Assembly (NCBI GenBank): GCA_905221605.1
Contig: CAJNDS010002097.1
Coordinates: 62,001-126,000, forward strand
Reading direction: 5' to 3'
DNA: 64,000 nt
From: Symbiodinium natans
Lineage: Eukaryota > Sar > Dinophyceae > Suessiales > Symbiodiniaceae
Shown here: piece by piece, positions 1 to 64,000 of the stretch
Position numbering within the stretch: position 1 is the first letter of the stretch
How the letters are laid out: every line of letters begins with the position of its first letter
Position numbers and translations under genes: made by a program
Notes under the pieces: generated by a model
The model's input: the letters and a program-made list of their open reading frames with translations, nothing else
What the model was told of the DNA's origin: nothing
Database searches by the model: none

Positions 1-1400
1 GGGTACAAAAATCCCCTAAAAAAAGACTGTTAGAAAAAGGGGAAGCATCCCAAGTTTAGGGCATAGTGTTCAAAGGCCTGAACCTTAAACCCCAAATAAA
101 CCTTAACGCCCGACTCCTTAGGTGCAGTCGGGGCTCGTAATGCCGGGTTTCTTCAAGCCTGGGCTACTTCAACGGCTCAGGATAGGGTTTGAGGTTTAGG
201 GTTTAGGGCTTAGGGCTGGAGGGTTCTCAGTTCCCTAAGCTGGCTGAGAGGCTCAATCAAGACCTGACTATTCACCTACGCACTCTCTTCCCCGAGCCTT
301 TCGCAAACCAGGGTCTCTACATGGTCACTTCTCGTGATTAGGCTTTTTTTGGGCTTACAGTTATACCAGGCAGCCCTTATGCTTACAGGCCACCCATAAA
401 AAGGGACCACACTTCTGAAAACTGGCCACATAGAACTTGAGAGCCCGGGGCTAGGGTTTAGGGTTTGTCAAGGGTTTGGAGGGTTTGTGGGCTTGCGGGC
501 TTCTGTGAGGTGTAGGACGGGTATAGGGGTGCATGTAGGGTCGACGGTTTACCTGAGGCTTCCTTGGGGCTCATAGGGGTTCCTTAACCCCAAGCCCTAG
601 ACCCTAAACTCTCAACCGGTTTGCTGGCCGGACTTATCCGGCCCAGGCCTGATGTTGGATCTTCGGCATTATTACCCAACTGGTTATCACCAACTCCGGG
701 TTGAGGTTTAGGGTTTCTTTAGGGCATAGGGCTTAAGGCTTAGGGCTTAAGGCTTAGGGTCTTAGGGTTCAGGGTCTAGGGTTTACGGCTCAGGGTTTAG
801 GGTGCATAGCAGGGCACGGTTAGGATTATTTTAAAGGAACCCGTCAGGGGTGCAACCTTATAGGACTGTGAGTGAGCTTGGATACCCTGAAACTAAACTC
901 TAGCCGTAAACCCTATAAACCCTCAACCCCTAACTAAGCCCACAGACTCTGAACCCTAAACCCCCACAAACTCCACAAACTCTCTAAGCCCTACCAACCC
1001 GATGAACCCCCCCAAGCCTGTAAACCGTATAAACCCTAACCCTTATAGACCCTATTTAAACCCCCGAAACCCTGAACCTAAACCCTAAACCCTAAACACT
1101 AAACCCTAAACCCGAAACCCTAAACCCTAAACCCTAAACACCCTCCAAAGCCCTAAGTTCTAAAACTGCAAATCTGCCCTCTCTTTCACACCCCAATCAA
1201 AGTTTAACGTTTCGCTCCCGAAATATGAAATTAGAGGGAACCCAAAGCTTATAAAGTGACAAAGTTGTAGTGAAGTCCCACTCCCCTAAGGGTACATGTA
1301 CCTAAATAAGGAATACTTGGGCCTTAAAGTACTTCCTATTTTGGGACTTTGGGGCCCAAGTATACAATAATAAGGTACATGGACCCTTAGGGACCTAGTG
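1..1400. other. Heptamer-rich region with few gene signals
   Basis: Apart from the plus-strand exon-like stretch near 0.23-0.34 kb, this is a patchwork of degenerate TTTAGGG/CCCTAAA tracts. Bases 1-53 look like the right half of the foldback family that recurs at 19.1, 23.9, 43.1 and 51.2 kb (ending in GGAAGCATCCCAA). A second foldback spans about 1284-1393, with arms reading CCCTAAGGGTACATGTACCT and, inverted, AGGTACATGGACCCTTAGGG. No gene seen otherwise. Confidence 0.6.
231..341 (+). CDS. Possible terminal exon, unknown protein
   Basis: A 36-codon stretch follows a TTCTCAG acceptor-like site and ends at a TAG. It reads as balanced protein sequence (for example LNQDLTIHLRTLFPEPFANQ and GLYMVTSRD), unlike the surrounding repeat. 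No family is recognised. The acceptor lacks the exonic G usual in this window; an alternative start at the AG/G before the Leu-Asn-Gln segment would fit that rule. Upstream exons would lie outside the window. It may be a chance open stretch. Confidence 0.33.
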   Translation, partial: FPKLAERLNQDLTIHLRTLFPEPFANQGLYMVTSRD

Positions 1401-1428
1401 CCGAGGTGCGTAGCTGAGTCGAAGAGGC

Positions 1429-1475
1429 CTCAAAGCGGGCGGGTGTCTCAAGGCAGTGCATTTCGTTTCCCGAGC
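1429..1475 (-). CDS. Possible small exon, unknown protein
   Basis: On the minus strand a CCCCAG/G acceptor opens a 47-base stretch that in one frame reads SGNEMHCLETPARFE and stops at a GAG/GC donor-like site. Both borders obey the splice rule seen in the RBM25-like gene. Its phase does not follow directly from the exon at 2087-2164, so another exon or the other frame would be needed. Confidence 0.3.
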
Positions 1476-2086
1476 CTGGGGTTGAGGGTTGAGGGTTTAG
1501 GGTCTAAGGTTTTAAGGTTCCCCAAAAACCCTCAGATTCCAACCCCAAAAGACCTTAAACCAAACAGAAAAATCAACAGAGCATATGACCCCTGCTGAGT
1601 AAGAAGGATTCGAACCCTACACCCAACCCTAAACCGTAGACCCAACAACCGAGTGTTCTAACGGTGCTTTACAAGGATGGACGACTTTTCAAGGGGGAAC
1701 CCACAGTACAAACCTTATAGGGCTTAAGGGGGGTGAAGGGTTTTGGGTTTAGGGAGATTTTTGGCAATGTGTTAGGCTCCCGTGCTACCCCAAGCCCGAC
1801 AGAAGGGCTTTCGGATATCCACATGATAGCCTTAGGCCCACTCTTTTGCCAGCCGGGTACTCAAATAAACCTTAAACCCTAAACCCTAAACCCTAAACCC
1901 TAAACCACCCAAGAGGGCACCCAGGAGGGATGTAAAATATCAGCTCGGCAAGATAAGCAAGGAACCCTACATGCACCCACCAAAACGCTACCGCACCTGA
2001 GGCTAAACCCTAAACCCTAAACCCCAAACCCTAAACCCTAAACCCTAAACCCCAAACCCTAAGCCCTAAACTTGGGGGGCGCCTGC

Positions 2087-2164
2087 CTGCGGCTCCTCCT
2101 TGAAGATGCCGCGCCACCGGCACCAGGGAATATTGGCCCACGGGGCACGACATGCATGAGATGC
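2087..2164 (-). CDS. Exon, unknown Trp/Cys-rich protein
   Basis: A 26-codon island on the minus strand bordered by CCAAG/G and CAG/GCAGGCG, both matching the local splice rule. It encodes Trp- and Cys-rich sequence (core WANIPWCRWRGIFKEEPQ) quite unlike the heptamer repeat on either side. It enters in phase 0, as the exon at 3353-3417 requires, so the two may be neighbouring exons of one gene. Function not recognised; WRKY-like or zinc-binding character cannot be claimed from so short a piece. Confidence 0.45.
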
Positions 2165-2763
2165 CTTGGGGTTTAGGGTTTAGGGCGTATATGGATTTAG
2201 GGTTTGGGGTTTCGGGTTTAGGGCGTTGGGGGTTCCCGGCTTTAGGGCGATGGCGCGGTTTTGGGGGTTCGGCGGTTTTGGGGGTTCAGGGTGCGGGGCT
2301 TTGGAGGAGCTTGTGGTTGGGGATTTGGAGCTTGCTGTTTTCGGTTGTGGGTGTTGGGTGGTAGGGCTTCCAGGGTGAAGGGATTGAGCTGTTTTGGGCT
2401 TTAGAGTTTAGAAGCTATACGCTAAAGTCGTATTGTAGGCGTGTCTCCCAGGAATCACGTTTGTTGGCCTTTTCATTCGCTCCGTCTGATACCCAAAGTT
2501 TGGGGTTCCAGGATAGTTAGAAACTTAAACCCTAGAAGCCCTACAAGCCCCTAGAACCCTCAACCCCAAAAACCCTTAAACTCCCGAAAGCCCAAGAACC
2601 CTGAACCGCGAAAGCCTTAAACCCCCCCCGAAAGCCCCAAAACCTTACGAAGCCCAAGTCGGAGGAACTCCCTCTTCGAGCCTAAGTTTGTGCCATCCCG
2701 AAAGGAAAATAGGGGCTGAGGGTTTTGGGCTTCGGGGTGTCAATTTACGGGAAGCCCTCTTGG

Positions 2764-3310
2764 GGTGGGTATATGGTCCCTTAGTAAGGGCCCTTAAAAA
2801 GGGTCCCACTTACATGCCCTTTATATACCCAAGGGCCCCTACATCCTTCAAAGGAGGCAAGGGAGCATCTTAAGGGCCCATATAACTACCCTTCGAACGG
2901 CCGAAAACACCTTCTTCACGACAGTAAAAATCGGGTTTGCGTCGTGGGCTTATAAGAGGAACCAATTCTGAGAAGCCCTCTTCGGGTAGTTCTGGGGTCC
3001 CTGAACGGGGTACGTATATGTTTAAGGGATCATCTTAAGGGCCCATAGAACTACCCTAAGAAGCCCGAAACCACCCCAAACTCTTACGAAGCCACAGTGC
3101 GCATGGAGAAGGGGCCCTTACATCAGAAGCCCTGAAAGGACGTAAGGGACCATCTTAAGGGCCCATATAACCACCCTTAGAAGCCCGAAACCACCCAAGC
3201 TCCTAGGAAGCCGCAGTGCCCCTATGTACCCCTAAAACAACCCTATACAACCCCAAGGGCCCTTACATCAGAACCCCTTATAAGGGACCATCTGAAGGTC
3301 CCGTAAAACA
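2764..3310. repeat. Cluster of ACATGGTCCCTTA foldback repeats
   Basis: Four or more related copies carry TGGTCCCTTA or its complement TAAGGGACCAT together with AAGGGCCCATATAACTACCC. They resemble the foldbacks at 26.5, 28.8, 29.5, 40.5, 46.6, 55.1 and 57.0 kb. The copies at about 3.0, 3.1 and 3.25 kb are arranged head to tail. Confidence 0.6.
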
Positions 3311-3352
3311 CCCTAGGAAAGCCCGAAGCCACCCCAAACCCTAGGAAGGCAC

Positions 3353-3417
3353 AGTGCGCATGAAGACCATCTCCGACTTCCTCATCTGCCCCTTGCAGCG
3401 GCCATCGGTGCACAGGC
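3353..3417 (-). CDS. Exon, unknown Cys-containing protein
   Basis: A minus-strand island between CGCAAG/G and ACT/GTG, both good local splice sites. It enters in phase 1, leaves in phase 0 and encodes LCTDGRCKGQMRKSEMVFMR. It can join in frame to the exon at 2087-2164. The Cys pair spaced by four residues could be part of a zinc site, but nothing more can be said. Confidence 0.45.
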
Positions 3418-3479
3418 CTTGCGTCGCAAGAAGATTTGGTGGAGGAACCGAGCAACCTCTACATATAACCAGGCCCCCT

Positions 3480-4830
3480 CCACTCCTGTACCCTGCTGAC
3501 CCTAAACACCCCTAAACACCCCAAAACACCCTAAACCCTAAACCCTAAACCCTAAACCCCAAACATCCCTAAACCGATTGGCGGCTTCAGGGGCTCTTCG
3601 CGAGGAAAGGCCCGGAGTTGAGGGGGCTTGGGATTTTGCGTTCGCCGTTCAGGGGGTTTTGGGTTTAGGGTTTAGGGTTCAGGGTTTAGGGTTTAGGGTT
3701 TAGGGTTTAGGGTTTGGGGTTTGGGGTTTAGGGTTTAGGGTTTAGGGGGAACACCCTAAACCCTTAACCAATCTTTGGCTGTAGAGTAGGCAGAGGGCTC
3801 CCCCTTTGCGTGCACTGAGATGTGGCTTGGGGGTTCGGCCTTTTTGTTGGGTTTACGGTTTAGGGCTTCTAGAGATTGTATAGGGTTTGGGTCCGAAGTT
3901 TTGAACGAAACGTGTTGACCGAAAGTTTTGAACGAAACGTTTTGACAGAAAGTTGTGAACGAAACGTTCTTGCGAGAACGCGTGCGAACCATGAAACAAG
4001 AGTGGGTTTGGAACCCTGAAACGGCAATTTATGAACCCCGCCTCGAAAATCGAGGTACCACGTCAAATCAACTGCAAACTTGCGCCTTCTTAACTTTTTG
4101 ACAGCTCTCGCCAGAGTGTGCTGTCTGGGCTAATTTCCGATTCGCACCAAGATCACTTTCGCTCCGTTCTCCGAGCTTCTCACCTGCGTGCTGAATTTCG
4201 GCATTTTGAGCAGTGTTCGTATTGGGATGATAGTGGCTGCTATTCAGGCTCTGTTTGGGCTGGGACGATAGGCTGTCGAGTACCCGAAATCCGAGAAACA
4301 AAGAAACCCCAAAGACTGACAACTTTAGCCCTTACCTGGGCTACCAGGAATACAGGATTAGGGCGCAGTCGTGCAACTTTAAGCACTAAACCGTTATAGA
4401 GCTTATGGTTTCCGCAGGTGGGGCAATTATTCTCTGGGTTCATCTTGGGATATGTTCATCCTGCCCTTTCTTGTGCCCAAGAACCCAAAACCCTAAACTC
4501 CACGTCCCCTTTTTGTATCGTTACTCAAAGCATTTCCTGAGGGGCTTGGGGTTTCAAAGACTGGCTCTGGGGGTTTAGGGTTTAGGGTTTAGGGTTTTGG
4601 GTTAAGGCCCTGGGGTCACCTTACCGGATTTAGGGGTTTAGGGGTTGGGAGTTGGGGGGCCTTTTGCGAGGAACTCCCAGCCTATTGACTCCTCAGTCGC
4701 AACTCTCAACCCATTATAAAGCCCTAGACATTCAACCCATGACCTGGAAACCTCCACCCTCAACCCTACAAGCCTCAACCCTAACCCTAGAATGCAGCTG
4801 CGGTTTGGGTTTGGGTTTGGAACTCAGGAG
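3480..4830. other. Heptamer tracts around a unique island
   Basis: Telomere-type tracts occupy 3510-3760 and about 4560-4600. Bases 3896-3972 hold three imperfect copies of a 25-base unit (GTTTTGAACGAAACGT core). Bases 4100-4450 are unique sequence open on both strands; on the minus strand it includes CPTCGNHKLYNG, suggestive of a zinc ribbon half, but no convincing splice borders were found. Confidence 0.4.
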
Positions 4831-6790
4831 ACCAAGATCCCCCCGTCAATGAGGTTGTATCGGGGTTTCAGCCAGGTAGGGCTTCGCCAATGCCTGTTCC
4901 AGCCTGTTTTAAGCCACGTCCATCTTGGTCTATTGGTCTAAAGCGGAGGCGGAGGTTCGCGAAAAAAAGATGTTCGGCCAGCTTCGTTCCCGTAAGTCCT
5001 TATTCCTACAGTAACCATATCGTTCTTCGAAAAGCCCTAAGCCCTAGACCAACTTTGTCTTTCCTATTCTTCCCTCTCTGTATACATATACTTTGTCCCA
5101 CCACTGAATTTGAAGCAAGCCTTCACGAAACAGGACTATAGTGCAAACCGCAGATCCTGAAACAGCTGGTGGCTCAGGGCCCTGGCATACCTGACATTTA
5201 ACTCTAAACCCTAAGCGCTGAAGACCTCAACCCGGAAAGTGAAACTTTAAAAAACCAGCTGTTAGAAGCTGCTCACAGAGCGGGCAGACACGTCTCTGCT
5301 GTGGAAAACATAGCTTCATTCTCCATGAACAAAGCTGACAGCAGCGATCGCACCCAATCTACCGGAGCACAGTCGAAAACTTGAGGCAGCTGCGAAAATA
5401 ATATGAACTATTCCCGAACCCTAAAAACGTAGAAAACCTAAGGGCTACACAGCTAACCAAGCCCTACACACCAGTAGACCAGTAGGAGGACGCTACACAC
5501 CAGGTGCTACTTCACACAGAGGGCAAAAACGTCCTTGCTGTGGAAAACATAGCTTAATTCTCCATGAACAAAGCTGTTTGCAGCGATCGCACCCAGTTTA
5601 CCGGAGCAATGGTGAAAACCTGAAGCTGCTGGGAAAAACTAGGAGACCAAGATCCTCCCGTCAATTAGGTTGTATCGGGGTTTCAGCCACGTAGGGCGTT
5701 GCCAATGCCTGTTCCAGCCTGTCTTAAGCCACGTCCATCTTGGTCTAAAGCGGAGGCGGAGGTTCGCGAAAAAAAGATGTTCGGCCAGCTTCGTTCCCGT
5801 AAGTCCTTATTCCTACAGTAACCATATCGTTCTTCGAAGGCCCTAAGCCCTAGACCAACTTTGTCTTTCCTATTCTTCCCTCTATGTATACATATACTTT
5901 GTCCCACCACTGAATTTGAAGCAAGCCTTCACCAAACAGGACTATAGCGCAGACCGCAGATCCCGAAGCAGCTGGTGGCTCAGGGCCCTGGCACCTGACA
6001 TTTAACTCTACTAAACCCGGAAAGCTAAAGCCCACACACCAGCTGTCAGAATCTGCTCACACAGCGGGCAAAAACGTCTCTGCTGTGGTTAACACAGCTT
6101 CATCCTCCATGAACAAAGCTGACAGCAGCGATCGCACCCAATCTACCGGAGCACAGTCGAAAACTTGAAGCTGCTGGGAAAATATTTTGAACGAGGAGAC
6201 CAAGATCCTCCCGTCAATGAGGTTGTATCGGGGTTTCAGCAACCTAGGGCTGTTCCAGCCTGTCTTAAGCCACGTCCATCTTGGTCTCGGAAAGCGGAGG
6301 CGGAGGTTCGCGCAAAATGGCTGTTAGGCCAGCTTCGCTCCTTTAAAGTCCTTATTTCTACAGTAACCATGTCGTTCTTCGAAAGCACTAAGCCCTACAC
6401 CAACTTTGTCTTTCCTATTATTCGTAAGCCCTAAGCCCTACACCAACTTTGTCTTTCCTATTCTTCCCTCTATGTATACATATACCTTGTCCCACCACTG
6501 AATTTGAAGCAAGCCTTCACCAAACAGGACTCTCGTGCAGACCGCAGATCCTGAAACAGCTGGTGGCTCAGGGCCCTGGCATACCTGACATTTAAAACTC
6601 TACTAAACCCGGAAAGCAAAAGCCCATACACCAGCTGTCAGAAGCTGCTCACACAGCGGGCAAAAACGTCTCTGCTGTGGTTAACATAGCTGCATCCTCC
6701 ATGAACAAAGCTGTTTGCAGCAATCGCACCCAATTTACCGGAGCAGAGCTGAAAATTTGAAGCTGCTGGGGAGATAGTTTGAAGTATTCC
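4828..6790. repeat. Tandem two-module repeat, three main copies
   Basis: Module A begins GACCAAGATCC(T/C)CCCGTCAAT and runs about 430 bases through a conserved stretch ending near GGTGGCTCAGGGCCCTGGCA; copies start at 4830, 5644 and 6200. Module B (GTCTCTGCTGTGG ... CAGCGATCGCACCCA) follows at about 5266, again in a truncated extra copy near 5520, and at 6053 and 6640. The order is A-B-B'-A-B-A-B. The block ends about 110 bases beyond the 3' end of the transposase gene and is nearly free of heptamer tracts, so it may belong to that transposon. Short ORFs inside it are not conserved between copies. Confidence 0.85.
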
Positions 6791-6921
6791 CGAAACCCTA
6801 GAAAACAAACACAGAAACGGCAGAGCTCCGGAAACAGCTGGTGCGTTTAGGGTCCTGGCAGACCTGACTGTCAAGTGTGAAACCCAAGGGACCATGTTCT
6901 ACCAAGAGCAAGGTCAGACGT

Positions 6922-9656
6922 TCAACCGCGGCGTCGCCGCTGCCTTGCCGGCCCTTCGTCGTCTGAGTGCCGAACATCGCGAGCTGCTTGCACTACATCT
7001 GGCACCACGGGCGGAACGTGGTGATGGAGTTGCCAGTGTTCTTCTAGCGCATAGCTATGCGGGCACTGGCCATCCCATGTCCACATCCAGCACGTACAGC
7101 GGCAGGAGTCATTGCCTTCAGTGTGCCAGACGCAGCAAAAAGTGCTCCAGAACTCCGAGTACCGATCCCAGTTCACCTTTTTCGGTGCACTCGGGTGCGC
7201 AGACTCGCCGGCATCCTGGAGGATACCCTCCGCCTCTAGTGCAGACAAGAGCCGCGCCTCTTTGCGAGCTTGCAAAAGGCGCCGCATCCTCTGCAGCGTA
7301 CCTCTCGGCACAACACGTGGCTTGTTGACCGCAAGGCAAGCCCAGCGCGTGTTGCGACCCTCACCGTCGTCCATCTCGACAAACTGCGAGCCTGGCGCTT
7401 GTATGCGCCGCAGAAGGTGAGGTATCGGCGGAAAATACTCCAGGTCGCCAAAAGGCCTTCGGTGCCTCGCTCCTGCCGTGACTGAGGAATGGAAGAAGTT
7501 TGCGGGCTTTCTTTCCAACCGAATAAGAAAAGAATAATCCCAGTATCATCACATTATTATTGAGGGTTTTAATTTTGCCTCCTTCCCATCTGCAATCCTC
7601 GAGGTTCAAGCATCCAATCATCTGGCCGACGGGGTCGCTCGGCAGTCAAACAGTCGGGCGGCGCCATGAGAGACAAGGGCGCCTGCAGGTCAAACTTATG
7701 ATTGGTTGGGGGGGAGGACATAGGGGCACAACAGAAGACTGATGACTAGGAATGGCTCGCCTGTGACCCCGCCAGACGATCTGCTTCGTGGATGTCAGAC
7801 GTCCAAAGCACGCTCGCCTTGAGCAAGTTCTCAGCCACCATCTTGTGGGTCTTAGCTGGGCCTTGTCCCCTGACATCTGTCTTGATTTTTGAATTCGCAG
7901 CTTCGGCAGCCTGCTGCGTGCAAGGATGACCAGTCTGGGCTTTGGAACCCACGCCCACCCACCAACGAGCACTCCATATCAAGTCTTCTTGGAGTCCTGA
8001 ATCCCTGGCGCAGGGGTTGCTGGGGACGACGAAGGGCTGAGAGGGCTGGAGGTTTTAAGTGAGGAGGTTTTAGGTGAGGTTTGAGCTTCGGGTTTAGGAC
8101 CAATCCGAGCCTTGGGGGAGGGATCTGAACGAAATACTGCTCCTGCACATACTGCATAAACTTCTCCTCGCCCCAGCAAAATTTCATGCGCAAAAAAAGC
8201 GTCTTCGCCAGGATGTGGAACATGATGATCGTAGGGCAAAGCGCCAGGTGTGTGATGTTGTTGAGCACAGCCCAGACGGGATACTTGATCAGGTGGGGAG
8301 CGACGCCGAGACCCCTGCCGCGACCACGGCCGCGACCTCCACGGCCGCGACCTCCACGTCCACCAGAGCGCCCGGCCCGACGGGCAGGAGCAACGGCTCG
8401 GCCCCGCGCACCCCGAGCCCGCGGAGGCGGGCGGGCTGGCTCCTCGCCATCACGCGTTTCCTGCTTTTTCCCGCGACGGTCGTTTCCAAGCAAATTCCTT
8501 CGCAAATGCTCGAGGTCGTTGACGACCTGCGCTCTCGGCCAGACACGTTCGCAAGCGGTACGACTGCCTGTGAAGTAGTCACAATTGACTTGGCAAACAA
8601 CATTCGCCATACCTCGACGGGCCAGCTCTGTCCTCAGATTGCGTAGGCTTCAAGGCTTCGGGTTTTGAGGGCTAGGGTTAAAAGGGTTGAGGCTGGCAAG
8701 CATGTAAGGCTAATCCCAGCAAGACTCTGCACGGCCTGGAACACTTTGAGGTACCCAGCGGAAGCTTCGACAGCATAGCAAACAAACGCCAGCGGCCACG
8801 GGGTCCTGCGCCAGGACCCTCCAAGGCATCTGTAAAGGACCAAGGACACGACGCCCCAGCGAAAGGACATCAACTCGAGGGAATGCGTAAAGTCAGCTGC
8901 GAGGCAGATCTTTGAAGCCCCAAGCTGCTCCAATGCTTCAAAAAAACCCAAGATCAAAATGACGTAGCTGAAGGGCTTCATCAGCACATCTTTGACGGTG
9001 TCGGACCGGCGCTCCGACCAAGTAAGGAACTCCGGCTGGCTCTCCTGGAACAACTTGGTGGCTCCACCCTGCCGTCCGCGGCGATGTCTCAGGATTGCAC
9101 GGGTGGCTTCTGCTGCAACGCGATCTTCCCCCAAGAAAACACTGACCGAACTTGCTGTGGCCTTGAGGCCCCTTTCCTGCAATGCATCAGCCGCAGCCAC
9201 CACCTTGCGTCTTTCCTCATTTGTAGGCATGACTTGCACGGGTTTCTTTTTGCCGCGCCTTCGAACAGGTTCTCCTTTGTGCTCGCCAGAAGTACAGATG
9301 CTGAGACGGTACATCTGACCCTGCTCCAACCACGCGCCTTGAAAGCGAAAAGTTTTCCCATTTCCCTCGCGGCAGTTCGTGCAGCTCATGCAAAATGCTG
9401 TGGTAACAAAGGATGCGTCCCCCTGCTCCCGGGGAGTGGAAAAGGCACCGACCAAGATCTCATTCTCGCTGCTCCATGCGCGTGCCGCTTTTCGCAGCTT
9501 GTCCTTTTCGGATCTGGCATCGCTGAGAGCTGCCCTTGTGTAAATTTTGCGATCCAGAGGCACATAAGCACGAGCACGCCTCCGAGAGGCTTGCGCATCC
9601 TGGCCATCGCCATCCGAGCCCTCCATTACAGACTCAGCCGTTTCTGCTGTAAACAA
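6922..9656 (-). CDS. Mutator-like (MULE) transposase, spliced
   Basis: DDE-type transposase that would cut and paste its element. Exon 1 (9656-8698) starts at a Met and carries a Cys-rich N-terminal zinc region (FCMSCTNC around residues 88-95), then KICLAADFTHS with the first catalytic Asp near residue 255 and WPLAFVCYAVEASAGYL, typical of the MULE core. A 65-base intron (8697-8633, GC donor, GAG/G acceptor) containing degenerate heptamer repeat leads to exon 2 (8632 to about 8120): VNCDYFTGSRTACERVWP followed by a D..H..RN motif, a low-complexity Arg/Gly stretch and WGEEKFMQYVQEQYF. Exon 3 (from about 7996 to about 7746) has WSARWWVGVGSKAQTGHP and a TQQAAEAANSKIK segment holding the likely catalytic Glu. 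Exon 4 (about 7520-6922) carries a SWIM finger near 7104-7057 (CRC...CPH). The joins at exons 2-3 and 3-4 are not resolved. It looks intact, but a full frame was not proved. Confidence 0.75.
7057..7104 (-). other. SWIM zinc-finger segment of the MULE transposase
   Basis: Minus-strand translation CRCTCWMWTWDGQCPH fits the CxCx(n)CxH SWIM pattern found C-terminal to the catalytic core in MULE and FAR1-type proteins. About 44 more residues follow, ending in a basic run before the stop at 6922. Confidence 0.75.
8633..8697 (-). other. Short MULE intron made of degenerate heptamer repeat
   Basis: Minus strand: a GC donor after TGC TT and a GAG/G acceptor. The interior reads AACCCTTTTAACCCTAGCCC then CTCAAAACCCGAAGCCTTGA, a decayed CCCTAAA array. 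Removing it joins ...LTC to LTELARRGM in frame and avoids the in-frame stop after ...LEAYAI. This is the smallest example here of an intron built from telomere-type sequence. Confidence 0.65.
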
Positions 9657-10129
9657 GCAGCGGGTTTGCCATAAAGACTTCTTTTCAGGGAACCTTGAAG
9701 CCTACAACTGTAGAACCCAACAGACCCAACGCTTCGTCTTTTTCCCACTACACTACACAGGCTTCGGGCTTGAAATCCTCAAACGCGTAACCCAGACATT
9801 TAATCCGAAACCGAAACCGAAACGAAACACCTCTCTTCCCACAACCCGTTGCCTGCTCAATCGTCTTCCTCCGCGGAGCTTTCCGCCGGCACACGGCTGG
9901 AGCTTTCTGCCGGAACACGGCTGTCCTTGCGCACCTGCCGGCGCACAGGGAGGCGTGAGGGTTTGGGGCTTAGGATTGGCTTTGCCATAAAAGATCTGTT
10001 CTGCAAAAGCTAGGTCTATCGGTCTATGGAAACTCGAAACCCTGCTCGCCTCAGTTCCCTCCGCACCGGTTTCTGCCGGCACACGGCCGTCCTTGCAAAG
10101 GGGGGGCTGGTTGTGGGCCGGCGCGCGGG

Positions 10130-10925
10130 GGGGGTGCGCGGAGGGTGTGAGAAAATGGTGCGCAGATGGTGTGCGGGGGGTGTGCAGCGGGCGCGCAGGG
10201 GGTGCGCGGAGGGTGCGCGGAGGGTGCGCGGAGGGTGCGCGGGAGGGTGCGCGGAGGGTGGAGGGTGCGCGGAGGGTGCGCGGAGGGTGCGCGGGGGGGT
10301 GCGCGGGAGGGTGCACGGGAGGGTGCTTGGGAAGGTGCGGGGAGGGTGTGTGGGAGGGTGTGTGGGGAGGGTGCGCGGGAGGGTGCGAGGGTGTGGAGGG
10401 TGCGCGGAGAGGGTGCGCAGGAGAGGGTGTGCGGGAGGGTGCGCGGGAGGGTGCGCGCGAGGGGTGCGCGGAGGGTGCGCGGAGGGTGCGCGGAGGGTGC
10501 GCGGGAGGGTGCGCAGGAGGGTGCGCGGAGGGTGAGGGTGGGTGCGCGGAGGGTGCGCGGAGGGTGCGCGGAGGGTGCGCGGGAGGGTGCGCGGGAGGGT
10601 GTGTGGGAGGGTGCGCGGAGGGCGCGCGGGGGTGCGCGGAGGGTGCGCGGAGGTGCGCGGAGGGTGTGCGGAGGGTGCGCGGGAGGGTGCACGGAGGGTG
10701 CGCGGGAGGGTGCGCGGGAGGGTGCGCGGGAGGGTGTGGGGGAGGGTGCGCGCGAGGGTGCGCGGGAGGGTGCGGAGGGTGCGCGGAGGGTGCGCGGAGG
10801 GTGCGCGGAGGGTGCGCGGAGGGTGCGCGGAGGGTGTGCGGGAGGGTGTGCGGGAGGGTGCGCGGGAGGGTGCGTGGGAGGGTGTGCGGGAGGGTGCGCG
10901 GAGGGCGTGCGAGGGTGCCTGGAGG
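10130..10925. repeat. G-rich 11/12-bp minisatellite
   Basis: About 70 tandem copies of GCGCGGAGGGT (11 bp) and GCGCGGGAGGGT (12 bp), with a few GTGTGGGAGGGT variants. Mixing of 11- and 12-bp units rotates the reading frame, so long ORFs exist in several frames on both strands (Ala-Pro-His-Pro repeats on minus, Gly-Cys-Ala on plus) without being genes. The plus strand is strongly G-rich and regularly spaced in GGG runs, a pattern able to form G-quadruplexes. Confidence 0.95.
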
Positions 10926-10979
10926 GTAAGGTTCAGGGTGCCAGCGTTTAAGGGTCCACATCGTCGATTTGTCTGTGTT

Positions 10980-11300
10980 TGAGGGTTTTAAGGTTTAGGG
11001 TTTAGGGTTTAGGGTTGGTCTTGAGGGTTTTAAGGTTTAGGGTAAGTGAGGGTGCGGGGAGTCGATCTGCCTGGCGTTCAGGGTCTGGGGTCTAGGGTTT
11101 GGGGTTGGGGGGTTGAAGGTGGGCTCCCAGGTGGGCTCCCAAACAATAAACCCAAGACCCTTTCCTTCTTGTCGTCACCTTGCCTCAAAAATTGAAGCTC
11201 CTATGCAGCCTTCAGCCCTCGAATCTTCAGGGACCATGCTTCAGGGCAAAGTGTCAAGGAAACCCTAAAGTCTAAACCCTAAACCCTTGATCCTCAACCG
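10980..11300. other. Heptamer tract and unrecognised sequence
   Basis: A short TTTAGGG array (about 10990-11045) with degenerate flanks closes the heptamer-poor transposase block; no gene signal seen. Confidence 0.5.
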
Positions 11301-11464
11301 AAGCCCAAAGGCTGAAAAACCCCTCTTCCCCTTTAGGGTTTGCCTGCGGAGGCCAGCATCCCACGCTCTGGCCTCCTCAGTTTCCAAGTCGATAAGTGGC
11401 ACGCGGCCTCGGAGGCCACGTACGAATTGCTGGGCCTGGCAAGAACGTTTTTCATGCTTGGCAG

Positions 11465-11539
11465 CTACATCTGCATGTGGGCCATGGCCTCCTGGACATC
11501 TTCGAAGCTGAGACCCCCGTGCGACGGTGCGGCGTAATC
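11465..11539 (-). CDS. Possible terminal exon downstream of the USP His box
   Basis: CTTCAG/G opens 24 codons ending in TAG: DYAAPSHGGLSFEDVQEAM then AHMQM. It is in phase 0. A GC site (TCG/GCC) inside the last USP exon would join WCTGFS to this segment and skip the nearer stop, giving a longer USP C-terminus; USP domains often end with an acidic SxEDV-like stretch. It could instead be a separate gene. Confidence 0.4.
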   Translation of the reverse strand, partial: DYAAPSHGGLSFEDVQEAMAHMQM

Positions 11540-11933
11540 CTGAAGAGATAAAGATTGTCAGAAACAGGTTGGAAATGGGACCCAAAACGCCAAGGAACAA
11601 GAGTAGGTGGAAAGGTGTTTTCGGCAGATCCTGCAAAGTAAAATCAAAGAGCCTCAAAGCATGGCAGCTTGAATGACTGTTGGTTGCCGGCCTGTTGTCC
11701 GACAAAGCGACTCGCCACTGGTCATGCCCGCATAAGCATTCAATTCATACACGAGCCTCGGCATGCAGGGCAAGCATGAAAGAGCCACTACCAAGAACCT
11801 GGGAATCGCACGCCAAGAAGCAGATATGCAACACTGGCCGCGCTGACAGCCTTCTCGTCGGTGAGAGCTGCAGCAGGCAAAAAAATAGTGGCATGGAGAA
11901 TATCATCGGCCAGTGCCATCGCTTAAACCAATG

Positions 11934-12038
11934 CTAGGCAGGTGCCGCGGCCGAGAAGCCCGTGCACCAACTGTTGTCGACCATGTACCATCTATCGGCT
12001 TTGTAATAGGCAGTAAAGTGACCGCCATCCAGCGTGCC
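11934..12038 (-). CDS. USP-like exon with catalytic His box
   Basis: 35 codons including the stop, entered in phase 0 at GTCAG/G. GGHFTAYYK carries the catalytic His, and WYMVDNSW holds the usual W-Y-x-x-D-(D/N)-S stretch with Asn-Ser in place of Asp-Ser. Confidence 0.7.
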   Translation of the reverse strand, partial: GTLDGGHFTAYYKADRWYMVDNSWCTGFSAAAPA

Positions 12039-14060
12039 CTGACAACACGTCGAAATGAACGGTCAAGAGCCTGCGAAAAACATTGGTCGCGCCTCATGCA
12101 CAAGGAAAGAGCGCAGATCGTACTCCCACAACCTCAGCTGCACAGTAAGATGACTGCACGGGACTATATGCTGGCATAGGGACACGAGAAATGGAAAGCC
12201 GAAGCGCTCCACATCTTCAAGGCGCAGGTCGGAGTGGCACGGCGGTAGTAGAGGCAGTTGCAATCCCTCAGCACAAGTAGGAATAGTCGGACCCTAAATC
12301 GTAAACCTCGAAACCGTCCAACCCTACTTGGGTTCCCCTGCAGGCTTGACGCTCATTAGTTCTTAAACTTCAGGGTTCAGAGTTTAGGATGAAAATTCGG
12401 GATTGAAGGTGAAGGCACACGGACAACCAAGGCGTGAACCTGGAAAGGAACAGTGATGGAGGCCGCATTCTTGGAGCTAGCCGCTGCGGACTTGTCCGCT
12501 GCACGCCATCGTTGCACGCATAGAGGCAGCGTAAGCGGCGCCACCCTGGGTGTCACAATGGATCACACGCAGCGCCGGAGTGTGCCTTGAAAAAGTGCAA
12601 GCAAGGGGCTTGCCATGGCTACGCTTGAGCGCTCTCGTTGCTGTGAATCGAGCGGTATCACCATTGGTCATTTGCACAAAGCAATTCTGCACCTTGTCTC
12701 TCCATTGGTGATTTGCACAAAGCAATTCTGCACTTGTGAAAAGGAAGTCAAAGGCCCCACAGAGCAAGAATGGCACAAAGAGGCATGCGCCTCTGCAAAT
12801 ATCGCGTCCTGCAGCATGAGTTGCAGGTTCCTTTCCTTGCGGCCGGCAATTTCCTTGCAAGCAACGAAAGAAACAAGAAGTTAGAAGAAGCCACAAGAAG
12901 CCCTCGGCATGCATTGGCGTGTTTAAGTTCAAGATCGGACAGCGGTATGCGAAGAATGTATAGTGGCTCGGAAGGAGGGATGGAAACTCGCGAATCCTGG
13001 GCTTGGCAGCAGAACAAGCACGCCAGAATGAAGCTGTAAAGCAGCAAACCCAGACCCCCGTGTTTCCTCAACCACAAATGGAATGGTTATGGGTGCCGCC
13101 GCAGAGCATCCAGCTTGAGCGACTGGAACGCCTCGGCTCTGGCACAGGTCACCATGTTGACAGTCAGCTCGAGCCCGCCGCACCTCAGTTAGGGTCTCGA
13201 CAAATGAAGCTTGGGAAGGACAGCACCAACTAGATCTCGAGAGCAGAGTGTTGTGCCAAGACATCAGACCAAGCACAATGGCAAAATCTCCTCCAAAATG
13301 CGAACGGCATCCTCCTGCCATAGGCTGCCAAAAACGCAGAACCCTGCGGGTTGAGGTTGCAGGGTTCGGGGTTGAGGCACAGAGCCAAGCACGGAGACTG
13401 CGCTACAGTAAGTCATTTGGTTCGGACCCCCGCGACCATCATCACCCCGAGAGACGGTTCTGTACATCATCCTGTGTGGTTTCGCTTGAGACTTGCCCGC
13501 GTGTCAGCATAGGCCGCCTGCAGGCCACGGGACACCAGATCAAAATTGGCCAAGTACTGCTCTAGCTGCACCTGGAGTGAAATCACGAGTCGCTTGTGGC
13601 TTGAGAAAGCGAAAGAGACCAAAAAAAAGAGGTAGACCATCATGGCCAAGCAGCCATGAGAAGGCGGTCCACCACTCGGGTTCGAGACATTTCAATGATA
13701 TGAGAAATCTCCTGCCAACAGGCGAGCAAGCCTTGGGGGAGGAGCCTGAGCGCGGCCTCCGAACAGAGTCCTTGTGCAGCGTCTCGTCGACAGCATGTCC
13801 GCTCAGAAGCTCCTCAAACAGGCTGTGATCTAACTCATGCTGCAGGGGCAGGCTCTCTCTCGCCTCGTGCACAGCCAGGATAGTCAACGTTGCCTGTTCA
13901 AGCGGAAGGCAAAAAGAAAGGAAAACCTTGTCCGTGTATATGTGAGCGTAGCAGTCACAGCATCTGGCCTGCAAGTAACATGTCACTCCTGCATTCTCGT
14001 GCCCGAAACAGACAAACTTGCACCTGAGCAGCTCACTATTCTTGCTGTCACGAAGTCCAG
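11934..14060 (-). CDS. Ubiquitin-specific protease-like (C19) catalytic domain, spliced
   Basis: Deubiquitinase-type cysteine protease; would remove ubiquitin from proteins. The Cys box is GHENAGVTCYLQ with the nucleophile codon at 13978-13980, resembling the NxGxTCYxN signature of USPs; a GC donor then leads over a 75-base intron (13968-13894) to ATLTILAVHEARESLPLQ in phase. The His box is the strongest evidence: exon 12266-12172 (ERFGFPFLVSLC), a 39-base intron, exon 12132-12093 (LWEYDLRSFLVHE), a 54-base intron, and exon 12038-11934 (GTLDGGHFTAYYKADRWYMV, then DNSW). All three His-side joins keep phase and use GC donors with AG/G acceptors, and together give the YDL..(V/L)VHEGxLxGGHxTAY pattern. 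The middle (about 12.3-13.7 kb) is open in places but was not assembled. No USP subfamily can be named. Confidence 0.62.
12093..12132 (-). CDS. USP-like 40-bp exon
   Basis: Entered in phase 2 at CTGAG/G and left in phase 0 at GAG/GC. Encodes LWEYDLRSFLVHE, the strand just before the His box. Flanked by introns of only 39 and 54 bases. Confidence 0.68.
12172..12266 (-). CDS. USP-like exon before the His box
   Basis: Entered at CTGAG/G in phase 0 and left at CA/GC in phase 2, matching the next exon. Encodes LQLPLLPPCHSDLRLEDVER and FGFPFLVSLC, comparable with the segment of USPs where the LxRF strand is followed by a short FP-containing strand. Confidence 0.55.
12640..12735. repeat. Direct repeat, ATTTGCACAAAGCAATTCTGCAC
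   Basis: Two copies of the 22-base motif, about 52 bases apart, each preceded by CCATTGGT. They lie within the unassembled middle of the USP-like gene. They may be a recent duplication or footprint. Confidence 0.7.
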
Positions 14061-14499
14061 AAAGCCACACATCCACAGCAAAACGTTCCTGAAACATGAA
14101 GGGGAGCCTGTCAGCACACCTTTGCAGCAGCATCTTCTTGCGCTGCTCGACATCGCCCAGGTCTGACGGCCAAGCGAGAGGGGGCTGAGCCTGAGCAAGA
14201 TTGCTCAAGAGATGGTCATGCAAGGATAGCGATGCAGAACACGGCCCCCATCCAAACACAGGCCCCCGCACAGTCACTTGGTGGAGCAACACCTTCTTCG
14301 CTGAGCGCTTGCTTCAAGCGAGCCAGCAGATCAGCCTGGCAATGTGGCACAGCCATGGGGTGGGCCCTTTCAATGTGCAGGTTTTCGTGGGCCATGAATC
14401 ATGGCCTTCTTTCCCGTGGTCTGCAATCCGCGGCTTCGTAGTTTATCTTTCAACGCTGGCACCGTTAACGTATCAACGTCGGCAGAGGAGTCGGGCTGC

Positions 14500-15307
14500 T
14501 CCTGCAATGCCATGCATCACGCCAAAGATCCGAATATGCACCGGAAATCTGAACATTAGAATCCCCCACTGTTGGACTCGAAAGTTGGAAACAGAACAGC
14601 AGGACTCGAAAGTAGGAAACAGAACAGTTTGAGGCCTGCACGATGGCCTTCTGCCTTTTGGCCCTTTGCGAGCTGGCTTTCCGAAGGTCCTGCCAAAACA
14701 AGCAATTGCAACAACAAGCACAGTCCCGACAACCGGCCAAGAATGGACAGAGACATGGGCTCCTTGCGCTTCCTGGTATCCTCCATAATTTTGGACAGCA
14801 GGTCCAGTGACAATCTGCGATAGTCCACCTCCTTTTCGCTGCGAAGCTGACCGCGATACAGCCGCCCCATCATCGGATCGTTCACAGCTGGGCAGTGCAG
14901 CTTGATATGATTTTCATCATAACCATTGTTAGTCCAAAACTGGAGCGGCCGCTCCAGGACCTCACAAACTTTGCGATGGCTGAGCTCGTGGTATGAGGAC
15001 AAGGACGTCAACAACATTTCTCGCACATCGCTCCAGTGCATCGCCGCACCAGTGCGAGCAGCTGCAACAGCCGCGAAAAAACCCTGCAAAGTCGCAGAGT
15101 CTACACCCAGTGCTTGGACCGCTACATCGTGGGCCACGAGCTGCTTCATGAGAGTTCGACAACTTGAACATTCCTTTCGGTCTCCACACGGCATCTCCGT
15201 AACGACCCGAGAGCACTTCGAACATGTGAACGTTTTCGCACTCCCAGCAGCAGCACGAAGGCGACGCAGCAAGGTTGCCTCACAGGGACTGTCATCAAAG
15301 AACCGCT
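14500..15307 (-). CDS. Uncharacterised Cys-rich protein exon(s)
   Basis: A long coherent minus-strand reading frame. It opens RFFDDSPCEATLLRRLR, has a possible zinc-binding cluster (FTCSKCSRVV ... ECSSC, four or five Cys over about 25 residues) and then helical sequence (SSYHELSHRKVCEVLERPLQ, GRLYRGQLRSEKEVDYRR, LLSKIMEDTRKRKE). An in-frame stop lies just upstream at 15308 while the sequence before it is open in another frame, so a frameshift or a small splice may separate them. It is upstream of and collinear with the USP-like gene and may be its N-terminus or a separate gene. The 3' part after about 14750 becomes low in coding character. Confidence 0.5.
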
Positions 15308-15309
15308 AG

Positions 15310-15440
15310 GCAATTTGTGTACACGGAAACGACATGCCTTGTTGCCGGAGTCATCAAGGTCTCGCTCAACCAGCATCGCACGAAGCTGGCTAACCTGGAC
15401 AGGGCTTTCCCCGCGCGTGCCCCTAGGCATTCACAACACA
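15310..15440 (-). CDS. Possible upstream exon or frame-shifted continuation
   Basis: Minus strand reads VQVSQLRAMLVERDLDDSGN followed by KACRFRVHKLPS, then loses the frame that continues in the Cys-rich exon. A one-base indel or an unseen splice would reconnect them. There are two ACAAACGAGCCAGGGCTGCACTGCA copies immediately upstream (15438-15500). Confidence 0.35.
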
Positions 15441-15921
15441 AACGAGCCAGGGCTGCACTGCACATGCAAGCCACAAACGAGCCAGGGCTGCACTGCACAC
15501 TTCCAGTGCCAATTGGTCTCCTTCTCCAGAAGCCCCAGAAGCCCTTACCAGCTGTTCTCCAGCATCTTCTGTTTCCTCTCCAGCATCCTCTGTCTGCTCT
15601 TGCAGTCCTTCAGAAGCTCTTGCAACACAGGCAAAAAAGAAAGAACGAGACATGCCAAACAAGGGGCCGGCCTAACAAAGGAACGACTGGAGAATTGCAC
15701 TCCAAACGACCAGAGCCGTCACGCTGGCCTCCGAGTACAGTGGTGCATGGTATGCTTCCAGTTTCTAGCACGAATCTCCACTCGGAATGGGAAGAGCAGG
15801 CCTGCAGGTAAAGCAGGAACCGGAACAAGGGAGCCGGCACGAGTAGCGAGCCATGGCGCTTTTGCTGACTCCAGGCACAGCACCAAGCAGCAAGTGTCGA
15901 AATGAAGCGGTTTCGTCCCGG

Positions 15922-16135
15922 AACTAGAGGACACTGAAGTAGAACTAGAGGACACTGAAGCAGAACTAGAGGACGCTGAAGTAGAACTTGAGGACACGAA
16001 ACGGTCACTACACTAAATCACTAAACTATAACGACAGTACACTGAAGCAGAACTAGAGGACGCTGAAGTAGAACTTGAGGACACGAAACTGTCACTACAC
16101 TAAATCACTAAACTATAACGACAGTACACTGAACT
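15922..16135. repeat. Nested tandem repeats: 18-bp units within a 90-bp duplication
   Basis: Imperfect units of AACTAGAGGACACTGAAGTAG-type repeat, read on minus as Ser/Thr/Val-rich peptide, are followed by CACTACACTAAATCACTAAA. The segment from 15961 to about 16044 is then repeated to about 16135 with few changes. Confidence 0.85.
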
Positions 16136-16154
16136 ACACATGGTACCCAAAAAA

Positions 16155-16258
16155 CTGTGTCATGGAACAAAGCAGCGGCGTCATGGAACAAAGCAGCGGC
16201 GTCATGGAACAGTATTGTCTTGTCATGGAACAGTGTTGTCGTGTCATAGAACACGATT
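16155..16258. repeat. 18/21-bp tandem repeat (GTCATGGAACAAAGCAGCGGC)
   Basis: Five imperfect copies, diverging rightward (…GTATTGTCTT…, …TGTTGTCGT…). On plus it reads MEQSSGV repeats, but the frame closes at once on both sides. Confidence 0.8.
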
Positions 16259-16299
16259 TCTAAACATGGTACGAGCACGTGCTTCTTACCCTAAACCCG

Positions 16300-18500
16300 C
16301 TAAGGGTTTAGGGTTTAGGGTTTAGGGTTTAGGGTTTAGGGTTTTGGGCCTCAGCGAACCTACACCACCCCCGGTTAAGATGTTGTGAATTCTCTACCTG
16401 GCGGCTTATAGTAGCAAGGGCCTACGTAAACACAAGGGTGGCTTGCGAATTGAAACTCGAGAGGTGTATGACAGAGCCACAAAAGTGTCGACTTTGCGAG
16501 CACAAATCATGCTTATGTCTCATAAATGGCTTTGAGAGAACCTTCTGTTGCGAATATTGCCATGGAGTCATCAGGGACAACAATAGCCCATAAACCCTAA
16601 ACCCTAAACCCTAAACCCTGGGACCGGACCCAGGATGGATCTTGGGAGTTTTTTGTCGGTTCTTTGGGTAGTTACATGGTCCCTGGGTATGGGCCCTTAG
16701 TAGAGAAACCCTGACATCCCCCTTATGGGCTTTGGGTTTAGGGTTTAGGGCTTAGGGCTATATACCCTATAAGTTGGGATGCCCTTAAAAGAGATTATAC
16801 TAGGGGGTACCATAAGGGCTGCTAGCACACAGGGAAACATTCCAACCTATAAAACTCAAGGGCCTGTAATTAACTTCAGACCTTAAAGGTATGGGGCCGT
16901 ATTCAAGGACAATATAGCTACCCTTAGATTGCTTAAGAGTTTAGGGCTTAGGGCTTAGGGAGCTCTACCTTGGATTCGCGTGACGTGTGATGAATGGAGT
17001 CGGAAGGTGGAGAGAGCACCTATACTTCATGTTTGGGGTGCTAAACCCTACCCTAACACCCAAACCCTGAACCCTGAAGCCTAGAGCTTAAAGCCCAAAC
17101 CCGAACCCTAAACCCTACCCCCTACAGCCTCCTAAACCTGAAGGCCTAAAGCCTACACCCTAGACCCTAGCCATAAATCCTACTTTGCCGGCCGAGGAGT
17201 TGCAAGTTTACCATCGGGTTCTTAAGAGAGGGGGCTTCAGGGGGGTATGTAACCGAAGGCTCCCTAATGCCCCCTACTACCCCCTAAGGCTCCCTAAGCT
17301 TCAGGAAGGTTCCCTAGGTACCGAACCCCCTAAACCCTAAACCTTAACCCCTAAACCTCAAGCACCCTATAAGTTCAGTGTGCTGGAGAGGCCAAGCCTT
17401 TGAGCCTGTACCTTGGAGACTAAAGGAACCCTAACATTGGCACCCTCCTTTGCCCTTTACTACGATAAGCCTCATCAGGAAGACTCTGTGTAGCCCTAAA
17501 CCCTAAACCCTAAATCTTAAACCCTAAACCCTAAACCCGAAAACCCTAAACCCTAAACCCTAGACCCTAAACCCTATGCACCCTCAACCCCTCCAAGCAC
17601 TTCGCTGCTTCATCTTGTTTACGGTTGGAACCGTGGGCCCTTAGTATGGCGCCTTACCCTCTTTTACAGGGGGTTTACAGGGATCCGAAGTATGGGCCCT
17701 ATGTATAGTGTATATAAGGGTTTAGGTTTAGGGTTTAGGGTTTAGGGTTTAGGGTTTAGGGTTTAGGGTTTAGGGTTTAGGGTTTAGGGCTTAGGGTTTA
17801 GGGTTTAGGATTTGGGGTCTGGGGTCCCCTATCTTGTCTAGGCTTTGAAGAGTTTAGGGCCCTCCAGGGTTGAGGGTCGAGCTGTCAGGGTAGGGGTTAG
17901 GTTTCAGGGTTTAGGGTTTAGGGTTTAGGGTTTAGGGTTTAGGGTTTAGGGTCTAGGGTTTAGGGTTTAGGGTTTAGGGTCTAAACCCCCCGCGGCGCCT
18001 CTTCAACCAAAGAGACCCAGACAGGGTGGGAAGTGGGCAGGTCGGGTGCACCTCTCACAAAGAAGCTTTCGAGGCTTTTGGAGAGTCTCGAGGGATTTCG
18101 TTGGGCTTGCGGGTCCTGTGGGGTTCAGGATGTGAGGATTTGGGGTTAGGGGTTTAGGATTGCATTACTTTAGGGTTTAGGATGGAATTAGGGTCTGGGT
18201 TGCCTTGAAGCTGATTCAGCTGATTCAGCTGACGTCTGGAACAAGGTCCCTACGAGCCCAAGCGGGAAGACTGACAAAACGGGGGTGCATGAGAAACGGC
18301 GAATCCCGAACCCCACCGCAACCTCCACATGGAATCCAGAATTTGCGTCCAAATGCTTCTCGCGGATACCGACATGAAGGGGTCACCAGGATTTTGGGAC
18401 GTTTTCACTATGTGTAATATAGGGCTTGCCCCTTAAATCCTCTAAGTTCTCATCAGGCCGCAAAACCCAAAACCCTAAACCCTAACGGGCTTTGGCGGGG
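16300..18500. other. Heptamer-rich region, no gene identified
   Basis: Telomere-type arrays at about 16306-16345, 17490-17575, 17718-17820 and 17905-17985, with ACATGGTCCCTGGGTATGGG foldback fragments near 16674 and degenerate CCCTAAA repeat in between. Bases 18205-18417 are unique and open on plus (ending ...GVTRILGRFHYV) without clear splice sites. Confidence 0.5.
17718..17820 (+). repeat. TTTAGGG array
   Basis: About 14 near-perfect heptamers in the G-rich orientation. Confidence 0.95.
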
Positions 18501-18529
18501 GGGGGGGGGGGGGGACATTAAAACTGCCT

Positions 18530-18690
18530 CGGTTGCGCCATGTCCGAATGCCCCACTCTCCAAGACGTCCACTCCAACAAGGAGATGCGGCTGAGAAGTC
18601 TCAACTCAGGAGACTGGAAGTTTGTCGGGTGTTGAGAGCGCGCCCCACCCTCAAGCACACCGTGTACATACTGCGTGGGTTGGAGTGTTG
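18530..18690 (+). CDS. Exon-like island, strand uncertain
   Basis: Plus strand: an ATG at 18540 opens MSECPTLQDVHSNKEMRLRS and LNSGDWKF, followed by a GT. There is also a TCTCAACTCAG/G acceptor inside. The minus strand is equally open (ARSQHPTNFQSPELRLLSRI). Plus is preferred because the islands at 19.69 and 20.55 kb have much better splice borders on plus. Confidence 0.35.
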
Positions 18691-18703
18691 AGGCTTTAGG
18701 CTA

Positions 18704-18872
18704 GGTTTAGGGTTTAGGGTTTAGGGTTTAGGGTTTAGGGTTTAGGGTTTAGGGTTTAGGGTTTAGGGTTTAGGGTTTAGGGTTTAGGGCTTAGGGTTTA
18801 GGGTTTAGGGTTTAGGGTTTAGGTTTAGGGTTTAGGGTTTAGGGTTTAGGGTTTAGGGTTTAGGGTTTAGGG
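18704..18872 (+). repeat. Longest TTTAGGG array in the window
   Basis: About 24 heptamers in the G-rich orientation with one TTAGGGC and one six-base unit, then decay into GGGTGTAGG-type variants. Confidence 0.97.
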
Positions 18873-19140
18873 TCTTGGGTTTAGGGTTTAGGGTTAAGGG
18901 TGTAGGGTGTAGGGTTTAGGGTCTAGGGTGTAGGTATTAGATGGTAGGGTTTAGGGAAAGTGCTCTTCAGACATTCAAAACCCTACATGCGAGCCGGGCT
19001 CAGGTTTGTTGGGGTTGTAGATCCCTTAGGCCGGGTTTAGGCTTTAGGCTTTAGGCTTTAGGGTTTAGGGTTTAGGGTTTAGGGCTAATGAAACCCTAAT
19101 GCCTAACCCCCCCAGAAGGAAGAATCTGCAAGAGGACCTA

Positions 19141-19238
19141 GGGATGTTCCCCCTTTTACTAACAGTCCTCAATAGGGAGATCAGTACCCCTTGATTAAAA
19201 TCCCTATTAAGGACTGGTAGCATAAGGGGAACATCCCA
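19141..19238. mobile_element. Foldback element, family A
   Basis: Arms GGGATGTTCCCCCTTTTACT and AACAGTCCTCAATAGGGA pair with TCCCTATTAAGGACTGGTAG and ATAAGGGGAACATCCC. No coding capacity. Closely related copies occur at 23904, 27042, 43084 and 51247, and half copies at 1 and 54998. Confidence 0.8.
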
Positions 19239-19349
19239 ATTTATAGGGCATACAGCCCTAAACCCTAAACCCTAAACCCCCTAAACCCTAAACCCTGAAC
19301 CCATAAGGGGATATAAGGTTCCCAACAGAGACCCATAGAGGGCCCCCAT

Positions 19350-19590
19350 ACAGTCGATCAACCCGCGTTGAAGCTTCAGGAGGGGACTCTTTGGCCTAAG
19401 AAAGGCATGCTCGCCCTGCCATCAAGTTTTACGCGTGTAGGGGGAGGGAAGGGTGGCAAGTGGGTTTAGGGCTTAGGGTTTAGTTGCTAGACGCAGAGCC
19501 TTGAGGGTTTCGAGTTCGGGGAAGTGCGGACAGCAAACAAACAGCAGCTTGACACCACATGCAGCCTTTGAGGGACTGCAAACCAGTCCC
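19350..19590 (+). CDS. Exon-like islands, strand uncertain
   Basis: Plus strand: GCTTCAG/G then EGTLWPKK with a GC donor near 19401, and CTTGAG/G then GFEFGE with a GT donor near 19530. On the minus strand the same stretches read GEHAFLRPKSPLLKLQRGLI and AACGVKLLFVCCPHFPELET, also after AG/G acceptors. One strand is coding by appearance, but I cannot decide which. Confidence 0.33.
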
Positions 19591-19692
19591 CCTAAACCTT
19601 AGATGCCTAACCCTAAACCCTAAACCCCAAACCCCAAACCCTAAACCCTAAACCCCAAACCCTGGTTCGACCTCCTGCAAATGCCTTCCCAG

Positions 19693-19759
19693 GCTCCTTC
19701 TGCATGTGGAATGCGCTCAGGGTCGACGCCCGCGAAGCCGCGGTGTCGCATTGTCGAAG
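19693..19759 (+). CDS. Internal exon, unknown protein
   Basis: CCTTCCCAG/G acceptor and AAG/GTGTAG donor enclose 67 bases, entered in phase 2 and left in phase 0. They encode LLLHVECAQGRRPRSRGV followed by ALSK. Both borders match the local rule, the best support for a plus-strand gene here. The family is not recognised. Confidence 0.48.
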
Positions 19760-19999
19760 GTGTAGGGGGTTTAGGGTTTAGGGTTTAGGGTTTAGGTTTA
19801 GGGTTTAGGGTTTAGGGTTTAGGGTTTAGGGTTTATGCTTTACGGGCCTCAGGTTGCTTCCCTCACTGCATGGACACTCCACTGACATCGCGGCTACGCT
19901 GAGTTCATGGGGCCCCTCATAAAGACATGTGAGGAACACGTGATCGTCCCGAGCGTGCGAGGGTTTGGGCTTCTGGTGGGGGGGGAGGGGAGGTTCGGC

Positions 20000-20180
20000 A
20001 AGCCAGCCTCCTGCAACGCCTCCAGATGGTCTTTCCCAATAGCCGCGTGGAGCTCGCTTCCAAGTGTTCGGCTGCGCTGAAGGCTGAAAGTGACGTCGAA
20101 AGCCAGAGAGGGCAGATTCTATTTTTTGCAGGGTTGGGATCCAGATGCCTTGGTTAAAGTTAAAGTGTCAAGATAATACC
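20000..20180 (+). CDS. Exon-like islands, unknown protein
   Basis: Plus strand reads LLQRLQMVFPNSRVELASKC then SAALK before a GC donor-like site near 20082. A TTCTATTTTTTGCAG/G acceptor at about 20134, with a strong pyrimidine tract, opens a further short stretch (GWDPDAL). The minus strand is open too (ELHAAIGKDHLE). Confidence 0.35.
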
Positions 20181-20549
20181 AACAAGTGAAGCCAGGTGTA
20201 GATCTTCAAGAAAACTATGTACAATGAGATTAGAACCTTCCAAACACAAATCCTTGTGAGACCTGCAGTAGCATACAGGGAGTCGTTGGAAACTAGGTCG
20301 TTGTGGTGATCTCTTCGATTATTTGTTGCTTAAAGTGTTCTACTACAAGACATGCCGATAAATGGCCCTGACCCCCATGTCTCAAGGCAAGTCAAGGATG
20401 CTGGCCCGGCCTGATGCGAGCGGATCTATCTGGCCTTCACGCGAAGAACCTGGCAGAAGGCGAGCGCATGGACACCACCCCAGCCCGTGCCCCGCCCCAC
20501 GCCACCCCCCGCACACCACCCCACTTCCCCCAACCCCCCATCCTTCTAG

Positions 20550-20665
20550 GAAACGCGCCACTTGATGCAGCTCAAGTAATTCATACCGTTCGCGACGCCA
20601 TGCAGCCCAAAAAAATCAACATCCGGTACTTCCAGATTCTTGGAGAGCTGTGGCCGAGGTTCTAA
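20550..20665 (+). CDS. Probable terminal exon, unknown protein
   Basis: A long C/T-rich tract and TTCTAG/G acceptor lead, in phase 1, into 37 codons and a TAA. It encodes NAPLDAAQVIHTVRDAMQPK and KINIRYFQILGELWPRF, with the look of a conserved C-terminal helix pair. No family is recognised. The open frame extends upstream through the pyrimidine tract, so an unspliced longer exon from about 20414 is possible. After the stop the sequence returns at once to TTTAGGG repeat. Confidence 0.5.
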
Positions 20666-20679
20666 GCAGAAGCATGGTC

Positions 20680-22110
20680 TAGGGCTAGGGTTCGGGTTTA
20701 GGGTTCGGGTTTAGGGTTTAGGGTTTTGGGTTTAGGGTTTAGGGCTTAGGGTTTGGGGTTTAGGGTTTAGAGTTTAGGGTCCAGGGTCTAGGGCTAGGGT
20801 TCGGGGGTTTAGGGTTCTGTCTGATATAACCCTTTTGGGGTGCACTATATGTAGACCTACCGAAACTGCTTGTGAACGATCACGAAGCCCCTAGGAAACC
20901 CTTCACATAAACAACCCAATGTAACCGAAGCCCTAAACTCGAAACCCTAAAACCTGTAAACCCTAAAAACCCTATAACCATCTACCCTAGGCCCTAAACC
21001 CCCAACCCTAACCCTGAACCCCAAGGTGCGGCACCCCAAAACGCAAAATCCCAGGCTTGCAACTCACCATGAGTCCTCAGAAGGGTCCCCACCAAAACCA
21101 GGCTGAGCTGAACTCTGACCGACTTGATCGAGTTTCGAGTTTCGTGTTTCGGTACTGCAGGGTTTAGTTTTTGGGGTTTAGGGTTTAAGGTTTGGGGTTT
21201 CAGGTTTAAGGTTTGGGGCTTTGGGGTTTTGGGGTTTTGGGGTTTTGGGGTTTTGGGGTTTTGGGCTTTAGGGTTTTGGGCTTTGGGTTTAGGACTTAGG
21301 GTTTAACGTTTACGAGGGAGGTATCGAGCTTGGGGGGGTTTGCAAGCGTTAGGGATTGCTGAGGCTTTAGGGCTTCAGGGCTTCTAAACCCCAAACCGTC
21401 TAGGGTTCAGGAGTTTGGGGCACAGAACGGCGCGCCTCAAAAATGAGCATTCGCCACCTCGGGCGCGATTCAGCGGTCTTAGGGCTTTAGGGGCTTCAGG
21501 GTTTTAGGGGGTTTGGGGGGGTGTTAGAGGCTTAGGGGTTCAGGGGTTAGGGGTAGAGGGTTTTAGGGGTTCAGTGTTCAGGGGCTTACGTTTTGGGGGT
21601 TTGTAAGGGCTTATGAGGAGTTTTAGGGGTTTAGGGGTTTTACGGGTTTAGGTTTGGGGCTCGGGGGGATATTAGGCTAAACCTTGCGAAACCATCCTAG
21701 GGGGGCCCTCCTAGGGTTGGGGTTCAGGGCGTAGGCTTTGAGGAGTTTAGGGTTGGGGGGTTGGGCTTTGAGAGGTGTAGGGTTTAGGGTTTAGGGTTTA
21801 GGGCCTTTAGGGTTTAGGAAAGTTTAGGGTTTAGGGTGTAGGGTTGTGTCGACCCTGATCAGTCAAGTGCTTTGAGACGTTGCTGAATTCCCGAACACAG
21901 GAGGTCGCGAGTCGACAGAACAGGTCTGCAAGCACAGTGCGTGGCTAGGGTCTTGGCTGACTTCGGAACCCCTCCAAAAAGTTTAACTTTTATGCTCCTT
22001 ACTGTAGTTTCTACAAGAAACCCAAAAAGTTAAAGTCCTAAGAGCCAGCCCGAAGAAAGCCAAGGGGTCTCAGTCATCTTGTACGGGTTGCCTGCCATTT
22101 CCTCTTCGCT
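20680..22110. other. Intergenic heptamer-rich region
   Basis: Degenerate TTTAGGG tracts, including a GGGTTTTG-type run at about 21215-21290 and CCCTAAA blocks near 20950. No gene signal seen. Bases 21975-22035 form a weak foldback (AAAAAGTTTAACTTTTATGC / CCCAAAAAGTTAAAGTCC). Confidence 0.5.
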
Positions 22111-22129
22111 GACAAAGACAAAGGGCACT

Positions 22130-22360
22130 TGGATCTGCTACTTCTTGGCAAAGACCTCCTGCGTTATAGTGTCGAACATGTAGTGGTTAACTGGCTGACT
22201 CTAAACCCTGAACCCTAAGCATTCAAGGTTCAAGTCTTAAGACCGCAAGCACTGAACCCTCAGCCCCAATCCTAGACAGCCCTAGAAGCCCTCAATGCCA
22301 AAAGAACGAAACAAACATCCGTACAACCCGAATCCTCCAAGGGCCCTGGTTTAGGGTTTC
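22130..22360 (-). other. RBM25: Candidate zone for the last RBM25-like exon
   Basis: The exon at 22556-22509 leaves in phase 2. Three continuations exist: GAG/T at about 22197 giving VNHYMFDTITQEVFAKK then stop (TAG near 22139); GGAG/G near 22338 giving IRVVRMFVSFFWH then stop; and CGCAG/G near 22156. The first gives a PWI-like length with a Lys-rich end, but lacks the exonic G. Not decidable by eye. Confidence 0.4.
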
Positions 22361-24074
22361 GAGCCCTAAACCCTAAACCCTAAACCCTAAACCCTAAACC
22401 CTTAAACCCTTAAACCCTAAACCCTAAACCCTAAACCCTAAACCCTGAACCCGTGTGAAGAGATGTGAAGAAGCCCTATGACTTATACAGTGGTCAAGCC
22501 CGAGGGGCATCTTCAGCGTGAAATTCTCCGCTTCTTCGTCCAAAAACCCTTCGAGCCTGCAGGGTGTTCGCGGTTTAGGGTTTAGGGTTTAGGGTTTAGG
22601 GTTTAGGGTTTAGGGTTTAGGCAGCTTCGGTTCAGTCGAGGGTTGAGATCGTTCTGGCTGAGTTCTTCTAGGGCTTCTAAGGCAAAAATGACTGCAACCT
22701 TTGGCTTACGGACTGTCTCCCCAGCAGGTCAAAGGTTGAAGGTTACTTGACGCCCTCAAACCCAAAGCCTAAAACCCTAAACCCTGAACCCTCAACCTTG
22801 CAAGGTTTGGGGCGCGGGATGTTGAGATTTTTGGGCTGGGGCCGGGAGCTTCACGCGCCCTCGAGGTTTAGGGCTATGTTCAAGCAGGCTTAGATGTGCC
22901 CAAGTAAGGTTGCAATATAGCCAGCTGCTACTGATGATCCCATCTCTAGCTACAGCAGCCCTAAGACCCTAAGACCCTAAAACCCTAAACCCATAATCCT
23001 CCAAGTGCCCCTGCCGAGACTCGAGCCTTCGACTGGCTCTGCGTCTGCGCTTCTGTGGCTCAGCTGAAGCTTAGATAAGATATTCTAGCTGAGCCCTAGA
23101 TACCCTGAGCCGAAGCCCTAAAGCCCCAAAACACCCTGAAGCTACATTACCACTATCTGCTTCAGCACCTCATCCCCCCCCCCCCCCCCCCCACCTCGAC
23201 AAAACAAAACAACAAATCCTTATATTGGGGGGGTTCTCGAGCCATGAGTAGTACACGCCAGCGCGACTTGGAGCGACTCAAAATCCAAGTTCGCGGCTCT
23301 GCGAGGATCGTGTCCGGCTTGGTGCGCGCGCTCACCTCCGCAACTTGCTTCTCTTAGTTGCTGAGTTCTCATAAGCCCCAAATAAGTGCAAACTTTCAGT
23401 TTTTGTATAAAACTTTCAGTTTTATAGGGGGTAATAGTATCCCAAAAAGTGTAAAAGTGTACTCACTCAGCAACGAAGTTCTCGGCTGCAGCAGAGTTTA
23501 GGGTTTGGGGGGTTTGGGGAGCCAAGACCATGGTCATAGCCTAGCCCCCGAAAAATGACGGATAATGTAGGCCGCTAACTGTGATGGTTCAGGGTTTAGG
23601 GTTTGGGGTTTAGGGTTTAGGGTTTAGGGCTTCGGAGTAACGAAGTTGGGGGAGCTTCCATCCCCCTACACGCTCCGGTATAGGTCTAGCGCTTTTCAGG
23701 GGTAAGGGTTTAGGACAACCCCATTGCAATTAGGGTGTCGGGTAAAGGCTCACGGACCTATCCAATCAGAACAGGCAAGATTTAGCTAGTTTCTCTGCTG
23801 CGAACGTGGGAATAAAAGGGCCCTCAGCCCTAAACCCTAAACGTTAAACCCCAAACCTTAAGCCGTTCACCGCACAGGCTCCTGTAGTATTTAGGGTCGA
23901 GGGTTGGGATGTCCCCCTTGTACTAACAGCTCCTCATGGGGATTATAGTCCCCCAATATAATTAAGCCCTACTAAGGACTGGCCGTATAAGGGGAACATC
24001 CCAAGTTTAGGGTTTAGGGGGGGTCAGGTTCGAGGCGTGGGCTGCCTTGGACGTAAATTGAGGGGGTTTGGGGC

Positions 24075-24106
<32 letters not shown>

Positions 24107-27100
24107 GGGTTTAGGGTTTAGGGTTTAGGGTTTAGGGTCTAGGGTCTAGGGTGTCGGGTTTAGGGTTTAGGGTTTAGGGGGGGTCGCCGGGCCCCCAAAT
24201 CAGTGCTTCTCTGTATAGAAAACAACATCCCCAACAACCTGGTAGGGCTTCGGGCTTAGGCTAAAGGGCTTAGGAGGCACAAGAGGGCGATTACACACCA
24301 AGTCTCAAACTCTTAAACCCCCTGCAGCCCCTAAGCCCTAAACCCTAAACCCTGCACCCTAAAACCTTAACAAAAAGAGGCTGACTGGTGACTTGCGGCC
24401 TTCTTGAGGATGAACTCGATCATCCCCTGGCCCATTCATGAGAATCTTCCCCTGCCTAGTACCCTCAGAGTAGATGTGTAGGGTTTAGGGTTTAGGGTTT
24501 AGGGTTTAGGGTTTAGGGTTTCGGGTTTCCATTTTCAAGTTTCAAATTTCGGGTTTCGGGTTTCGGATTTAGGGTTCACCCTAATCCTCCCAAGATAGAC
24601 CCCCTAAAGAGTAGGATTCCCTGAGTATAAGGACCCCAGGAAGGTACCCTAATTTCGGAAGCCACCAAGTAGACCTATAGCCCTAAACCCTAAACCCCAA
24701 ACCCTAAACACTTATAAGCTTCCGAGAGCGAGCCTTGACCATCTGGGCAAGAGTTACACGTAAGAGCCTGCTCCTAAGTGTAGTCCACTCGTTCGGGCTT
24801 TGAGGGTTTAGGGTGCAGAGCTTTGGGTTCTAAACCGAAAACCTTAGCCCTGAACCCTGAACCCTGAACCCTAAACCCTAAACCCTAAACATTAAACCCT
24901 AGCGCATGTTTGTGTTTTCCGGGGATCTTGCGAGCAACCCCACAAGCAGTCCAGAGATTCGGGAGTGAGGAGATGGGCCTTAACAATTAGAATAGGGTTT
25001 TTGGGGTTAGGGTTTAGGGTTTAGGGTGAAGAGGTTTTTTTTTGTGGGGTTACTATAGTCAGACTATAAAGGGACCATACGGGAACTAGACCCGGGAGTA
25101 ACCCAGGAGTAAGAAGGGTACCCTTTTTGGTTTTAAGGGGATGAGAAGGGAACCCCAACCCTAAAAAAAGGAACAAAGGGCCTACTCCCGGTCCTAGGGA
25201 ATACTACGAGTAATTATTCCGACCCCAAAAAAAGGCTTTTCCACGGGGTTGAACTAAGTCGAGGACGGTCATGTCTTTGGAGCAATATGTTTAATTAGGG
25301 TGTAGGACGTATAGAGTTTAGGGTTTAGGGTTTAGGGTTTAGGGTTTAGTATGTAGGGTTCAGGGTTGAAGGTTTGCTATCTGGGGGCCCATACCCAAAA
25401 CCTGAACCTACTGTTGAAGGTTGTTTGGGTAGCTACAACTCGGGTTAGAAGTGCCGCAGCTAGTTGGAGCCATGACCGGCCATCGCCGTAGATAGGAACT
25501 TGAAAAACGACCTTGATTCTTGAAGGGCGAAACAACAAAAAAACAACCCCCAAACCCCAAACCCCAAACCCCAAACCCTAAACCCTAAACCCTAACTCCT
25601 GGCTCTAGGGGCTCTAGGGGGTCTAAAGGGTGAGCGCTGGCACTGCAGGTGCTTGTGGGCTCCGCAGCCTGCTCCTCGTTGCCGAGGAACTCAGTGACCT
25701 GCTGGTTTAGGGTTTCGGGCTTCGGGTTTAGGGTTACCCTAAACCCTAAACCCTAAACTCTAAACCCTAAACTCTAAACCCTAAAGTGAGGGGGGTTTGG
25801 GCTCCCCCGCAAAGCCTCAACCCTAAACCTGACAGACTGGCAGAGATTTCGACAGGGGAGGAGCTGAGCCTTCCAGGATGGGCTATTAGGCCCCATAATT
25901 CCCACAATGAACCTTCTAAAGGGCCTTTTTAAGGGGTTATAGGGTATAACATCCCACAATGAACCTTATAAAGGGCCTCTTTAAGGGCTTATAGGGTTTA
26001 ACAGCTCCTTTCACCCCTAATGAAGGTCCTGTTTAGGGGGGTTATAGGGTATAATTGCCATAGGGTTTAATAGCTCCTTTCACCCCTGATGAAGGGCATT
26101 TTTAGAGAGTTATAGGGGCATAATAGGCCTTAAAATCCCCATAATGAACCCATAAAGGGCCTTTTAAGGGATTATAGGGTATAATAGCCCGGGTTTAGGG
26201 CGCGTTGAGGGAGATCTTCACACCCCTTGGGGGTGCGAAGAGGCAACCTGCTGCGCACCGATCCACGCAAACGCTCTCATCTCCCCCAACCCTGAACCCT
26301 GAACCCTGAACCCTGAACCCTGAACCCTAAACCCTGAACCCTAAAACGCGAAGTTGTGAATCGGTCCCATGCTCCAGGCTGCAGGCGGTGGGTCTCCATT
26401 TGTTTTTACTTCGACATGGAAATCATGACTTGACTCGGTGTTTTAAAAAAGGGGCTCCGAAATTTGGGCGCTTAACTTGGGTTTAGGGTTTGGGTAGAGG
26501 ATCCGAAATGTGGGCCCTTAATTTGGGTCCCCTGTTATATAACCCCTTATATACACTGTACATAATAAGGGCCCATACTTCGGATCCCTTTAAACCCCTT
26601 TAAACACGGGAAAGGGACCATACTACGGGCACGAGGGCAAGGGACCACGCTGAGGGCCCATGGTTCCAACCTTAGATTTAAGGCACAAAGTATCTCTAGG
26701 TAGGATACTACAGGGGCCTTAAGAATTAGAACAGGGTTTTGGGTGGGGGGGGGCGGGGGTTATTAAAGGAACCTCGTGTCTCAAATTGAAGCAGCGCACC
26801 CCATACAACAGAACATCAGCGCCTCCTCAAGAAATAACTCAAAATTCTTCCTGAGCCGTGATTCCCTGGTCCTCCTGAACTTACCCTCCTAAACCCTAAA
26901 CCCTAAACCTAAACCCTAAACCTTAAACCCTAAACCCTAAACCCTCAACCCTGAACCCTGAACCCTGACCTGAACCCTTCCGCAAGCCTCAGTTCCCTTA
27001 GGCTGGAATGGCTTCATCCGCCACAGTTTTAGGCACATGTAGGGATGTTAGGGATTGTAGTACCCCTTTTATACTCCCCATGAAGGACTGTTAAGATAAG

Positions 27101-30100
27101 GCGGAACATCCCAGGTTTGAACCCCCCCCCCCCCCCGGCAAATATCCTAAACACCCTCAAGACCCCCTTTTGGTCGAGGGGGATGCCTTCAGCGTCAGGC
27201 ATCTCCCCACACGCCAAGGGGACACTGTTCGAGCATTTGCAGCCACAAGGGCATCAGCTGAATGTGCTCTTGCCCTTAGATTCGCTGCCGGTGCTGTGCG
27301 TGTGTGCGTGTTTGTTCGACCACCTTTCCCAACCATGCCCCGTCTCTGAGCCAGTGTCCCCAGCTTAGTACTTCGGTGAGGGATCATCGTGGGAAGAGCT
27401 TTGTTCCTGCGAAGTGGGCTGTCTTGCCAAGTGTCCAATTCCAACTCAAGCCGCCCGGCTTGGGGGGGCGGGCCCATGGAGGTTCGGGTGGCACACCCCT
27501 CCCAAATCCCAGGCTCGGATTGCGGGGCCCGGAGCGTTGAACTCTGCACCGGAGCCCCGATGACGCATGCGGAGGGGCAAAGAAGGCGAGAGGGACCGTT
27601 TCCGTAGGCCGGAGAGCACCCCAGGTCGACACTCACTCACTCACTCACTCACTCACTCACTCACAAACACCCTCAAGCCTTAAGCATCCCCAAAAAAGGA
27701 ACTAGAACCCCGAACTCTGGGTTTGGACTCGAACCCAGAACCCCAAACCCTGGGAAAATAAAAAACTCAACCCTAAAGCCCTAAACCCCCAAAACCCTGG
27801 GGCATGCAAAGTTTGGAAGCTCAGGCTGTGAACCCCGCAATCTCTGGCGGATGCCGTAAAGTTGGGGATCCCTAGAACCTCAAGGCCTTCTAGCGCTACT
27901 GTAAGCCGTACACCCGAAACCCTAAACCCTAAACTCTAAACCCTAAAGCCTAGACCCTGGCCTTCTTCTTCACCCACGGCCGCAGCTTCTTCTCTATGAT
28001 GTTGTTGCCCTCGGCGCTGGGAGGGTCATGGGCGGATATAGCTTGGGTTGAGTCGGGAGTTGTTGGGGTGTCGGGTTAAGGGTTTAGGGTTTAGGGTTTA
28101 GGGTTTAGGGTATTATAGGGTTTAGGGTTTAGGTTTCTATGTCAGTGTGATCTACTTGGCTGGTTCTTAGTAGGGAATGGGGGAATGAGATACCCTATAT
28201 ACCACTATACATACCCTCCAAGGAATGATATAGGTCCCTACTAAGAACCAGGGGATCTATTGGGTCTAATTGGTTGAGGGCTTAAGGTTTTACAGGTCTA
28301 TGGCCGTATGATGCCGTATGCAGCCTCAAGGGTGCGGCACGCCACGAGCGCAGACTCCGGATAACATGCACGAAGTCGCGCCGACGGTGCAATGAGGACC
28401 CATCTGCCAGCATGTTGTGGACGGGCATCATAAAGACGCGTGGGCGCAAGGCGGACACGAAGCCAAAGAGCAGTCCAGCTCGCAACCTCGTCAAGAGAGG
28501 CCGCGATGCGGCGGTTGATAATTCACGCGGATTGTGTTACAACCCGGGGCATAACTACCCATGCAACTTCGAGCGGATGGTGTGATGGCTTCTTCAGCAG
28601 GAGCAGGGGGGGGGGGGGGCATGGGTTTAATGGGTTTAGGGTTTAGGGTTGTTGCGTTTGGGCTTGGGCCGGGTTCAGGGGTGTAGGCTTCAGCGACGGG
28701 GGTTTTGGACTAGTGGGGAAGAGGGGTGTCCAGGTTTATAGGCAGGGTGTTAGGGATGTTTTGATCTAAACAGGTAAACCCCCAAGCCCTGGCATGCACA
28801 GAGCAACCTTGCGTCTTCTCTCAGGTTAGTTGCTGGTCCCTTCATATGGGCCCCTCAAATACCCCTTATGTGCCCTACACAACCCAAGGGCCCATACTTC
28901 AGAACCCATTACAGGAGGTAAAGGACCATATTAAAGGCCCATACAGCTATCCGCAGATCTTAATTCCAAAAAAGTGCACATCGCTACGAGTCCTATAGCT
29001 GCAGGCTTCTGCAGCCTAGGGACGTGAACCGCGTCCCAGTCGATGTCGAAGGCGAAGGCCCGAGCTTTGTCCGTTGGCACCTGCGAAAACATACGAAAAC
29101 TCTGGTTAGGGCTTGGGGTTTAAGGTGTTAGGGACGAGGAACAGAGGTTTCGGGTATGGGGCTTAGGATTCAGAATTTAGGGAACCCCCCAAACCCCCAA
29201 ACCCTACAGTGTAATTCTCCTGAACTAGAGACTTCCGGGTTTCCGGCGAAAGGAGGCCCATGTGCAAGAGTCTTCCCTCCACAAATGAAACCAAGTTCTT
29301 CCCCCCCCCCCCACCCTGCCCCACTTGCTGTAGGCATGTCTTTGGGTAGGGCAGGGGCGGTTTACAGATTTAGGGTTCTGGGGGACTGCACAGCCTCCAC
29401 AAGCCTGAAACCCCAACTCTGTTCTTGGGCATACATGGGCAGGTATCCCTGCGATCGAGTAGGGTATATACAGCTAGCTCTAGCTGTCAGTGTGGGGGGA
29501 TCCTGAAGCCCTGCTGATGATGCCGATGCAGCTTCAACTCGGGTAGGGGATCCGATGTCTGGGCCCTTAATTTGGGTGCCTTGTTGTATAACCCTTTATA
29601 TACACCAAACGGCCCATACTTCGGATCCCCTTAAACAAGGGTAAGGGATCATACCAAGGGCCCATGGTTCCGACCTTAGATAGGGTAGGGCGGCTAGGGA
29701 ATATATGTCGTTAGATTCACGTAAACTCTACACTCTAAACCCTAAACCCTAAACCCTAATTAGTTCTCAAGGTGCCACGGCAGGGACCTGCTGGATCAGC
29801 CGCCGCATCTCGTCGTCCCTGCGTGCAGGCATCATCTGGGGGGACAGCGTCGCTTATGCCGGCCTGAATTCTGAAAGTTTTTGGAAACCCTAAGCCCTAA
29901 ACCCTAAGCCCTAAGCCCTAAACCCTAAACCCTACAGTAGTGGTCCACACACAGCCACCCGGCACTTACGCACTCCAAAGAGACCATTGCTTCTGCAAGG
30001 GCTAAGGAGTAGGCCCCAAAATCCAAACCCTAAAACCCAAACCCCCAAAGCCCACAAGCCTGTAAAGCCCTCACCCTACACCCTCATGTCCCTTAACAAC

Positions 30101-33100
30101 CCTATAACGCTCCCCTAAACCCTAAGCCCCAAGACCCAAACCTACTAGCCCTACCAACCCTGTATGCCACTAACCCAACTAACCTAGTCACCATACTAAA
30201 CCTACTAAACCTAAACCCTAAACCTTCAAACCTATAAACCCTAAACCGTAAACCCTAAACCCTAAACCCTAGCTAAACCCTAAACCCTAAACCCTGAATC
30301 CTGAACCCTGAACCCTGAACCCTGAACCCTGAACCCTGAACCCAAACCCTGAACCCTAAACCCTAAACCCTAATCCGGGCCTGAGCTTGCGGTCCTCGGC
30401 CGGTGGCCCATCGAGGCGCGTGAGAGGCTTGTGCTTCCTAGGCTGTCCTTGGCAGAGGTTTAGGGTTTAGGGATTAGGGTCTAGGGTTTAGGGTTTAGGA
30501 TGGCTTAGGGCTTAGGGCTTTGGGTTCAGGATGGGTTTTAACCCCTAAATTCCCAAAGCAAGCCGAAACCTCTCTGAAACCACCTCAGAACCAGAACCCT
30601 AAACCCCGACTTTGGCGGGGGGGGGGGGGGGGGGGCTGGGGGGTTGAGGAGCTGAGGGCGGGCTTTTAAAAATTTGGGGTTGAGGATTGAGGGAGTTTTG
30701 GGGTTGACAGTTCAGGGTGCACAGGGCTTGGGGTCTGGGAACTTTTGTGTTCGCTTCTTGAGTTTTTTTGGGGGGGCCAAGTATCGCACTACACCTGGGT
30801 TGGGGGTTTAAGTTGCTTTGTCTCTCTTTTTTTCTGAGGGGGGGGGGGGGGTGGATCCTAGCAAAACGTGCCGGGGCCCGAAGCCTAATTGGAGACCTCA
30901 ACAGGTCACTGGCGTGAAGAGCATTTCGTGCTCCAATTGTTGCAGGCGAAGGGGCTTTGAGGGGAAACGGTAACACCGCAGAAGGTTTTTGCTCGCACCT
31001 CGAACCTTGAGCTCCCTAAAACTATAACTGAAAAATATATGTGTTTACTGCTAGAGAGGAGAGACTATTTTTGTGTGTGTGTGTGCTTGTTTGTTTGTAT
31101 ACAGAAGACTCAAAAACCTGTGCCTAAAGCCTTCCGAAAATTAAGGCTATGTTTACGCTTACACTCTAAATGGAGGTTTACGAAAATACGGGACCCCTAA
31201 TATAGATCCCCAAATACTAGAACTCCTCCTGATAATAAGGACCCCACTAAGCCACCCAAAAATTCGGAAACCCCCAAATAGGCGTGCACCCCTAAACCCT
31301 AAACCCCAAACCCCCCCTTGCCCCCCAAATTGCAGCCAACCCCCATCATCCCTGAGGGATGCACCGTTGGCATCTAAGTCCTCCGGCTCCTTGAAGAGCG
31401 CCTGCGGGAAATGCGGCTTAAGGTGGGGGGCCTCGAGGGTTGCTTGGGACTCCCTAAACCCTAAACCCTAAATCCTAAATCCTAAACCCTAAACCCAGAG
31501 TTTGGGGTGTTCTGGGTTGCAAGATGCAAGCGTTTTCGGGTCTTCAATGGAAGTCGCCTACCACTTAAGACGTCCCAAGCTAAGGCTTCTTCCACAATCA
31601 TGGTTTGAGGTATAAGGTTGAGAAGTTTACGGAAACAAGGCATGCGGTCGGATTCAGGGTTGTGGGACTCTGTGGGGTAGCCGCCCTGCTAACTTAGCCA
31701 CTCTCCCTTAAAGCCATGAACAAAAGCCTGTATCCCTCGGAGCCGCCGCCCCCCGGATCATTCATCCTTTTCTCCCTCGCAACACCGCAACCCTGCTACC
31801 CCCACCCCCCCCCACCCCACTCACGCAAAAAAGAAATGAGGTTCATTATGTAAGGTCTACTTGTAACTCATTTGTAAAGGAAAGAAAGTTGACACTCAAG
31901 CGAGGGAGAGGGAGAGAGAGAGAGAGAGAAAAAAAAACGAGAGAAAGAGAGAGAGGGAGAGAGAGATAGAGCGACGACAAACTGCCGACACCCCAAACAC
32001 CAGAAGCCCTCGAAACCCTAAATCCCTGAAATCCAAGAGACACCTCGAAAGCGTGAGCCCTACACCTCTAAAACCTGAACGCCTCCACCACTAACCCCTA
32101 CAGGCTCAACCGAACCCCGGAACCGCTAAACACCCAAAACCCTAAACCTCTAAACGCCCTAAACCCGAAACCCGAAACCCGAAACCCTAAACCCTAAACC
32201 CTAAACACTAAACCCTAAACCCTAAACCCAAAACCCTAAACCCTAAACCCTGAACCCCAAGCATGGGGCGCCTGCACGTGTGCGGGTGGAGCTGCTTTGG
32301 GAGCAGGAGCCTGGACTCATGCAGGTCAGGAATCCAGAGATGGCTGGATAGGGTTTTTAGGATCAGGGGTTTAGGGTTTAGGGTTTAGGGTTCGGGGTTT
32401 GGGGTTTAGGGGTTTAAAGTTTAGCACAAGTGCTCCGTCACATCATTAAATATTCTTGTTTATTATAGTCATGAGAGGATTGAAAAGACGACACACTATT
32501 TCGCAAACCCTCGTGAAACCACCCTGTCGAACCACAAACCCTCGTGCAACCAACCTCCTATTTCACAAGCCTTCGTGGAACTAACCTTCCTGAAGCAAAA
32601 CCCCCTAATAATTATTTCACAAACCCACGTGGAACTAGCCTTCTTCTAGAAACCACTTACATTACACAACACTATCCTTCATCCTCGCGCACATCAGCGT
32701 CAGAGTTTGGGCGTTCCGTTGCTCTTCGGATGCCCATTGCGGTAGTTCTGGATGTCGCTGATGATGCCATCCCCAGAGACTCCAAAACCCCTTAATTAAT
32801 GAATATACCTTAAATTATAATAGGAACCCTAATATGATTTAAGGTATATTCCTTAATTAAGGGGTTTTGGAGTCTCTGGGTCCATCTTTGAGATGTAAAA
32901 GGTGAAGGAGTGCTCTTGCCGAAGCGCCGCTCGGCTTCCCCGAACTCCTGGCTCATTGATAGTGCTTCCACAGAGTTGTTGATCAGCTCAGTGCAATTCG
33001 AAAGCACTATGTGATCAGAATACATTGAATTGCGAGAAAACATGTCTCTCGCATCTTAGTGTAGAGTTTTTAGGACTGATTGGTCCCATGTGCACTGGCC

Positions 33101-36100
33101 CTGCTCGATATGGACTTCCCTTTCTGAGGACCGTCGGCCACAGTTCTAGGAGTTCGCCTTTTACCACCCTAGCGGCTTCGGGGGTCAGCCATGCGGATCA
33201 CACCGCATGTGTAAACAAAACATATATATCGAAACACACACACACACACATATACATATATATATATGTATGTATGTATGTATGCATATATATATATATG
33301 TATACATACACATATATAGAGGCCCAACGCTACTAGGAGGGTCGTGGGTACGCCGAAGTATGAGTCTACTTCTAACCTACTTCGGGAACTTAGGGGCCTC
33401 AAATGTGGAGTTATCATGAGGGTTCTAAGTACCCGGAACCTCCAAGTGCCCAGTAAACCCTACAAAACCTTAAAATGGGCTCCAGTCTGGGTCAGCCGCA
33501 CATCGCTACAACGAGCATCGAGCTTGGACGCCAGGCTCTAAACCCTAAAACCCTAAAAGCCTAAAACCCTAAAAGCCTAAAACCCTAAAACCCTAAAACT
33601 CTAAAACCCTAACACCTAAAACCCTAGACCCTGAACCCCAAAACCCCGAACCCTGAAATGGAGAAACCCTGAAGCAAGGAGTCCCTTATACATCTCTAAC
33701 CCTTCTTTATAGTACTTACTTACTATAGTCCTTTCTAGGACGCCACACTGCTAGGCTTTGAGTGGGAGTGCGTTGGGGCTGTTATAAGGTCAGGTTTCTG
33801 GTTTGCCGCACGCTTGATGCAAAAGCTCAGAGCCACGCCGACGCGCTCCCTAAAACCCTGAAACCCTAAAACCCTAACACCTAAACCCTAGACCCTGAAC
33901 CGATTACCCTAAACCCTCACTTGGGGGAAACCCTGAAGCAAAGAGCCCCTTATACATCCCAAACTGCTCTAATCCTTCTTTATAGTACTTACTTACTATA
34001 CGTAGACCTTTCTAGGAACGCCACACGGGGTACCCCTAATTCGGAAACTCCTGCCAGGCTTTGAGTGGAAGTTCTTCGGGGCTTTTAGAAGGTCAGGATT
34101 CTGGTTTGGGGTTTAGGGTATAGGGTTGAGGGTTTAGGTTTAGAGTCTGCGGCTACAGGGTAGGGGTGCAGGCTAGTCCTGGTATAGGTTCATGGCCCAA
34201 ACCTTCAGGGCATGCGACCGGCTTAGAGTGGCATTAGGGGCTTTAGGGATTCAGAGACCACGGCCGCCCGTGACCCTAAGCTCTCAACCAGCCCTAAACC
34301 CTAAACCCTAAACCCCCTAAATCCCCTAAATGTCCCAAACCCCCTAAACCCCGTAAACCCTCTAAACCCCCAGTAAACCATCTTAAACCATGGCGCAGCT
34401 GACCGCACACGCAATCGCAGACCCTGAACCCTAGACCCTAAACCAGGCGCTGCCGCACGCTTGATACAAAAGCTGAGAGCCACGCCGGCGCGCTCATGAT
34501 CTCCGCCTTCCCCCCAAGATCGGGTTTAGGGTTTAGGGTTTAGGGTTTAGGGTTTAGGGTTTAGGGTTTAGGGAACTTGGGAGCTCAGGGTTTGGGGTTG
34601 AGGGTGGATCTCGGTGCAAAGCTCAGCGCCTCGGCCCTGCCTCAACACATGCACACGCACGTGCACACGAACTTAACACATGGGTAGTTTTCAACATTAG
34701 GGCCCATTTTTGGGTACCCCTTATAAGGCGGCACCCTCAAAAAAGGATCCCCACAAGGGACCCTAATTTAGAGAACTACCCACATGTTTAAGTACGGCGA
34801 ACTTACCATACTGGTGCTTGCGCACGGGAGTGGGGGAGTTGTGGCCTTTGCGACTCGTCCTGAGCGTGCCCTTGCGGCCAGCGGGGGCACGAAGAAAGGG
34901 CCCTTAACCTTCTCTTAGACCCCTTAATTAAGGAATAACCCTTAAATTATTTTCGGGACACGAAGATGATTTAGAGTATGTTCCTTAATTAGAGGAACAC
35001 TCTCTAGGCCCTGCTTGATCGCAATGACAACATAGTTGAAATGGCAGCCCCCATCAGGTTGTAATCAATTGTAACAAAAGTTACGCCTACATATAGCCTC
35101 AGCTTTCAGCACCCATTGACCTCCACATAACTGGCCTGAACAAACCCTGAATCCCTAAACCCTAAAACCTAATCCCCAAAAACCCTAATAACCTTGACGC
35201 TATAAACTCTGTAAACCCAAGAAACCCTATAAACCCTTTAAACCCTCTAACCCCCAAACCTCCAGCCACCCCGACCACGCCAAGGGAACCAAGCCCCACG
35301 AAATGTCCAACAAGGGGGGTGGTAAGGGTTAGGTTTGAGGGTTGAGGGTTTAGTCTTGAGGGTTTAGGGTTTAGGGTTTAGGGTTTAGGGTTCCTGGAAT
35401 GTTCAAGGGGGGGAGTTAGGGTTTGCCAGGTCATTAGGGTAGGAGCCCTAAACCCTTCCTAAGCCCCAAACCCCAAACCCCAAACCCCAAACCCCAAACC
35501 CCAAACCCCAAACCCCAAAACCCCAAACCCCAAACCCCAAAACCCTAAACCCTAAACCCTAAACCCTAAACCCTAGGTAGGGCCTACGCAGCGGGGGAGA
35601 AAACCATCAAATGTCCCAAGACCCTACCGAGGCGGGGTTAAGGGGTTAAACCCTAAACCCTAAACCCTAAACCCTAAACCCTAAGCTGGAAGGCTGGGAG
35701 AAAAAGGGCGATGCACTGCCTGCACGGACTGGAGGAGCTTGGCAGCTGCATCCTGTGAATCAAGGTTTGGGGTTTAGGGTTTAGGGTTTAGGGTTTAGGG
35801 TTTAGGGTTTTGGGTTTAGGGCTACTCTACTATAGAGGCTTTAATAATTAGAATAGGGGTTTGGGGGTAATTATAGTAAAACGATAAAGAGACCAGAAGG
35901 GCGTCTTATTTGCAATTTTTCCGACACCTAGATTACCCCTGAAGGTTTCCTTCATATACTGACCTATTACCTTAGGGATCTGAGTGAGAGCTGTTCGCTG
36001 ATGCTTAGTAGGCTCAGGGCTCAGGGAACAGGGCTAAGGTTGAGGGGTTTAGGGTTTAGGGATGAGGAGCTACAAGAAATTGAGTTCGGATCTAGCAATA

Positions 36101-39100
36101 TTTTCATGGCTAGGATTGTGTTAGCTATGACCGTTGATATTGGGACTATGATACTACTAATAACTGTGAATTTGTAGTAAGCCCATCATAACTAAGCCTG
36201 TAGAGCTGTTTGTACACAATATTTCGCATCAGGTCGTGCTGCTTCGATTAGGGTTTAGGGTTTAGGGTTTAGGGTTTAGGGTTTAGGGTTTAGGGTTTAG
36301 GGTTTAGGGTTTAGGGTTTAGGGCTTGAGCTCCTCATCCGGCCCATCTCGACATCCGATGCTGTACTACCCGGGGCAAACAGTTTTTAGGGTTCAGGGTT
36401 TAGGGTTTAGGGTTTAGGGCCACTGGACAGACCAAGACGTGGGAACTAGGGGCTTAAGGTTCAGGGCTTTCGGGTTTAGGGTCTAGGGTGGAGAACCTTA
36501 AACCCTAACTTTTGAACCCTAAACCCTAAACCCTAAACCCTGAACCCTAAACCTTAGTTGGCTTTTTTGATTTTCGTGCTCCAAAGCCTTTCCCGGTTCA
36601 TGAGGGGTGGCGCTACATCCCACTGGCCTGCTGCTGCTTCTTCTGCTCCTTCTCCCTGGCCTCCTTTTCCTGAGTTGCTGGTGCTCTAGGTCAGGGTATT
36701 AGGGTTTAGGGTCTAGGGATACTTGGGGGTTTACCTTGCTCTATCAAAGACCTGAACCAACCCCGCAGGTCCGAAAGGGGGGGCTTAGGGCGGGGTTGGG
36801 GTCTAAGTGCAAGGGATTGTCCATTGTCATGACATCTGGCTTTGACGACAAGCCTCGCAGACCTAGCAGCCTGAGCCCTAAAACCTAAACCCTAAACCCT
36901 AAAACCTAAACCCTAAACCCTCCAAGCTAAACACTCTTACTACGAAGGGAGCCCTAAAACCCCAAGCCCCGAGTGCAGCCCCGTACTATAAACCCTCAGA
37001 ACTGTCCCAGGATGGTGCTCATTTCCCTCCGAAAAAATTCTTAAATATGACCCGTTGGAAACATAGCATGGGCCTGCCTAGGGAAATAAGTACCCTAGAT
37101 ACTGCCTTGAGGGGTATATAAGGGGAGACTTCAATGGTACCTACTTGCCACTTCCCCAAAAGGGCCTACCTGGCGTCTATTGTGCTTGGGCCGTCGCCTC
37201 CTTCTCTTTGGCTTCTCTTTCCTGCCAGGCGCTTCTCATCAGAGCTGGAACCTACTGTCGAACTGTAAAAAAAAACCAGTGATGATGCAACAATGGAATT
37301 ATGCAAATAGTGTAACTATCTAAGAATAAGTCAACATACCCCAAACCCATACCTTTTAATTTCTTTTGAGGGGTATGCCCAAGGGGAATGTTGAACAATT
37401 CTTAGAAACTACGTAGGAATTGGTCTGCAGTGCTCCCGTTTAAGGGTTTCGGGCTCAGGATTTCGACTTGGAAGTCAGAGTTGTTTAAGCTTAAGGGTTC
37501 ATGGGTTACGGGTTTGGGGTTGACCCTAAACCCCAAACCCCAAACCCTTAACCCTTAACCCTAAACCCTAAACCCTAAACCCAAACCCTAAACCCTAAAC
37601 CCTAAACCCTAAACCCTAAACCCAAGCATCTTAAGGCCCGTGGGAGTGCAGCATCCCTCATCATGCCTCGGCCATCTAAGCCTGGATGTTCTGCATTGTC
37701 GAAACTGGAACTAAACAAACTCATGCTATAGCAATATTCGAACATAGTAATAAGATCAGAATTCTCAACCCAAAACTTCCAAAACCTTCTAGTTTTCCCC
37801 AAGCCCCGAAACCCTGAACCCTTGCCCCCGATCCATGCACCCCACCCCACCTGATCACTACTGGCGCGGTCGTCGGACGCTGACCAGTACCCAAAACCCT
37901 AAACCGTAAACCCTAAGCCCTAAGTCCAAAACCCTAAACCCTAAACCGTTCCAGCCGACTTGAGTCTTGAGTTATGGTGTTTACAGCTTAGTGCTGTCAG
38001 GGATTTAGGGCCGAGTTTAGGGGGCATAGGCTTTTGCCCTATGGCCTCATGTTTGGGGGCTTTTGGGCCCTGCGGGTGAGGGGCCGGAGATTATGGGTTT
38101 AGGGTTTAGGGTTTAGGGTTTAGGGTAACGCAAGGCGTTTTAGGGCGTAGGGTTGCGGGAGTTTATGGACCATGGGCTTGGCTTCTCAGGGCGTGAGCAC
38201 TTGGTGAGGTAATTGGAGGTTGTATGCTACCAGTACTACACGTGCGTGATGTATGCATGATGGTTAGGCAAAAATAGGGGGAATTTGGGGAGATAACCAT
38301 ATGCTTGGGGCCACCTTGGGACAGAAGTAGCCCCGCCTTGGGTGCCGAACACCTGGGCCAAGACAAAGCGTGCTAGGCCGAAGCCCCGAAAGCCTCAACC
38401 CTAAACGCGAGGGCGCCCAACCCTGCAGTGATGAACCACCCCCCACCTCTCGCTCTTTCTTCTCTGCCTCCTCCTTCTTCTTTTTCTCCTCCTCCTTCCT
38501 CTTCCTGGCTGCCGGCATCTTGGTTTATCTCCAACTGGTCTTCATTGTCATTGAGCGTATCGCCTTTGGGGTTAGGTATCGCTTTTCCAATAAAAACCGT
38601 ACTGCCAAGTCATGGAGCACCAGAGGCACTCTTACCAGCCGACTTCAAGCCAAATGCACTGTATCAGCAAGGTAACCAACTCAAGCGATGAGGATAGAAC
38701 TGACTCTTATCTGGGGGGTATCGCCTTGGGGGTTAGGTATCGCTTTCACAGCAAATTTGCAAATGTCCTGCCCAAGGCTACCTAGAGGAGGCGCGGGATT
38801 AAGCCAGTCGCTCAGTTATAGCTTCCCATACCCTAAACCCTAGCCCTAAACCCTAAACCCTAAACCCGAAAACCTAAACCCTAAACCCATGAGCCTTCAA
38901 GGAAGGCCCTGCATTCGGAAGCCTGTCGGCCCCCACAACGCATCCGCAACGCAACCCCGCCTGGTTCTTCCAAGCCTCCCAGAAGCCCTGTTGGGCCATA
39001 AAGCCCTAAACCCTCAACCCTGGGTTTAGGGTTTAGGGTTTAGGGTTTAGGGTTTGGGGTTTAGGGTTTAGGGTTTAGGGTTCTAAACCCTCAACCCTAA

Positions 39101-42100
39101 ATCTACCCCCGAAACCCTTAACCCTACACCCTACATCCTGAACTCAAGCTCAGGGCCCTGTGGCGATTTTAACGCAACAGGGGGCATACTCAGGGGCTGT
39201 GTAGGGCTGAAGGTTTCGGGGCCTAGACCACCAAAGTTTGCAGGAAAGTAGCCGGTGCAGATCATGGCGCTGCAACGACAAGAAAGGATTCTGGCCTCAG
39301 CTCCTTCACGGCCCCCAAAAGCTTCAACCCCATAAGCCCTAGAAGCCATGAACCCTAAACTACCCTACAAACCACAAAACCTTGAACCCCAAGCCTCAAA
39401 AGTCCCGCGAGCATCAACATGCGCTCTTCCGCAAAACCCTAAGCCCTAAACCCAAAACCCCAAACCCGAAACCCTAAACCCTAAACCCTAAACCCTAAAC
39501 CCGAAACCCTAAACCCCAAACCCCAAACCCGAAACCCTTAGCCCGGCCTCTCTGCTTCCTCAGCTTCGCGTTTGGCCTTGGCATCAGCTTTCAGTTCTCC
39601 GAGGCTGCGAGATCGGGACGACGACAACTACCCCGGGGCTCCAAGTATATAAATAATACCTACATGTTAGGGGTTAGGGTTTAGGGTTTAGGGTTAGGGC
39701 TCCAAGTATATAAATGGTACCTACATTTGGGGTCTAAAGTGTGCAATACCTACTTTGGGCTATAGCCTTAGGGCCGGGGGAGTTCGGGTTTAAGGTTTAT
39801 TGCGTTTGAGGGTTTGGGATGTTGGTTTGGGGTGTGTAGTGCCTGAGGGTTTAGGCTTGGGGTGTATAGGGTTTAAGGGTTTAGGGTTGGGGTTTATGGA
39901 GGATTAGGGTTTACGGGGGTTGGGGGTTTGGAGGAAGTTGAGTGACTTTGGGGGGTTAGGACCGGAGTTTATACGGTGTTACGGGGTAGGGCTCAGGTGG
40001 CTTAGGCTTTAGGGTTGAGGTCCATGCGTAGTCATGAGTAGGATTCCAAGTGCAGCGCCTAAGGTTGTCAAGCTATAGCTATCCCACTTGACTCAACCCC
40101 TATAGCACCACTTGTAGTAAGCACCCTAAGCCCTAAACCCTAAACCCGAAACCCTAAACCCTAAAACTCCAAGTAGCCTTCGCCCACAGCCAATCCCTGA
40201 ACGCTTTAATGACTGTGAGGAGAGCGTAGAAGCACATTCGCCTTACACCCTAAACCCTAGACTCCTACTCTCTGACTAGGACTGGGCGACCGATTCCTCT
40301 CTACCTGAAACGCGTAGAGCCATGTGTATTGCACTTTGGAAGGAAAACCCTAAACCCTAAACCCTAAACCCCCAAACCCTGGCCTTCTCTTCGGCTTCCT
40401 GCTTTTCCTTCTTCTTCCTCTCCTCGTCTTCCTTCTTCTTCCGCTTCGACTCCTCTTCCTGCGAGGGGCGATGTTGGGTTCAGGGGTTCAGGCTTTAGGG
40501 TTGAGGGTTTAGGGTGGTATAAGTTTAGGGGTTTATCAGAGGGTAGTTACATGGTCTCAGTTGTCCAGTAACCTAGGGGAATTACAGGTTAACCTTTGGG
40601 ATTCTAAGGGATCATATTACCCCAAAAAGGTTAAACGGTTACCTACTCTACCACTAGGTGGTCCCTTAAGATGGCCCTTAAATGGGACCCCTTATATACC
40701 CCTTATATACCCCTTATATACCCTGTAAAATCCAAGGGCCCGTACTTCTGAACCCGTTAAAGAAGGTAAGGGACCACATTGAGGGACCATGTAACTACCC
40801 TTAGGGTAGTAGGGAGTTCAGAACCCTAACCCTAAACCCTAAACCCTAAACCCTAAACCCTAAACCCTAAACCCTAACCGTAAACCCTAAACCCTAAACC
40901 CTAAACCCTAAACCAGGGAACTCAGGTGTGGTGTGGGGGGGGGGGGGGGGTGTGGAGTCTTGGAGTGCTGAGGGGATTTCAGGGTTTGGGGGGGGCTACT
41001 TAACCCTCTTGAAGGGGTTAGGGTTTAGCGTTTAAGTTTTGTTGTCGTCGTTTAGTTCCTTTTAGTATTCTTTTTATTTTTATTACTAATATTTTGTTTT
41101 TTGAGTTGTTTTTGTTTTTTTTTGGGGGGGATGGGTCTGCGGTTGAAGGTGATGATCCTCGACGGGGGGACCCTGCAAACCCTGACTCGAAAACTCTGTA
41201 TCCTCAAATCCCAGAATATGTTTGTACCACTAGATCGCCCAGTAAGCCTATATCAAAAAAAAACACTTTGTTTACTAGGGTAGAAAATTTGATCCTACCC
41301 AAAGGAAGGGAATCACAGGGGCAGTTCTCCAAACAAAACAAGCAAAAGCAAAGACATCGCGGGCTCCCAAAGTACAAGGGGCCGTGCCGTGCACCCCCAG
41401 ACCCTGAACCCTAAACCCTAAACCCTAAACCCTAAACCCTAAACCCCTGACCCCTAAACCCTAAACCCTAAACCCTAAACCCTAAACCCTAAACCCTAAA
41501 CCCTGAACCCTGAACCCTGAACCCTAAACCCTGAACCCTACCCTATCAGGAAGTTCTCCCTTGGACCCCGAAGGTGGTACGCTTGTTTTGTTTGGGGTAA
41601 GAGGGCCAAAATAGGAGTAGATTAAGGGAGACCTTATGTAGGGGGTACGACCTTAAAGGTACGAGTCTGAATCCCTTGATAGCCTCAAAAGGCCCCCAAT
41701 GGCTTACATGCCCCTAACAGGGGTCTTGTCTAGACCCGGGAGTAACCTAGAAAAAAAAGGGTACCCTTGTTGCTTTTAAGGGGCTTATAAGGGACCCCCC
41801 AACACTCTAAAAAAAAGGAATAAAGGGCCTGCTCCCGGTCCTAGTAGGATCTCAACTTGTTGGTGCTCATGTGGTCCCAAAGGTAGGCATGCGACTGGGG
41901 AGCCCAACACCCTAACCCCTGAACCCATAACAAACAAAGACCGAGCGCAGGGAACCCAGGGTGGCAATCGTTCGACCTTGAGTTCTGGGTTTAGGGGGTT
42001 TTAGGGCTCTGGAGCCTTTCTTGGGGCTGCCCTAAACCCTAAACCCTAAACCCTAAACCCTAAACCCCAAAAACCTAAACCCCAAAAAAAAAAAAAAACC

Positions 42101-45100
42101 TGAACCCCGAAGCTAGAGGCGCCTCCTCCTTCTCAGCGACCGTGTCCGCGGCGTCCTTTTCCTGCTCTCGCTTTCGGTCCTTCTCCCGATCCTCGTAGCA
42201 AGCTTCGGGTTTTGGTTCTTGGGTTTTGGTTTTTGGGTTTAGGGTTGGGGTTTTGGGGTTGGGGTCTGGGGTTGAGGGTTTGGGTCCTGGTTTTAGCGTT
42301 TGAGCGGCTGTAGGGTTTGGGTTAGGGCTTGTGGCTTAGCCATCTTAGTATGGCCTATATGTCCTTCATGTTGTTTTGGGGGCGGAGTACCGACGGAGTA
42401 CCCCCTAAACCTTAAACCGCGCCCAATATTCCGCCCAAAAACACTTTAGGAACCCCCCAGAAAAGCCACCTCCCATTTCGGGAAATCTCCCCATATGACT
42501 CTATGACAATCTAGAACCCTAAAAGGTTTATGGTTTTGGGTTTCAGGTTTAGGGTAGGGCTTGGGGCTTTAGGGGTCCAAGGTTTAAGGTTTAGGGCTTA
42601 TGCTAAACCCTAAACCCTAAACCCTAAGCCCTAAACCCTAAACCCTAAACCCTAAACCCTAAACCCTAAACCCTACATGCTTCGGGGTTGACGGCTTCCA
42701 GGGCTTCTGGGACTGCCCGGCTCGTCTCGCGCATCGGATGCAGGGGATACGGTTTTAGGGCTTAGCGTCCTTTCGGCTTTTAGGGATTATAGGGTCTAGG
42801 GTTTAGGGTTTAGGGTTTTATACATAAGATCTTGGGGTTTAGGGTTTGTCGGCTTGAGGGTTTAGTTTTTAGTGTGTGGTTTTTTTATAGGGGGGGGGGG
42901 GAGGGGAGCGCTCATGCAGTTGAAATACGAGACTAAGCTTGAACATGAAGTGCCCAAAGTAGAACGACAGCGGGATTAAGTCTTGTTGTCTCGGTCTTCG
43001 AGTGAAGTCGGAATACGAAGGGTGCCCTGGTTTGCTTCAAGGGATCCAATGGGGAAAAACCCTCAACCCTAGGCCCTAAACCTTTGGAATGTTCCCCCTG
43101 AGACTAAGAGTCCTTAATAGGGATTATAGCCCTAAACCCTAAACCCTAAACCGTAAACCCTACTATAATCCCTATAAAGGACTGCGGGTATAAGGGGGAA
43201 CATCCCAACCTACTCAAAAGGTGAATTCCTGGGGCCTGGCATGATGGAACTCCAGGTCGAACTTCTAAGCTTCAGCCCCTCAATCCCCTGAACCCTAAAC
43301 CCTAAACCCTAAACCCTAAACCCCAAACTCTAGTCTAGGGTTTAGGACTGTTGGGGAGTGTTCGGTGAGAATCCTTTCGGCCCTAAACCCTGGGAGCCTA
43401 GTGGAATGCCCGAATCCCAAGCCCTGGCAGTGGCGAGGCCTCGCGGCGTCTCTTCCACTCCTCTCCCAAACAGATGGACTCTAGGGTTTAGGGTTTAGGG
43501 TTTAGGGCTAGGGTTTAGGGTTCAGGGTTTTTGGTTTAGGGTTCTTAGGGTTCAGGGTTGGGGGTTGAGGGTTTAGGGTTTTTACGGCTTCAGTAGGGTT
43601 TCGAGTCCTAGTTTCAAGACTTAGGGTTTTCAGGGTCTGGGGTTTGGGGTTTTTTTGGGCTGAGGACGTGCGACTGGTTTCCACCGATGCGGCATTCCGG
43701 CTGTACATTGGTACAGTAACAGGGTGTAAGACGGCTCTTGTTGAAACCTTAAACCCTAAACCCTAAAACCCTAAACCCTAAAACCCTAAACCCTAAACCC
43801 TAAACCCTCAACTCGTGTTCCGGAGTCTTCAGGTCCGAAAACCCAACTCTTCCCCAGCACGTCTTGAGATATTTGTTTATCCTCAACCCGAACCCCCTAA
43901 ACCCCTGAATCCAACTCTTCCCCCAAGCACGTCTTGGGACACCCTAAACCCTAAACCCTAAACCCTTTTTGTTGGGGAGGGGGAGTAGAGAAGCTTTAAG
44001 GCCGGAGGATCCGAAACTTCCAGCTTGGCTCTTTAAACCCTCTCAGGGTTTAGGGGTTTTGGGGAGGTTTGGGTTTAGGGTTTAGGGTTCAGGGTTAAGG
44101 TTCATTGTTTAGAGTTGAGGGTTGAAGGGATGAAGGGTTTAGGATATAAGGGATTAAGGGGTTCAGGGTTTAGGGCATGAAGTGCGTCCTGGGCTTTGGT
44201 AGACTGTCGCGCCTTTGACTAGCCTAAGCCCTCTAAAAACTCACGGCTACTAGCATCGGCCTTATGGTGCTCAAAAAAACATCGGGTTTAGGGTTTAGGG
44301 TTTAGGGTTTAGGGTTTAGCTTTGGGCATGTGTCGGGTTTAGGGTGTAGGGTCGGGTGTAGGGTGTAGAAGTGTTTCCTTCACGTCCGACTCGCGGAAGT
44401 CGAGGTCACGCTCGCCGAACTTTCGCCTTCCGAAACCGTGGAAGTCGTGTTTGGGGTTTAGGGTCAGTTTAGGGTTGTAGGGTAGGGTTTTGGGTTTTGG
44501 GTGTAGGGCTTGGTTAGGGTTTAGGGCTTAGTGTAGTGGTTGTGGGCTTGGCGGCCCAAGCAACCTGTAAAATGCAAAGAGTTTAGGGTTCCTGGGGTTT
44601 GTACGGCAACAAAAACAAAAATGGGCTTTACCCCCAAAACCCCTAAACCTAACCCGCCACAACCCTAAACCTGCTAAAGCCCTTAACCCTGAACCCTGAA
44701 CCCTAAACCGTAAACCCTGAAAGCCCTTAACCCTGAACCTGCCTAAAACCCTATACCATTCAGAGCCAATTGGCGCATGGGTTTGTGTGGGCTTTTGCTG
44801 CTTTCTTTTCGTTTGGAGGGTTTAGGGTTTAGGGTTCAGGGTGTAGGGTTTAGGGTTGAAGGGGGGGGGGGGGGGGTGGGGGGCGTCTGTGATGGTCTCA
44901 TGGCCTAGGACCAGGCCTCTCAAGCGTGTGCCCTGTTCGGTGTAACATTCGGCCCTTGTTCATGGGAACCCTTACGACCTGAACCCGGACCTGAACACTA
45001 ACCACTACTTAATCCCCCCGAGCTGGCACCTAAACCATACGAGTAGCCCACAAAAACTTGCAAAACCCTCTTAGCCCACTGTCCAAAAAGCCCCCATGAG

Positions 45101-48100
45101 CGCAAAAAGCACCGACGAATCGACATCTTAGAGCCTGTGACTAAACCCTAAACACTCTACCCTGAACCCTAAACCCTAAACCCTCAACCCGGTAACCCTG
45201 AGCCCTAAACCCTAAACCCTAAACCCTTGGCAGTGCATGCCGAGGCCAGGGCTTCTCGCGCTCGCTGGGCTCAGAAGCAGGCCTCGACACTGACCCGGGG
45301 TGAGGGCTTGGGGTTTAGGGTTTAGGGTTTAGGGTTTAGGGTTTAGGGTTTAGGGTTTAGGGTTTAGGGTTTAGGGTTTAGGGCCCTAAAACCATAAAAA
45401 CCCTAACCAGCCTAAAACCTGGGCCACCGCGCTCCAAGTCCCGCAGGTCCTGCTTGAGGTTCCGGATCCGCTTGTCCTGCAGAAGGTGTAGGATTTGTTT
45501 AGGGTTTTAGGGGTTTAGGGTTTAGGGTTTAGGTTTAGGGTTTTAGGGGTTTAGGGTTTTAGGGTTTAGGGTTTTAGGGTTTTAGGGGTTTAGGGGTTTA
45601 GGGTTTAGGGGTTTAGGGTTTTAGGGGTTTCGGGTTTTAGGGTTTTAGGGGTTTTAGGGGTTTAGGGTTTTAGGGTTTTAGGGGTTTTAGGGTTTTAAGG
45701 GGTTTTAGGGGTTTTAGGAGTTTAGGTTGTATAGGGTTTAGGGTTTAAGGCCTTTAGGGCTTTGCGCTGAGGATGGTTTCGGGCTTTAGAGGGTCTACTT
45801 GAGATAGTCCATAGGTGAGTGTACGCAACGGGTACCCTAAGTGAGGCTGAAACCCATGAACCTTCAGCTACTCAGTTAACCTGGGGGAAGTAAAGGTTAA
45901 CCTTTGGGGATTATAAGGGGAGTATATTTACACCAAAACGGTTAAAGGTTACCTACTCACTACGGTAAATAACCTTAATCACTAGAATAAGGGGAGTGTA
46001 TCCCAAAAGGTTAAGGGTCACCTTCTCTAATACTAGGCTACCTCCTGCAAGCATCCTCACCGCCAGACACTGCACCGAAGTGGAAGAAGACTAGCAATAA
46101 CCATAATAAGAAGAAGAATAAAGACAGACAGAGAGAGAGAGAGAGAGAAAGAGATAGAGAGAGAGAGAGAGAAAGAAAGACAGAGAACGACAAACAAAAA
46201 GAGCAGATGCTCCTCGCTGCGCTCGAACTCCCGGAGGCGGTAGCTGTACTCCTGCCGGAGCTTCGGTTGCTTGAGCCATGGGCTAGGGTTCTTTTGGTAG
46301 AGTTTACTTGGGATTCAACTAAAAAAAATTCATTCGGGCTTTTTCTGTGGGGCGTAACCCATTCTTTCAAGGTTTCGTTTGGGTTTACTTCACGACAGCA
46401 GTTTCGGCGCAATATTCCACCCTATGCTCCCCTTAGAACCTTAACAAAAATGATATCTTTAATATGCTCCTGGGTTTTATGTAAACAAAAATAGAACAAT
46501 CCCAAGGAAGATACAGCACTAGGGCTTGGCACCTTCTCGATGTCTCGCTCGCGGTCTCGGACCCGGGCGTCGCGATCCTGCGACACGGCAGGTGTCTAGG
46601 GGAAGTTACATGGCCCCATAATGATTGTAACATGGCCCCTTACCTTGGTTGAAGAGTTTGAAGTATGGTTCCCCTGGGCTTTTATAAGGCATAAAGGGCC
46701 CAAAAAAAGGGTTCCCCAATCAAAGGCCCAAACCCCTAAAACCTAAACCCTAAATCCTGAGAAGTTGGACATGGTCTTTCTTGTCAGACGTATAAGGCCG
46801 GCGTAGTTTGGGCGGTACAAATCTGTGTGGCGTGTAGGCGGACGGGTCTAGCCCTAAATCCTGAACACAGTGCTGCGGTTTAGGGTTTAGGGTTTAGGGT
46901 TTAGGGTTTAGGGTTTAGGGTTTAGGGTTTAGGGTTTAGGGTTTAGGGTTTAGGGTTTAGGGTTTAGGGTTTAGGTTTAGGGTTTAGGGTTGGGGTTTAG
47001 GGTTTAGGGTTTAGGGCTTAGGGTATCGGGCTTAGGTTTTAGGGTTTAGGGTTTGGGGTTTGGGGTTTACGGACAGCCACAAAATGGCAAACTGAGACCT
47101 AACCCCTGGTAAGCTTAGGTTTGGGGTAAGGGTTAAGGGTTAAGGGTTTAGGGCTTAGGGCTGCAGGGTTGTAGGTTTTACGGTTGGCCTTAAGCATGAA
47201 GGTGATCATACTTTTTATGCAGGGGTCGAAAATGAATTTCCCTCGCAACCTCTGTATACTTACAATAAATGATATACAAAACTCGCCAATATGCGCATTC
47301 TCATTAAAACCAAACCCACCCCCCCCCCCCCGATAGAGTTTAGGGTCGCAAGATTTCGGAGCGCCTTAAGAAGTTCCCCCCAAAGAAAAAAGGATCCCTA
47401 TATTACCCTTAATAAGGAATAAGGAAGAATATTTCATTTTTCGGGATTCTTAAGCAATTAGTAGTGTTGCATGGCAGCCGCGCAGGGGTGTGGGCCTCGG
47501 ATCTTCTGCGGCATTTGCTGTCTGCATGCCCTAGCACGGTGGCGGCCTTAGCCATGTCGTGTTCCAGGAAACCGGCGTTTCCCCCCCGCCCCCCCCCCCC
47601 AGGAAAACTCTAAACCCTAAACCCCAACGGGCTCCAGTCGAACCGTCGCCTGCAGGGGCAATCACCTCTCCAGTGATCCACTTCAGCTACTTGACGCTGT
47701 CCAGCGCAGAGAGGGGGAGTCTCCCAAGCACCGAAGACGGGTTGAGGGTTTAGCGTTTAGGGTTTAGTGGGAGATCCGAAGGGTCGCAGAAATGCTGCTG
47801 CCATGTTCTGAGGGTTTACTGCTGGAGCAGGGTTAATTAGGGGTCTAAATCCCAAATCTCCGAACCCTCAACCCACAACCCTCACTAACACCCAAATATT
47901 CGCTCAGGCCTTATAGGCCTTGAGCCCCGAAACTGAAAACCGGAACCTTCGCCCCGACTTGGATTTAGGGTTCAAAGTTTAGGGTTTAGGGCCTTTAGGG
48001 TATAGGTTCTAGCTGGAGAGATAAGTAGCGTAGCTATATACTTACAACTGGTGTTAGGCTTAGTTGAACCCTACTTGCAACTACTCGTGATCCTTCCCTA

Positions 48101-49871
48101 AACCCTAAACCCTAAACCCTAAACCCTAAACCCTAATCCCTAACCCCTAAACCCTAAACCCAAACCCTAAGTTGTCCCTGATTCCTCAACCCCAAAAAAT
48201 TTGGCGGGTCCCGCTCGCGCCGACTTGCCCGGTAGTGCCGCGAGACGGCCTTCTCCCTCTCCTGGACCGGCGAGCTCTCTTTGCTAGGGATTTCAGGTTG
48301 AGGGTTGAAAGTGAGCAGCAGTGCACGAGGGCACAGATTACGTAAGAGTTCTCCTAAGGTCCTCAGGCTTCAAAAAGCCCGAAGACAACAGAGAATTCTG
48401 GGTTTCTGGCTGAGCCATTGGCGGGGGGAGGCAGGGGTGGGGCGCGCCTGCCAAATCTGGCCCTGGACTTGTAGGGACTGCTGGTAGGGCTGTGGGCTTC
48501 AGGGTTAAACACTTTTTGGCTAGGATGGCCGTCCTTGAAACCATCTGACAAAAATCATGCCTGAATATGAATCCTCTTAAACCCCAAAAAGGGGAAATGT
48601 AAAATGTCCCAAGGGCCTACGAGTTGTTCATGATGGCAAGGCTTGGGAGAAGTGTTGCGGGGTACTCCACCACAACCCTAAACCCTAAACCCTAAACCCT
48701 AAACCCTACACCCTGAACCCTAAGTTTGAGGTCCAGAGCCGCCAAAGCCTGGTCTCGAGGATGCGAACCCCGTCTCCTCAACCCAAAAACCCAAACCCTA
48801 ACCCCAAAACCCCTAAAACCCCTGAAAGCAAAACATAGATCCTGAACCCTAAGCCCAAAGCCCCAAAGCCCCTGAAAAACCCTAAAGATGCTCTCGGCTC
48901 CTCCCGTTCTTCATCCCGCTTGCGCTTCCGGTCCGCCTCGGACTTTCCCTGCACCGGGGCTTTCGGGAGTATATGAGTAGTTCTCTAAACTAGGGTCCCT
49001 TTTCGGGTACCCTAAATATTAGGGCCCGCCTGATAATATGAACCAAAAAACCAGAATTTCGAGAAGACGATATGGGCTTAGAGTTTAGGGTCTAGATTTC
49101 AGGCTGCTTAACTAGACCCGGGAGTAACCTAGGAATACAAAGGGTACCTTTTATGGTTTTAAGGGGAGTACAAGGGAACCCTAAACCCTAAACCCTAAAA
49201 ACCCAAGACCCAAAATCCTAAACAAAAATAAAGGCCTACTCCCGGTCCTAGTTCAGGGTTGATGATTCAGGGATGATCAGGGCCTTAAGGATGGGTAACG
49301 CCTTAAACCCTAAACCCTAAAACCCTAAAACCCTAAAACCCTAAAACCCTAAAACCCTAAAACACTAAAACCCTAAAACCCTAAACCCCTAAAACCCTAA
49401 ACCCTAAACCCTAAACCCTAAACCCTAAGCCCTAAACCCTAAAACCCTAAAACCCTAAACCCTAAACCCTAAACCCTAAACCCTAAACCCTAGAACCCTA
49501 AACCCTAAACCCTAAAGCTAAGGTTGCAAGGGGTTTAAAGGCTTGGGGGCTTCAAGGTGTCAAGGGCTTCCAGGATTCGGGCTTAAACGGGACATTGGGG
49601 TCGAAAAAGGGCCTCTGAAGGCTCAGATGGGGGTTATACGGCCTTAAGGAATTGGGGCTTAGGCGGTTTTGGGTTTCTAGGGGTTAGGGTTCAGAGCTAG
49701 AGGGGTCAGACTCCAAAACATGTGGGACTCGTGGTGCTTAGGGGTACCCGAAGAACACGAAAGCCCTGAACCCTTTAAGCTTACGGATTTGGGTTATTGG
49801 ACTCGTGGCTGGCAGGCGGGCGTCTGACCCCTTCTGATTTTGGGATGAGGGTTGATTATGCTGTCCTGACG

Positions 49872-49906
<35 letters not shown>

Positions 49907-52900
49907 ACCCCCAAACCCAAAACCCTAACCCCACACCCTAAACCCCAAAAAGAAAAGGCTGCAGTTTGCCGACTCTGTACCAAGAAACCCCAAACACCTG
50001 AGCCAGAGCCTAACAGGGATCCAGACCTAGTTCGGGTTTATATTTACAATGTTCAGGGTTCAGGGGTTTAGCGTGTTGAGAGTTGCGGAGTTTTTGGGGC
50101 TTATTTCGGGACATGAATGGCTTATAAGGGCTTCGCTTTCTACCGGGTTTTAGAGACCGACTTTCCAATGCCAAGCCATGACAACCCTCAACCGTTGCGC
50201 GCCCGCTCTTCGGTCTTGGTTCTCTCCTTCTCCTTGTCCTTGTTGTCTTTTTCGTCCTCACCGGGGGAGACTATATGGGTGGTTGCCAAAATGATGTTCC
50301 TTTTTTTGGGGGTACCCTAAAAATTAGGTGCAGTATTTTCATAAAGGGACCATAATTTTGACAACCACCCATATGAAATCCAAGAGAAACCAGGTCTCCG
50401 AGCCGGGGCAAGCCCACGACACACACCTTTTGGGAAGCCAAGCAAGGAAGGACTCAGGTCAAGGGCCCATTCGACAAAAAACAAAGCCCATTTTATCGCA
50501 GCTTTCACTAGCGGTGCCCTGGAGTGGACTCCCTAAGGCCCAACTTGGTTGGCCTTAAACCCGAAACCCTACACCTTCGGGCCACCCTAAACCCCAAGCA
50601 ACCCCAAGCCCTCATCCTCAATTTCTCAAATGGGCAGTGGTGTCTGGAGACACCAAGATTGAACTATCAATAGTTTATAGTTCAATTAATGCCTCCAGGA
50701 CTGCTGCAGTGATGGGAATACTCAAATCAGAAAACAAGAAACATGTACAACAAAAGATGGACCCCGAAACACCTATGAAGATGCTGTGTGGACCTGGAAA
50801 CTCTGCGTTGCGTTTGTTCTTGAGACAAACTTAGCATCAGGACACTTAACCGTACTAACAACATCCTAAAGCTTCACGGTGCTGCCCTCCTGCACTGGCA
50901 TCTCTTTGACAGCTTCCTATGTCCCGCCCCTGTCCATATCTTGGCAAACAGTTGCGGTTTACGGTTCAGGGTTTATAGGGTTTACAGTTGGTGGTGCACA
51001 CTGAAGCAGACCCAACCGGATACGCATCCGAACCCTAAGCCCTAAGCCGCAAATCCACTTACACAAGCCCTCAAAACGATAAACCCTAAACCCTAGCCGC
51101 CTTGGCCCCGGGTGCAGCTATCTGGGAGTCACTTTTGGGTTGAAAAACTTTGGGTACCACCTCAACGGCCCATGATCCCACGTAAGCAATGCTTCAATCC
51201 CCACTACGTCGCAGGTACTTTCGGACTGAACCCTATAAACCTACACTTGGGATGTTCTCCACTAACAGTCCTCAACGGAGATTATAGCATTCCCTACTAC
51301 AATCCCGATTAAGGACTGTTAGTTAGCATAAGGGGGAACATCCCAAGCCTAAACACAAAACCCAAAACCCAAAACCCAAAACCCAAAACCCTAAACCCTA
51401 AACCTAACATCTAACTTCTCTTCAAGAAGTACCGGGATCCTCTTCTCCACCCTCAACCCTTGAAGAGAGACGTCTCCTTCTTCTCAGCCGCCGCCTCCTT
51501 CTCCTTCTTCTCCTGCCGGCCACTGGCTAAAAAAACCACCCGGGGCCGGACCCGGAAACCCTCAAGCCCGCCTTTTCCAGAGCTTCTTTGGCGGCCTTCT
51601 CGTCCTCCTCGAAGGCTCTTCAGGGTTTAGGGTTTAGGGTTTAGGGTTTAGGGTTTAGGGTTTCGGCACTTCCCCCAACCCTGAGCCCTAAGACATCCCT
51701 GGACACCAGACCCTAGATTACCTCTCGAAACCCCTAGCAACCCTGAACCCTTATACAAACCGGAAGCCCTACCTAAGCGTACTTAGACCCAACTTATGAA
51801 CGCTATCAGCTGACACGTAGAACATGCAGGAAGGCCAAGACACCTCATGCAAAGTAAAAACACCACGAAACAAGTCCTGAAAGCCATCGGGAAGGGTCGG
51901 CTGGGGCTGAGATTTCATGGATTGGCGTGCGTGGTTTGGGGCGCTCGCGGTGTCGTGCCTCCTTGGTTTTCTGGTCCTCGCCGTCTTTGACCTGCGCAAG
52001 AATGCACCTTTCAAACCTACAAAACATCATAGCCCAAAGAACCCCAAACACTGGAAGCCTTAAACATAAAACCCTGAAGCCCTCAAACCGCAAAGAAATC
52101 CCGAACACTGGAACCCTGAACACGTAGCCCTAGGCCAAAAGAATTCCTTATTCCCAACGACAAGGCCCCGATCACACCTGTTCAACAAAACAAATCTACG
52201 TTACAAAGGCCGGTGGCCTCTATCTGTTACCCTTATACCTTAATATAGCCCCTAGATACCCGTATAAGAACCCCTATAAAGCAGAAACCTTACCTAAAGA
52301 GATCACCAACCCATCGAACACCTACGGGTTTAGGGTTTAGGGTTTAACGAGGGCTCTCAGTTCTCTTTACTAGCTTTGAAGAGGCTCTCCTGAGGCAGAT
52401 GTTGATATGTTTGGGTGGTTCGCCTAGACCCTAAACCCTAAACCCTAATCCCTAAGCCCTAAGCCCTAAGCCCCAAGCCCTAAGCCCTAGACCCGAACCT
52501 TGGCTAAGAACCTCGCGGCTGCAGTTGCACGGCCCAGGCAGAGACTCTACACAAACTAGGGCTCCAAAGCCCCTTGTTAGGAGGCTCCTGTGGAGTTCGA
52601 AGTGGGTTTAGGGTTTCGAATTTAGGGTTTAGGGTTTGGGGTTTAGGGTCTATAGGGTTTGAGGGGGATAGAGCAAGGCCACCGCAACTAGAGGTGTAAG
52701 TGGTTAGAGGTGTTTTTTTGGGGGGGTACTTACGTCATTCAACTTCGAGCTACCTACAAGCCTTCCAAGTATTTCGATGCCCGGAAGGGAGGCAGCCCAC
52801 AAAAGGGCCTTAGGGCTTGGGGTTGAAGGGAGCCGTACACCTAAACCCTAAACCCCTAAAACAGTTCCCCGGAAAGGGCCTAGGAGTTATGGGTTTTGCC

Positions 52901-55900
52901 CTATCGTAGGGTTTAGGGTGTTAGGGCCTAGGGCTTGGGGATCTTCCAGAAACCCAAAGCCAATGTGAAGGGTTCACGCCCCAAAAAGGCGAGAGCATCC
53001 TTTGTCGCCCCGGAATAGACACATAAACCAAACATGTCTGTGGGTTCTATAGGGCTATACTAAGGCTTGGGTTTTGAAGACGGATAGAATGATGCCTGTT
53101 AAAACCCTAATCCCTAAACCCTAAACCCTAAATGCAATCGGGTTCTTATGGAAGGATTAGGGCCCACAGAATATGCAATCAGCCCCAGGCCAACGCCTCT
53201 GGGAAGTCCTTGTTCTTGACGACAAGTAGCTTCTCAATCTCCTTCTCTACAGCCTGGAGTACTGGTTTAGGGTTTAGGGCTACTGGACAAACCCTGGACA
53301 CCCAAAACCGTAAACTCTGGTACTCTTCGATTGGGGTTCAGGCTGTAGCTGTGGCAGCTTTCGCAAAAAGTCAAGCTTCCCATGCCCATCCTCAACTGGG
53401 CAAAGGGAAGGTTCCCATCGTCACACCTTGCGCCCGGAAACAGACCGCTAGTTTCGAATAGTGATTTCAGGTGGTGTTATCCCAAATAACCCTAAACCCT
53501 AAAACCCCTAAATCCCTAAAACCGCAAAAACCCAAAAACCCTAAAATCCGAAAACCCTAAAAACCCTAAACCTAAAACCCTAACACCCTCAACCTCTGGC
53601 CTCATTCTCCTTACGCAGCTCTGCCACGAGCTGCTCTTCGGAGAGGGGGTCGGGGACTCCATCCTTCTTGTCTTTGTCCTGCGACAGACACTTCTTCTTC
53701 TCAAACCCGTGGTTGGGTTTAGGGTGTAGGGTGTAGGGTGTCGGGTGTCGGGTGTCGGGTGTCGGGTGTAGGGTGTAGGGTGTAGGGTTTAGGGTTTAGG
53801 GTTTAGAGTTTAGGGTTTAGGGTGTAGGGGTTTAGGGTTAAGGGTGTAGGGTTAGGCCTAAACCCTAAACCCTAAACCCCAAACACAGCTCCTCCTCCTT
53901 ACGCTTCTTGAGGATCTCTTCACGACGGCTGGCCTGCTCAAGCATTGGCAGCTCAAACGCCTCTGTAATGCGGCATGTTCTTCGAACGCCCTTGGGGTTT
54001 CTTTCGGAGGGGACTTTCGGCATGTTCTTCGAAAGCTCTTGGGGATTCTTTCGGGGGGGGGAGGGGGGGTTGAGGGTGTCGGGTTTGGGGTTTGGGGTTT
54101 GGGTTTGGGGGCAGAAACAGTGAAGCGCATGAAAGGCTTGAAAGAGTATAGGCCCTCAAGGGAAAGCAGAAGATGCGTGACAGCGCAGTGAAAAACACGC
54201 GCAACAAACAAACGAATCGGGAAAAAATTTTACAACACTGCAACAAGTCAAGCCCAACGCACCTTCATCCAAACCGCCACCGACTTGGTAGATACGAATA
54301 CTTGGAGGTTCATGGTACATATTAACCAGTAAGAACTGTACTTACAACCCACTTATAAGCCCCTTAAGTGCCCTAATATGGTTATAAGTACAGGTATATT
54401 TAGTTAATAAGTACCATGACCCTCCAAGTAGAGGATGTACGAGAGCCTGCAGCCTGCCGAATTGGGTGAAACACGGCACGGCCTTCCAGGTGTCGATTGT
54501 CTGCTTGGCCTTCTCCTGAAAGCAGGCTTTTGCAAGCAAGGCCCCCGGAACCCGAAATGCGCCAGCTCATGCCTGAACCCTAAACCCTAAACCCTAAACC
54601 CAAAACCCTAAACCCTAAACCCTAAACCCTAAACCCCCAGCCCTAAACCACAAAAAACCCAGATCTCCAAGCCTCCCACAGCCCAAACCCACAGAACCCT
54701 CAACGTCTCAACACTTCAGGGGGGCTCGATGATGGAAAAAGCGCACTGCACATCCGAAACCTCAAACCCCTAAGTCCAAAACGGCCCACACCCACAAACC
54801 TCCCACTAACCCTAAACCCTAAACCCTAAACCCTAAACTACTTCTCAACCGGACAGCCGGCTTGCCCTAGACCCTGAACACCAAAAACCATTTCGTCGTA
54901 GCTTGGATGGCCCTTAAAACCCTCTGAAGAATCATCCTGAATAATGGGTTTAGGGTTTAGGGTTCTAGGGTTTAGGGTTTAGGGTTTAGGGCTTGAATCC
55001 CTGATAGGGCCTGTTAGTATAAGGAGAACATCCCAACTAATAAGGGAAAACGTAACATATCCCAAAGGGCCTTCCTAGGTAGTGAAAGCAAGCATCTAAG
55101 GGAAGTTACATTGACATGGTCCCTCAATTTGGTCTCCTGCCTTCATCTAAGCGGTTCTGAAGTATGGGCCTTGGGTTTTCGTAGGGTATACAAGGGATAT
55201 ATGAGGGGTTCCCATTCAACGGCCCGTACTAAGAGACCATGCAACTACCCTTAGAAAGCCGAACGGTAACATCAGCCTCCACGATTATCAAGAACAATAG
55301 CAATCACCGTCACAAAAAAGGTCACAACAATTACATCCGAAATAACAATGATAACAACAATAAACCTTAACAATCAGAACAAAACATGACATTCATAGCA
55401 AGTAAAAAACAATAACAAGAACAGCGAATTTTCACATATCAGGCCCGAAATCACAAAACACATTAGAAATGACAACAAACACAAACGCTAAACAAAACAA
55501 CAACAATAACCAACAACAGCCCTAAAGCCTAAACCCAGCTTCCCACACCCCCCGATCCCCCCACCTCGCACTTCACTGAACCCAAAAACAAAAAACCCTA
55601 AAACTAAACCCTAAGCCCTAAACTCTAAACCCTAAACCCTAAACTCTAAACCCTAAACCCTAAACCCTAAACCCTGCACCCTAACCCCTAAACCCTAAAC
55701 CCTAAACCCTAAACCCTAAACCCTAAACCCTAAACCCTAAACCCTAAACCCTACCCCCCCCCCCCCCCCCCCTACCCCGACCTCGCATTTCACCAGAAGC
55801 TTCTTGTCGCACAGCTGCTTCTCGTGGAGGAACTCCAAAGCTCGCCAGACTCCCTGGGGCTCCTGTGGGGTTTAGGGTTTAGGGTTTAGGGTTTAGGGTT

Positions 55901-58900
55901 TGGAGTTTTTTAGGGTTTAGGGTTTAGGGTTTGGGGTTTGGAGTTTCGGGTTTAGGGTTTGGGGTTTAGGGTTTATAGGGTTTAGGGTTTGGGGTTTGGG
56001 GTTTGGGGTTTGGGGTTTAGGGTGTATGGGGTTTATGGGGTTGCAGGGTCCATCGGGTTTATAGGTTTTATAGGGTTCACAGGGTTTATGGGGTTTACCG
56101 GGCTTATGGGTTTAGAGGGTTTGTGGGGTATATAGGGGTTCACGGGGCTTATGGGGTGTACAAGGTTTAGGGATGTGTGTTGGGACTGCTATGTTTTGCA
56201 CGAGATATGTTCGGGGAGGTTGTTTAGCATGGGCATTCTTACTTGTCAATTATTGGAAAGCAATAATCCTGATGTTTGTGCTAATGTTGCTATTGCTACG
56301 CTGTTGCACCTGCAGTGTGGATTACAACGCTGATCGTATCATTCGTGGTCTTCAACGCTGTGTTATTGCTGTTACTGATCGTGGCGCTGGTCGTGCTTAT
56401 GATTGTTATAAAGGCAGACAACCTACTGTTGATAGTAAATAGTGTGTTACTATGCCACAAGTCACAAACCACAAAACCTTGCTGAAAGCTGGCATCGCAA
56501 GACACGTTTTGTTTCAACCGTAAACCCTGAACTCACCTTTATTCGCCAGTTCCTAACTCAGTTCCCGTGCGTATCACCGATTTCCTCTTAAAAACTCAAA
56601 CGAACACCAAAGAACTTCTAAAAAAAGACCTCTAGCTCAAAACCCAAACTACAGTTCTGTAAGGGTTCAGGGACTTCAGACAAGCCCAAAAAAAACCTAC
56701 AGCCTGACACAACCTAGAAGCCCTGAAGCCCGAAAAGCCCTGAACATGTGAAAAACCTCAAGACGCTAAACCCAAAACCCTAAACCCTAAACCCTATACC
56801 CTAAACCTAGGGGGCATTCTGGAGTCTCGAAACAACGTTGGCCCACACGTCCGTCACTGGAGGTGCTGGTGCCCTCGTATCGTTCCCGTCTCAGGTCTGT
56901 ATTCTCTTGGGGTAGTCTCTTGGTAGGGTTTAGGGTTTAGGGTTTAGGGTTTAGGGTTTAGGGTTTAGGGTTTAGGGTTTAGGGTTTAGGGTTTAGGGTT
57001 TAGGGTTTAGGGTTTGGGGTTAAACGGGTACCCCTTATATACCCTTTTCGAAGTTTTGGCCCATACATCAGAACGCTTTAAGGGAGGCAAGGGACCATAT
57101 TCAGGGCCCATGAATATGACTTCCCTTAGAGCATTCTGAGACTCTTTCCTAAGATGATGGCGATTGCTACCCCTGAGCTCCCGATCCCTAGATGTGCCCT
57201 ACAACCCGGTTTGGGGTTTAGGGTTTAGGGATTTGGGTTTAGGGTTTACCCGCAAAACCTCCCCAGCACCCTGAACTCCTGAGCCCTTGGCAGAACAAAA
57301 CCTCTGAATGGGTAGAATTCTAAATTAGGGTCCCTTGTGGGGGTCCTTGTTATAAGGTGCCGTGCAAAATAGGGACCCAAAAACAGGGACCCTAAACCCT
57401 AAACCCTAAACCCTGAACCCTAAACCCTAAACCCTAAACCCTGAACCCTAAACCCCAAACCCCAAACCCTGAACCCTGAACCCTAAACCCTAAACCCGCC
57501 CTAAACCCTGAACCCTGAACCCTGAACCTTAAACCTAATCTAGAGAACTACCCTAAATGTATACCAAAACATCGGCAACCGCAGCCACAGGGTTTTGCTG
57601 CCTCGAAGTCGCAGAAGCCGAACGATGTGAGCCTGGGACGATGTGCTCAGGGGGTCATGACCCCGAAGCCCTAGACCCTAAACCCTGAAAACCCGATAAG
57701 GTTGAGGGTATGGGTGAGTTCAGCCTGTCCTCAGAAGTTCATGGCCCTACGCCCACCTAGAGGAATCATGTGGGGAGTTCCCTCAGTCTCCTGAGTCCCC
57801 TATGCCACCAGCCCCAAGATGACGCTCTTAATGTAGGATTTAGGGTTTAGGGTTTAGGGTTTAGGGTTTAGGGTTTAGGGTTTAGGGTTTAGGGTTTAGG
57901 GTAAGCCCTAAACTCTAACCCCCAAACCCAAAGCGCCCTGTCAATCCTAGACCCCATGCCGACACCTCAACCCTCCCTCCAAACTCTAAGCCCCCCTGAA
58001 CCCCGGACCCTCAACCCGAAACCACAACCCTCAACCCTGAACCCTGAACCCTAAACCCTCAGCCCTAAACCCTAAACCCTTCGCAACTGCTGGAGACGTC
58101 CGAGCGCTCGCACTTCGAAGTGTTCGGGTCGGCGGCCCTATTCCACTTGCTGACCTCCCAGGCTACTCATTGCTTAGGACCCCCCCCCCCATTTAAAAAA
58201 CTCTTCCTCAATAGAGGGGTTGTTATCATTCATGTCTTTTTGGGGGGTTCCTAAGCAAATAGTCTCTTCCTTATAAGGGTAATGGAGGGGTCGTTATCTT
58301 TGATTTTTTGGGGGTTCTTAAGCAAGGAGTCTTGCCCCTCCTGGCAGTAGCCAACCCTCTTTTGGGTTGGCTTCTTGATACCGGGCACCCATGGCCCATA
58401 CAAACAATGGTTCGGAGCTTCAGGCACTTCGGAACCCTAAACCCTAAGCCCTAAGTTCTTAAACCAAACAAGAACTTCTCATGGAGGCTCTGGCCTTATT
58501 GCAGGGCTGATCTGCACTATCGGCTCCTTTGCATTCTCTACTGCCATATCTTCCCGAAACCCTTATACCCTTAAAGCCTTAACCCTTAAACCCTAATGGC
58601 TTAGTCTTGAAAACAATAAAGAGTCCCCAACAACAGAGAGTCCTACTCAAGGGGGCTTGCGGGGGGTTCACAAGGTCTTTCGTGCTGAGGGAGCTAGATA
58701 AGTGCTCATGGAACCAACTAGTACATAATACACTATATATAATACATAACGTATGATATACAATGTGTGTATGTATATTATGTATAGTATGTAACCTACG
58801 AAGTTTCTTATAAACACCAAGCTCTGTTGCTAATGCAATTGTTTTATTTAATGTTGGTAATGCATTCATTGGATTTGGTAAAAAAAAACAAAAATGGTTT

Positions 58901-60491
58901 GGACAGATAAAAATAATGTAAAAGACACGTTACAAGAGGATTGGAAATCATCAGTGGATAAATTGCAAAAACTATGTGACAGAAGTAGGGGGTAGCAGGC
59001 TGCACTTGCCTTGTGCACTGTGTGATCCGGCCTTGCCACACTCGTCTAAATGAACGAAGTGAATGCATGAACAGAGAAACCGGACTAAACGACATATATT
59101 ATGCTCACGGGCCTCTATTCGTATTATTACTGGTCTGTGTTAATGGTATCGTAAAGAAGAGAACACAATTACTCTGACCCCGCCTTGCCACACTTGTCTA
59201 GAAGCTGTCGAACAAAGTCATCCGACACCTGCCATGGTGGCCAACCGCCAAGCAGGAGACGTGTGCAAACAGCAGTTGCAACCCTGTTTGGGAAGTTCTC
59301 GCAAATAGAGCCCTTTCCTCATTTCAGTGCTATACAGCTGACCAAAAAAAGGACCCTAAACCCTAAACTCTAAAATCCCTACACCCTAAACCCTAATCTA
59401 GAGAACCACCCCTTTAAGGTAGCCTTCCTAAGCATGAAGCACAGAGAGATCGCCACGATTCCCAACCCTCAGAACCCTAGCTTCCACCTTTAGGGCTCCA
59501 GAGTCTCGGATTTCTTGGGGGTTTAGGATTTCTGGGGGGTTTAGGTGCCAATTATACCCCCATAGCCCCTTCAAAAAAGGTGCCCTTGATATAGGGTTGG
59601 TTATGGGGGATTACAGGGCCTGCCTAAACCCTAAACCCTAAACACTAAACACTAAACCCTAAACCCTAAACCCTAAACCCTAAATCCTGAACCCTAAACC
59701 CTAAACCCTAAACCCTAAACCCCTAGCCCATCCTTGGCACCTCGGTGGAGATCCGGCCCACGTAGACGGTGCACGGTTGCACGCTTGAGGGGAGCACGGC
59801 AGGGGGCAGCGCCGGCTGCCCGGCCTTGGCAGGGACCTTGCCGGTTTAGGGTTTAGGGTTTGTGGGTTAAGGTTTAGGGTTTTAGCGCTACATATTGCAA
59901 ACATGTTCAATCCGAACACTTAAGAACGGACAAGAAGATATTCAAGCATCTTGCCTGCGTGGAAAACCAGGATTCTCAAGCCACCAGGGCTCCCCTGTTT
60001 TGGGGTCTGTCGCCTGTAAACGAACAGCACGTCTTCTTACGTGCCCAACTCTCAGGATCACTCCCTCCCTACCCGGTTTAGGGCTTAGGCTTTAGGGCTT
60101 AGGGTTTAGGATTCTCCATCACCCCCTTCTACAAGCTTGCCCAGTAACCCAAGAAGAGCCCTCATGTGGGAGCCGACTCCCACACAACAGGGGATGAATG
60201 AGGGCACTACTGGGCATCCTATCATTTTGACGTAATTCTGTCCTACAGTGGCAAAGCCGTGCAGCCCTAAACAACAAGGCCTCAGATTTCAACAGCTGAA
60301 TCAGCCGTAAAACCTACGTCTGGAGGATCTTTGGGTCCAGGGTCGTCTTCCAGGGTCTTTTAGGGTTATTTGGGGCGGTTCATGCTTCAGGGTCCTTTAA
60401 GGCCATTTTCGGATATTTAGGGTTCGAGGACCCCATCACCATTTCTGGGGCCCTGGGCCGTGCCCGGCGCTTTCGAGGTGGAGGCGGCCAT
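22130..60491 (-). CDS. RBM25: RBM25-like splicing factor gene, about 37 small exons
   Basis: Nuclear RNA-binding protein of the RBM25 family, known in animals and plants to bind pre-mRNA and influence splice-site choice. From ATG 60491 the exons assemble, mostly with matching phases, into roughly 630 residues: an Ala/Pro-rich N-terminus; an RRM with RNP2 (TVYVGRI) and RNP1 (SFGFCDFE); a helix ending in EKAKQTIDTWK; about 330 residues of Glu/Lys/Arg/Asp-rich coiled sequence; a PRKHKPL motif; and a C-terminal PWI domain (EKKLRPWVKKK ... FLDEEAENFTLKM). Domain order and spacing match RBM25, with a shorter mid-region than in mammals. Introns average about 1 kb, begin with GT or GC (a few may be GA) and end in AG/G. 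They are built from TTTAGGG tracts and foldback elements. The C-terminal exon and a few mid-region joins are unresolved. It may be trans-spliced at the 5' end as usual in dinoflagellates; no leader relic was sought systematically. Confidence 0.88.
22509..22556 (-). CDS. RBM25: RBM25-like exon: PWI helix, LDEEAENFTLKM
   Basis: Entered in phase 2 at TGCAG/G and left in phase 2 at AT/GC. LEGFLDEEAENFTLKM lines up without gaps with the family's VLDEEAExFxxKM segment. The G completes the Glu codon begun in the exon at 23298-23335. Confidence 0.85.
23298..23335 (-). CDS. RBM25: RBM25-like exon: PWI loop, SARTKPDTILAE
   Basis: Entered in phase 0 at GGAG/G and left in phase 2 at GA/GC. Encodes VSARTKPDTILA(E), matching the family segment before the LDEEAE helix. 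Confidence 0.82.
23365..23475. mobile_element. Foldback element at an RBM25-like exon edge
   Basis: Arms GTTGCTGAGTTCTCA and ACTCACTCAGCAAC are inverted around two copies of AAACTTTCAGTTTT. It begins about 25 bases upstream of the exon ending at 23335. Confidence 0.6.
23904..24004. mobile_element. Foldback element, family A
   Basis: TTGGGATGTCCCCCTTGTAC ... GTATAAGGGGAACATCCCAA, with internal ACTAACAGCTCCTCAT paired with ACTAAGGACTGGC. Heptamer repeat abuts on both sides. Confidence 0.8.
24075..24113 (+). repeat. 39-base poly-G run next to a TTTAGGG array
   Basis: An uninterrupted G homopolymer followed directly by TTAGGG heptamers. Similar runs adjoin heptamer tracts at 18497, 23171 (C), 30616, 40937, 44861, 49874 (C) and 55754 (C). 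Confidence 0.9.
24400..24426 (-). CDS. RBM25: RBM25-like exon: PWI core, GMIEFILKK
   Basis: 27 bases, phase 0 at both ends, CCAG/G acceptor and AAG/GC donor. It aligns with the xLVDFIxxK strand of the PWI domain. Confidence 0.83.
25086..25198. mobile_element. Foldback element, family B
   Basis: Termini CTAGACCCGGGAGTA and TACTCCCGGTCCTAG are inverted copies; the interior has GGGTACCCTTTTTGGTTTTA and AAAAAAAGGAACAAAGGGCC. Sister copies are at 41730 and 49112. Confidence 0.85.
25669..25698 (-). CDS. RBM25: RBM25-like exon: PWI, VTEFLGNEEQ
   Basis: 30 bases, phase 0 both ends, CAG/G acceptor and CAG/GCTGCG donor. Continues WVKKK and precedes GMIEF, giving the family's KKIxEYxGEEE pattern. Confidence 0.85.
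25860..26195. repeat. Tandem repeat with TTATAGGGTATAA core
   Basis: Four to five imperfect copies, about 75-80 bases, of AATGAACCTTATAAAGGGCC ... TTAAGGGGTTATAGGGTATAA. Lies inside an RBM25-like intron. Confidence 0.75.
27042..27113. mobile_element. Foldback element, family A (shortened)
   Basis: GGGATGTTAGGG ... ACTGTTAAGATAAGGCGGAACATCCC; the left arm is eroded. A 17-C run follows directly. Confidence 0.6.
27140..27670. other. Unique GC-rich intronic block with (CACT)n end
   Basis: About 500 bases without heptamers, open on both strands for up to 160 codons, with no splice borders or family resemblance; it ends in a (CTCA)n microsatellite at 27630-27664. It lies between two firmly placed PWI exons, so it is intronic to the RBM25-like gene. 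It may be an inserted fragment. Confidence 0.55.
27962..28009 (-). CDS. RBM25: RBM25-like exon: PWI signature, EKKLRPWVKKK
   Basis: GNNIIEKKLRPWVKKK contains the R-P-W-(I/V) motif that names the PWI domain. Phase 0 both ends, CCGAG/G acceptor and AAG/GC donor. Confidence 0.88.
29024..29080 (-). CDS. RBM25: RBM25-like exon: pre-PWI, AFAFDIDWDAVH
   Basis: VPTDKARAFAFDIDWDAVH corresponds to the IPTxKxxLFxYPxDW segment just before the PWI domain. TTTTCGCAG/G acceptor, GT donor, phase 0 both ends. Confidence 0.87.
29788..29818 (-). CDS. RBM25: RBM25-like exon: DDEMRRLIQQ
   Basis: 31 bases entered in phase 2 at ACGCAG/G and left in phase 0 at CAG/GT. Its first G completes the Lys codon of the exon at 30387-30447; LIQQ runs into VPTDK, matching the family's xLIExIPT. 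Confidence 0.83.
30387..30447 (-). CDS. RBM25: RBM25-like exon: QPRKHKPLTRLD
   Basis: Entered in phase 1 at CCAAG/G and left in phase 2 at AA/GC. QPRKHKPLTRLDGPPAEDR parallels the basic PRKRKLVPLDY element that precedes the PWI region in RBM25. Phases agree with both neighbours. Confidence 0.8.
31365..31401 (-). CDS. RBM25: RBM25-like exon: ALFKEPEDLDAN
   Basis: TCCCGCAG/G acceptor, phase 0 in, phase 1 out at a GT donor. The hanging G joins GA of the next exon to give Gly before QPRKHK. Confidence 0.75.
31905..31978. repeat. (GA)n microsatellite in an intron
   Basis: GA-rich run with an internal poly-A; a similar run lies at 46121-46185. Confidence 0.9.
32272..32310 (-). CDS. RBM25: RBM25-like exon (probable): APAPKAAPPAHVQ
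   Basis: 39 bases, phase 0 both ends, TCCAG/G acceptor and CAG/GC donor. Ala/Pro linker between the coiled region and the C-terminal part. If the exon at 34807-34870 is real, the phase between them needs another exon. Confidence 0.6.
32765..32881. mobile_element. Near-perfect foldback, AT-rich
   Basis: CCCAGAGACTCCAAAACCCC TTAATTAA... is inverted almost exactly as ...TTAATTAAGGGGTTTTGGAG TCTCTGGG, arms near 48 bases with a loop of about 20. A decayed relative is at 34912-35005. Confidence 0.85.
33234..33318. repeat. (CA)n-(TA)n-(GTAT)n microsatellite
   Basis: Compound simple repeat; a similar (TA)/(GTAT) compound lies at 60922-60973. Confidence 0.95.
33540..33625. repeat. CCCTAAAA octamer variant array
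   Basis: About nine units of AACCCTAAA(A) in which one extra A makes an octamer. The same variant dominates 49310-49400 and, on the other strand, 45495-45720. Confidence 0.9.
33655..34100. repeat. Two diverged copies of a 140-base unit
   Basis: GGAAACCCTGAAGCAA(G/A)GAG ... CTTCTTTATAGTACTTACTTACTATA ... TTTCTAGGA.CGCCACAC appears at about 33660-33750 and 33925-34030. A CTTGAT(G/A)CAAAAGCT(C/G)AGAGCCACGCCG segment is likewise present at 33808 and 34459. Confidence 0.75.
34671..34791. mobile_element. Foldback element, family F, next to an exon
   Basis: CTTAACACATGGGTAGTT ... GAACTACCCACATGTTTAAG, inner arms TTAGGGCCC and GGGACCCTAA. Its outer edge lies about 15 bases past the donor of the exon at 34807-34870. 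Confidence 0.78.
34807..34870 (-). CDS. RBM25: RBM25-like exon (possible): SRKGHNSPTPVRKHQY
   Basis: CGCAAG/G acceptor and a consensus GTAAGT donor enclose 64 bases encoding GTLRTSRKGHNSPTPVRKHQ. The phase (0 in, 1 out) fits the upstream exon but not the one at 32272-32310, so the frame or membership is uncertain. Confidence 0.55.
35461..35576 (-). repeat. CCCCAAA array grading into CCCTAAA
   Basis: Eleven CCCCAAA units, two with an extra A, then five CCCTAAA units. The variant looks locally homogenised. Confidence 0.95.
35720..35752 (-). CDS. RBM25: RBM25-like exon: DAAAKLLQSVQ
   Basis: 33 bases, phase 0 both ends, TTCACAG/G acceptor and CAG/GCAGTG donor. Helical linker after the coiled region. 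Confidence 0.68.
36247..36325 (+). repeat. TTTAGGG array in an intron
   Basis: Eleven consecutive perfect heptamers. Confidence 0.95.
36628..36669 (-). CDS. RBM25: RBM25-like exon: EKEAREKEQKKQQQ
   Basis: 42 bases, phase 0 both ends, ACTCAG/G acceptor and CAG/GCCAGT donor; coiled region. Confidence 0.75.
37186..37221 (-). CDS. RBM25: RBM25-like exon: EREAKEKE
   Basis: TGGCAG/G acceptor, phase 0. Two GC donors are possible: after EREAKEKE (37198) or four codons later (37186). Confidence 0.65.
38447..38504 (-). CDS. RBM25: RBM25-like exon: KRKEEEKKKKEEAEKKERE
   Basis: Entered in phase 2 at GCCAG/G, completing the Arg codon left by the exon at 39548-39627; left in phase 0 at GAG/GT. Highly charged coiled coil. 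Confidence 0.78.
39548..39627 (-). CDS. RBM25: RBM25-like exon: SRSRSLGELKADAKAKREAE
   Basis: A short SR dipeptide run followed by charged helix; left in phase 2 at AG/GC, matching the next exon. The acceptor (TAG/T at 39628) lacks the usual exonic G, so the 5' edge is less sure. Confidence 0.65.
40384..40458 (-). CDS. RBM25: RBM25-like exon: EEESKRKKKEDEERKKKEKQ
   Basis: 75 bases, phase 0 both ends, TCGCAG/G acceptor and AAG/GC donor; coiled region. Confidence 0.8.
40541..40800. mobile_element. Nested foldbacks: family C carrying family D
   Basis: Outer arms GGGTAGTTACATGGTC and GACCATGTAACTACCC. Inside, 40568-40655 is a second foldback (CCAGTAACCT ... GGTTAACC ... AAAGGTTAAACGGTTACC) whose relative stands alone at about 45875-45955. 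The outer element also has the AAGGGCCCGTACTTCTGAAC core of family C. Confidence 0.78.
41404..41546 (-). repeat. CCCTAAA array, about 19 units
   Basis: Interrupted by one CCCCTGACCCCTAAA unit and ending in CCCTGAA variants. Confidence 0.95.
41730..41844. mobile_element. Foldback element, family B
   Basis: CTAGACCCGGGAGTAACCTA ... AAAAAAAGGAATAAAGGGCC TGCTCCCGGTCCTAG; interior GGGTACCCTTGTTGCTTTTA matches the other two copies. Confidence 0.85.
42123..42191 (-). CDS. RBM25: RBM25-like exon: DREKDRKREQEKDAADTVAE
   Basis: 69 bases, phase 0 both ends, TACGAG/G acceptor and GAG/GC donor. The start follows RESD of the previous exon, giving the ESDxRDRKRE-type pattern seen in RBM25. Confidence 0.8.
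43084..43207. mobile_element. Foldback element, family A, with heptamers in its loop
   Basis: TTGGAATGTTCCCCCTGAGA CTAAGAGTCC ... GGACTGCGGGTATAAGGGGG AACATCCC. The loop contains four CCCTAAA-type units (about 43130-43160) flanked by ATTATAG and CTATAAT. Confidence 0.85.
44384..44426 (-). CDS. RBM25: RBM25-like exon: RKFGERDLDFRESD
   Basis: 43 bases entered in phase 2 at GGAAG/G and left in phase 0 at GAC/GT. Its G completes the Glu codon from the exon at 45433-45476, giving RDLERKFGERDLDFRESD. Confidence 0.78.
45306..45383 (+). repeat. TTTAGGG array next to an exon
   Basis: Eleven perfect heptamers ending about 45 bases from the exon at 45433. Confidence 0.95.
45433..45476 (-). CDS. RBM25: RBM25-like exon: DKRIRNLKQDLRDL
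   Basis: TTCTGCAG/G acceptor, phase 0 in, phase 2 out at GA/GC. Coiled region with the RI(R)xLKxDLRD pattern. Confidence 0.78.
45495..45725 (+). repeat. TTTTAGGG octamer/heptamer mixture
   Basis: About 28 units alternating TTTAGGG, TTTAGGGG and TTTTAGGGG. Octamers predominate toward the right. Confidence 0.92.
46213..46251 (-). CDS. RBM25: RBM25-like exon: EYSYRLREFERSE
   Basis: CCGGCAG/G acceptor, phase 0. The 3' edge is uncertain (a GA donor or a nearby GC). Aromatic-charged pattern as in the EYxxRLRxWE stretch of RBM25. Confidence 0.7.
46533..46577 (-). CDS. RBM25: RBM25-like exon: DRDARVRDRERDIEK
   Basis: 45 bases, phase 0 both ends, GTCGCAG/G acceptor and AAG/GT donor. A family C foldback begins about 15 bases upstream of the acceptor. 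Confidence 0.8.
46590..46725. mobile_element. Foldback fragment, family C, at an exon edge
   Basis: GGGGAAGTTACATGGCCCC ... GTTGAAGAGTTTGAAGTATGG ... CATAAAGGGCCC. The right arm is incomplete. Confidence 0.55.
46878..46990 (+). repeat. TTTAGGG array, about 16 units
   Basis: Perfect heptamers with one six-base slip; continues as mixed variants to 47060. Confidence 0.96.
48229..48261 (-). CDS. RBM25: RBM25-like exon: EREKAVSRHYR
   Basis: 33 bases, phase 0 both ends, GTCCAG/G acceptor and CGG/GCAAGT donor, a textbook GC-type 5' splice site. Confidence 0.8.
48892..48948 (-). CDS. RBM25: RBM25-like exon: GKSEADRKRKRDEEREEPR
   Basis: 57 bases, phase 0 both ends, GTGCAG/G acceptor and AGA/GC donor. 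A family F foldback starts about 15 bases from the acceptor. Confidence 0.75.
48963..49065. mobile_element. Foldback element, family F (decayed)
   Basis: GAGTAGTTCTCTAAACTAGGGTCCC core as in the copies at 34671 and 57309; right arm eroded to CCAGAATTTCGAGA. Confidence 0.5.
49112..49251. mobile_element. Foldback element, family B, with heptamers inside
   Basis: CTAGACCCGGGAGTAACCTA ... GCCTACTCCCGGTCCTAG; the middle carries CCCTAAACCCTAAACCCTAA where copies B1 and B2 have a few bases only. Confidence 0.82.
49305..49516 (-). repeat. CCCTAAA/CCCTAAAA array, about 28 units
   Basis: Blocks of the octamer variant alternate with blocks of the heptamer. Confidence 0.95.
50207..50256 (-). CDS. RBM25: RBM25-like exon: DEKDNKDKEKERTKTE
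   Basis: GGTGAG/G acceptor, phase 0. A GA/GC donor gives phase 2, one base off from what the exon at 48892-48948 needs; a GA donor two bases upstream would keep phase. A foldback begins about 15 bases from the acceptor. Confidence 0.7.
50272..50376. mobile_element. Foldback element at an exon edge
   Basis: Arms TATATGGGTGGTTGCCAAAA and TTTTGACAACCACCCATATG; interior GGGGGTACCC. Related to family F. Confidence 0.75.
50640..50850. other. Unique intronic block with a small foldback
   Basis: About 200 bases without heptamers. TTGAACTATCAATAGTTTATAGTTCAA is a compact palindrome at 50659-50685. Open on plus for 65 codons, no recognisable product. Confidence 0.45.
51247..51346. mobile_element. Foldback element, family A
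   Basis: TTGGGATGTTCTCCACTAAC AGTCCTCAACGG ... CCGATTAAGGACTGTTAGTT AGCATAAGGGGGAACATCCC AA. Confidence 0.83.
51474..51512 (-). CDS. RBM25: RBM25-like exon: EKKEKEAAAEKKE
   Basis: CCGGCAG/G acceptor, phase 0; the donor is not fixed (a GA site here, or GT two bases further). Coiled region. Confidence 0.7.
51572..51607 (-). CDS. RBM25: RBM25-like exon: EDEKAAKEALEK
   Basis: 36 bases, phase 0 both ends, TCGAG/G acceptor and AAG/GC donor. The intron to the next exon is only about 60 bases, one of the few short ones in this gene. Confidence 0.72.
51945..51991 (-). CDS. RBM25: RBM25-like exon: VKDGEDQKTKEARHRE
   Basis: GCGCAG/G acceptor, phase 0. GC donors exist after KTKE (51959, phase 0) and after RHR+GA (51945, phase 2); the first keeps frame with the next exon. 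Confidence 0.7.
53197..53253 (-). CDS. RBM25: RBM25-like exon: AVEKEIEKLLVVKNKDFPE
   Basis: 57 bases, phase 0 both ends, TCCAG/G acceptor and GAG/GC donor; amphipathic helix. Confidence 0.75.
53601..53678 (-). CDS. RBM25: RBM25-like exon: DKDKKDGVPDPLSEEQLVAE
   Basis: 78 bases, phase 0 both ends, TCGCAG/G acceptor and GAG/GC donor (a GT site seven bases later is the alternative). Confidence 0.76.
53705..53850 (+). repeat. GGGTGTAGGGTGTCGGGTGT variant array
   Basis: Runs of GGGTGTA and GGGTGTC heptamers pass into TTTAGGG. The GTGTC variant recurs at 63747-63770. Confidence 0.9.
53887..53960 (-). CDS. RBM25: RBM25-like exon: AFELPMLEQASRREEILKKR
   Basis: ACAGAG/G acceptor, phase 0. The right edge is uncertain because the next exon needs phase 0 and only GA-type donors fit there. 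Begins the charged region after the RRM. Confidence 0.7.
54483..54515 (-). CDS. RBM25: RBM25-like exon: EKAKQTIDTWK
   Basis: TTCAG/G acceptor, phase 0, AAG/GC donor. Follows LLVKCE and matches the xKTKxxLDEWK helix that closes the RRM region of RBM25. Confidence 0.85.
54998..55036. mobile_element. Half of a family A foldback
   Basis: GATAGGGCCTGTTAGTATAA GGAGAACATCCCAA matches the right arm only. Confidence 0.5.
55097..55256. mobile_element. Foldback element, family C
   Basis: CTAAGGGAAGTTACATTGAC ATGGTCCC ... GAGACCATGCAACTACCCTT AG, with internal GAAGTATGGGCC / GGCCCGTAC. Confidence 0.78.
55265..55520. other. A-rich, C-containing low-complexity block
   Basis: About 250 bases dominated by AACAA/AATAACAA on the plus strand. 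No gene seen; intronic. Confidence 0.6.
55782..55862 (-). CDS. RBM25: RBM25-like exon: second half of RRM
   Basis: 81 bases, phase 0 both ends, CCACAG/G acceptor and GAG/GT donor. Contains VWRALEFLHEKQLCDKKLLV, which lines up without gaps with the alpha-2/beta-4 part of the RBM25 RRM (xLRALRLLHxxxxxxKKLLVK). Confidence 0.92.
56120..56520. other. Heptamer-free intronic block
   Basis: Unique sequence, open on plus (56173-56442) with a hydrophobic Leu/Cys-rich stretch (AIILMFVLMLLLLRCC). No splice borders or homology recognised. It sits between two fixed RRM exons on the other strand. Confidence 0.45.
56820..56900 (-). other. Exon-like stretch inside the RRM intron (not used)
   Basis: Minus strand is open as TDVWANVVSRLQNAP. 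Including it would break the ungapped RRM, so it is intronic or an alternative exon. Confidence 0.3.
56932..57019 (+). repeat. TTTAGGG array, 12 units
   Basis: Perfect heptamers, intronic. Confidence 0.96.
57309..57553. mobile_element. Foldback element, family F, split by a heptamer array
   Basis: Left arm GGGTAGAATTCTAAATTAGGGTCCC and right arm TAATCTAGAGAACTACCC. Between AGGGACCC and the right arm lie about 19 CCCTAAA, CCCTGAA and CCCCAAA units (57389-57535) that are absent from the copy at 34671. The right arm ends about 50 bases before the RNP1 exon donor. Confidence 0.85.
57602..57632 (-). CDS. RBM25: RBM25-like exon: RNP1 of the RRM
   Basis: 31 bases: G + LTSFGFCDFE. Entered in phase 2 at CCCAG/G and left in phase 0 at GAG/GC. 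FGFCDF is the RNP1 core, with Cys where RBM25 proteins also carry Cys. Confidence 0.92.
57835..57902 (+). repeat. TTTAGGG array, 10 units
   Basis: Perfect heptamers, intronic. Confidence 0.95.
58114..58154 (-). CDS. RBM25: RBM25-like exon: VSKWNRAADPNTS
   Basis: 41 bases entered in phase 0 at GGGAG/G and left in phase 2 at AA/GTGCGAG; the split Lys codon is completed by the RNP1 exon. Matches the V-x-x-W-x-R...DP-x-T segment of the RRM. A family E foldback ends 14 bases upstream of the acceptor. Confidence 0.9.
58168..58262. mobile_element. Foldback element, family E, abutting an acceptor
   Basis: CTCATTGCTTAGGACCCCCC ... TTGGGGGGTTCCTAAGCAAATAG. Related arms continue at 58306-58330 and in the copy at 62031. 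Confidence 0.75.
58578..59100. other. AT-rich unique intronic block
   Basis: About 500 bases with TACATAATACACTATATATAATACATAACG-like short repeats and no heptamers. Small ORFs on minus have no recognisable product. The next RRM exon follows at 59184. Confidence 0.5.
59184..59228 (-). CDS. RBM25: RBM25-like exon: RRM helix 1, VSDDFVRQLLDKCGK
   Basis: 45 bases, phase 0 both ends, ATGGCAG/G acceptor and AAG/GC donor. Matches the xxxDxxIRQLLxxCG helix of the RBM25 RRM exactly in register between GRISTE and VSKWNR. Confidence 0.93.
59741..59836 (-). CDS. RBM25: RBM25-like exon: Pro/Ala linker and RNP2
   Basis: 96 bases, phase 0 both ends, GGCAAG/G acceptor and GAG/GT donor. A Pro-rich stretch (PALPPAVLPSSVQPC) precedes TVYVGRISTE, which holds the RNP2 beta-strand. 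An acceptor 12 bases downstream is an alternative start. Confidence 0.9.
60432..60491 (-). CDS. RBM25: RBM25-like first coding exon
   Basis: ATG at 60491 opens MAASTSKAPGTAQGPRNGDG and a GGG/GT donor in phase 0 leads to the RNP2 exon. An AG/G acceptor sits 19 bases upstream of the ATG (GCGCCCAG/G), suitable either for spliced-leader addition or for a further coding exon, since the frame stays open to it. Confidence 0.65.
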
Positions 60492-60921
60492 GGCGGCAGC
60501 GTTGACTGGCCTGGGCGCTGGCACATTGCTTGCACAGTTTCCCAAGACCCTAAGAGTTGCCCCCTCCCGAAAAGACCGAAGTAGCGAAGAGGAATGTTAA
60601 GGGCTTAGGGTCTATAGTAGGGCTTATAGGGTTTAGGGCTTCTTCGGGGAGGGGGGGCTTCAAAAAGGGGTGCAGATAACCCAACATATACTCCCTACTA
60701 CTCCCTAAGGCTCCTTAAGCTTCCCTAAGGTTCCCAGGTTCCCCTACCCCCCTTGAACCCCCCCTCCCCCAGCCGTCCAACGCCCCAAGTGGCCTTGTTG
60801 CAGGCATGGGGGGTCGAACCATTCCCGCCTGCAATGGAGGGATTTTAGGACGTGGCAGACGAAGTGGGCTTTGTTTATTACCATGTATCCTCAACAAGGA
60901 CACCCCATGTTTAGATTGATT

Positions 60922-60973
60922 TATATATATATATACATATGTATACGTATATGTATATATATATACACACACA
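60922..60973. repeat. (TA)n/(GTAT)n microsatellite
   Basis: Simple repeat with CACACACA end. Confidence 0.95.
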
Positions 60974-61239
60974 CTGACTGACGCTGATCGCCAGTATTCC
61001 TAAGGAGCCCTAAGTTCACTTCCCAACACCTGACTGAAAACCTATACTTCATCCAATGTTGTGGAAGGCTGGGCAGGGGGATGTTGGGTTTCGGGCCTAG
61101 GGTTTAGGAGTCTGGAGTGGGTTTAGGGGTTGCTTGGGTCTGGTTTGTTTTTTCAGACTTTTGCTGCCTGGCGTTTTAAGCTGCTGCCTTGGCGAGGTTT
61201 TGCGGTTTGGGCGTGCCTTCTCAAGATTTAGGTTTCGGG

Positions 61240-61360
61240 CGGCATGTGGCGCAAAGCTGTTCCACTTTTCAGGGGCTTGATGGCCTGGGATTTGAAGGTA
61301 GCTTCGTTCTCACCGCCGTACGGCGCTAGTCCGACAATTGATACTTCGGAAGAACTTGTA
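61240..61360. other. Exon-like island, strand undecided
   Basis: Minus reads ENEATFKSQAIKPLKSGTAL; plus has CTTTTCAG/G then GLMAWDLK and a GT. Unassigned. Confidence 0.3.
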
Positions 61361-61551
61361 GCCTATGCCCTAAACCCCTTAACCAAAACTCCAAAACCCC
61401 AAACCCCTGCCCGGGCCTGGTTCAAACGTCATCGGGGGGCGGGGCGGGGGCTTGCCCATCCTTCTTAAACCTAATCAGGGAAAACACGAAATGTGCCAAG
61501 GGCCCACCCTAAACCCTAAACCCTCAACCCTAAACCCTAAACCCTAAACCC

Positions 61552-61632
61552 TTACTGCCCAGACCCAATGGCCTGCAGGCCCCTGAGGGAGTTCACTGTG
61601 GGCAGTGCCGCTAGGCCTGGCACCGCCTTCCA
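61552..61632 (-). CDS. Possible exon, unknown protein
   Basis: Minus strand WKAVPGLAALPTVNSLRGLQ followed by AIGSG and a GTAAGG donor (CA/GTAAGG). The acceptor is not fixed (GGAAG/G or CCAG/G). It may belong to a gene upstream of the RBM25-like gene. Confidence 0.4.
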   Translation of the reverse strand, partial: WKAVPGLAALPTVNSLRGLQAIGSGQ

Positions 61633-61699
61633 GAACAGGGTTTAGGGGTTTGGGGTTTAGGGTTTAGGGTTCAAGGTTTAGGGTTTAGGGTTTCCTGAA

Positions 61700-62042
61700 T
61701 GGGATGCTTCGTGCCCCATTGGCGAGAACAGCGCGCGATCTTCAGCTCAAGCCGCCAAGTGCGCAGACCTTGGAATGGTCGGAGATCCATCTTGAGCACT
61801 GGCTTCACGCAGCGGCTGAGTGGCGTGCTCATGCTGCTGGAACTGAATGCCATAATCTCAAGCCAGCTGAGCTCGAGCAACATGAGACTTCGCTTGCAGG
61901 CATTTGTTCCTCAGCTCGGACCGCGGCCGTAACGAACACCCGTGAAGTGAACATTCATCGAACCCATGAATTGTCTGATGCTTATGCTGCAGGGCCAAGT
62001 CAGACAGTCATGGAGGCCCCTGGATATCTACTATTTGCTTAA
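61700..62042 (+). CDS. Unique open block, unknown
   Basis: A 112-codon plus-strand frame (for example WSEIHLEHWLHAAAEWRAHA, CHNLKPAELEQHETSLAG) of even composition, without heptamers, between a TTTAGGG tract and a family E foldback. The minus strand is open over part of it. No family recognised; it may be a retained fragment. Confidence 0.35.
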
Positions 62043-62152
62043 GAACCCCACCCCCCCCCCCCAAAAAAAAAAAAAAAAAAAAAAACTTCCTGAAGGGCAC
62101 TATTTGGATTATCATGGGGAGGGGGGGGGGGGCGGGGTTCTTAAGCAAATAG
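62031..62152. mobile_element. Foldback element, family E
   Basis: CTATTTGCTTAAGAACCCC and GGGGTTCTTAAGCAAATAG are perfect inverted ends, with poly-C/poly-A and poly-G inner arms. Confidence 0.85.
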
Positions 62153-62449
62153 TTGCTAAACCCTAAAGCCTAAAACCTTAAACCCTAAATCCTAAGATGC
62201 GTGGCTTATGGCTCTTGTAAGGGTTCTGGGTTTCGAGTACTTTGGGGTTGGGAGTTGACAGGGCTTGGCTTGGGGTACTAAAGGATCAGGGCTAGGTCTA
62301 GCGTTTAGGGTTTTGGGTTTAGGGTTTACCCGGAAACCCTAAACCCCAAGCCCTTAACCACCTCAAGGTTCACACAGGGTGCAGGGTTAACTTCCGAAAA
62401 TAGGGGTACCCTTTTTGGCGGGGGTCCCTTTAGGGGGATTCTAGTCTAT

Positions 62450-63420
62450 TTGGGGTATGAAAGGGGGTACCCCCCATTTTGGGAAATCCCCACATGTAGG
62501 GACTTTGAGGTCACGCGGCCTGGGTCGACTGAGGAAGTGGGTTCAAGGTTTCAGGGTTCAGGGCGAAATTCGTTGAAAGCTCAGGGCGCAGGGTCTAGGG
62601 TTCAGCGTTCAGGCTGCCCGGTGCAGGGTTCAGAGTTTCGCAAGGCTTCGAAACCTAGGAATGCGGCACCCTCCCAGTGCATAAATATCCGTGAGCCCCG
62701 CGCACATCGACAATACCTCAACCCCAAGTCCTGACCTGCAAACAAAACAAGTCCTGAACCGCAATCCCTAAACCAATATGAGCTGGCTCGGGTTTGTTGA
62801 ACTAGTTGAAACAGGGGTCCCCTTAAAAAAATGAGGGTTTCGGGCTTTAGGGATTTAGGGGCTCAGCGTCCAGGGTTTAGTGGTTTCCAGCTCCTGAAAC
62901 CATATAATTGACTCTCTAGATCCTCTTCTTGAAGCCTGCCCTACAGGCCTAAAACCCGAAGGCTAACATGCAACCCTGAACGACAGCCCTACAGCCCTCA
63001 AACCCCAATAACCGCAAGCCCTGTCCAGGGAGCCAGACAGGCAACGCAGCGCCCTGGATTAGCCCAGGTTGCACCGGAAGGTACCTTACAGCTGCTGAGG
63101 GTTTAGGGTTTACGGTTTAGGGTTTGGGTTTAGGGTTTAATTAGGGTTCATAAGGTTTAGGGTTAGGGTTGCTGAAGTTGGAGGGGGGGGGGGTACTTAC
63201 ACGTACCCAAGAAATCAGACTCAGGCCGCTCAGGGCACACGGCCTTGCTGAACTACCACGTAAGCAGCTAGTTCTATAGGGGTCCAAGGCTTAAAGCCCT
63301 TCCCCCCACTACCTCTTCCAAAACCCGCAAACCCTCTTAACTCACCAGTCCTGCCCATAAACCCTAAACCTTAAACGCTAAATCCCAAACCCTAAACCCT
63401 AGTGGCCCGGGGCCGGCCCT
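62450..63420. other. Degenerate heptamers with weak exon-like pieces
   Basis: Minus-strand AATCCAG/G at about 63057 opens GAALPVWLPGQ; nothing firm elsewhere. 62413-62490 is a small foldback (GGGTACCCTTTTTGG / GGGGGTACCCCCC). Confidence 0.3.
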
Positions 63421-63459
63421 GGAATTCCAAACCCTAAGCCCTGCTTCCCTCGGCTTCAC

Positions 63460-63546
63460 TTGAGGCTGTTTCTGCCCCGCATCCAATTCGTCTTGGATCT
63501 TTGCCTTGATCGCAAGGTCTCCTTCATGCGCATCACAGCCGTCGTC
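63460..63546 (-). CDS. Exon, unknown acidic protein
   Basis: TTTAG/G acceptor and CAA/GT donor enclose 29 codons: DDGCDAHEGDLAIKAKIQDE then LDAGQKQPQ. Borders match the local rule and composition differs sharply from the flanking CCCTAAA tracts. It lies 3 kb upstream of the RBM25-like ATG and may be the next gene. Confidence 0.5.
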
Positions 63547-63611
63547 CTAAACCCTAAACCCTAAACCCGAAACCCGAAACCCTAAACCCTACACCCTAAA
63601 CCCTAAACCCT

Positions 63612-63675
63612 AAACCCTATAGAGTTGCATTTGCATCCTGCACTGCTGCGAGTGCGCTGGTGGATCGACGCGAGC
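63612..63675 (-). CDS. Possible exon, unknown
   Basis: AAGCAG/G acceptor; in one frame ARVDPPAHSQQCRMQMQL. The donor is not fixed. Confidence 0.35.
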
Positions 63676-63842
63676 CTGCTTCATGATGGAAACAACAGGG
63701 TTTACGTTTAGGGTTTAGGGTTTAGGGTTCAGGGTTTGGGTTTAAGGGTGTCGGGTGTCGGGTGTCGGGTTCAGGGTTTAGCGTTTAGAGTTGCAATTTG
63801 AGCGCAAAACCTTCAGCGCGACGTCCCTACATCATCTTGCGT

Positions 63843-63876
63843 GTCCCGCAGAACTAGTCTTCGGAATCTGCACGCC
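63843..63876 (-). CDS. Possible exon, unknown
   Basis: CCGCAG/G acceptor; in one frame GVQIPKTSSAG before a GC site. Too short to support further. Confidence 0.3.
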
Positions 63877-64000
63877 CTGCGGTTTAGGGTTTAGCGTTTA
63901 GGGAATTTCCGGAGCCCACCATCCACTGCCATCGCCATTAACCCGCTGAACTCTGCCCCTGAGCCCGGTGTGAACCCTGTAAACCCTGTAAACCCTGCAA

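What the first reader, a model, noticed from the sequence alone, without database searches (positions are those of the whole stretch)
22560..60430. Telomere heptamer is the main filler of the introns
Almost every intron of the RBM25-like gene contains TTTAGGG and CCCTAAA tracts, often within 10-40 bases of both splice sites and in either orientation. Interstitial telomere-type repeats are known in many genomes, but as the main component of dozens of introns in one gene they are unusual. Possible sources include insertion by telomerase or retro-insertion at breaks, or spread within foldback elements. The transcript would contain many UUUAGGG and CCCUAAA runs able to pair with each other and to bring splice sites together.
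Basis: partly seen in the sequence, partly recalled or inferred. Interest (0 to 1): 0.85.

Follow-up and report, generated by a model that had tools for sequence, protein, structure and literature searches.

The report
Telomere repeats bracket exons by orientation
In this single-celled alga the DNA word that normally caps chromosome ends is scattered through the genes, and around the tiny coding pieces of the gene studied it almost always points one way before a piece and the other way after it, which suggests that it helps, or must not disturb, the cutting-out of introns.

Summary
The window lies in the dinoflagellate Symbiodinium natans: the annotated protein 'RBM25 [Symbiodinium natans]' lies on a 675,964-base contig, the exact length of the window's contig. 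Mapping that protein gives 44 exons and 43 introns over window 63,522-20,429, minus strand; two probable exons missing from the annotation bring this to 46 and 45.

Tracts of >=14 bp occur in 41 of 43 introns and tracts make up 27% of intron bases and 0% of exon bases, so they are a major part but not the majority. The repeat is also genome-wide: about 3.58 million overlapping exact 14-mers in 759 Mb, and 14% of 19 sampled 2-kb stretches.

Orientation near splice sites is not free. Within 60 bp of a splice site, 47 of 52 nearest tracts read TTTAGGG after the 5' splice site or CCCTAAA before the 3' splice site. Pseudo-exons in the same introns give 0.48, and 0 of 4,821 resamples reach the real value.

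Target-site duplications, predicted folding and overall base composition do not account for it. I favour selection on splicing acting on a freely spreading telomeric repeat. Polarity outside RBM25 is only partly shown.

The parts
20429..63522 (-). RBM25 gene (RRM ... E/R/K-rich ... PWI), 44 annotated exons of 21-96 bp, 43 introns of 59-2263 bp; two more exons added here
   Evidence: exact mapping of P0012 'RBM25 [Symbiodinium natans]', 642 of 644 aa
53700..53902 (-). ~0.2-kb intron made almost only of telomeric repeat: TTTAGGG tract directly followed by CCCTAAA-type tract (sense strand)
   Evidence: 89% tract by the permissive model for 53700-53891; boundaries, inferred
53594..53699 (-). probable exon missing from the annotated model (KKKCLSQDKDKKDGVPDPLSEEQLVAELRKENEA)
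   Evidence: tblastn of relative P0002, 64% identity, E 1.7e-5
53903..53928 (-). second probable exon missing from the annotated model (SRREEILKK)
   Evidence: matched by eye to SRKDEILKK of P0002 in the alignment; boundaries inferred
55782..55862 (-). RRM exon preceded by a 162-bp CCCTAAA tract (5 bp away) and followed by a 183-bp TTTAGGG tract (23 bp away)
55863..57601 (-). typical intron: TTTAGGG tract 66 bp from the 5' splice site, CCCTAAA tract 5 bp from the 3' splice site
25699..27961 (-). intron with TTTAGGG 3 bp from the 5' splice site and CCCTAAA 5 bp from the 3' splice site
45283..45432 (-). 150-bp intron, 73% tract: TTTAGGG then CCCTAAA
46252..46532 (-). exception: intron without any tract >=14 bp
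51513..51571 (-). exception: shortest intron (59 bp), no tract
57633..58113 (-). exception: intron whose last tract, 29 bp before the 3' splice site, is TTTAGGG
20450..21435 (-). exception: intron whose first tract, 16 bp from the 5' splice site, is CCCTAAA
43461..44377 (-). exception: intron whose first tract, 9 bp from the 5' splice site, is CCCTAAA
6000..16000 (.). heptamer-poor 10 kb of the same window with longer open frames
   Evidence: 3.2% tract; ORFs

Best explanation
The telomere heptamer of Symbiodinium natans spreads through the genome as short interstitial tracts. The likely source is telomerase or telomeric DNA copied in at repaired breaks, followed by slippage (inferred). Exons do not carry tracts; introns do. 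Close to splice sites one orientation is strongly preferred. TTTAGGG after the 5' splice site puts G-runs at the start of the intron. CCCTAAA before the 3' splice site gives a C/T-bearing stretch without any AG. I think splicing selects this order, either because the tracts now act as exon-bracketing signals for very small exons or because the opposite order disturbs splice-site choice. The tracts, their density and the polarity in RBM25 are shown. The effect on splicing and the source of the tracts are inferred.
For: Organism and exact exons. Polarity with the 43 annotated introns alone: 53 of 63 nearest tracts within 150 bp (p=3.4e-8), 62 of 82 at any distance. With 45 introns: within 60 bp 47 of 52 (p=1.3e-9), within 150 bp 57 of 67, any distance 66 of 86; among 40 introns with >=2 tracts the first/last order is TTTAGGG/CCCTAAA in 23 and the reverse in none. 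Pseudo-exons >=200 bp from splice sites: 0.476 of 1,857 sides concordant within 60 bp (0.431 of 3,278 within 150 bp); real exons 46 of 51 sides; 0 of 4,821 resamples as high. The polarity is lost beyond about 200 bp, as expected for a local effect. Tracts are denser within 150 bp of splice sites (35.3%) than further away (23.7%). Non-telomeric intron bases show no G/C skew of comparable size near splice sites (-0.05 to 0.02 on the 3' side, -0.17 to 0.15 on the 5' side, 50-bp bins), so the rule belongs mainly to the heptamer. In a second gene (ankyrin repeats, L023, predicted exons) 9 of 10 tracts within 150 bp upstream of exons are CCCTAAA. Genome-wide, CCCTAAA-gap-TTTAGGG pairs (exon-like order) exceed the reverse order: 46,443 vs 26,016 at 70-100 bp and 191,698 vs 138,161 at 250-280 bp.
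Against: No RNA or mutant data were available. Decoy avoidance alone would not favour TTTAGGG, which contains GT, near the 5' splice site. The non-telomeric bases of the 5' side have a slight G excess in five of the first six 50-bp bins, so part of the effect may be a general preference. In L023 the downstream side is mixed (6 TTTAGGG, 5 CCCTAAA), and in L025 a TTTAGGG tract ends about 25 bp before an apparent exon (read by eye). An exon search by codon use alone over the window and 11 loci gave only 86 concordant to 62 discordant sides (p=0.058), and stricter thresholds gave nothing (28:19, 12:11, 3:5). Beyond about 300 bp from splice sites some bins show the opposite order. Genome-wide pair counts overlap one another (several per site) and need not be exons; RF gaps near 100 bp without an annotated exon exist in RBM25 (34), at least one of them a probable missed exon.
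Confidence: 0.5

Rival explanations
1. The polarity records how introns were born. A break in coding DNA has both 3' ends extended by telomerase (TTTAGGG on each 3' end), the ends are joined head to head, and the insert TTTAGGG...CCCTAAA is then spliced out as a new intron.
For: It predicts exactly the observed order. The ~0.2-kb intron 53700-53902 is almost only TTTAGGG followed by CCCTAAA, and a 150-bp intron is 73% tract in that order. Abutting head-to-head junctions outnumber tail-to-tail ones, 41 to 19, in the sequence examined (counted from the list), and 15 to 3 at gaps under 20 bp among non-exonic gaps in RBM25.
Against: Tracts usually start tens of bp inside the intron, not at the exon edge. 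Exact head-to-head pairs at 0-20 bp number only 3,981 genome-wide, far fewer per base of gap than at 70-100 bp; the tail-to-tail count could not be obtained. The two ends of an intron look independent (23 of 40 in the favoured order, about 23.6 expected from the two margins).
Confidence: 0.2
2. Introner-type DNA transposons whose terminal inverted repeats happen to be telomeric repeat.
For: Introners with TIRs and 4-bp TSDs are reported in Symbiodinium microadriaticum (PMC9860276, passages), and introners with inverted repeats joining the two intron ends in Amoebophrya (PMC7789003, passages).
Against: Direct repeats at the 45 intron ends are no longer than the shared AG|G consensus gives (mean 3.24 vs 3.09 with shuffled acceptors; >=5 bp 0.18 vs 0.15). 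Tract length and distance from the splice site vary, with no fixed terminal sequence seen.
Confidence: 0.08
3. Intron ends pair in the pre-mRNA (UUUAGGG with CCCUAAA) and the hairpin brings the splice sites together.
For: The order at intron ends allows pairing. Amoebophrya introners are proposed to do this.
Against: Folding of 15 introns of up to 1.6 kb from the provisional chain: real introns were more stable in 5 and had closer ends in 3 (farther in 4) than with the 5'-half tracts flipped. Internal tracts of both orientations offer many other partners.
Confidence: 0.12
4. Plain genome-wide spread of an interstitial telomeric repeat with no relation to introns.
For: Millions of copies genome-wide; in 19 random 2-kb stretches mean tract content 14%, 8 over 10%.
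Against: Strong local polarity and enrichment at splice sites against pseudo-exons of the same introns; absence from exons.
Confidence: 0.1

Closest known systems
Interstitial telomeric sequences (short ITSs) of vertebrates and plants
   Same: Short, variably decayed telomeric tracts of both orientations inside chromosomes; in primates and rodents inserted during repair of double-strand breaks (PMC7215372, start of abstract in the listing).
   Different: Here about 3.6 million overlapping exact 14-mers in 759 Mb, a quarter of the intron bases of the gene studied, and orientation ordered relative to exons.
Introner elements of dinoflagellates (Amoebophrya, S. microadriaticum, Polarella)
   Same: Repeated DNA at intron ends, with inverted repeats between the 5' and 3' ends in some of them (passages).
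   Different: No TSD signal and no fixed ends here; the repeat is the telomere heptamer with free tract number and length.
Interstitial telomere-like repeats of Eimeria
   Same: Telomere-type heptamers away from chromosome ends in an alveolate genome (recalled; PMC9131526 listed for these terms, text not read).
   Different: No orientation rule around exons is known to me there (recall only).
Intronic G-run enhancers and AG-free zones before 3' splice sites
   Same: G-runs after the 5' splice site and absence of AG before the 3' splice site are known splicing features in other eukaryotes (recalled).
   Different: Here both would be supplied by one tandem repeat in its two orientations; function not tested.

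Membership tests
Interstitial telomeric sequences | Tandem telomere unit of the species at non-terminal positions | tested here: met
   TTTAGGG tracts in the window and across the genome; TTTAGGG is the reported telomere unit of Fugacium kawagutii and other dinoflagellates (PMC11453091, passage); the telomeres of S. natans itself were not examined
Interstitial telomeric sequences | Insertion at a break site shown by an empty orthologous site | not testable with these tools
   The genome search states that this genome has no relatives here
Introner elements (TIR DNA-transposon type) | Target-site duplication at the intron ends beyond the splice consensus | tested here: not met
   mean direct repeat 3.24 vs 3.09 with shuffled acceptors, 45 introns
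Introner elements (TIR DNA-transposon type) | Inverted complementary sequence at the two intron ends | tested here: inconclusive
   favoured order in 23 of 40 introns with >=2 tracts, but the ends look independent
Introner elements (TIR DNA-transposon type) | Many introns share one full-length sequence | tested here: inconclusive
   intron lengths 59-2263 bp with no shared end sequence seen; no all-against-all intron alignment was run
Hairpin-assisted splicing | Real intron ends closer when folded than with tract orientation changed | tested here: not met
   15 introns of the provisional chain

The most novel reading that the evidence does not exclude
The telomere repeat has become a genome-wide two-sided exon code in S. 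natans: CCCUAAA before and UUUAGGG after each small exon are read by the splicing machinery in place of a strong polypyrimidine tract and enhancers. New introns could then be made simply by healing a break with telomeric repeats, so that the spread of a telomeric repeat and intron gain are one process.
Probability: 0.25. Interest if true: 0.92.

Novelty: new variant of a known kind. Interest (0 to 1): 0.74.

Why it matters
If the polarity holds across the genome, it links the spread of a telomeric repeat to splicing, and it offers a testable answer to how a genome with tiny exons, mostly GC rather than GT donors in the gene studied and only a weak pyrimidine preference before AG defines its exons. 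It would also give a concrete route for intron gain. Even if it is only selection against harmful orientation, it is a clean case in which the same repeat in two orientations is sorted by position.

Tried and rejected
Rejected: RNA hairpin as the main cause; TSD-bearing introner; general base skew of intron ends as the main cause. Tried and weak: a codon-use exon finder over the window and 11 loci; exon chaining in other loci, which gave usable numbers only for L023 (at threshold 4, outside RBM25, 28 concordant of 41 sides, 15 of 21 of them from L023; C1785:1-60000 4 of 4 and 2 of 3, L015/L016 4 of 8, L019 2 of 4 and 1 of 1, L022 none; at threshold 6 L023 gives 7 of 12). A Pfam scan of the first RBM25 draft found nothing. 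A kinase family search (900 first-look candidates, 129 scored, 133 matches) listed many long open frames and was of little use here. A search for the annotated protein of the L023 gene did not show it among the 120 listed of 1,060 hits. Genome-wide counts not obtained: CCCTAAA-TTTAGGG at 0-20 bp, and both orders at 470-500 bp (service busy). Ribosomal RNA identification did not complete; the organism was settled through P0012 instead. In one search the loci L001, L009, L017 and L018 were left out of the gap statistics (window and 13 loci used, two of them without tracts); L009 was left out; L002-L008 are overlapping copies of one place and were left out. In one search L001-L008 were left out (37 sources, 265,072 bases used); there the local 14-mer ratio RF/FR was 1.67 at 70-100 bp and 0.58 at 250-280 bp, while the genome-wide ratio at 250-280 bp came out at 1.39, so that distance is not a clean control.

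Full report
Identity. The window is G000:C1785:62001-126000 of a 759.4-Mb, 2,543-contig genome; contig C1785 has 675,964 bases. A protein search with the draft gene product returned, among 31 hits, P0012, 'RBM25 [Symbiodinium natans]', on a contig of 675,964 bases. The organism is therefore Symbiodinium natans, a free-living dinoflagellate (PMC8045281, passages) whose 762-Mb assembly is listed in a review (PMC11453091, passages). TTTAGGG is the reported telomere unit of Fugacium kawagutii and other dinoflagellates (same paper).

Gene model. P0012 (644 aa) maps onto the minus strand of the window for 642 residues in 44 pieces, 63,522 down to 20,429. Splice boundaries were set by requiring the exact translation and preferring G[T/C/A]...AG ends. 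Exons are 21-96 bp and annotated introns 59-2,263 bp. Two further exons are probably missing from the annotation: 53,594-53,699 matches the relative P0002 by tblastn (64% identity, E 1.7e-5), and 53,903-53,928 matches it by eye in the alignment. With them there are 45 introns. Donors are GC in 27, GT in 12 and GA in 6 of 45; the donor was chosen by a script among equivalent positions.

The repeat. A 15-state model called tracts of each orientation. In the 43 annotated introns tracts make up 27.3% of 41,168 bp; in the exons none of 1,926 bp. Of 43 introns 41 hold a tract of >=14 bp. In the genome the 14-mer occurs 1,788,098 + 1,787,600 times (overlapping) against 257 + 280 for the reversed pattern. 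Of 19 random 2-kb stretches (20 asked for, one contig too short) the mean is 14.1%, 7 are under 1% (one of them all N) and 8 over 10%. Some stretches poorer in the repeat hold retrotransposon domains (RVT_2 in L021, 0% tract; RVT_2 and rve in L024, 8.5% tract) or an ABC protein frame (L020, 0% tract).

Polarity. Calling TTTAGGG on the sense strand '>' and CCCTAAA '<', in the 45-intron model the first tract of an intron is '>' in 33 and '<' in 10 of the 43 introns with a tract; the last is '<' in 33 and '>' in 10. Within 60 bp the favoured orientation is seen in 47 of 52 cases (p=1.3e-9), within 100 bp in 55 of 62, within 150 bp in 57 of 67, within 250 bp in 61 of 73, overall in 66 of 86. Of 40 introns with two or more tracts, 23 are '><', 10 '>>', 7 '<<' and none '<>'. 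With the 43 annotated introns alone it is 53 of 63 within 150 bp and 62 of 82 overall. By base, 30-120 bp from the 5' splice site 36-42% is TTTAGGG and 1.5-6% CCCTAAA; 30-120 bp before the 3' splice site 28-41% is CCCTAAA and 6-9% TTTAGGG; beyond about 200 bp the favoured order is lost and in some bins reversed, for example 300-390 bp from the 5' side and 420-510 bp from the 3' side. Pseudo-exons of matching length placed >=200 bp from any splice site in the same gene give 0.476 concordant sides within 60 bp (n=1,857); the 44 internal exons give 46 of 51; none of 4,821 resamples reaches this. Tract content is 35.3% within 150 bp of splice sites and 23.7% further in.

Beyond this gene. In the window and 13 loci (11 of them with tracts) adjacent CCCTAAA-TTTAGGG pairs have a narrow gap distribution (quartiles 74, 96, 124 bp; n=186) compared with TTTAGGG-CCCTAAA pairs (43, 102, 198; n=181), and RF gaps of 60-150 bp have more open frames (2.31 vs 1.43 of six) and higher GC (0.568 vs 0.512), as expected if many are exons. 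Genome-wide counts of the two orders are 46,443 vs 26,016 at 70-100 bp and 191,698 vs 138,161 at 250-280 bp. These counts overlap (several per site) and the longer distance is not a clean control. In the predicted ankyrin-repeat gene of L023 the upstream side is 9 of 10 CCCTAAA, the downstream side 6 of 11 TTTAGGG (13 exons, threshold 4); several of its introns are short with CCCTAAA as the only nearby tract. Against the rule: L025 shows a TTTAGGG tract just before an apparent exon, and a codon-use exon search over the window and 11 loci found 86 concordant against 62 discordant sides (p=0.058) with no signal at stricter thresholds. I take the rule as firmly shown in RBM25 and as likely but not proven genome-wide.

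What it is not. Direct repeats at intron ends are not longer than the AG|G consensus explains, which speaks against TSD-making introners. Non-telomeric intron bases have G/C skews of only -0.05 to 0.02 on the 3' side and -0.17 to 0.15 on the 5' side (a slight G excess in five of the first six 50-bp bins there), and the ten positions before the final AG are only mildly pyrimidine-rich (C+T in 261 of 450, summed; 49% over the last 50 non-telomeric bases), so the polarity is not mainly a general base-composition rule. AG dinucleotides are only mildly rarer near the 3' splice site (0.044-0.053 per base within 120 bp against 0.061-0.078 at 120-300 bp), so simple AG avoidance is at most a partial cause. 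Folding gave no sign of a stem joining the intron ends.

Mechanism. Shown: density, absence from exons, polarity and enrichment near splice sites in one gene of about 46 exons. Inferred: that tracts are added by telomerase or copied telomeric DNA at breaks; that splicing selection sorts their orientation; that G-runs near the 5' site and AG-free CCCTAAA near the 3' site help or at least do no harm. The main rival is that the order reflects intron birth by two-sided telomeric healing. A ~0.2-kb intron that is almost entirely TTTAGGG followed by CCCTAAA and the local excess of head-to-head junctions (41 vs 19, counted) fit it. The usual spacer between exon and tract, the low genome-wide count of exact head-to-head junctions (3,981 at 0-20 bp) and the apparent independence of the two ends do not favour it.

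Literature. Searches in the open-access library (some lists were capped, at 15 to 25 titles) showed no title or abstract start that describes telomeric repeats ordered around exons or as a main intron component in Symbiodiniaceae. The S. natans genome paper has no occurrence of 'telomer' in its main text and, in the one passage on simple repeats, says that Polarella differs from Symbiodiniaceae by them; its supplements were not read. Roy et al. 2023 (dinoflagellate introners) is known to me only through review passages and reference lists. Papers were seen as listings, abstract starts or passages only; none was read whole.

Noticed in passing
window 53594-53699 and 53903-53928: Two probable RBM25 exons are missing from the deposited S. 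natans protein P0012; the first matches the relative P0002 by tblastn, the second by eye.
   Followed up: partly
window 6000-16000: Heptamer-poor 10 kb with longer frames; by eye a SAP-like and a ubiquitin-hydrolase-like gene (about 12-16 kb, minus strand). Names are recalled motifs, not tested; one frame (8637-9701) had no Pfam match.
   Followed up: partly
window 10123-10927: GC-rich tandem repeat (periods 11, 24 and 136 bp).
   Followed up: no
L009:1381-2500: Satellite-like array alternating GGGTTTAAG and CCCTAAACCCTA, i.e. telomere-type units in both orientations within one short unit.
   Followed up: no
L022:6290-7746: About 467-bp tandem repeat, four copies of one 59-bp piece at 98-100% identity, between telomeric tracts.
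   Followed up: no
window 20450-63472: GC is the commonest intron donor in RBM25 (27 of 45), ahead of GT (12) and GA (6), with only a mild pyrimidine preference before AG.
   Followed up: partly
window introns of RBM25: 34 CCCTAAA-gap-TTTAGGG gaps without annotated exon also centre near 100 bp; one is a probable missed exon, others may be unannotated exons or reflect how tracts are spaced.
   Followed up: partly
G000:C1019:16657-35637: Tandem array of protein-kinase frames, several of them about 1.6 kb apart and of the same match score.
   Followed up: no
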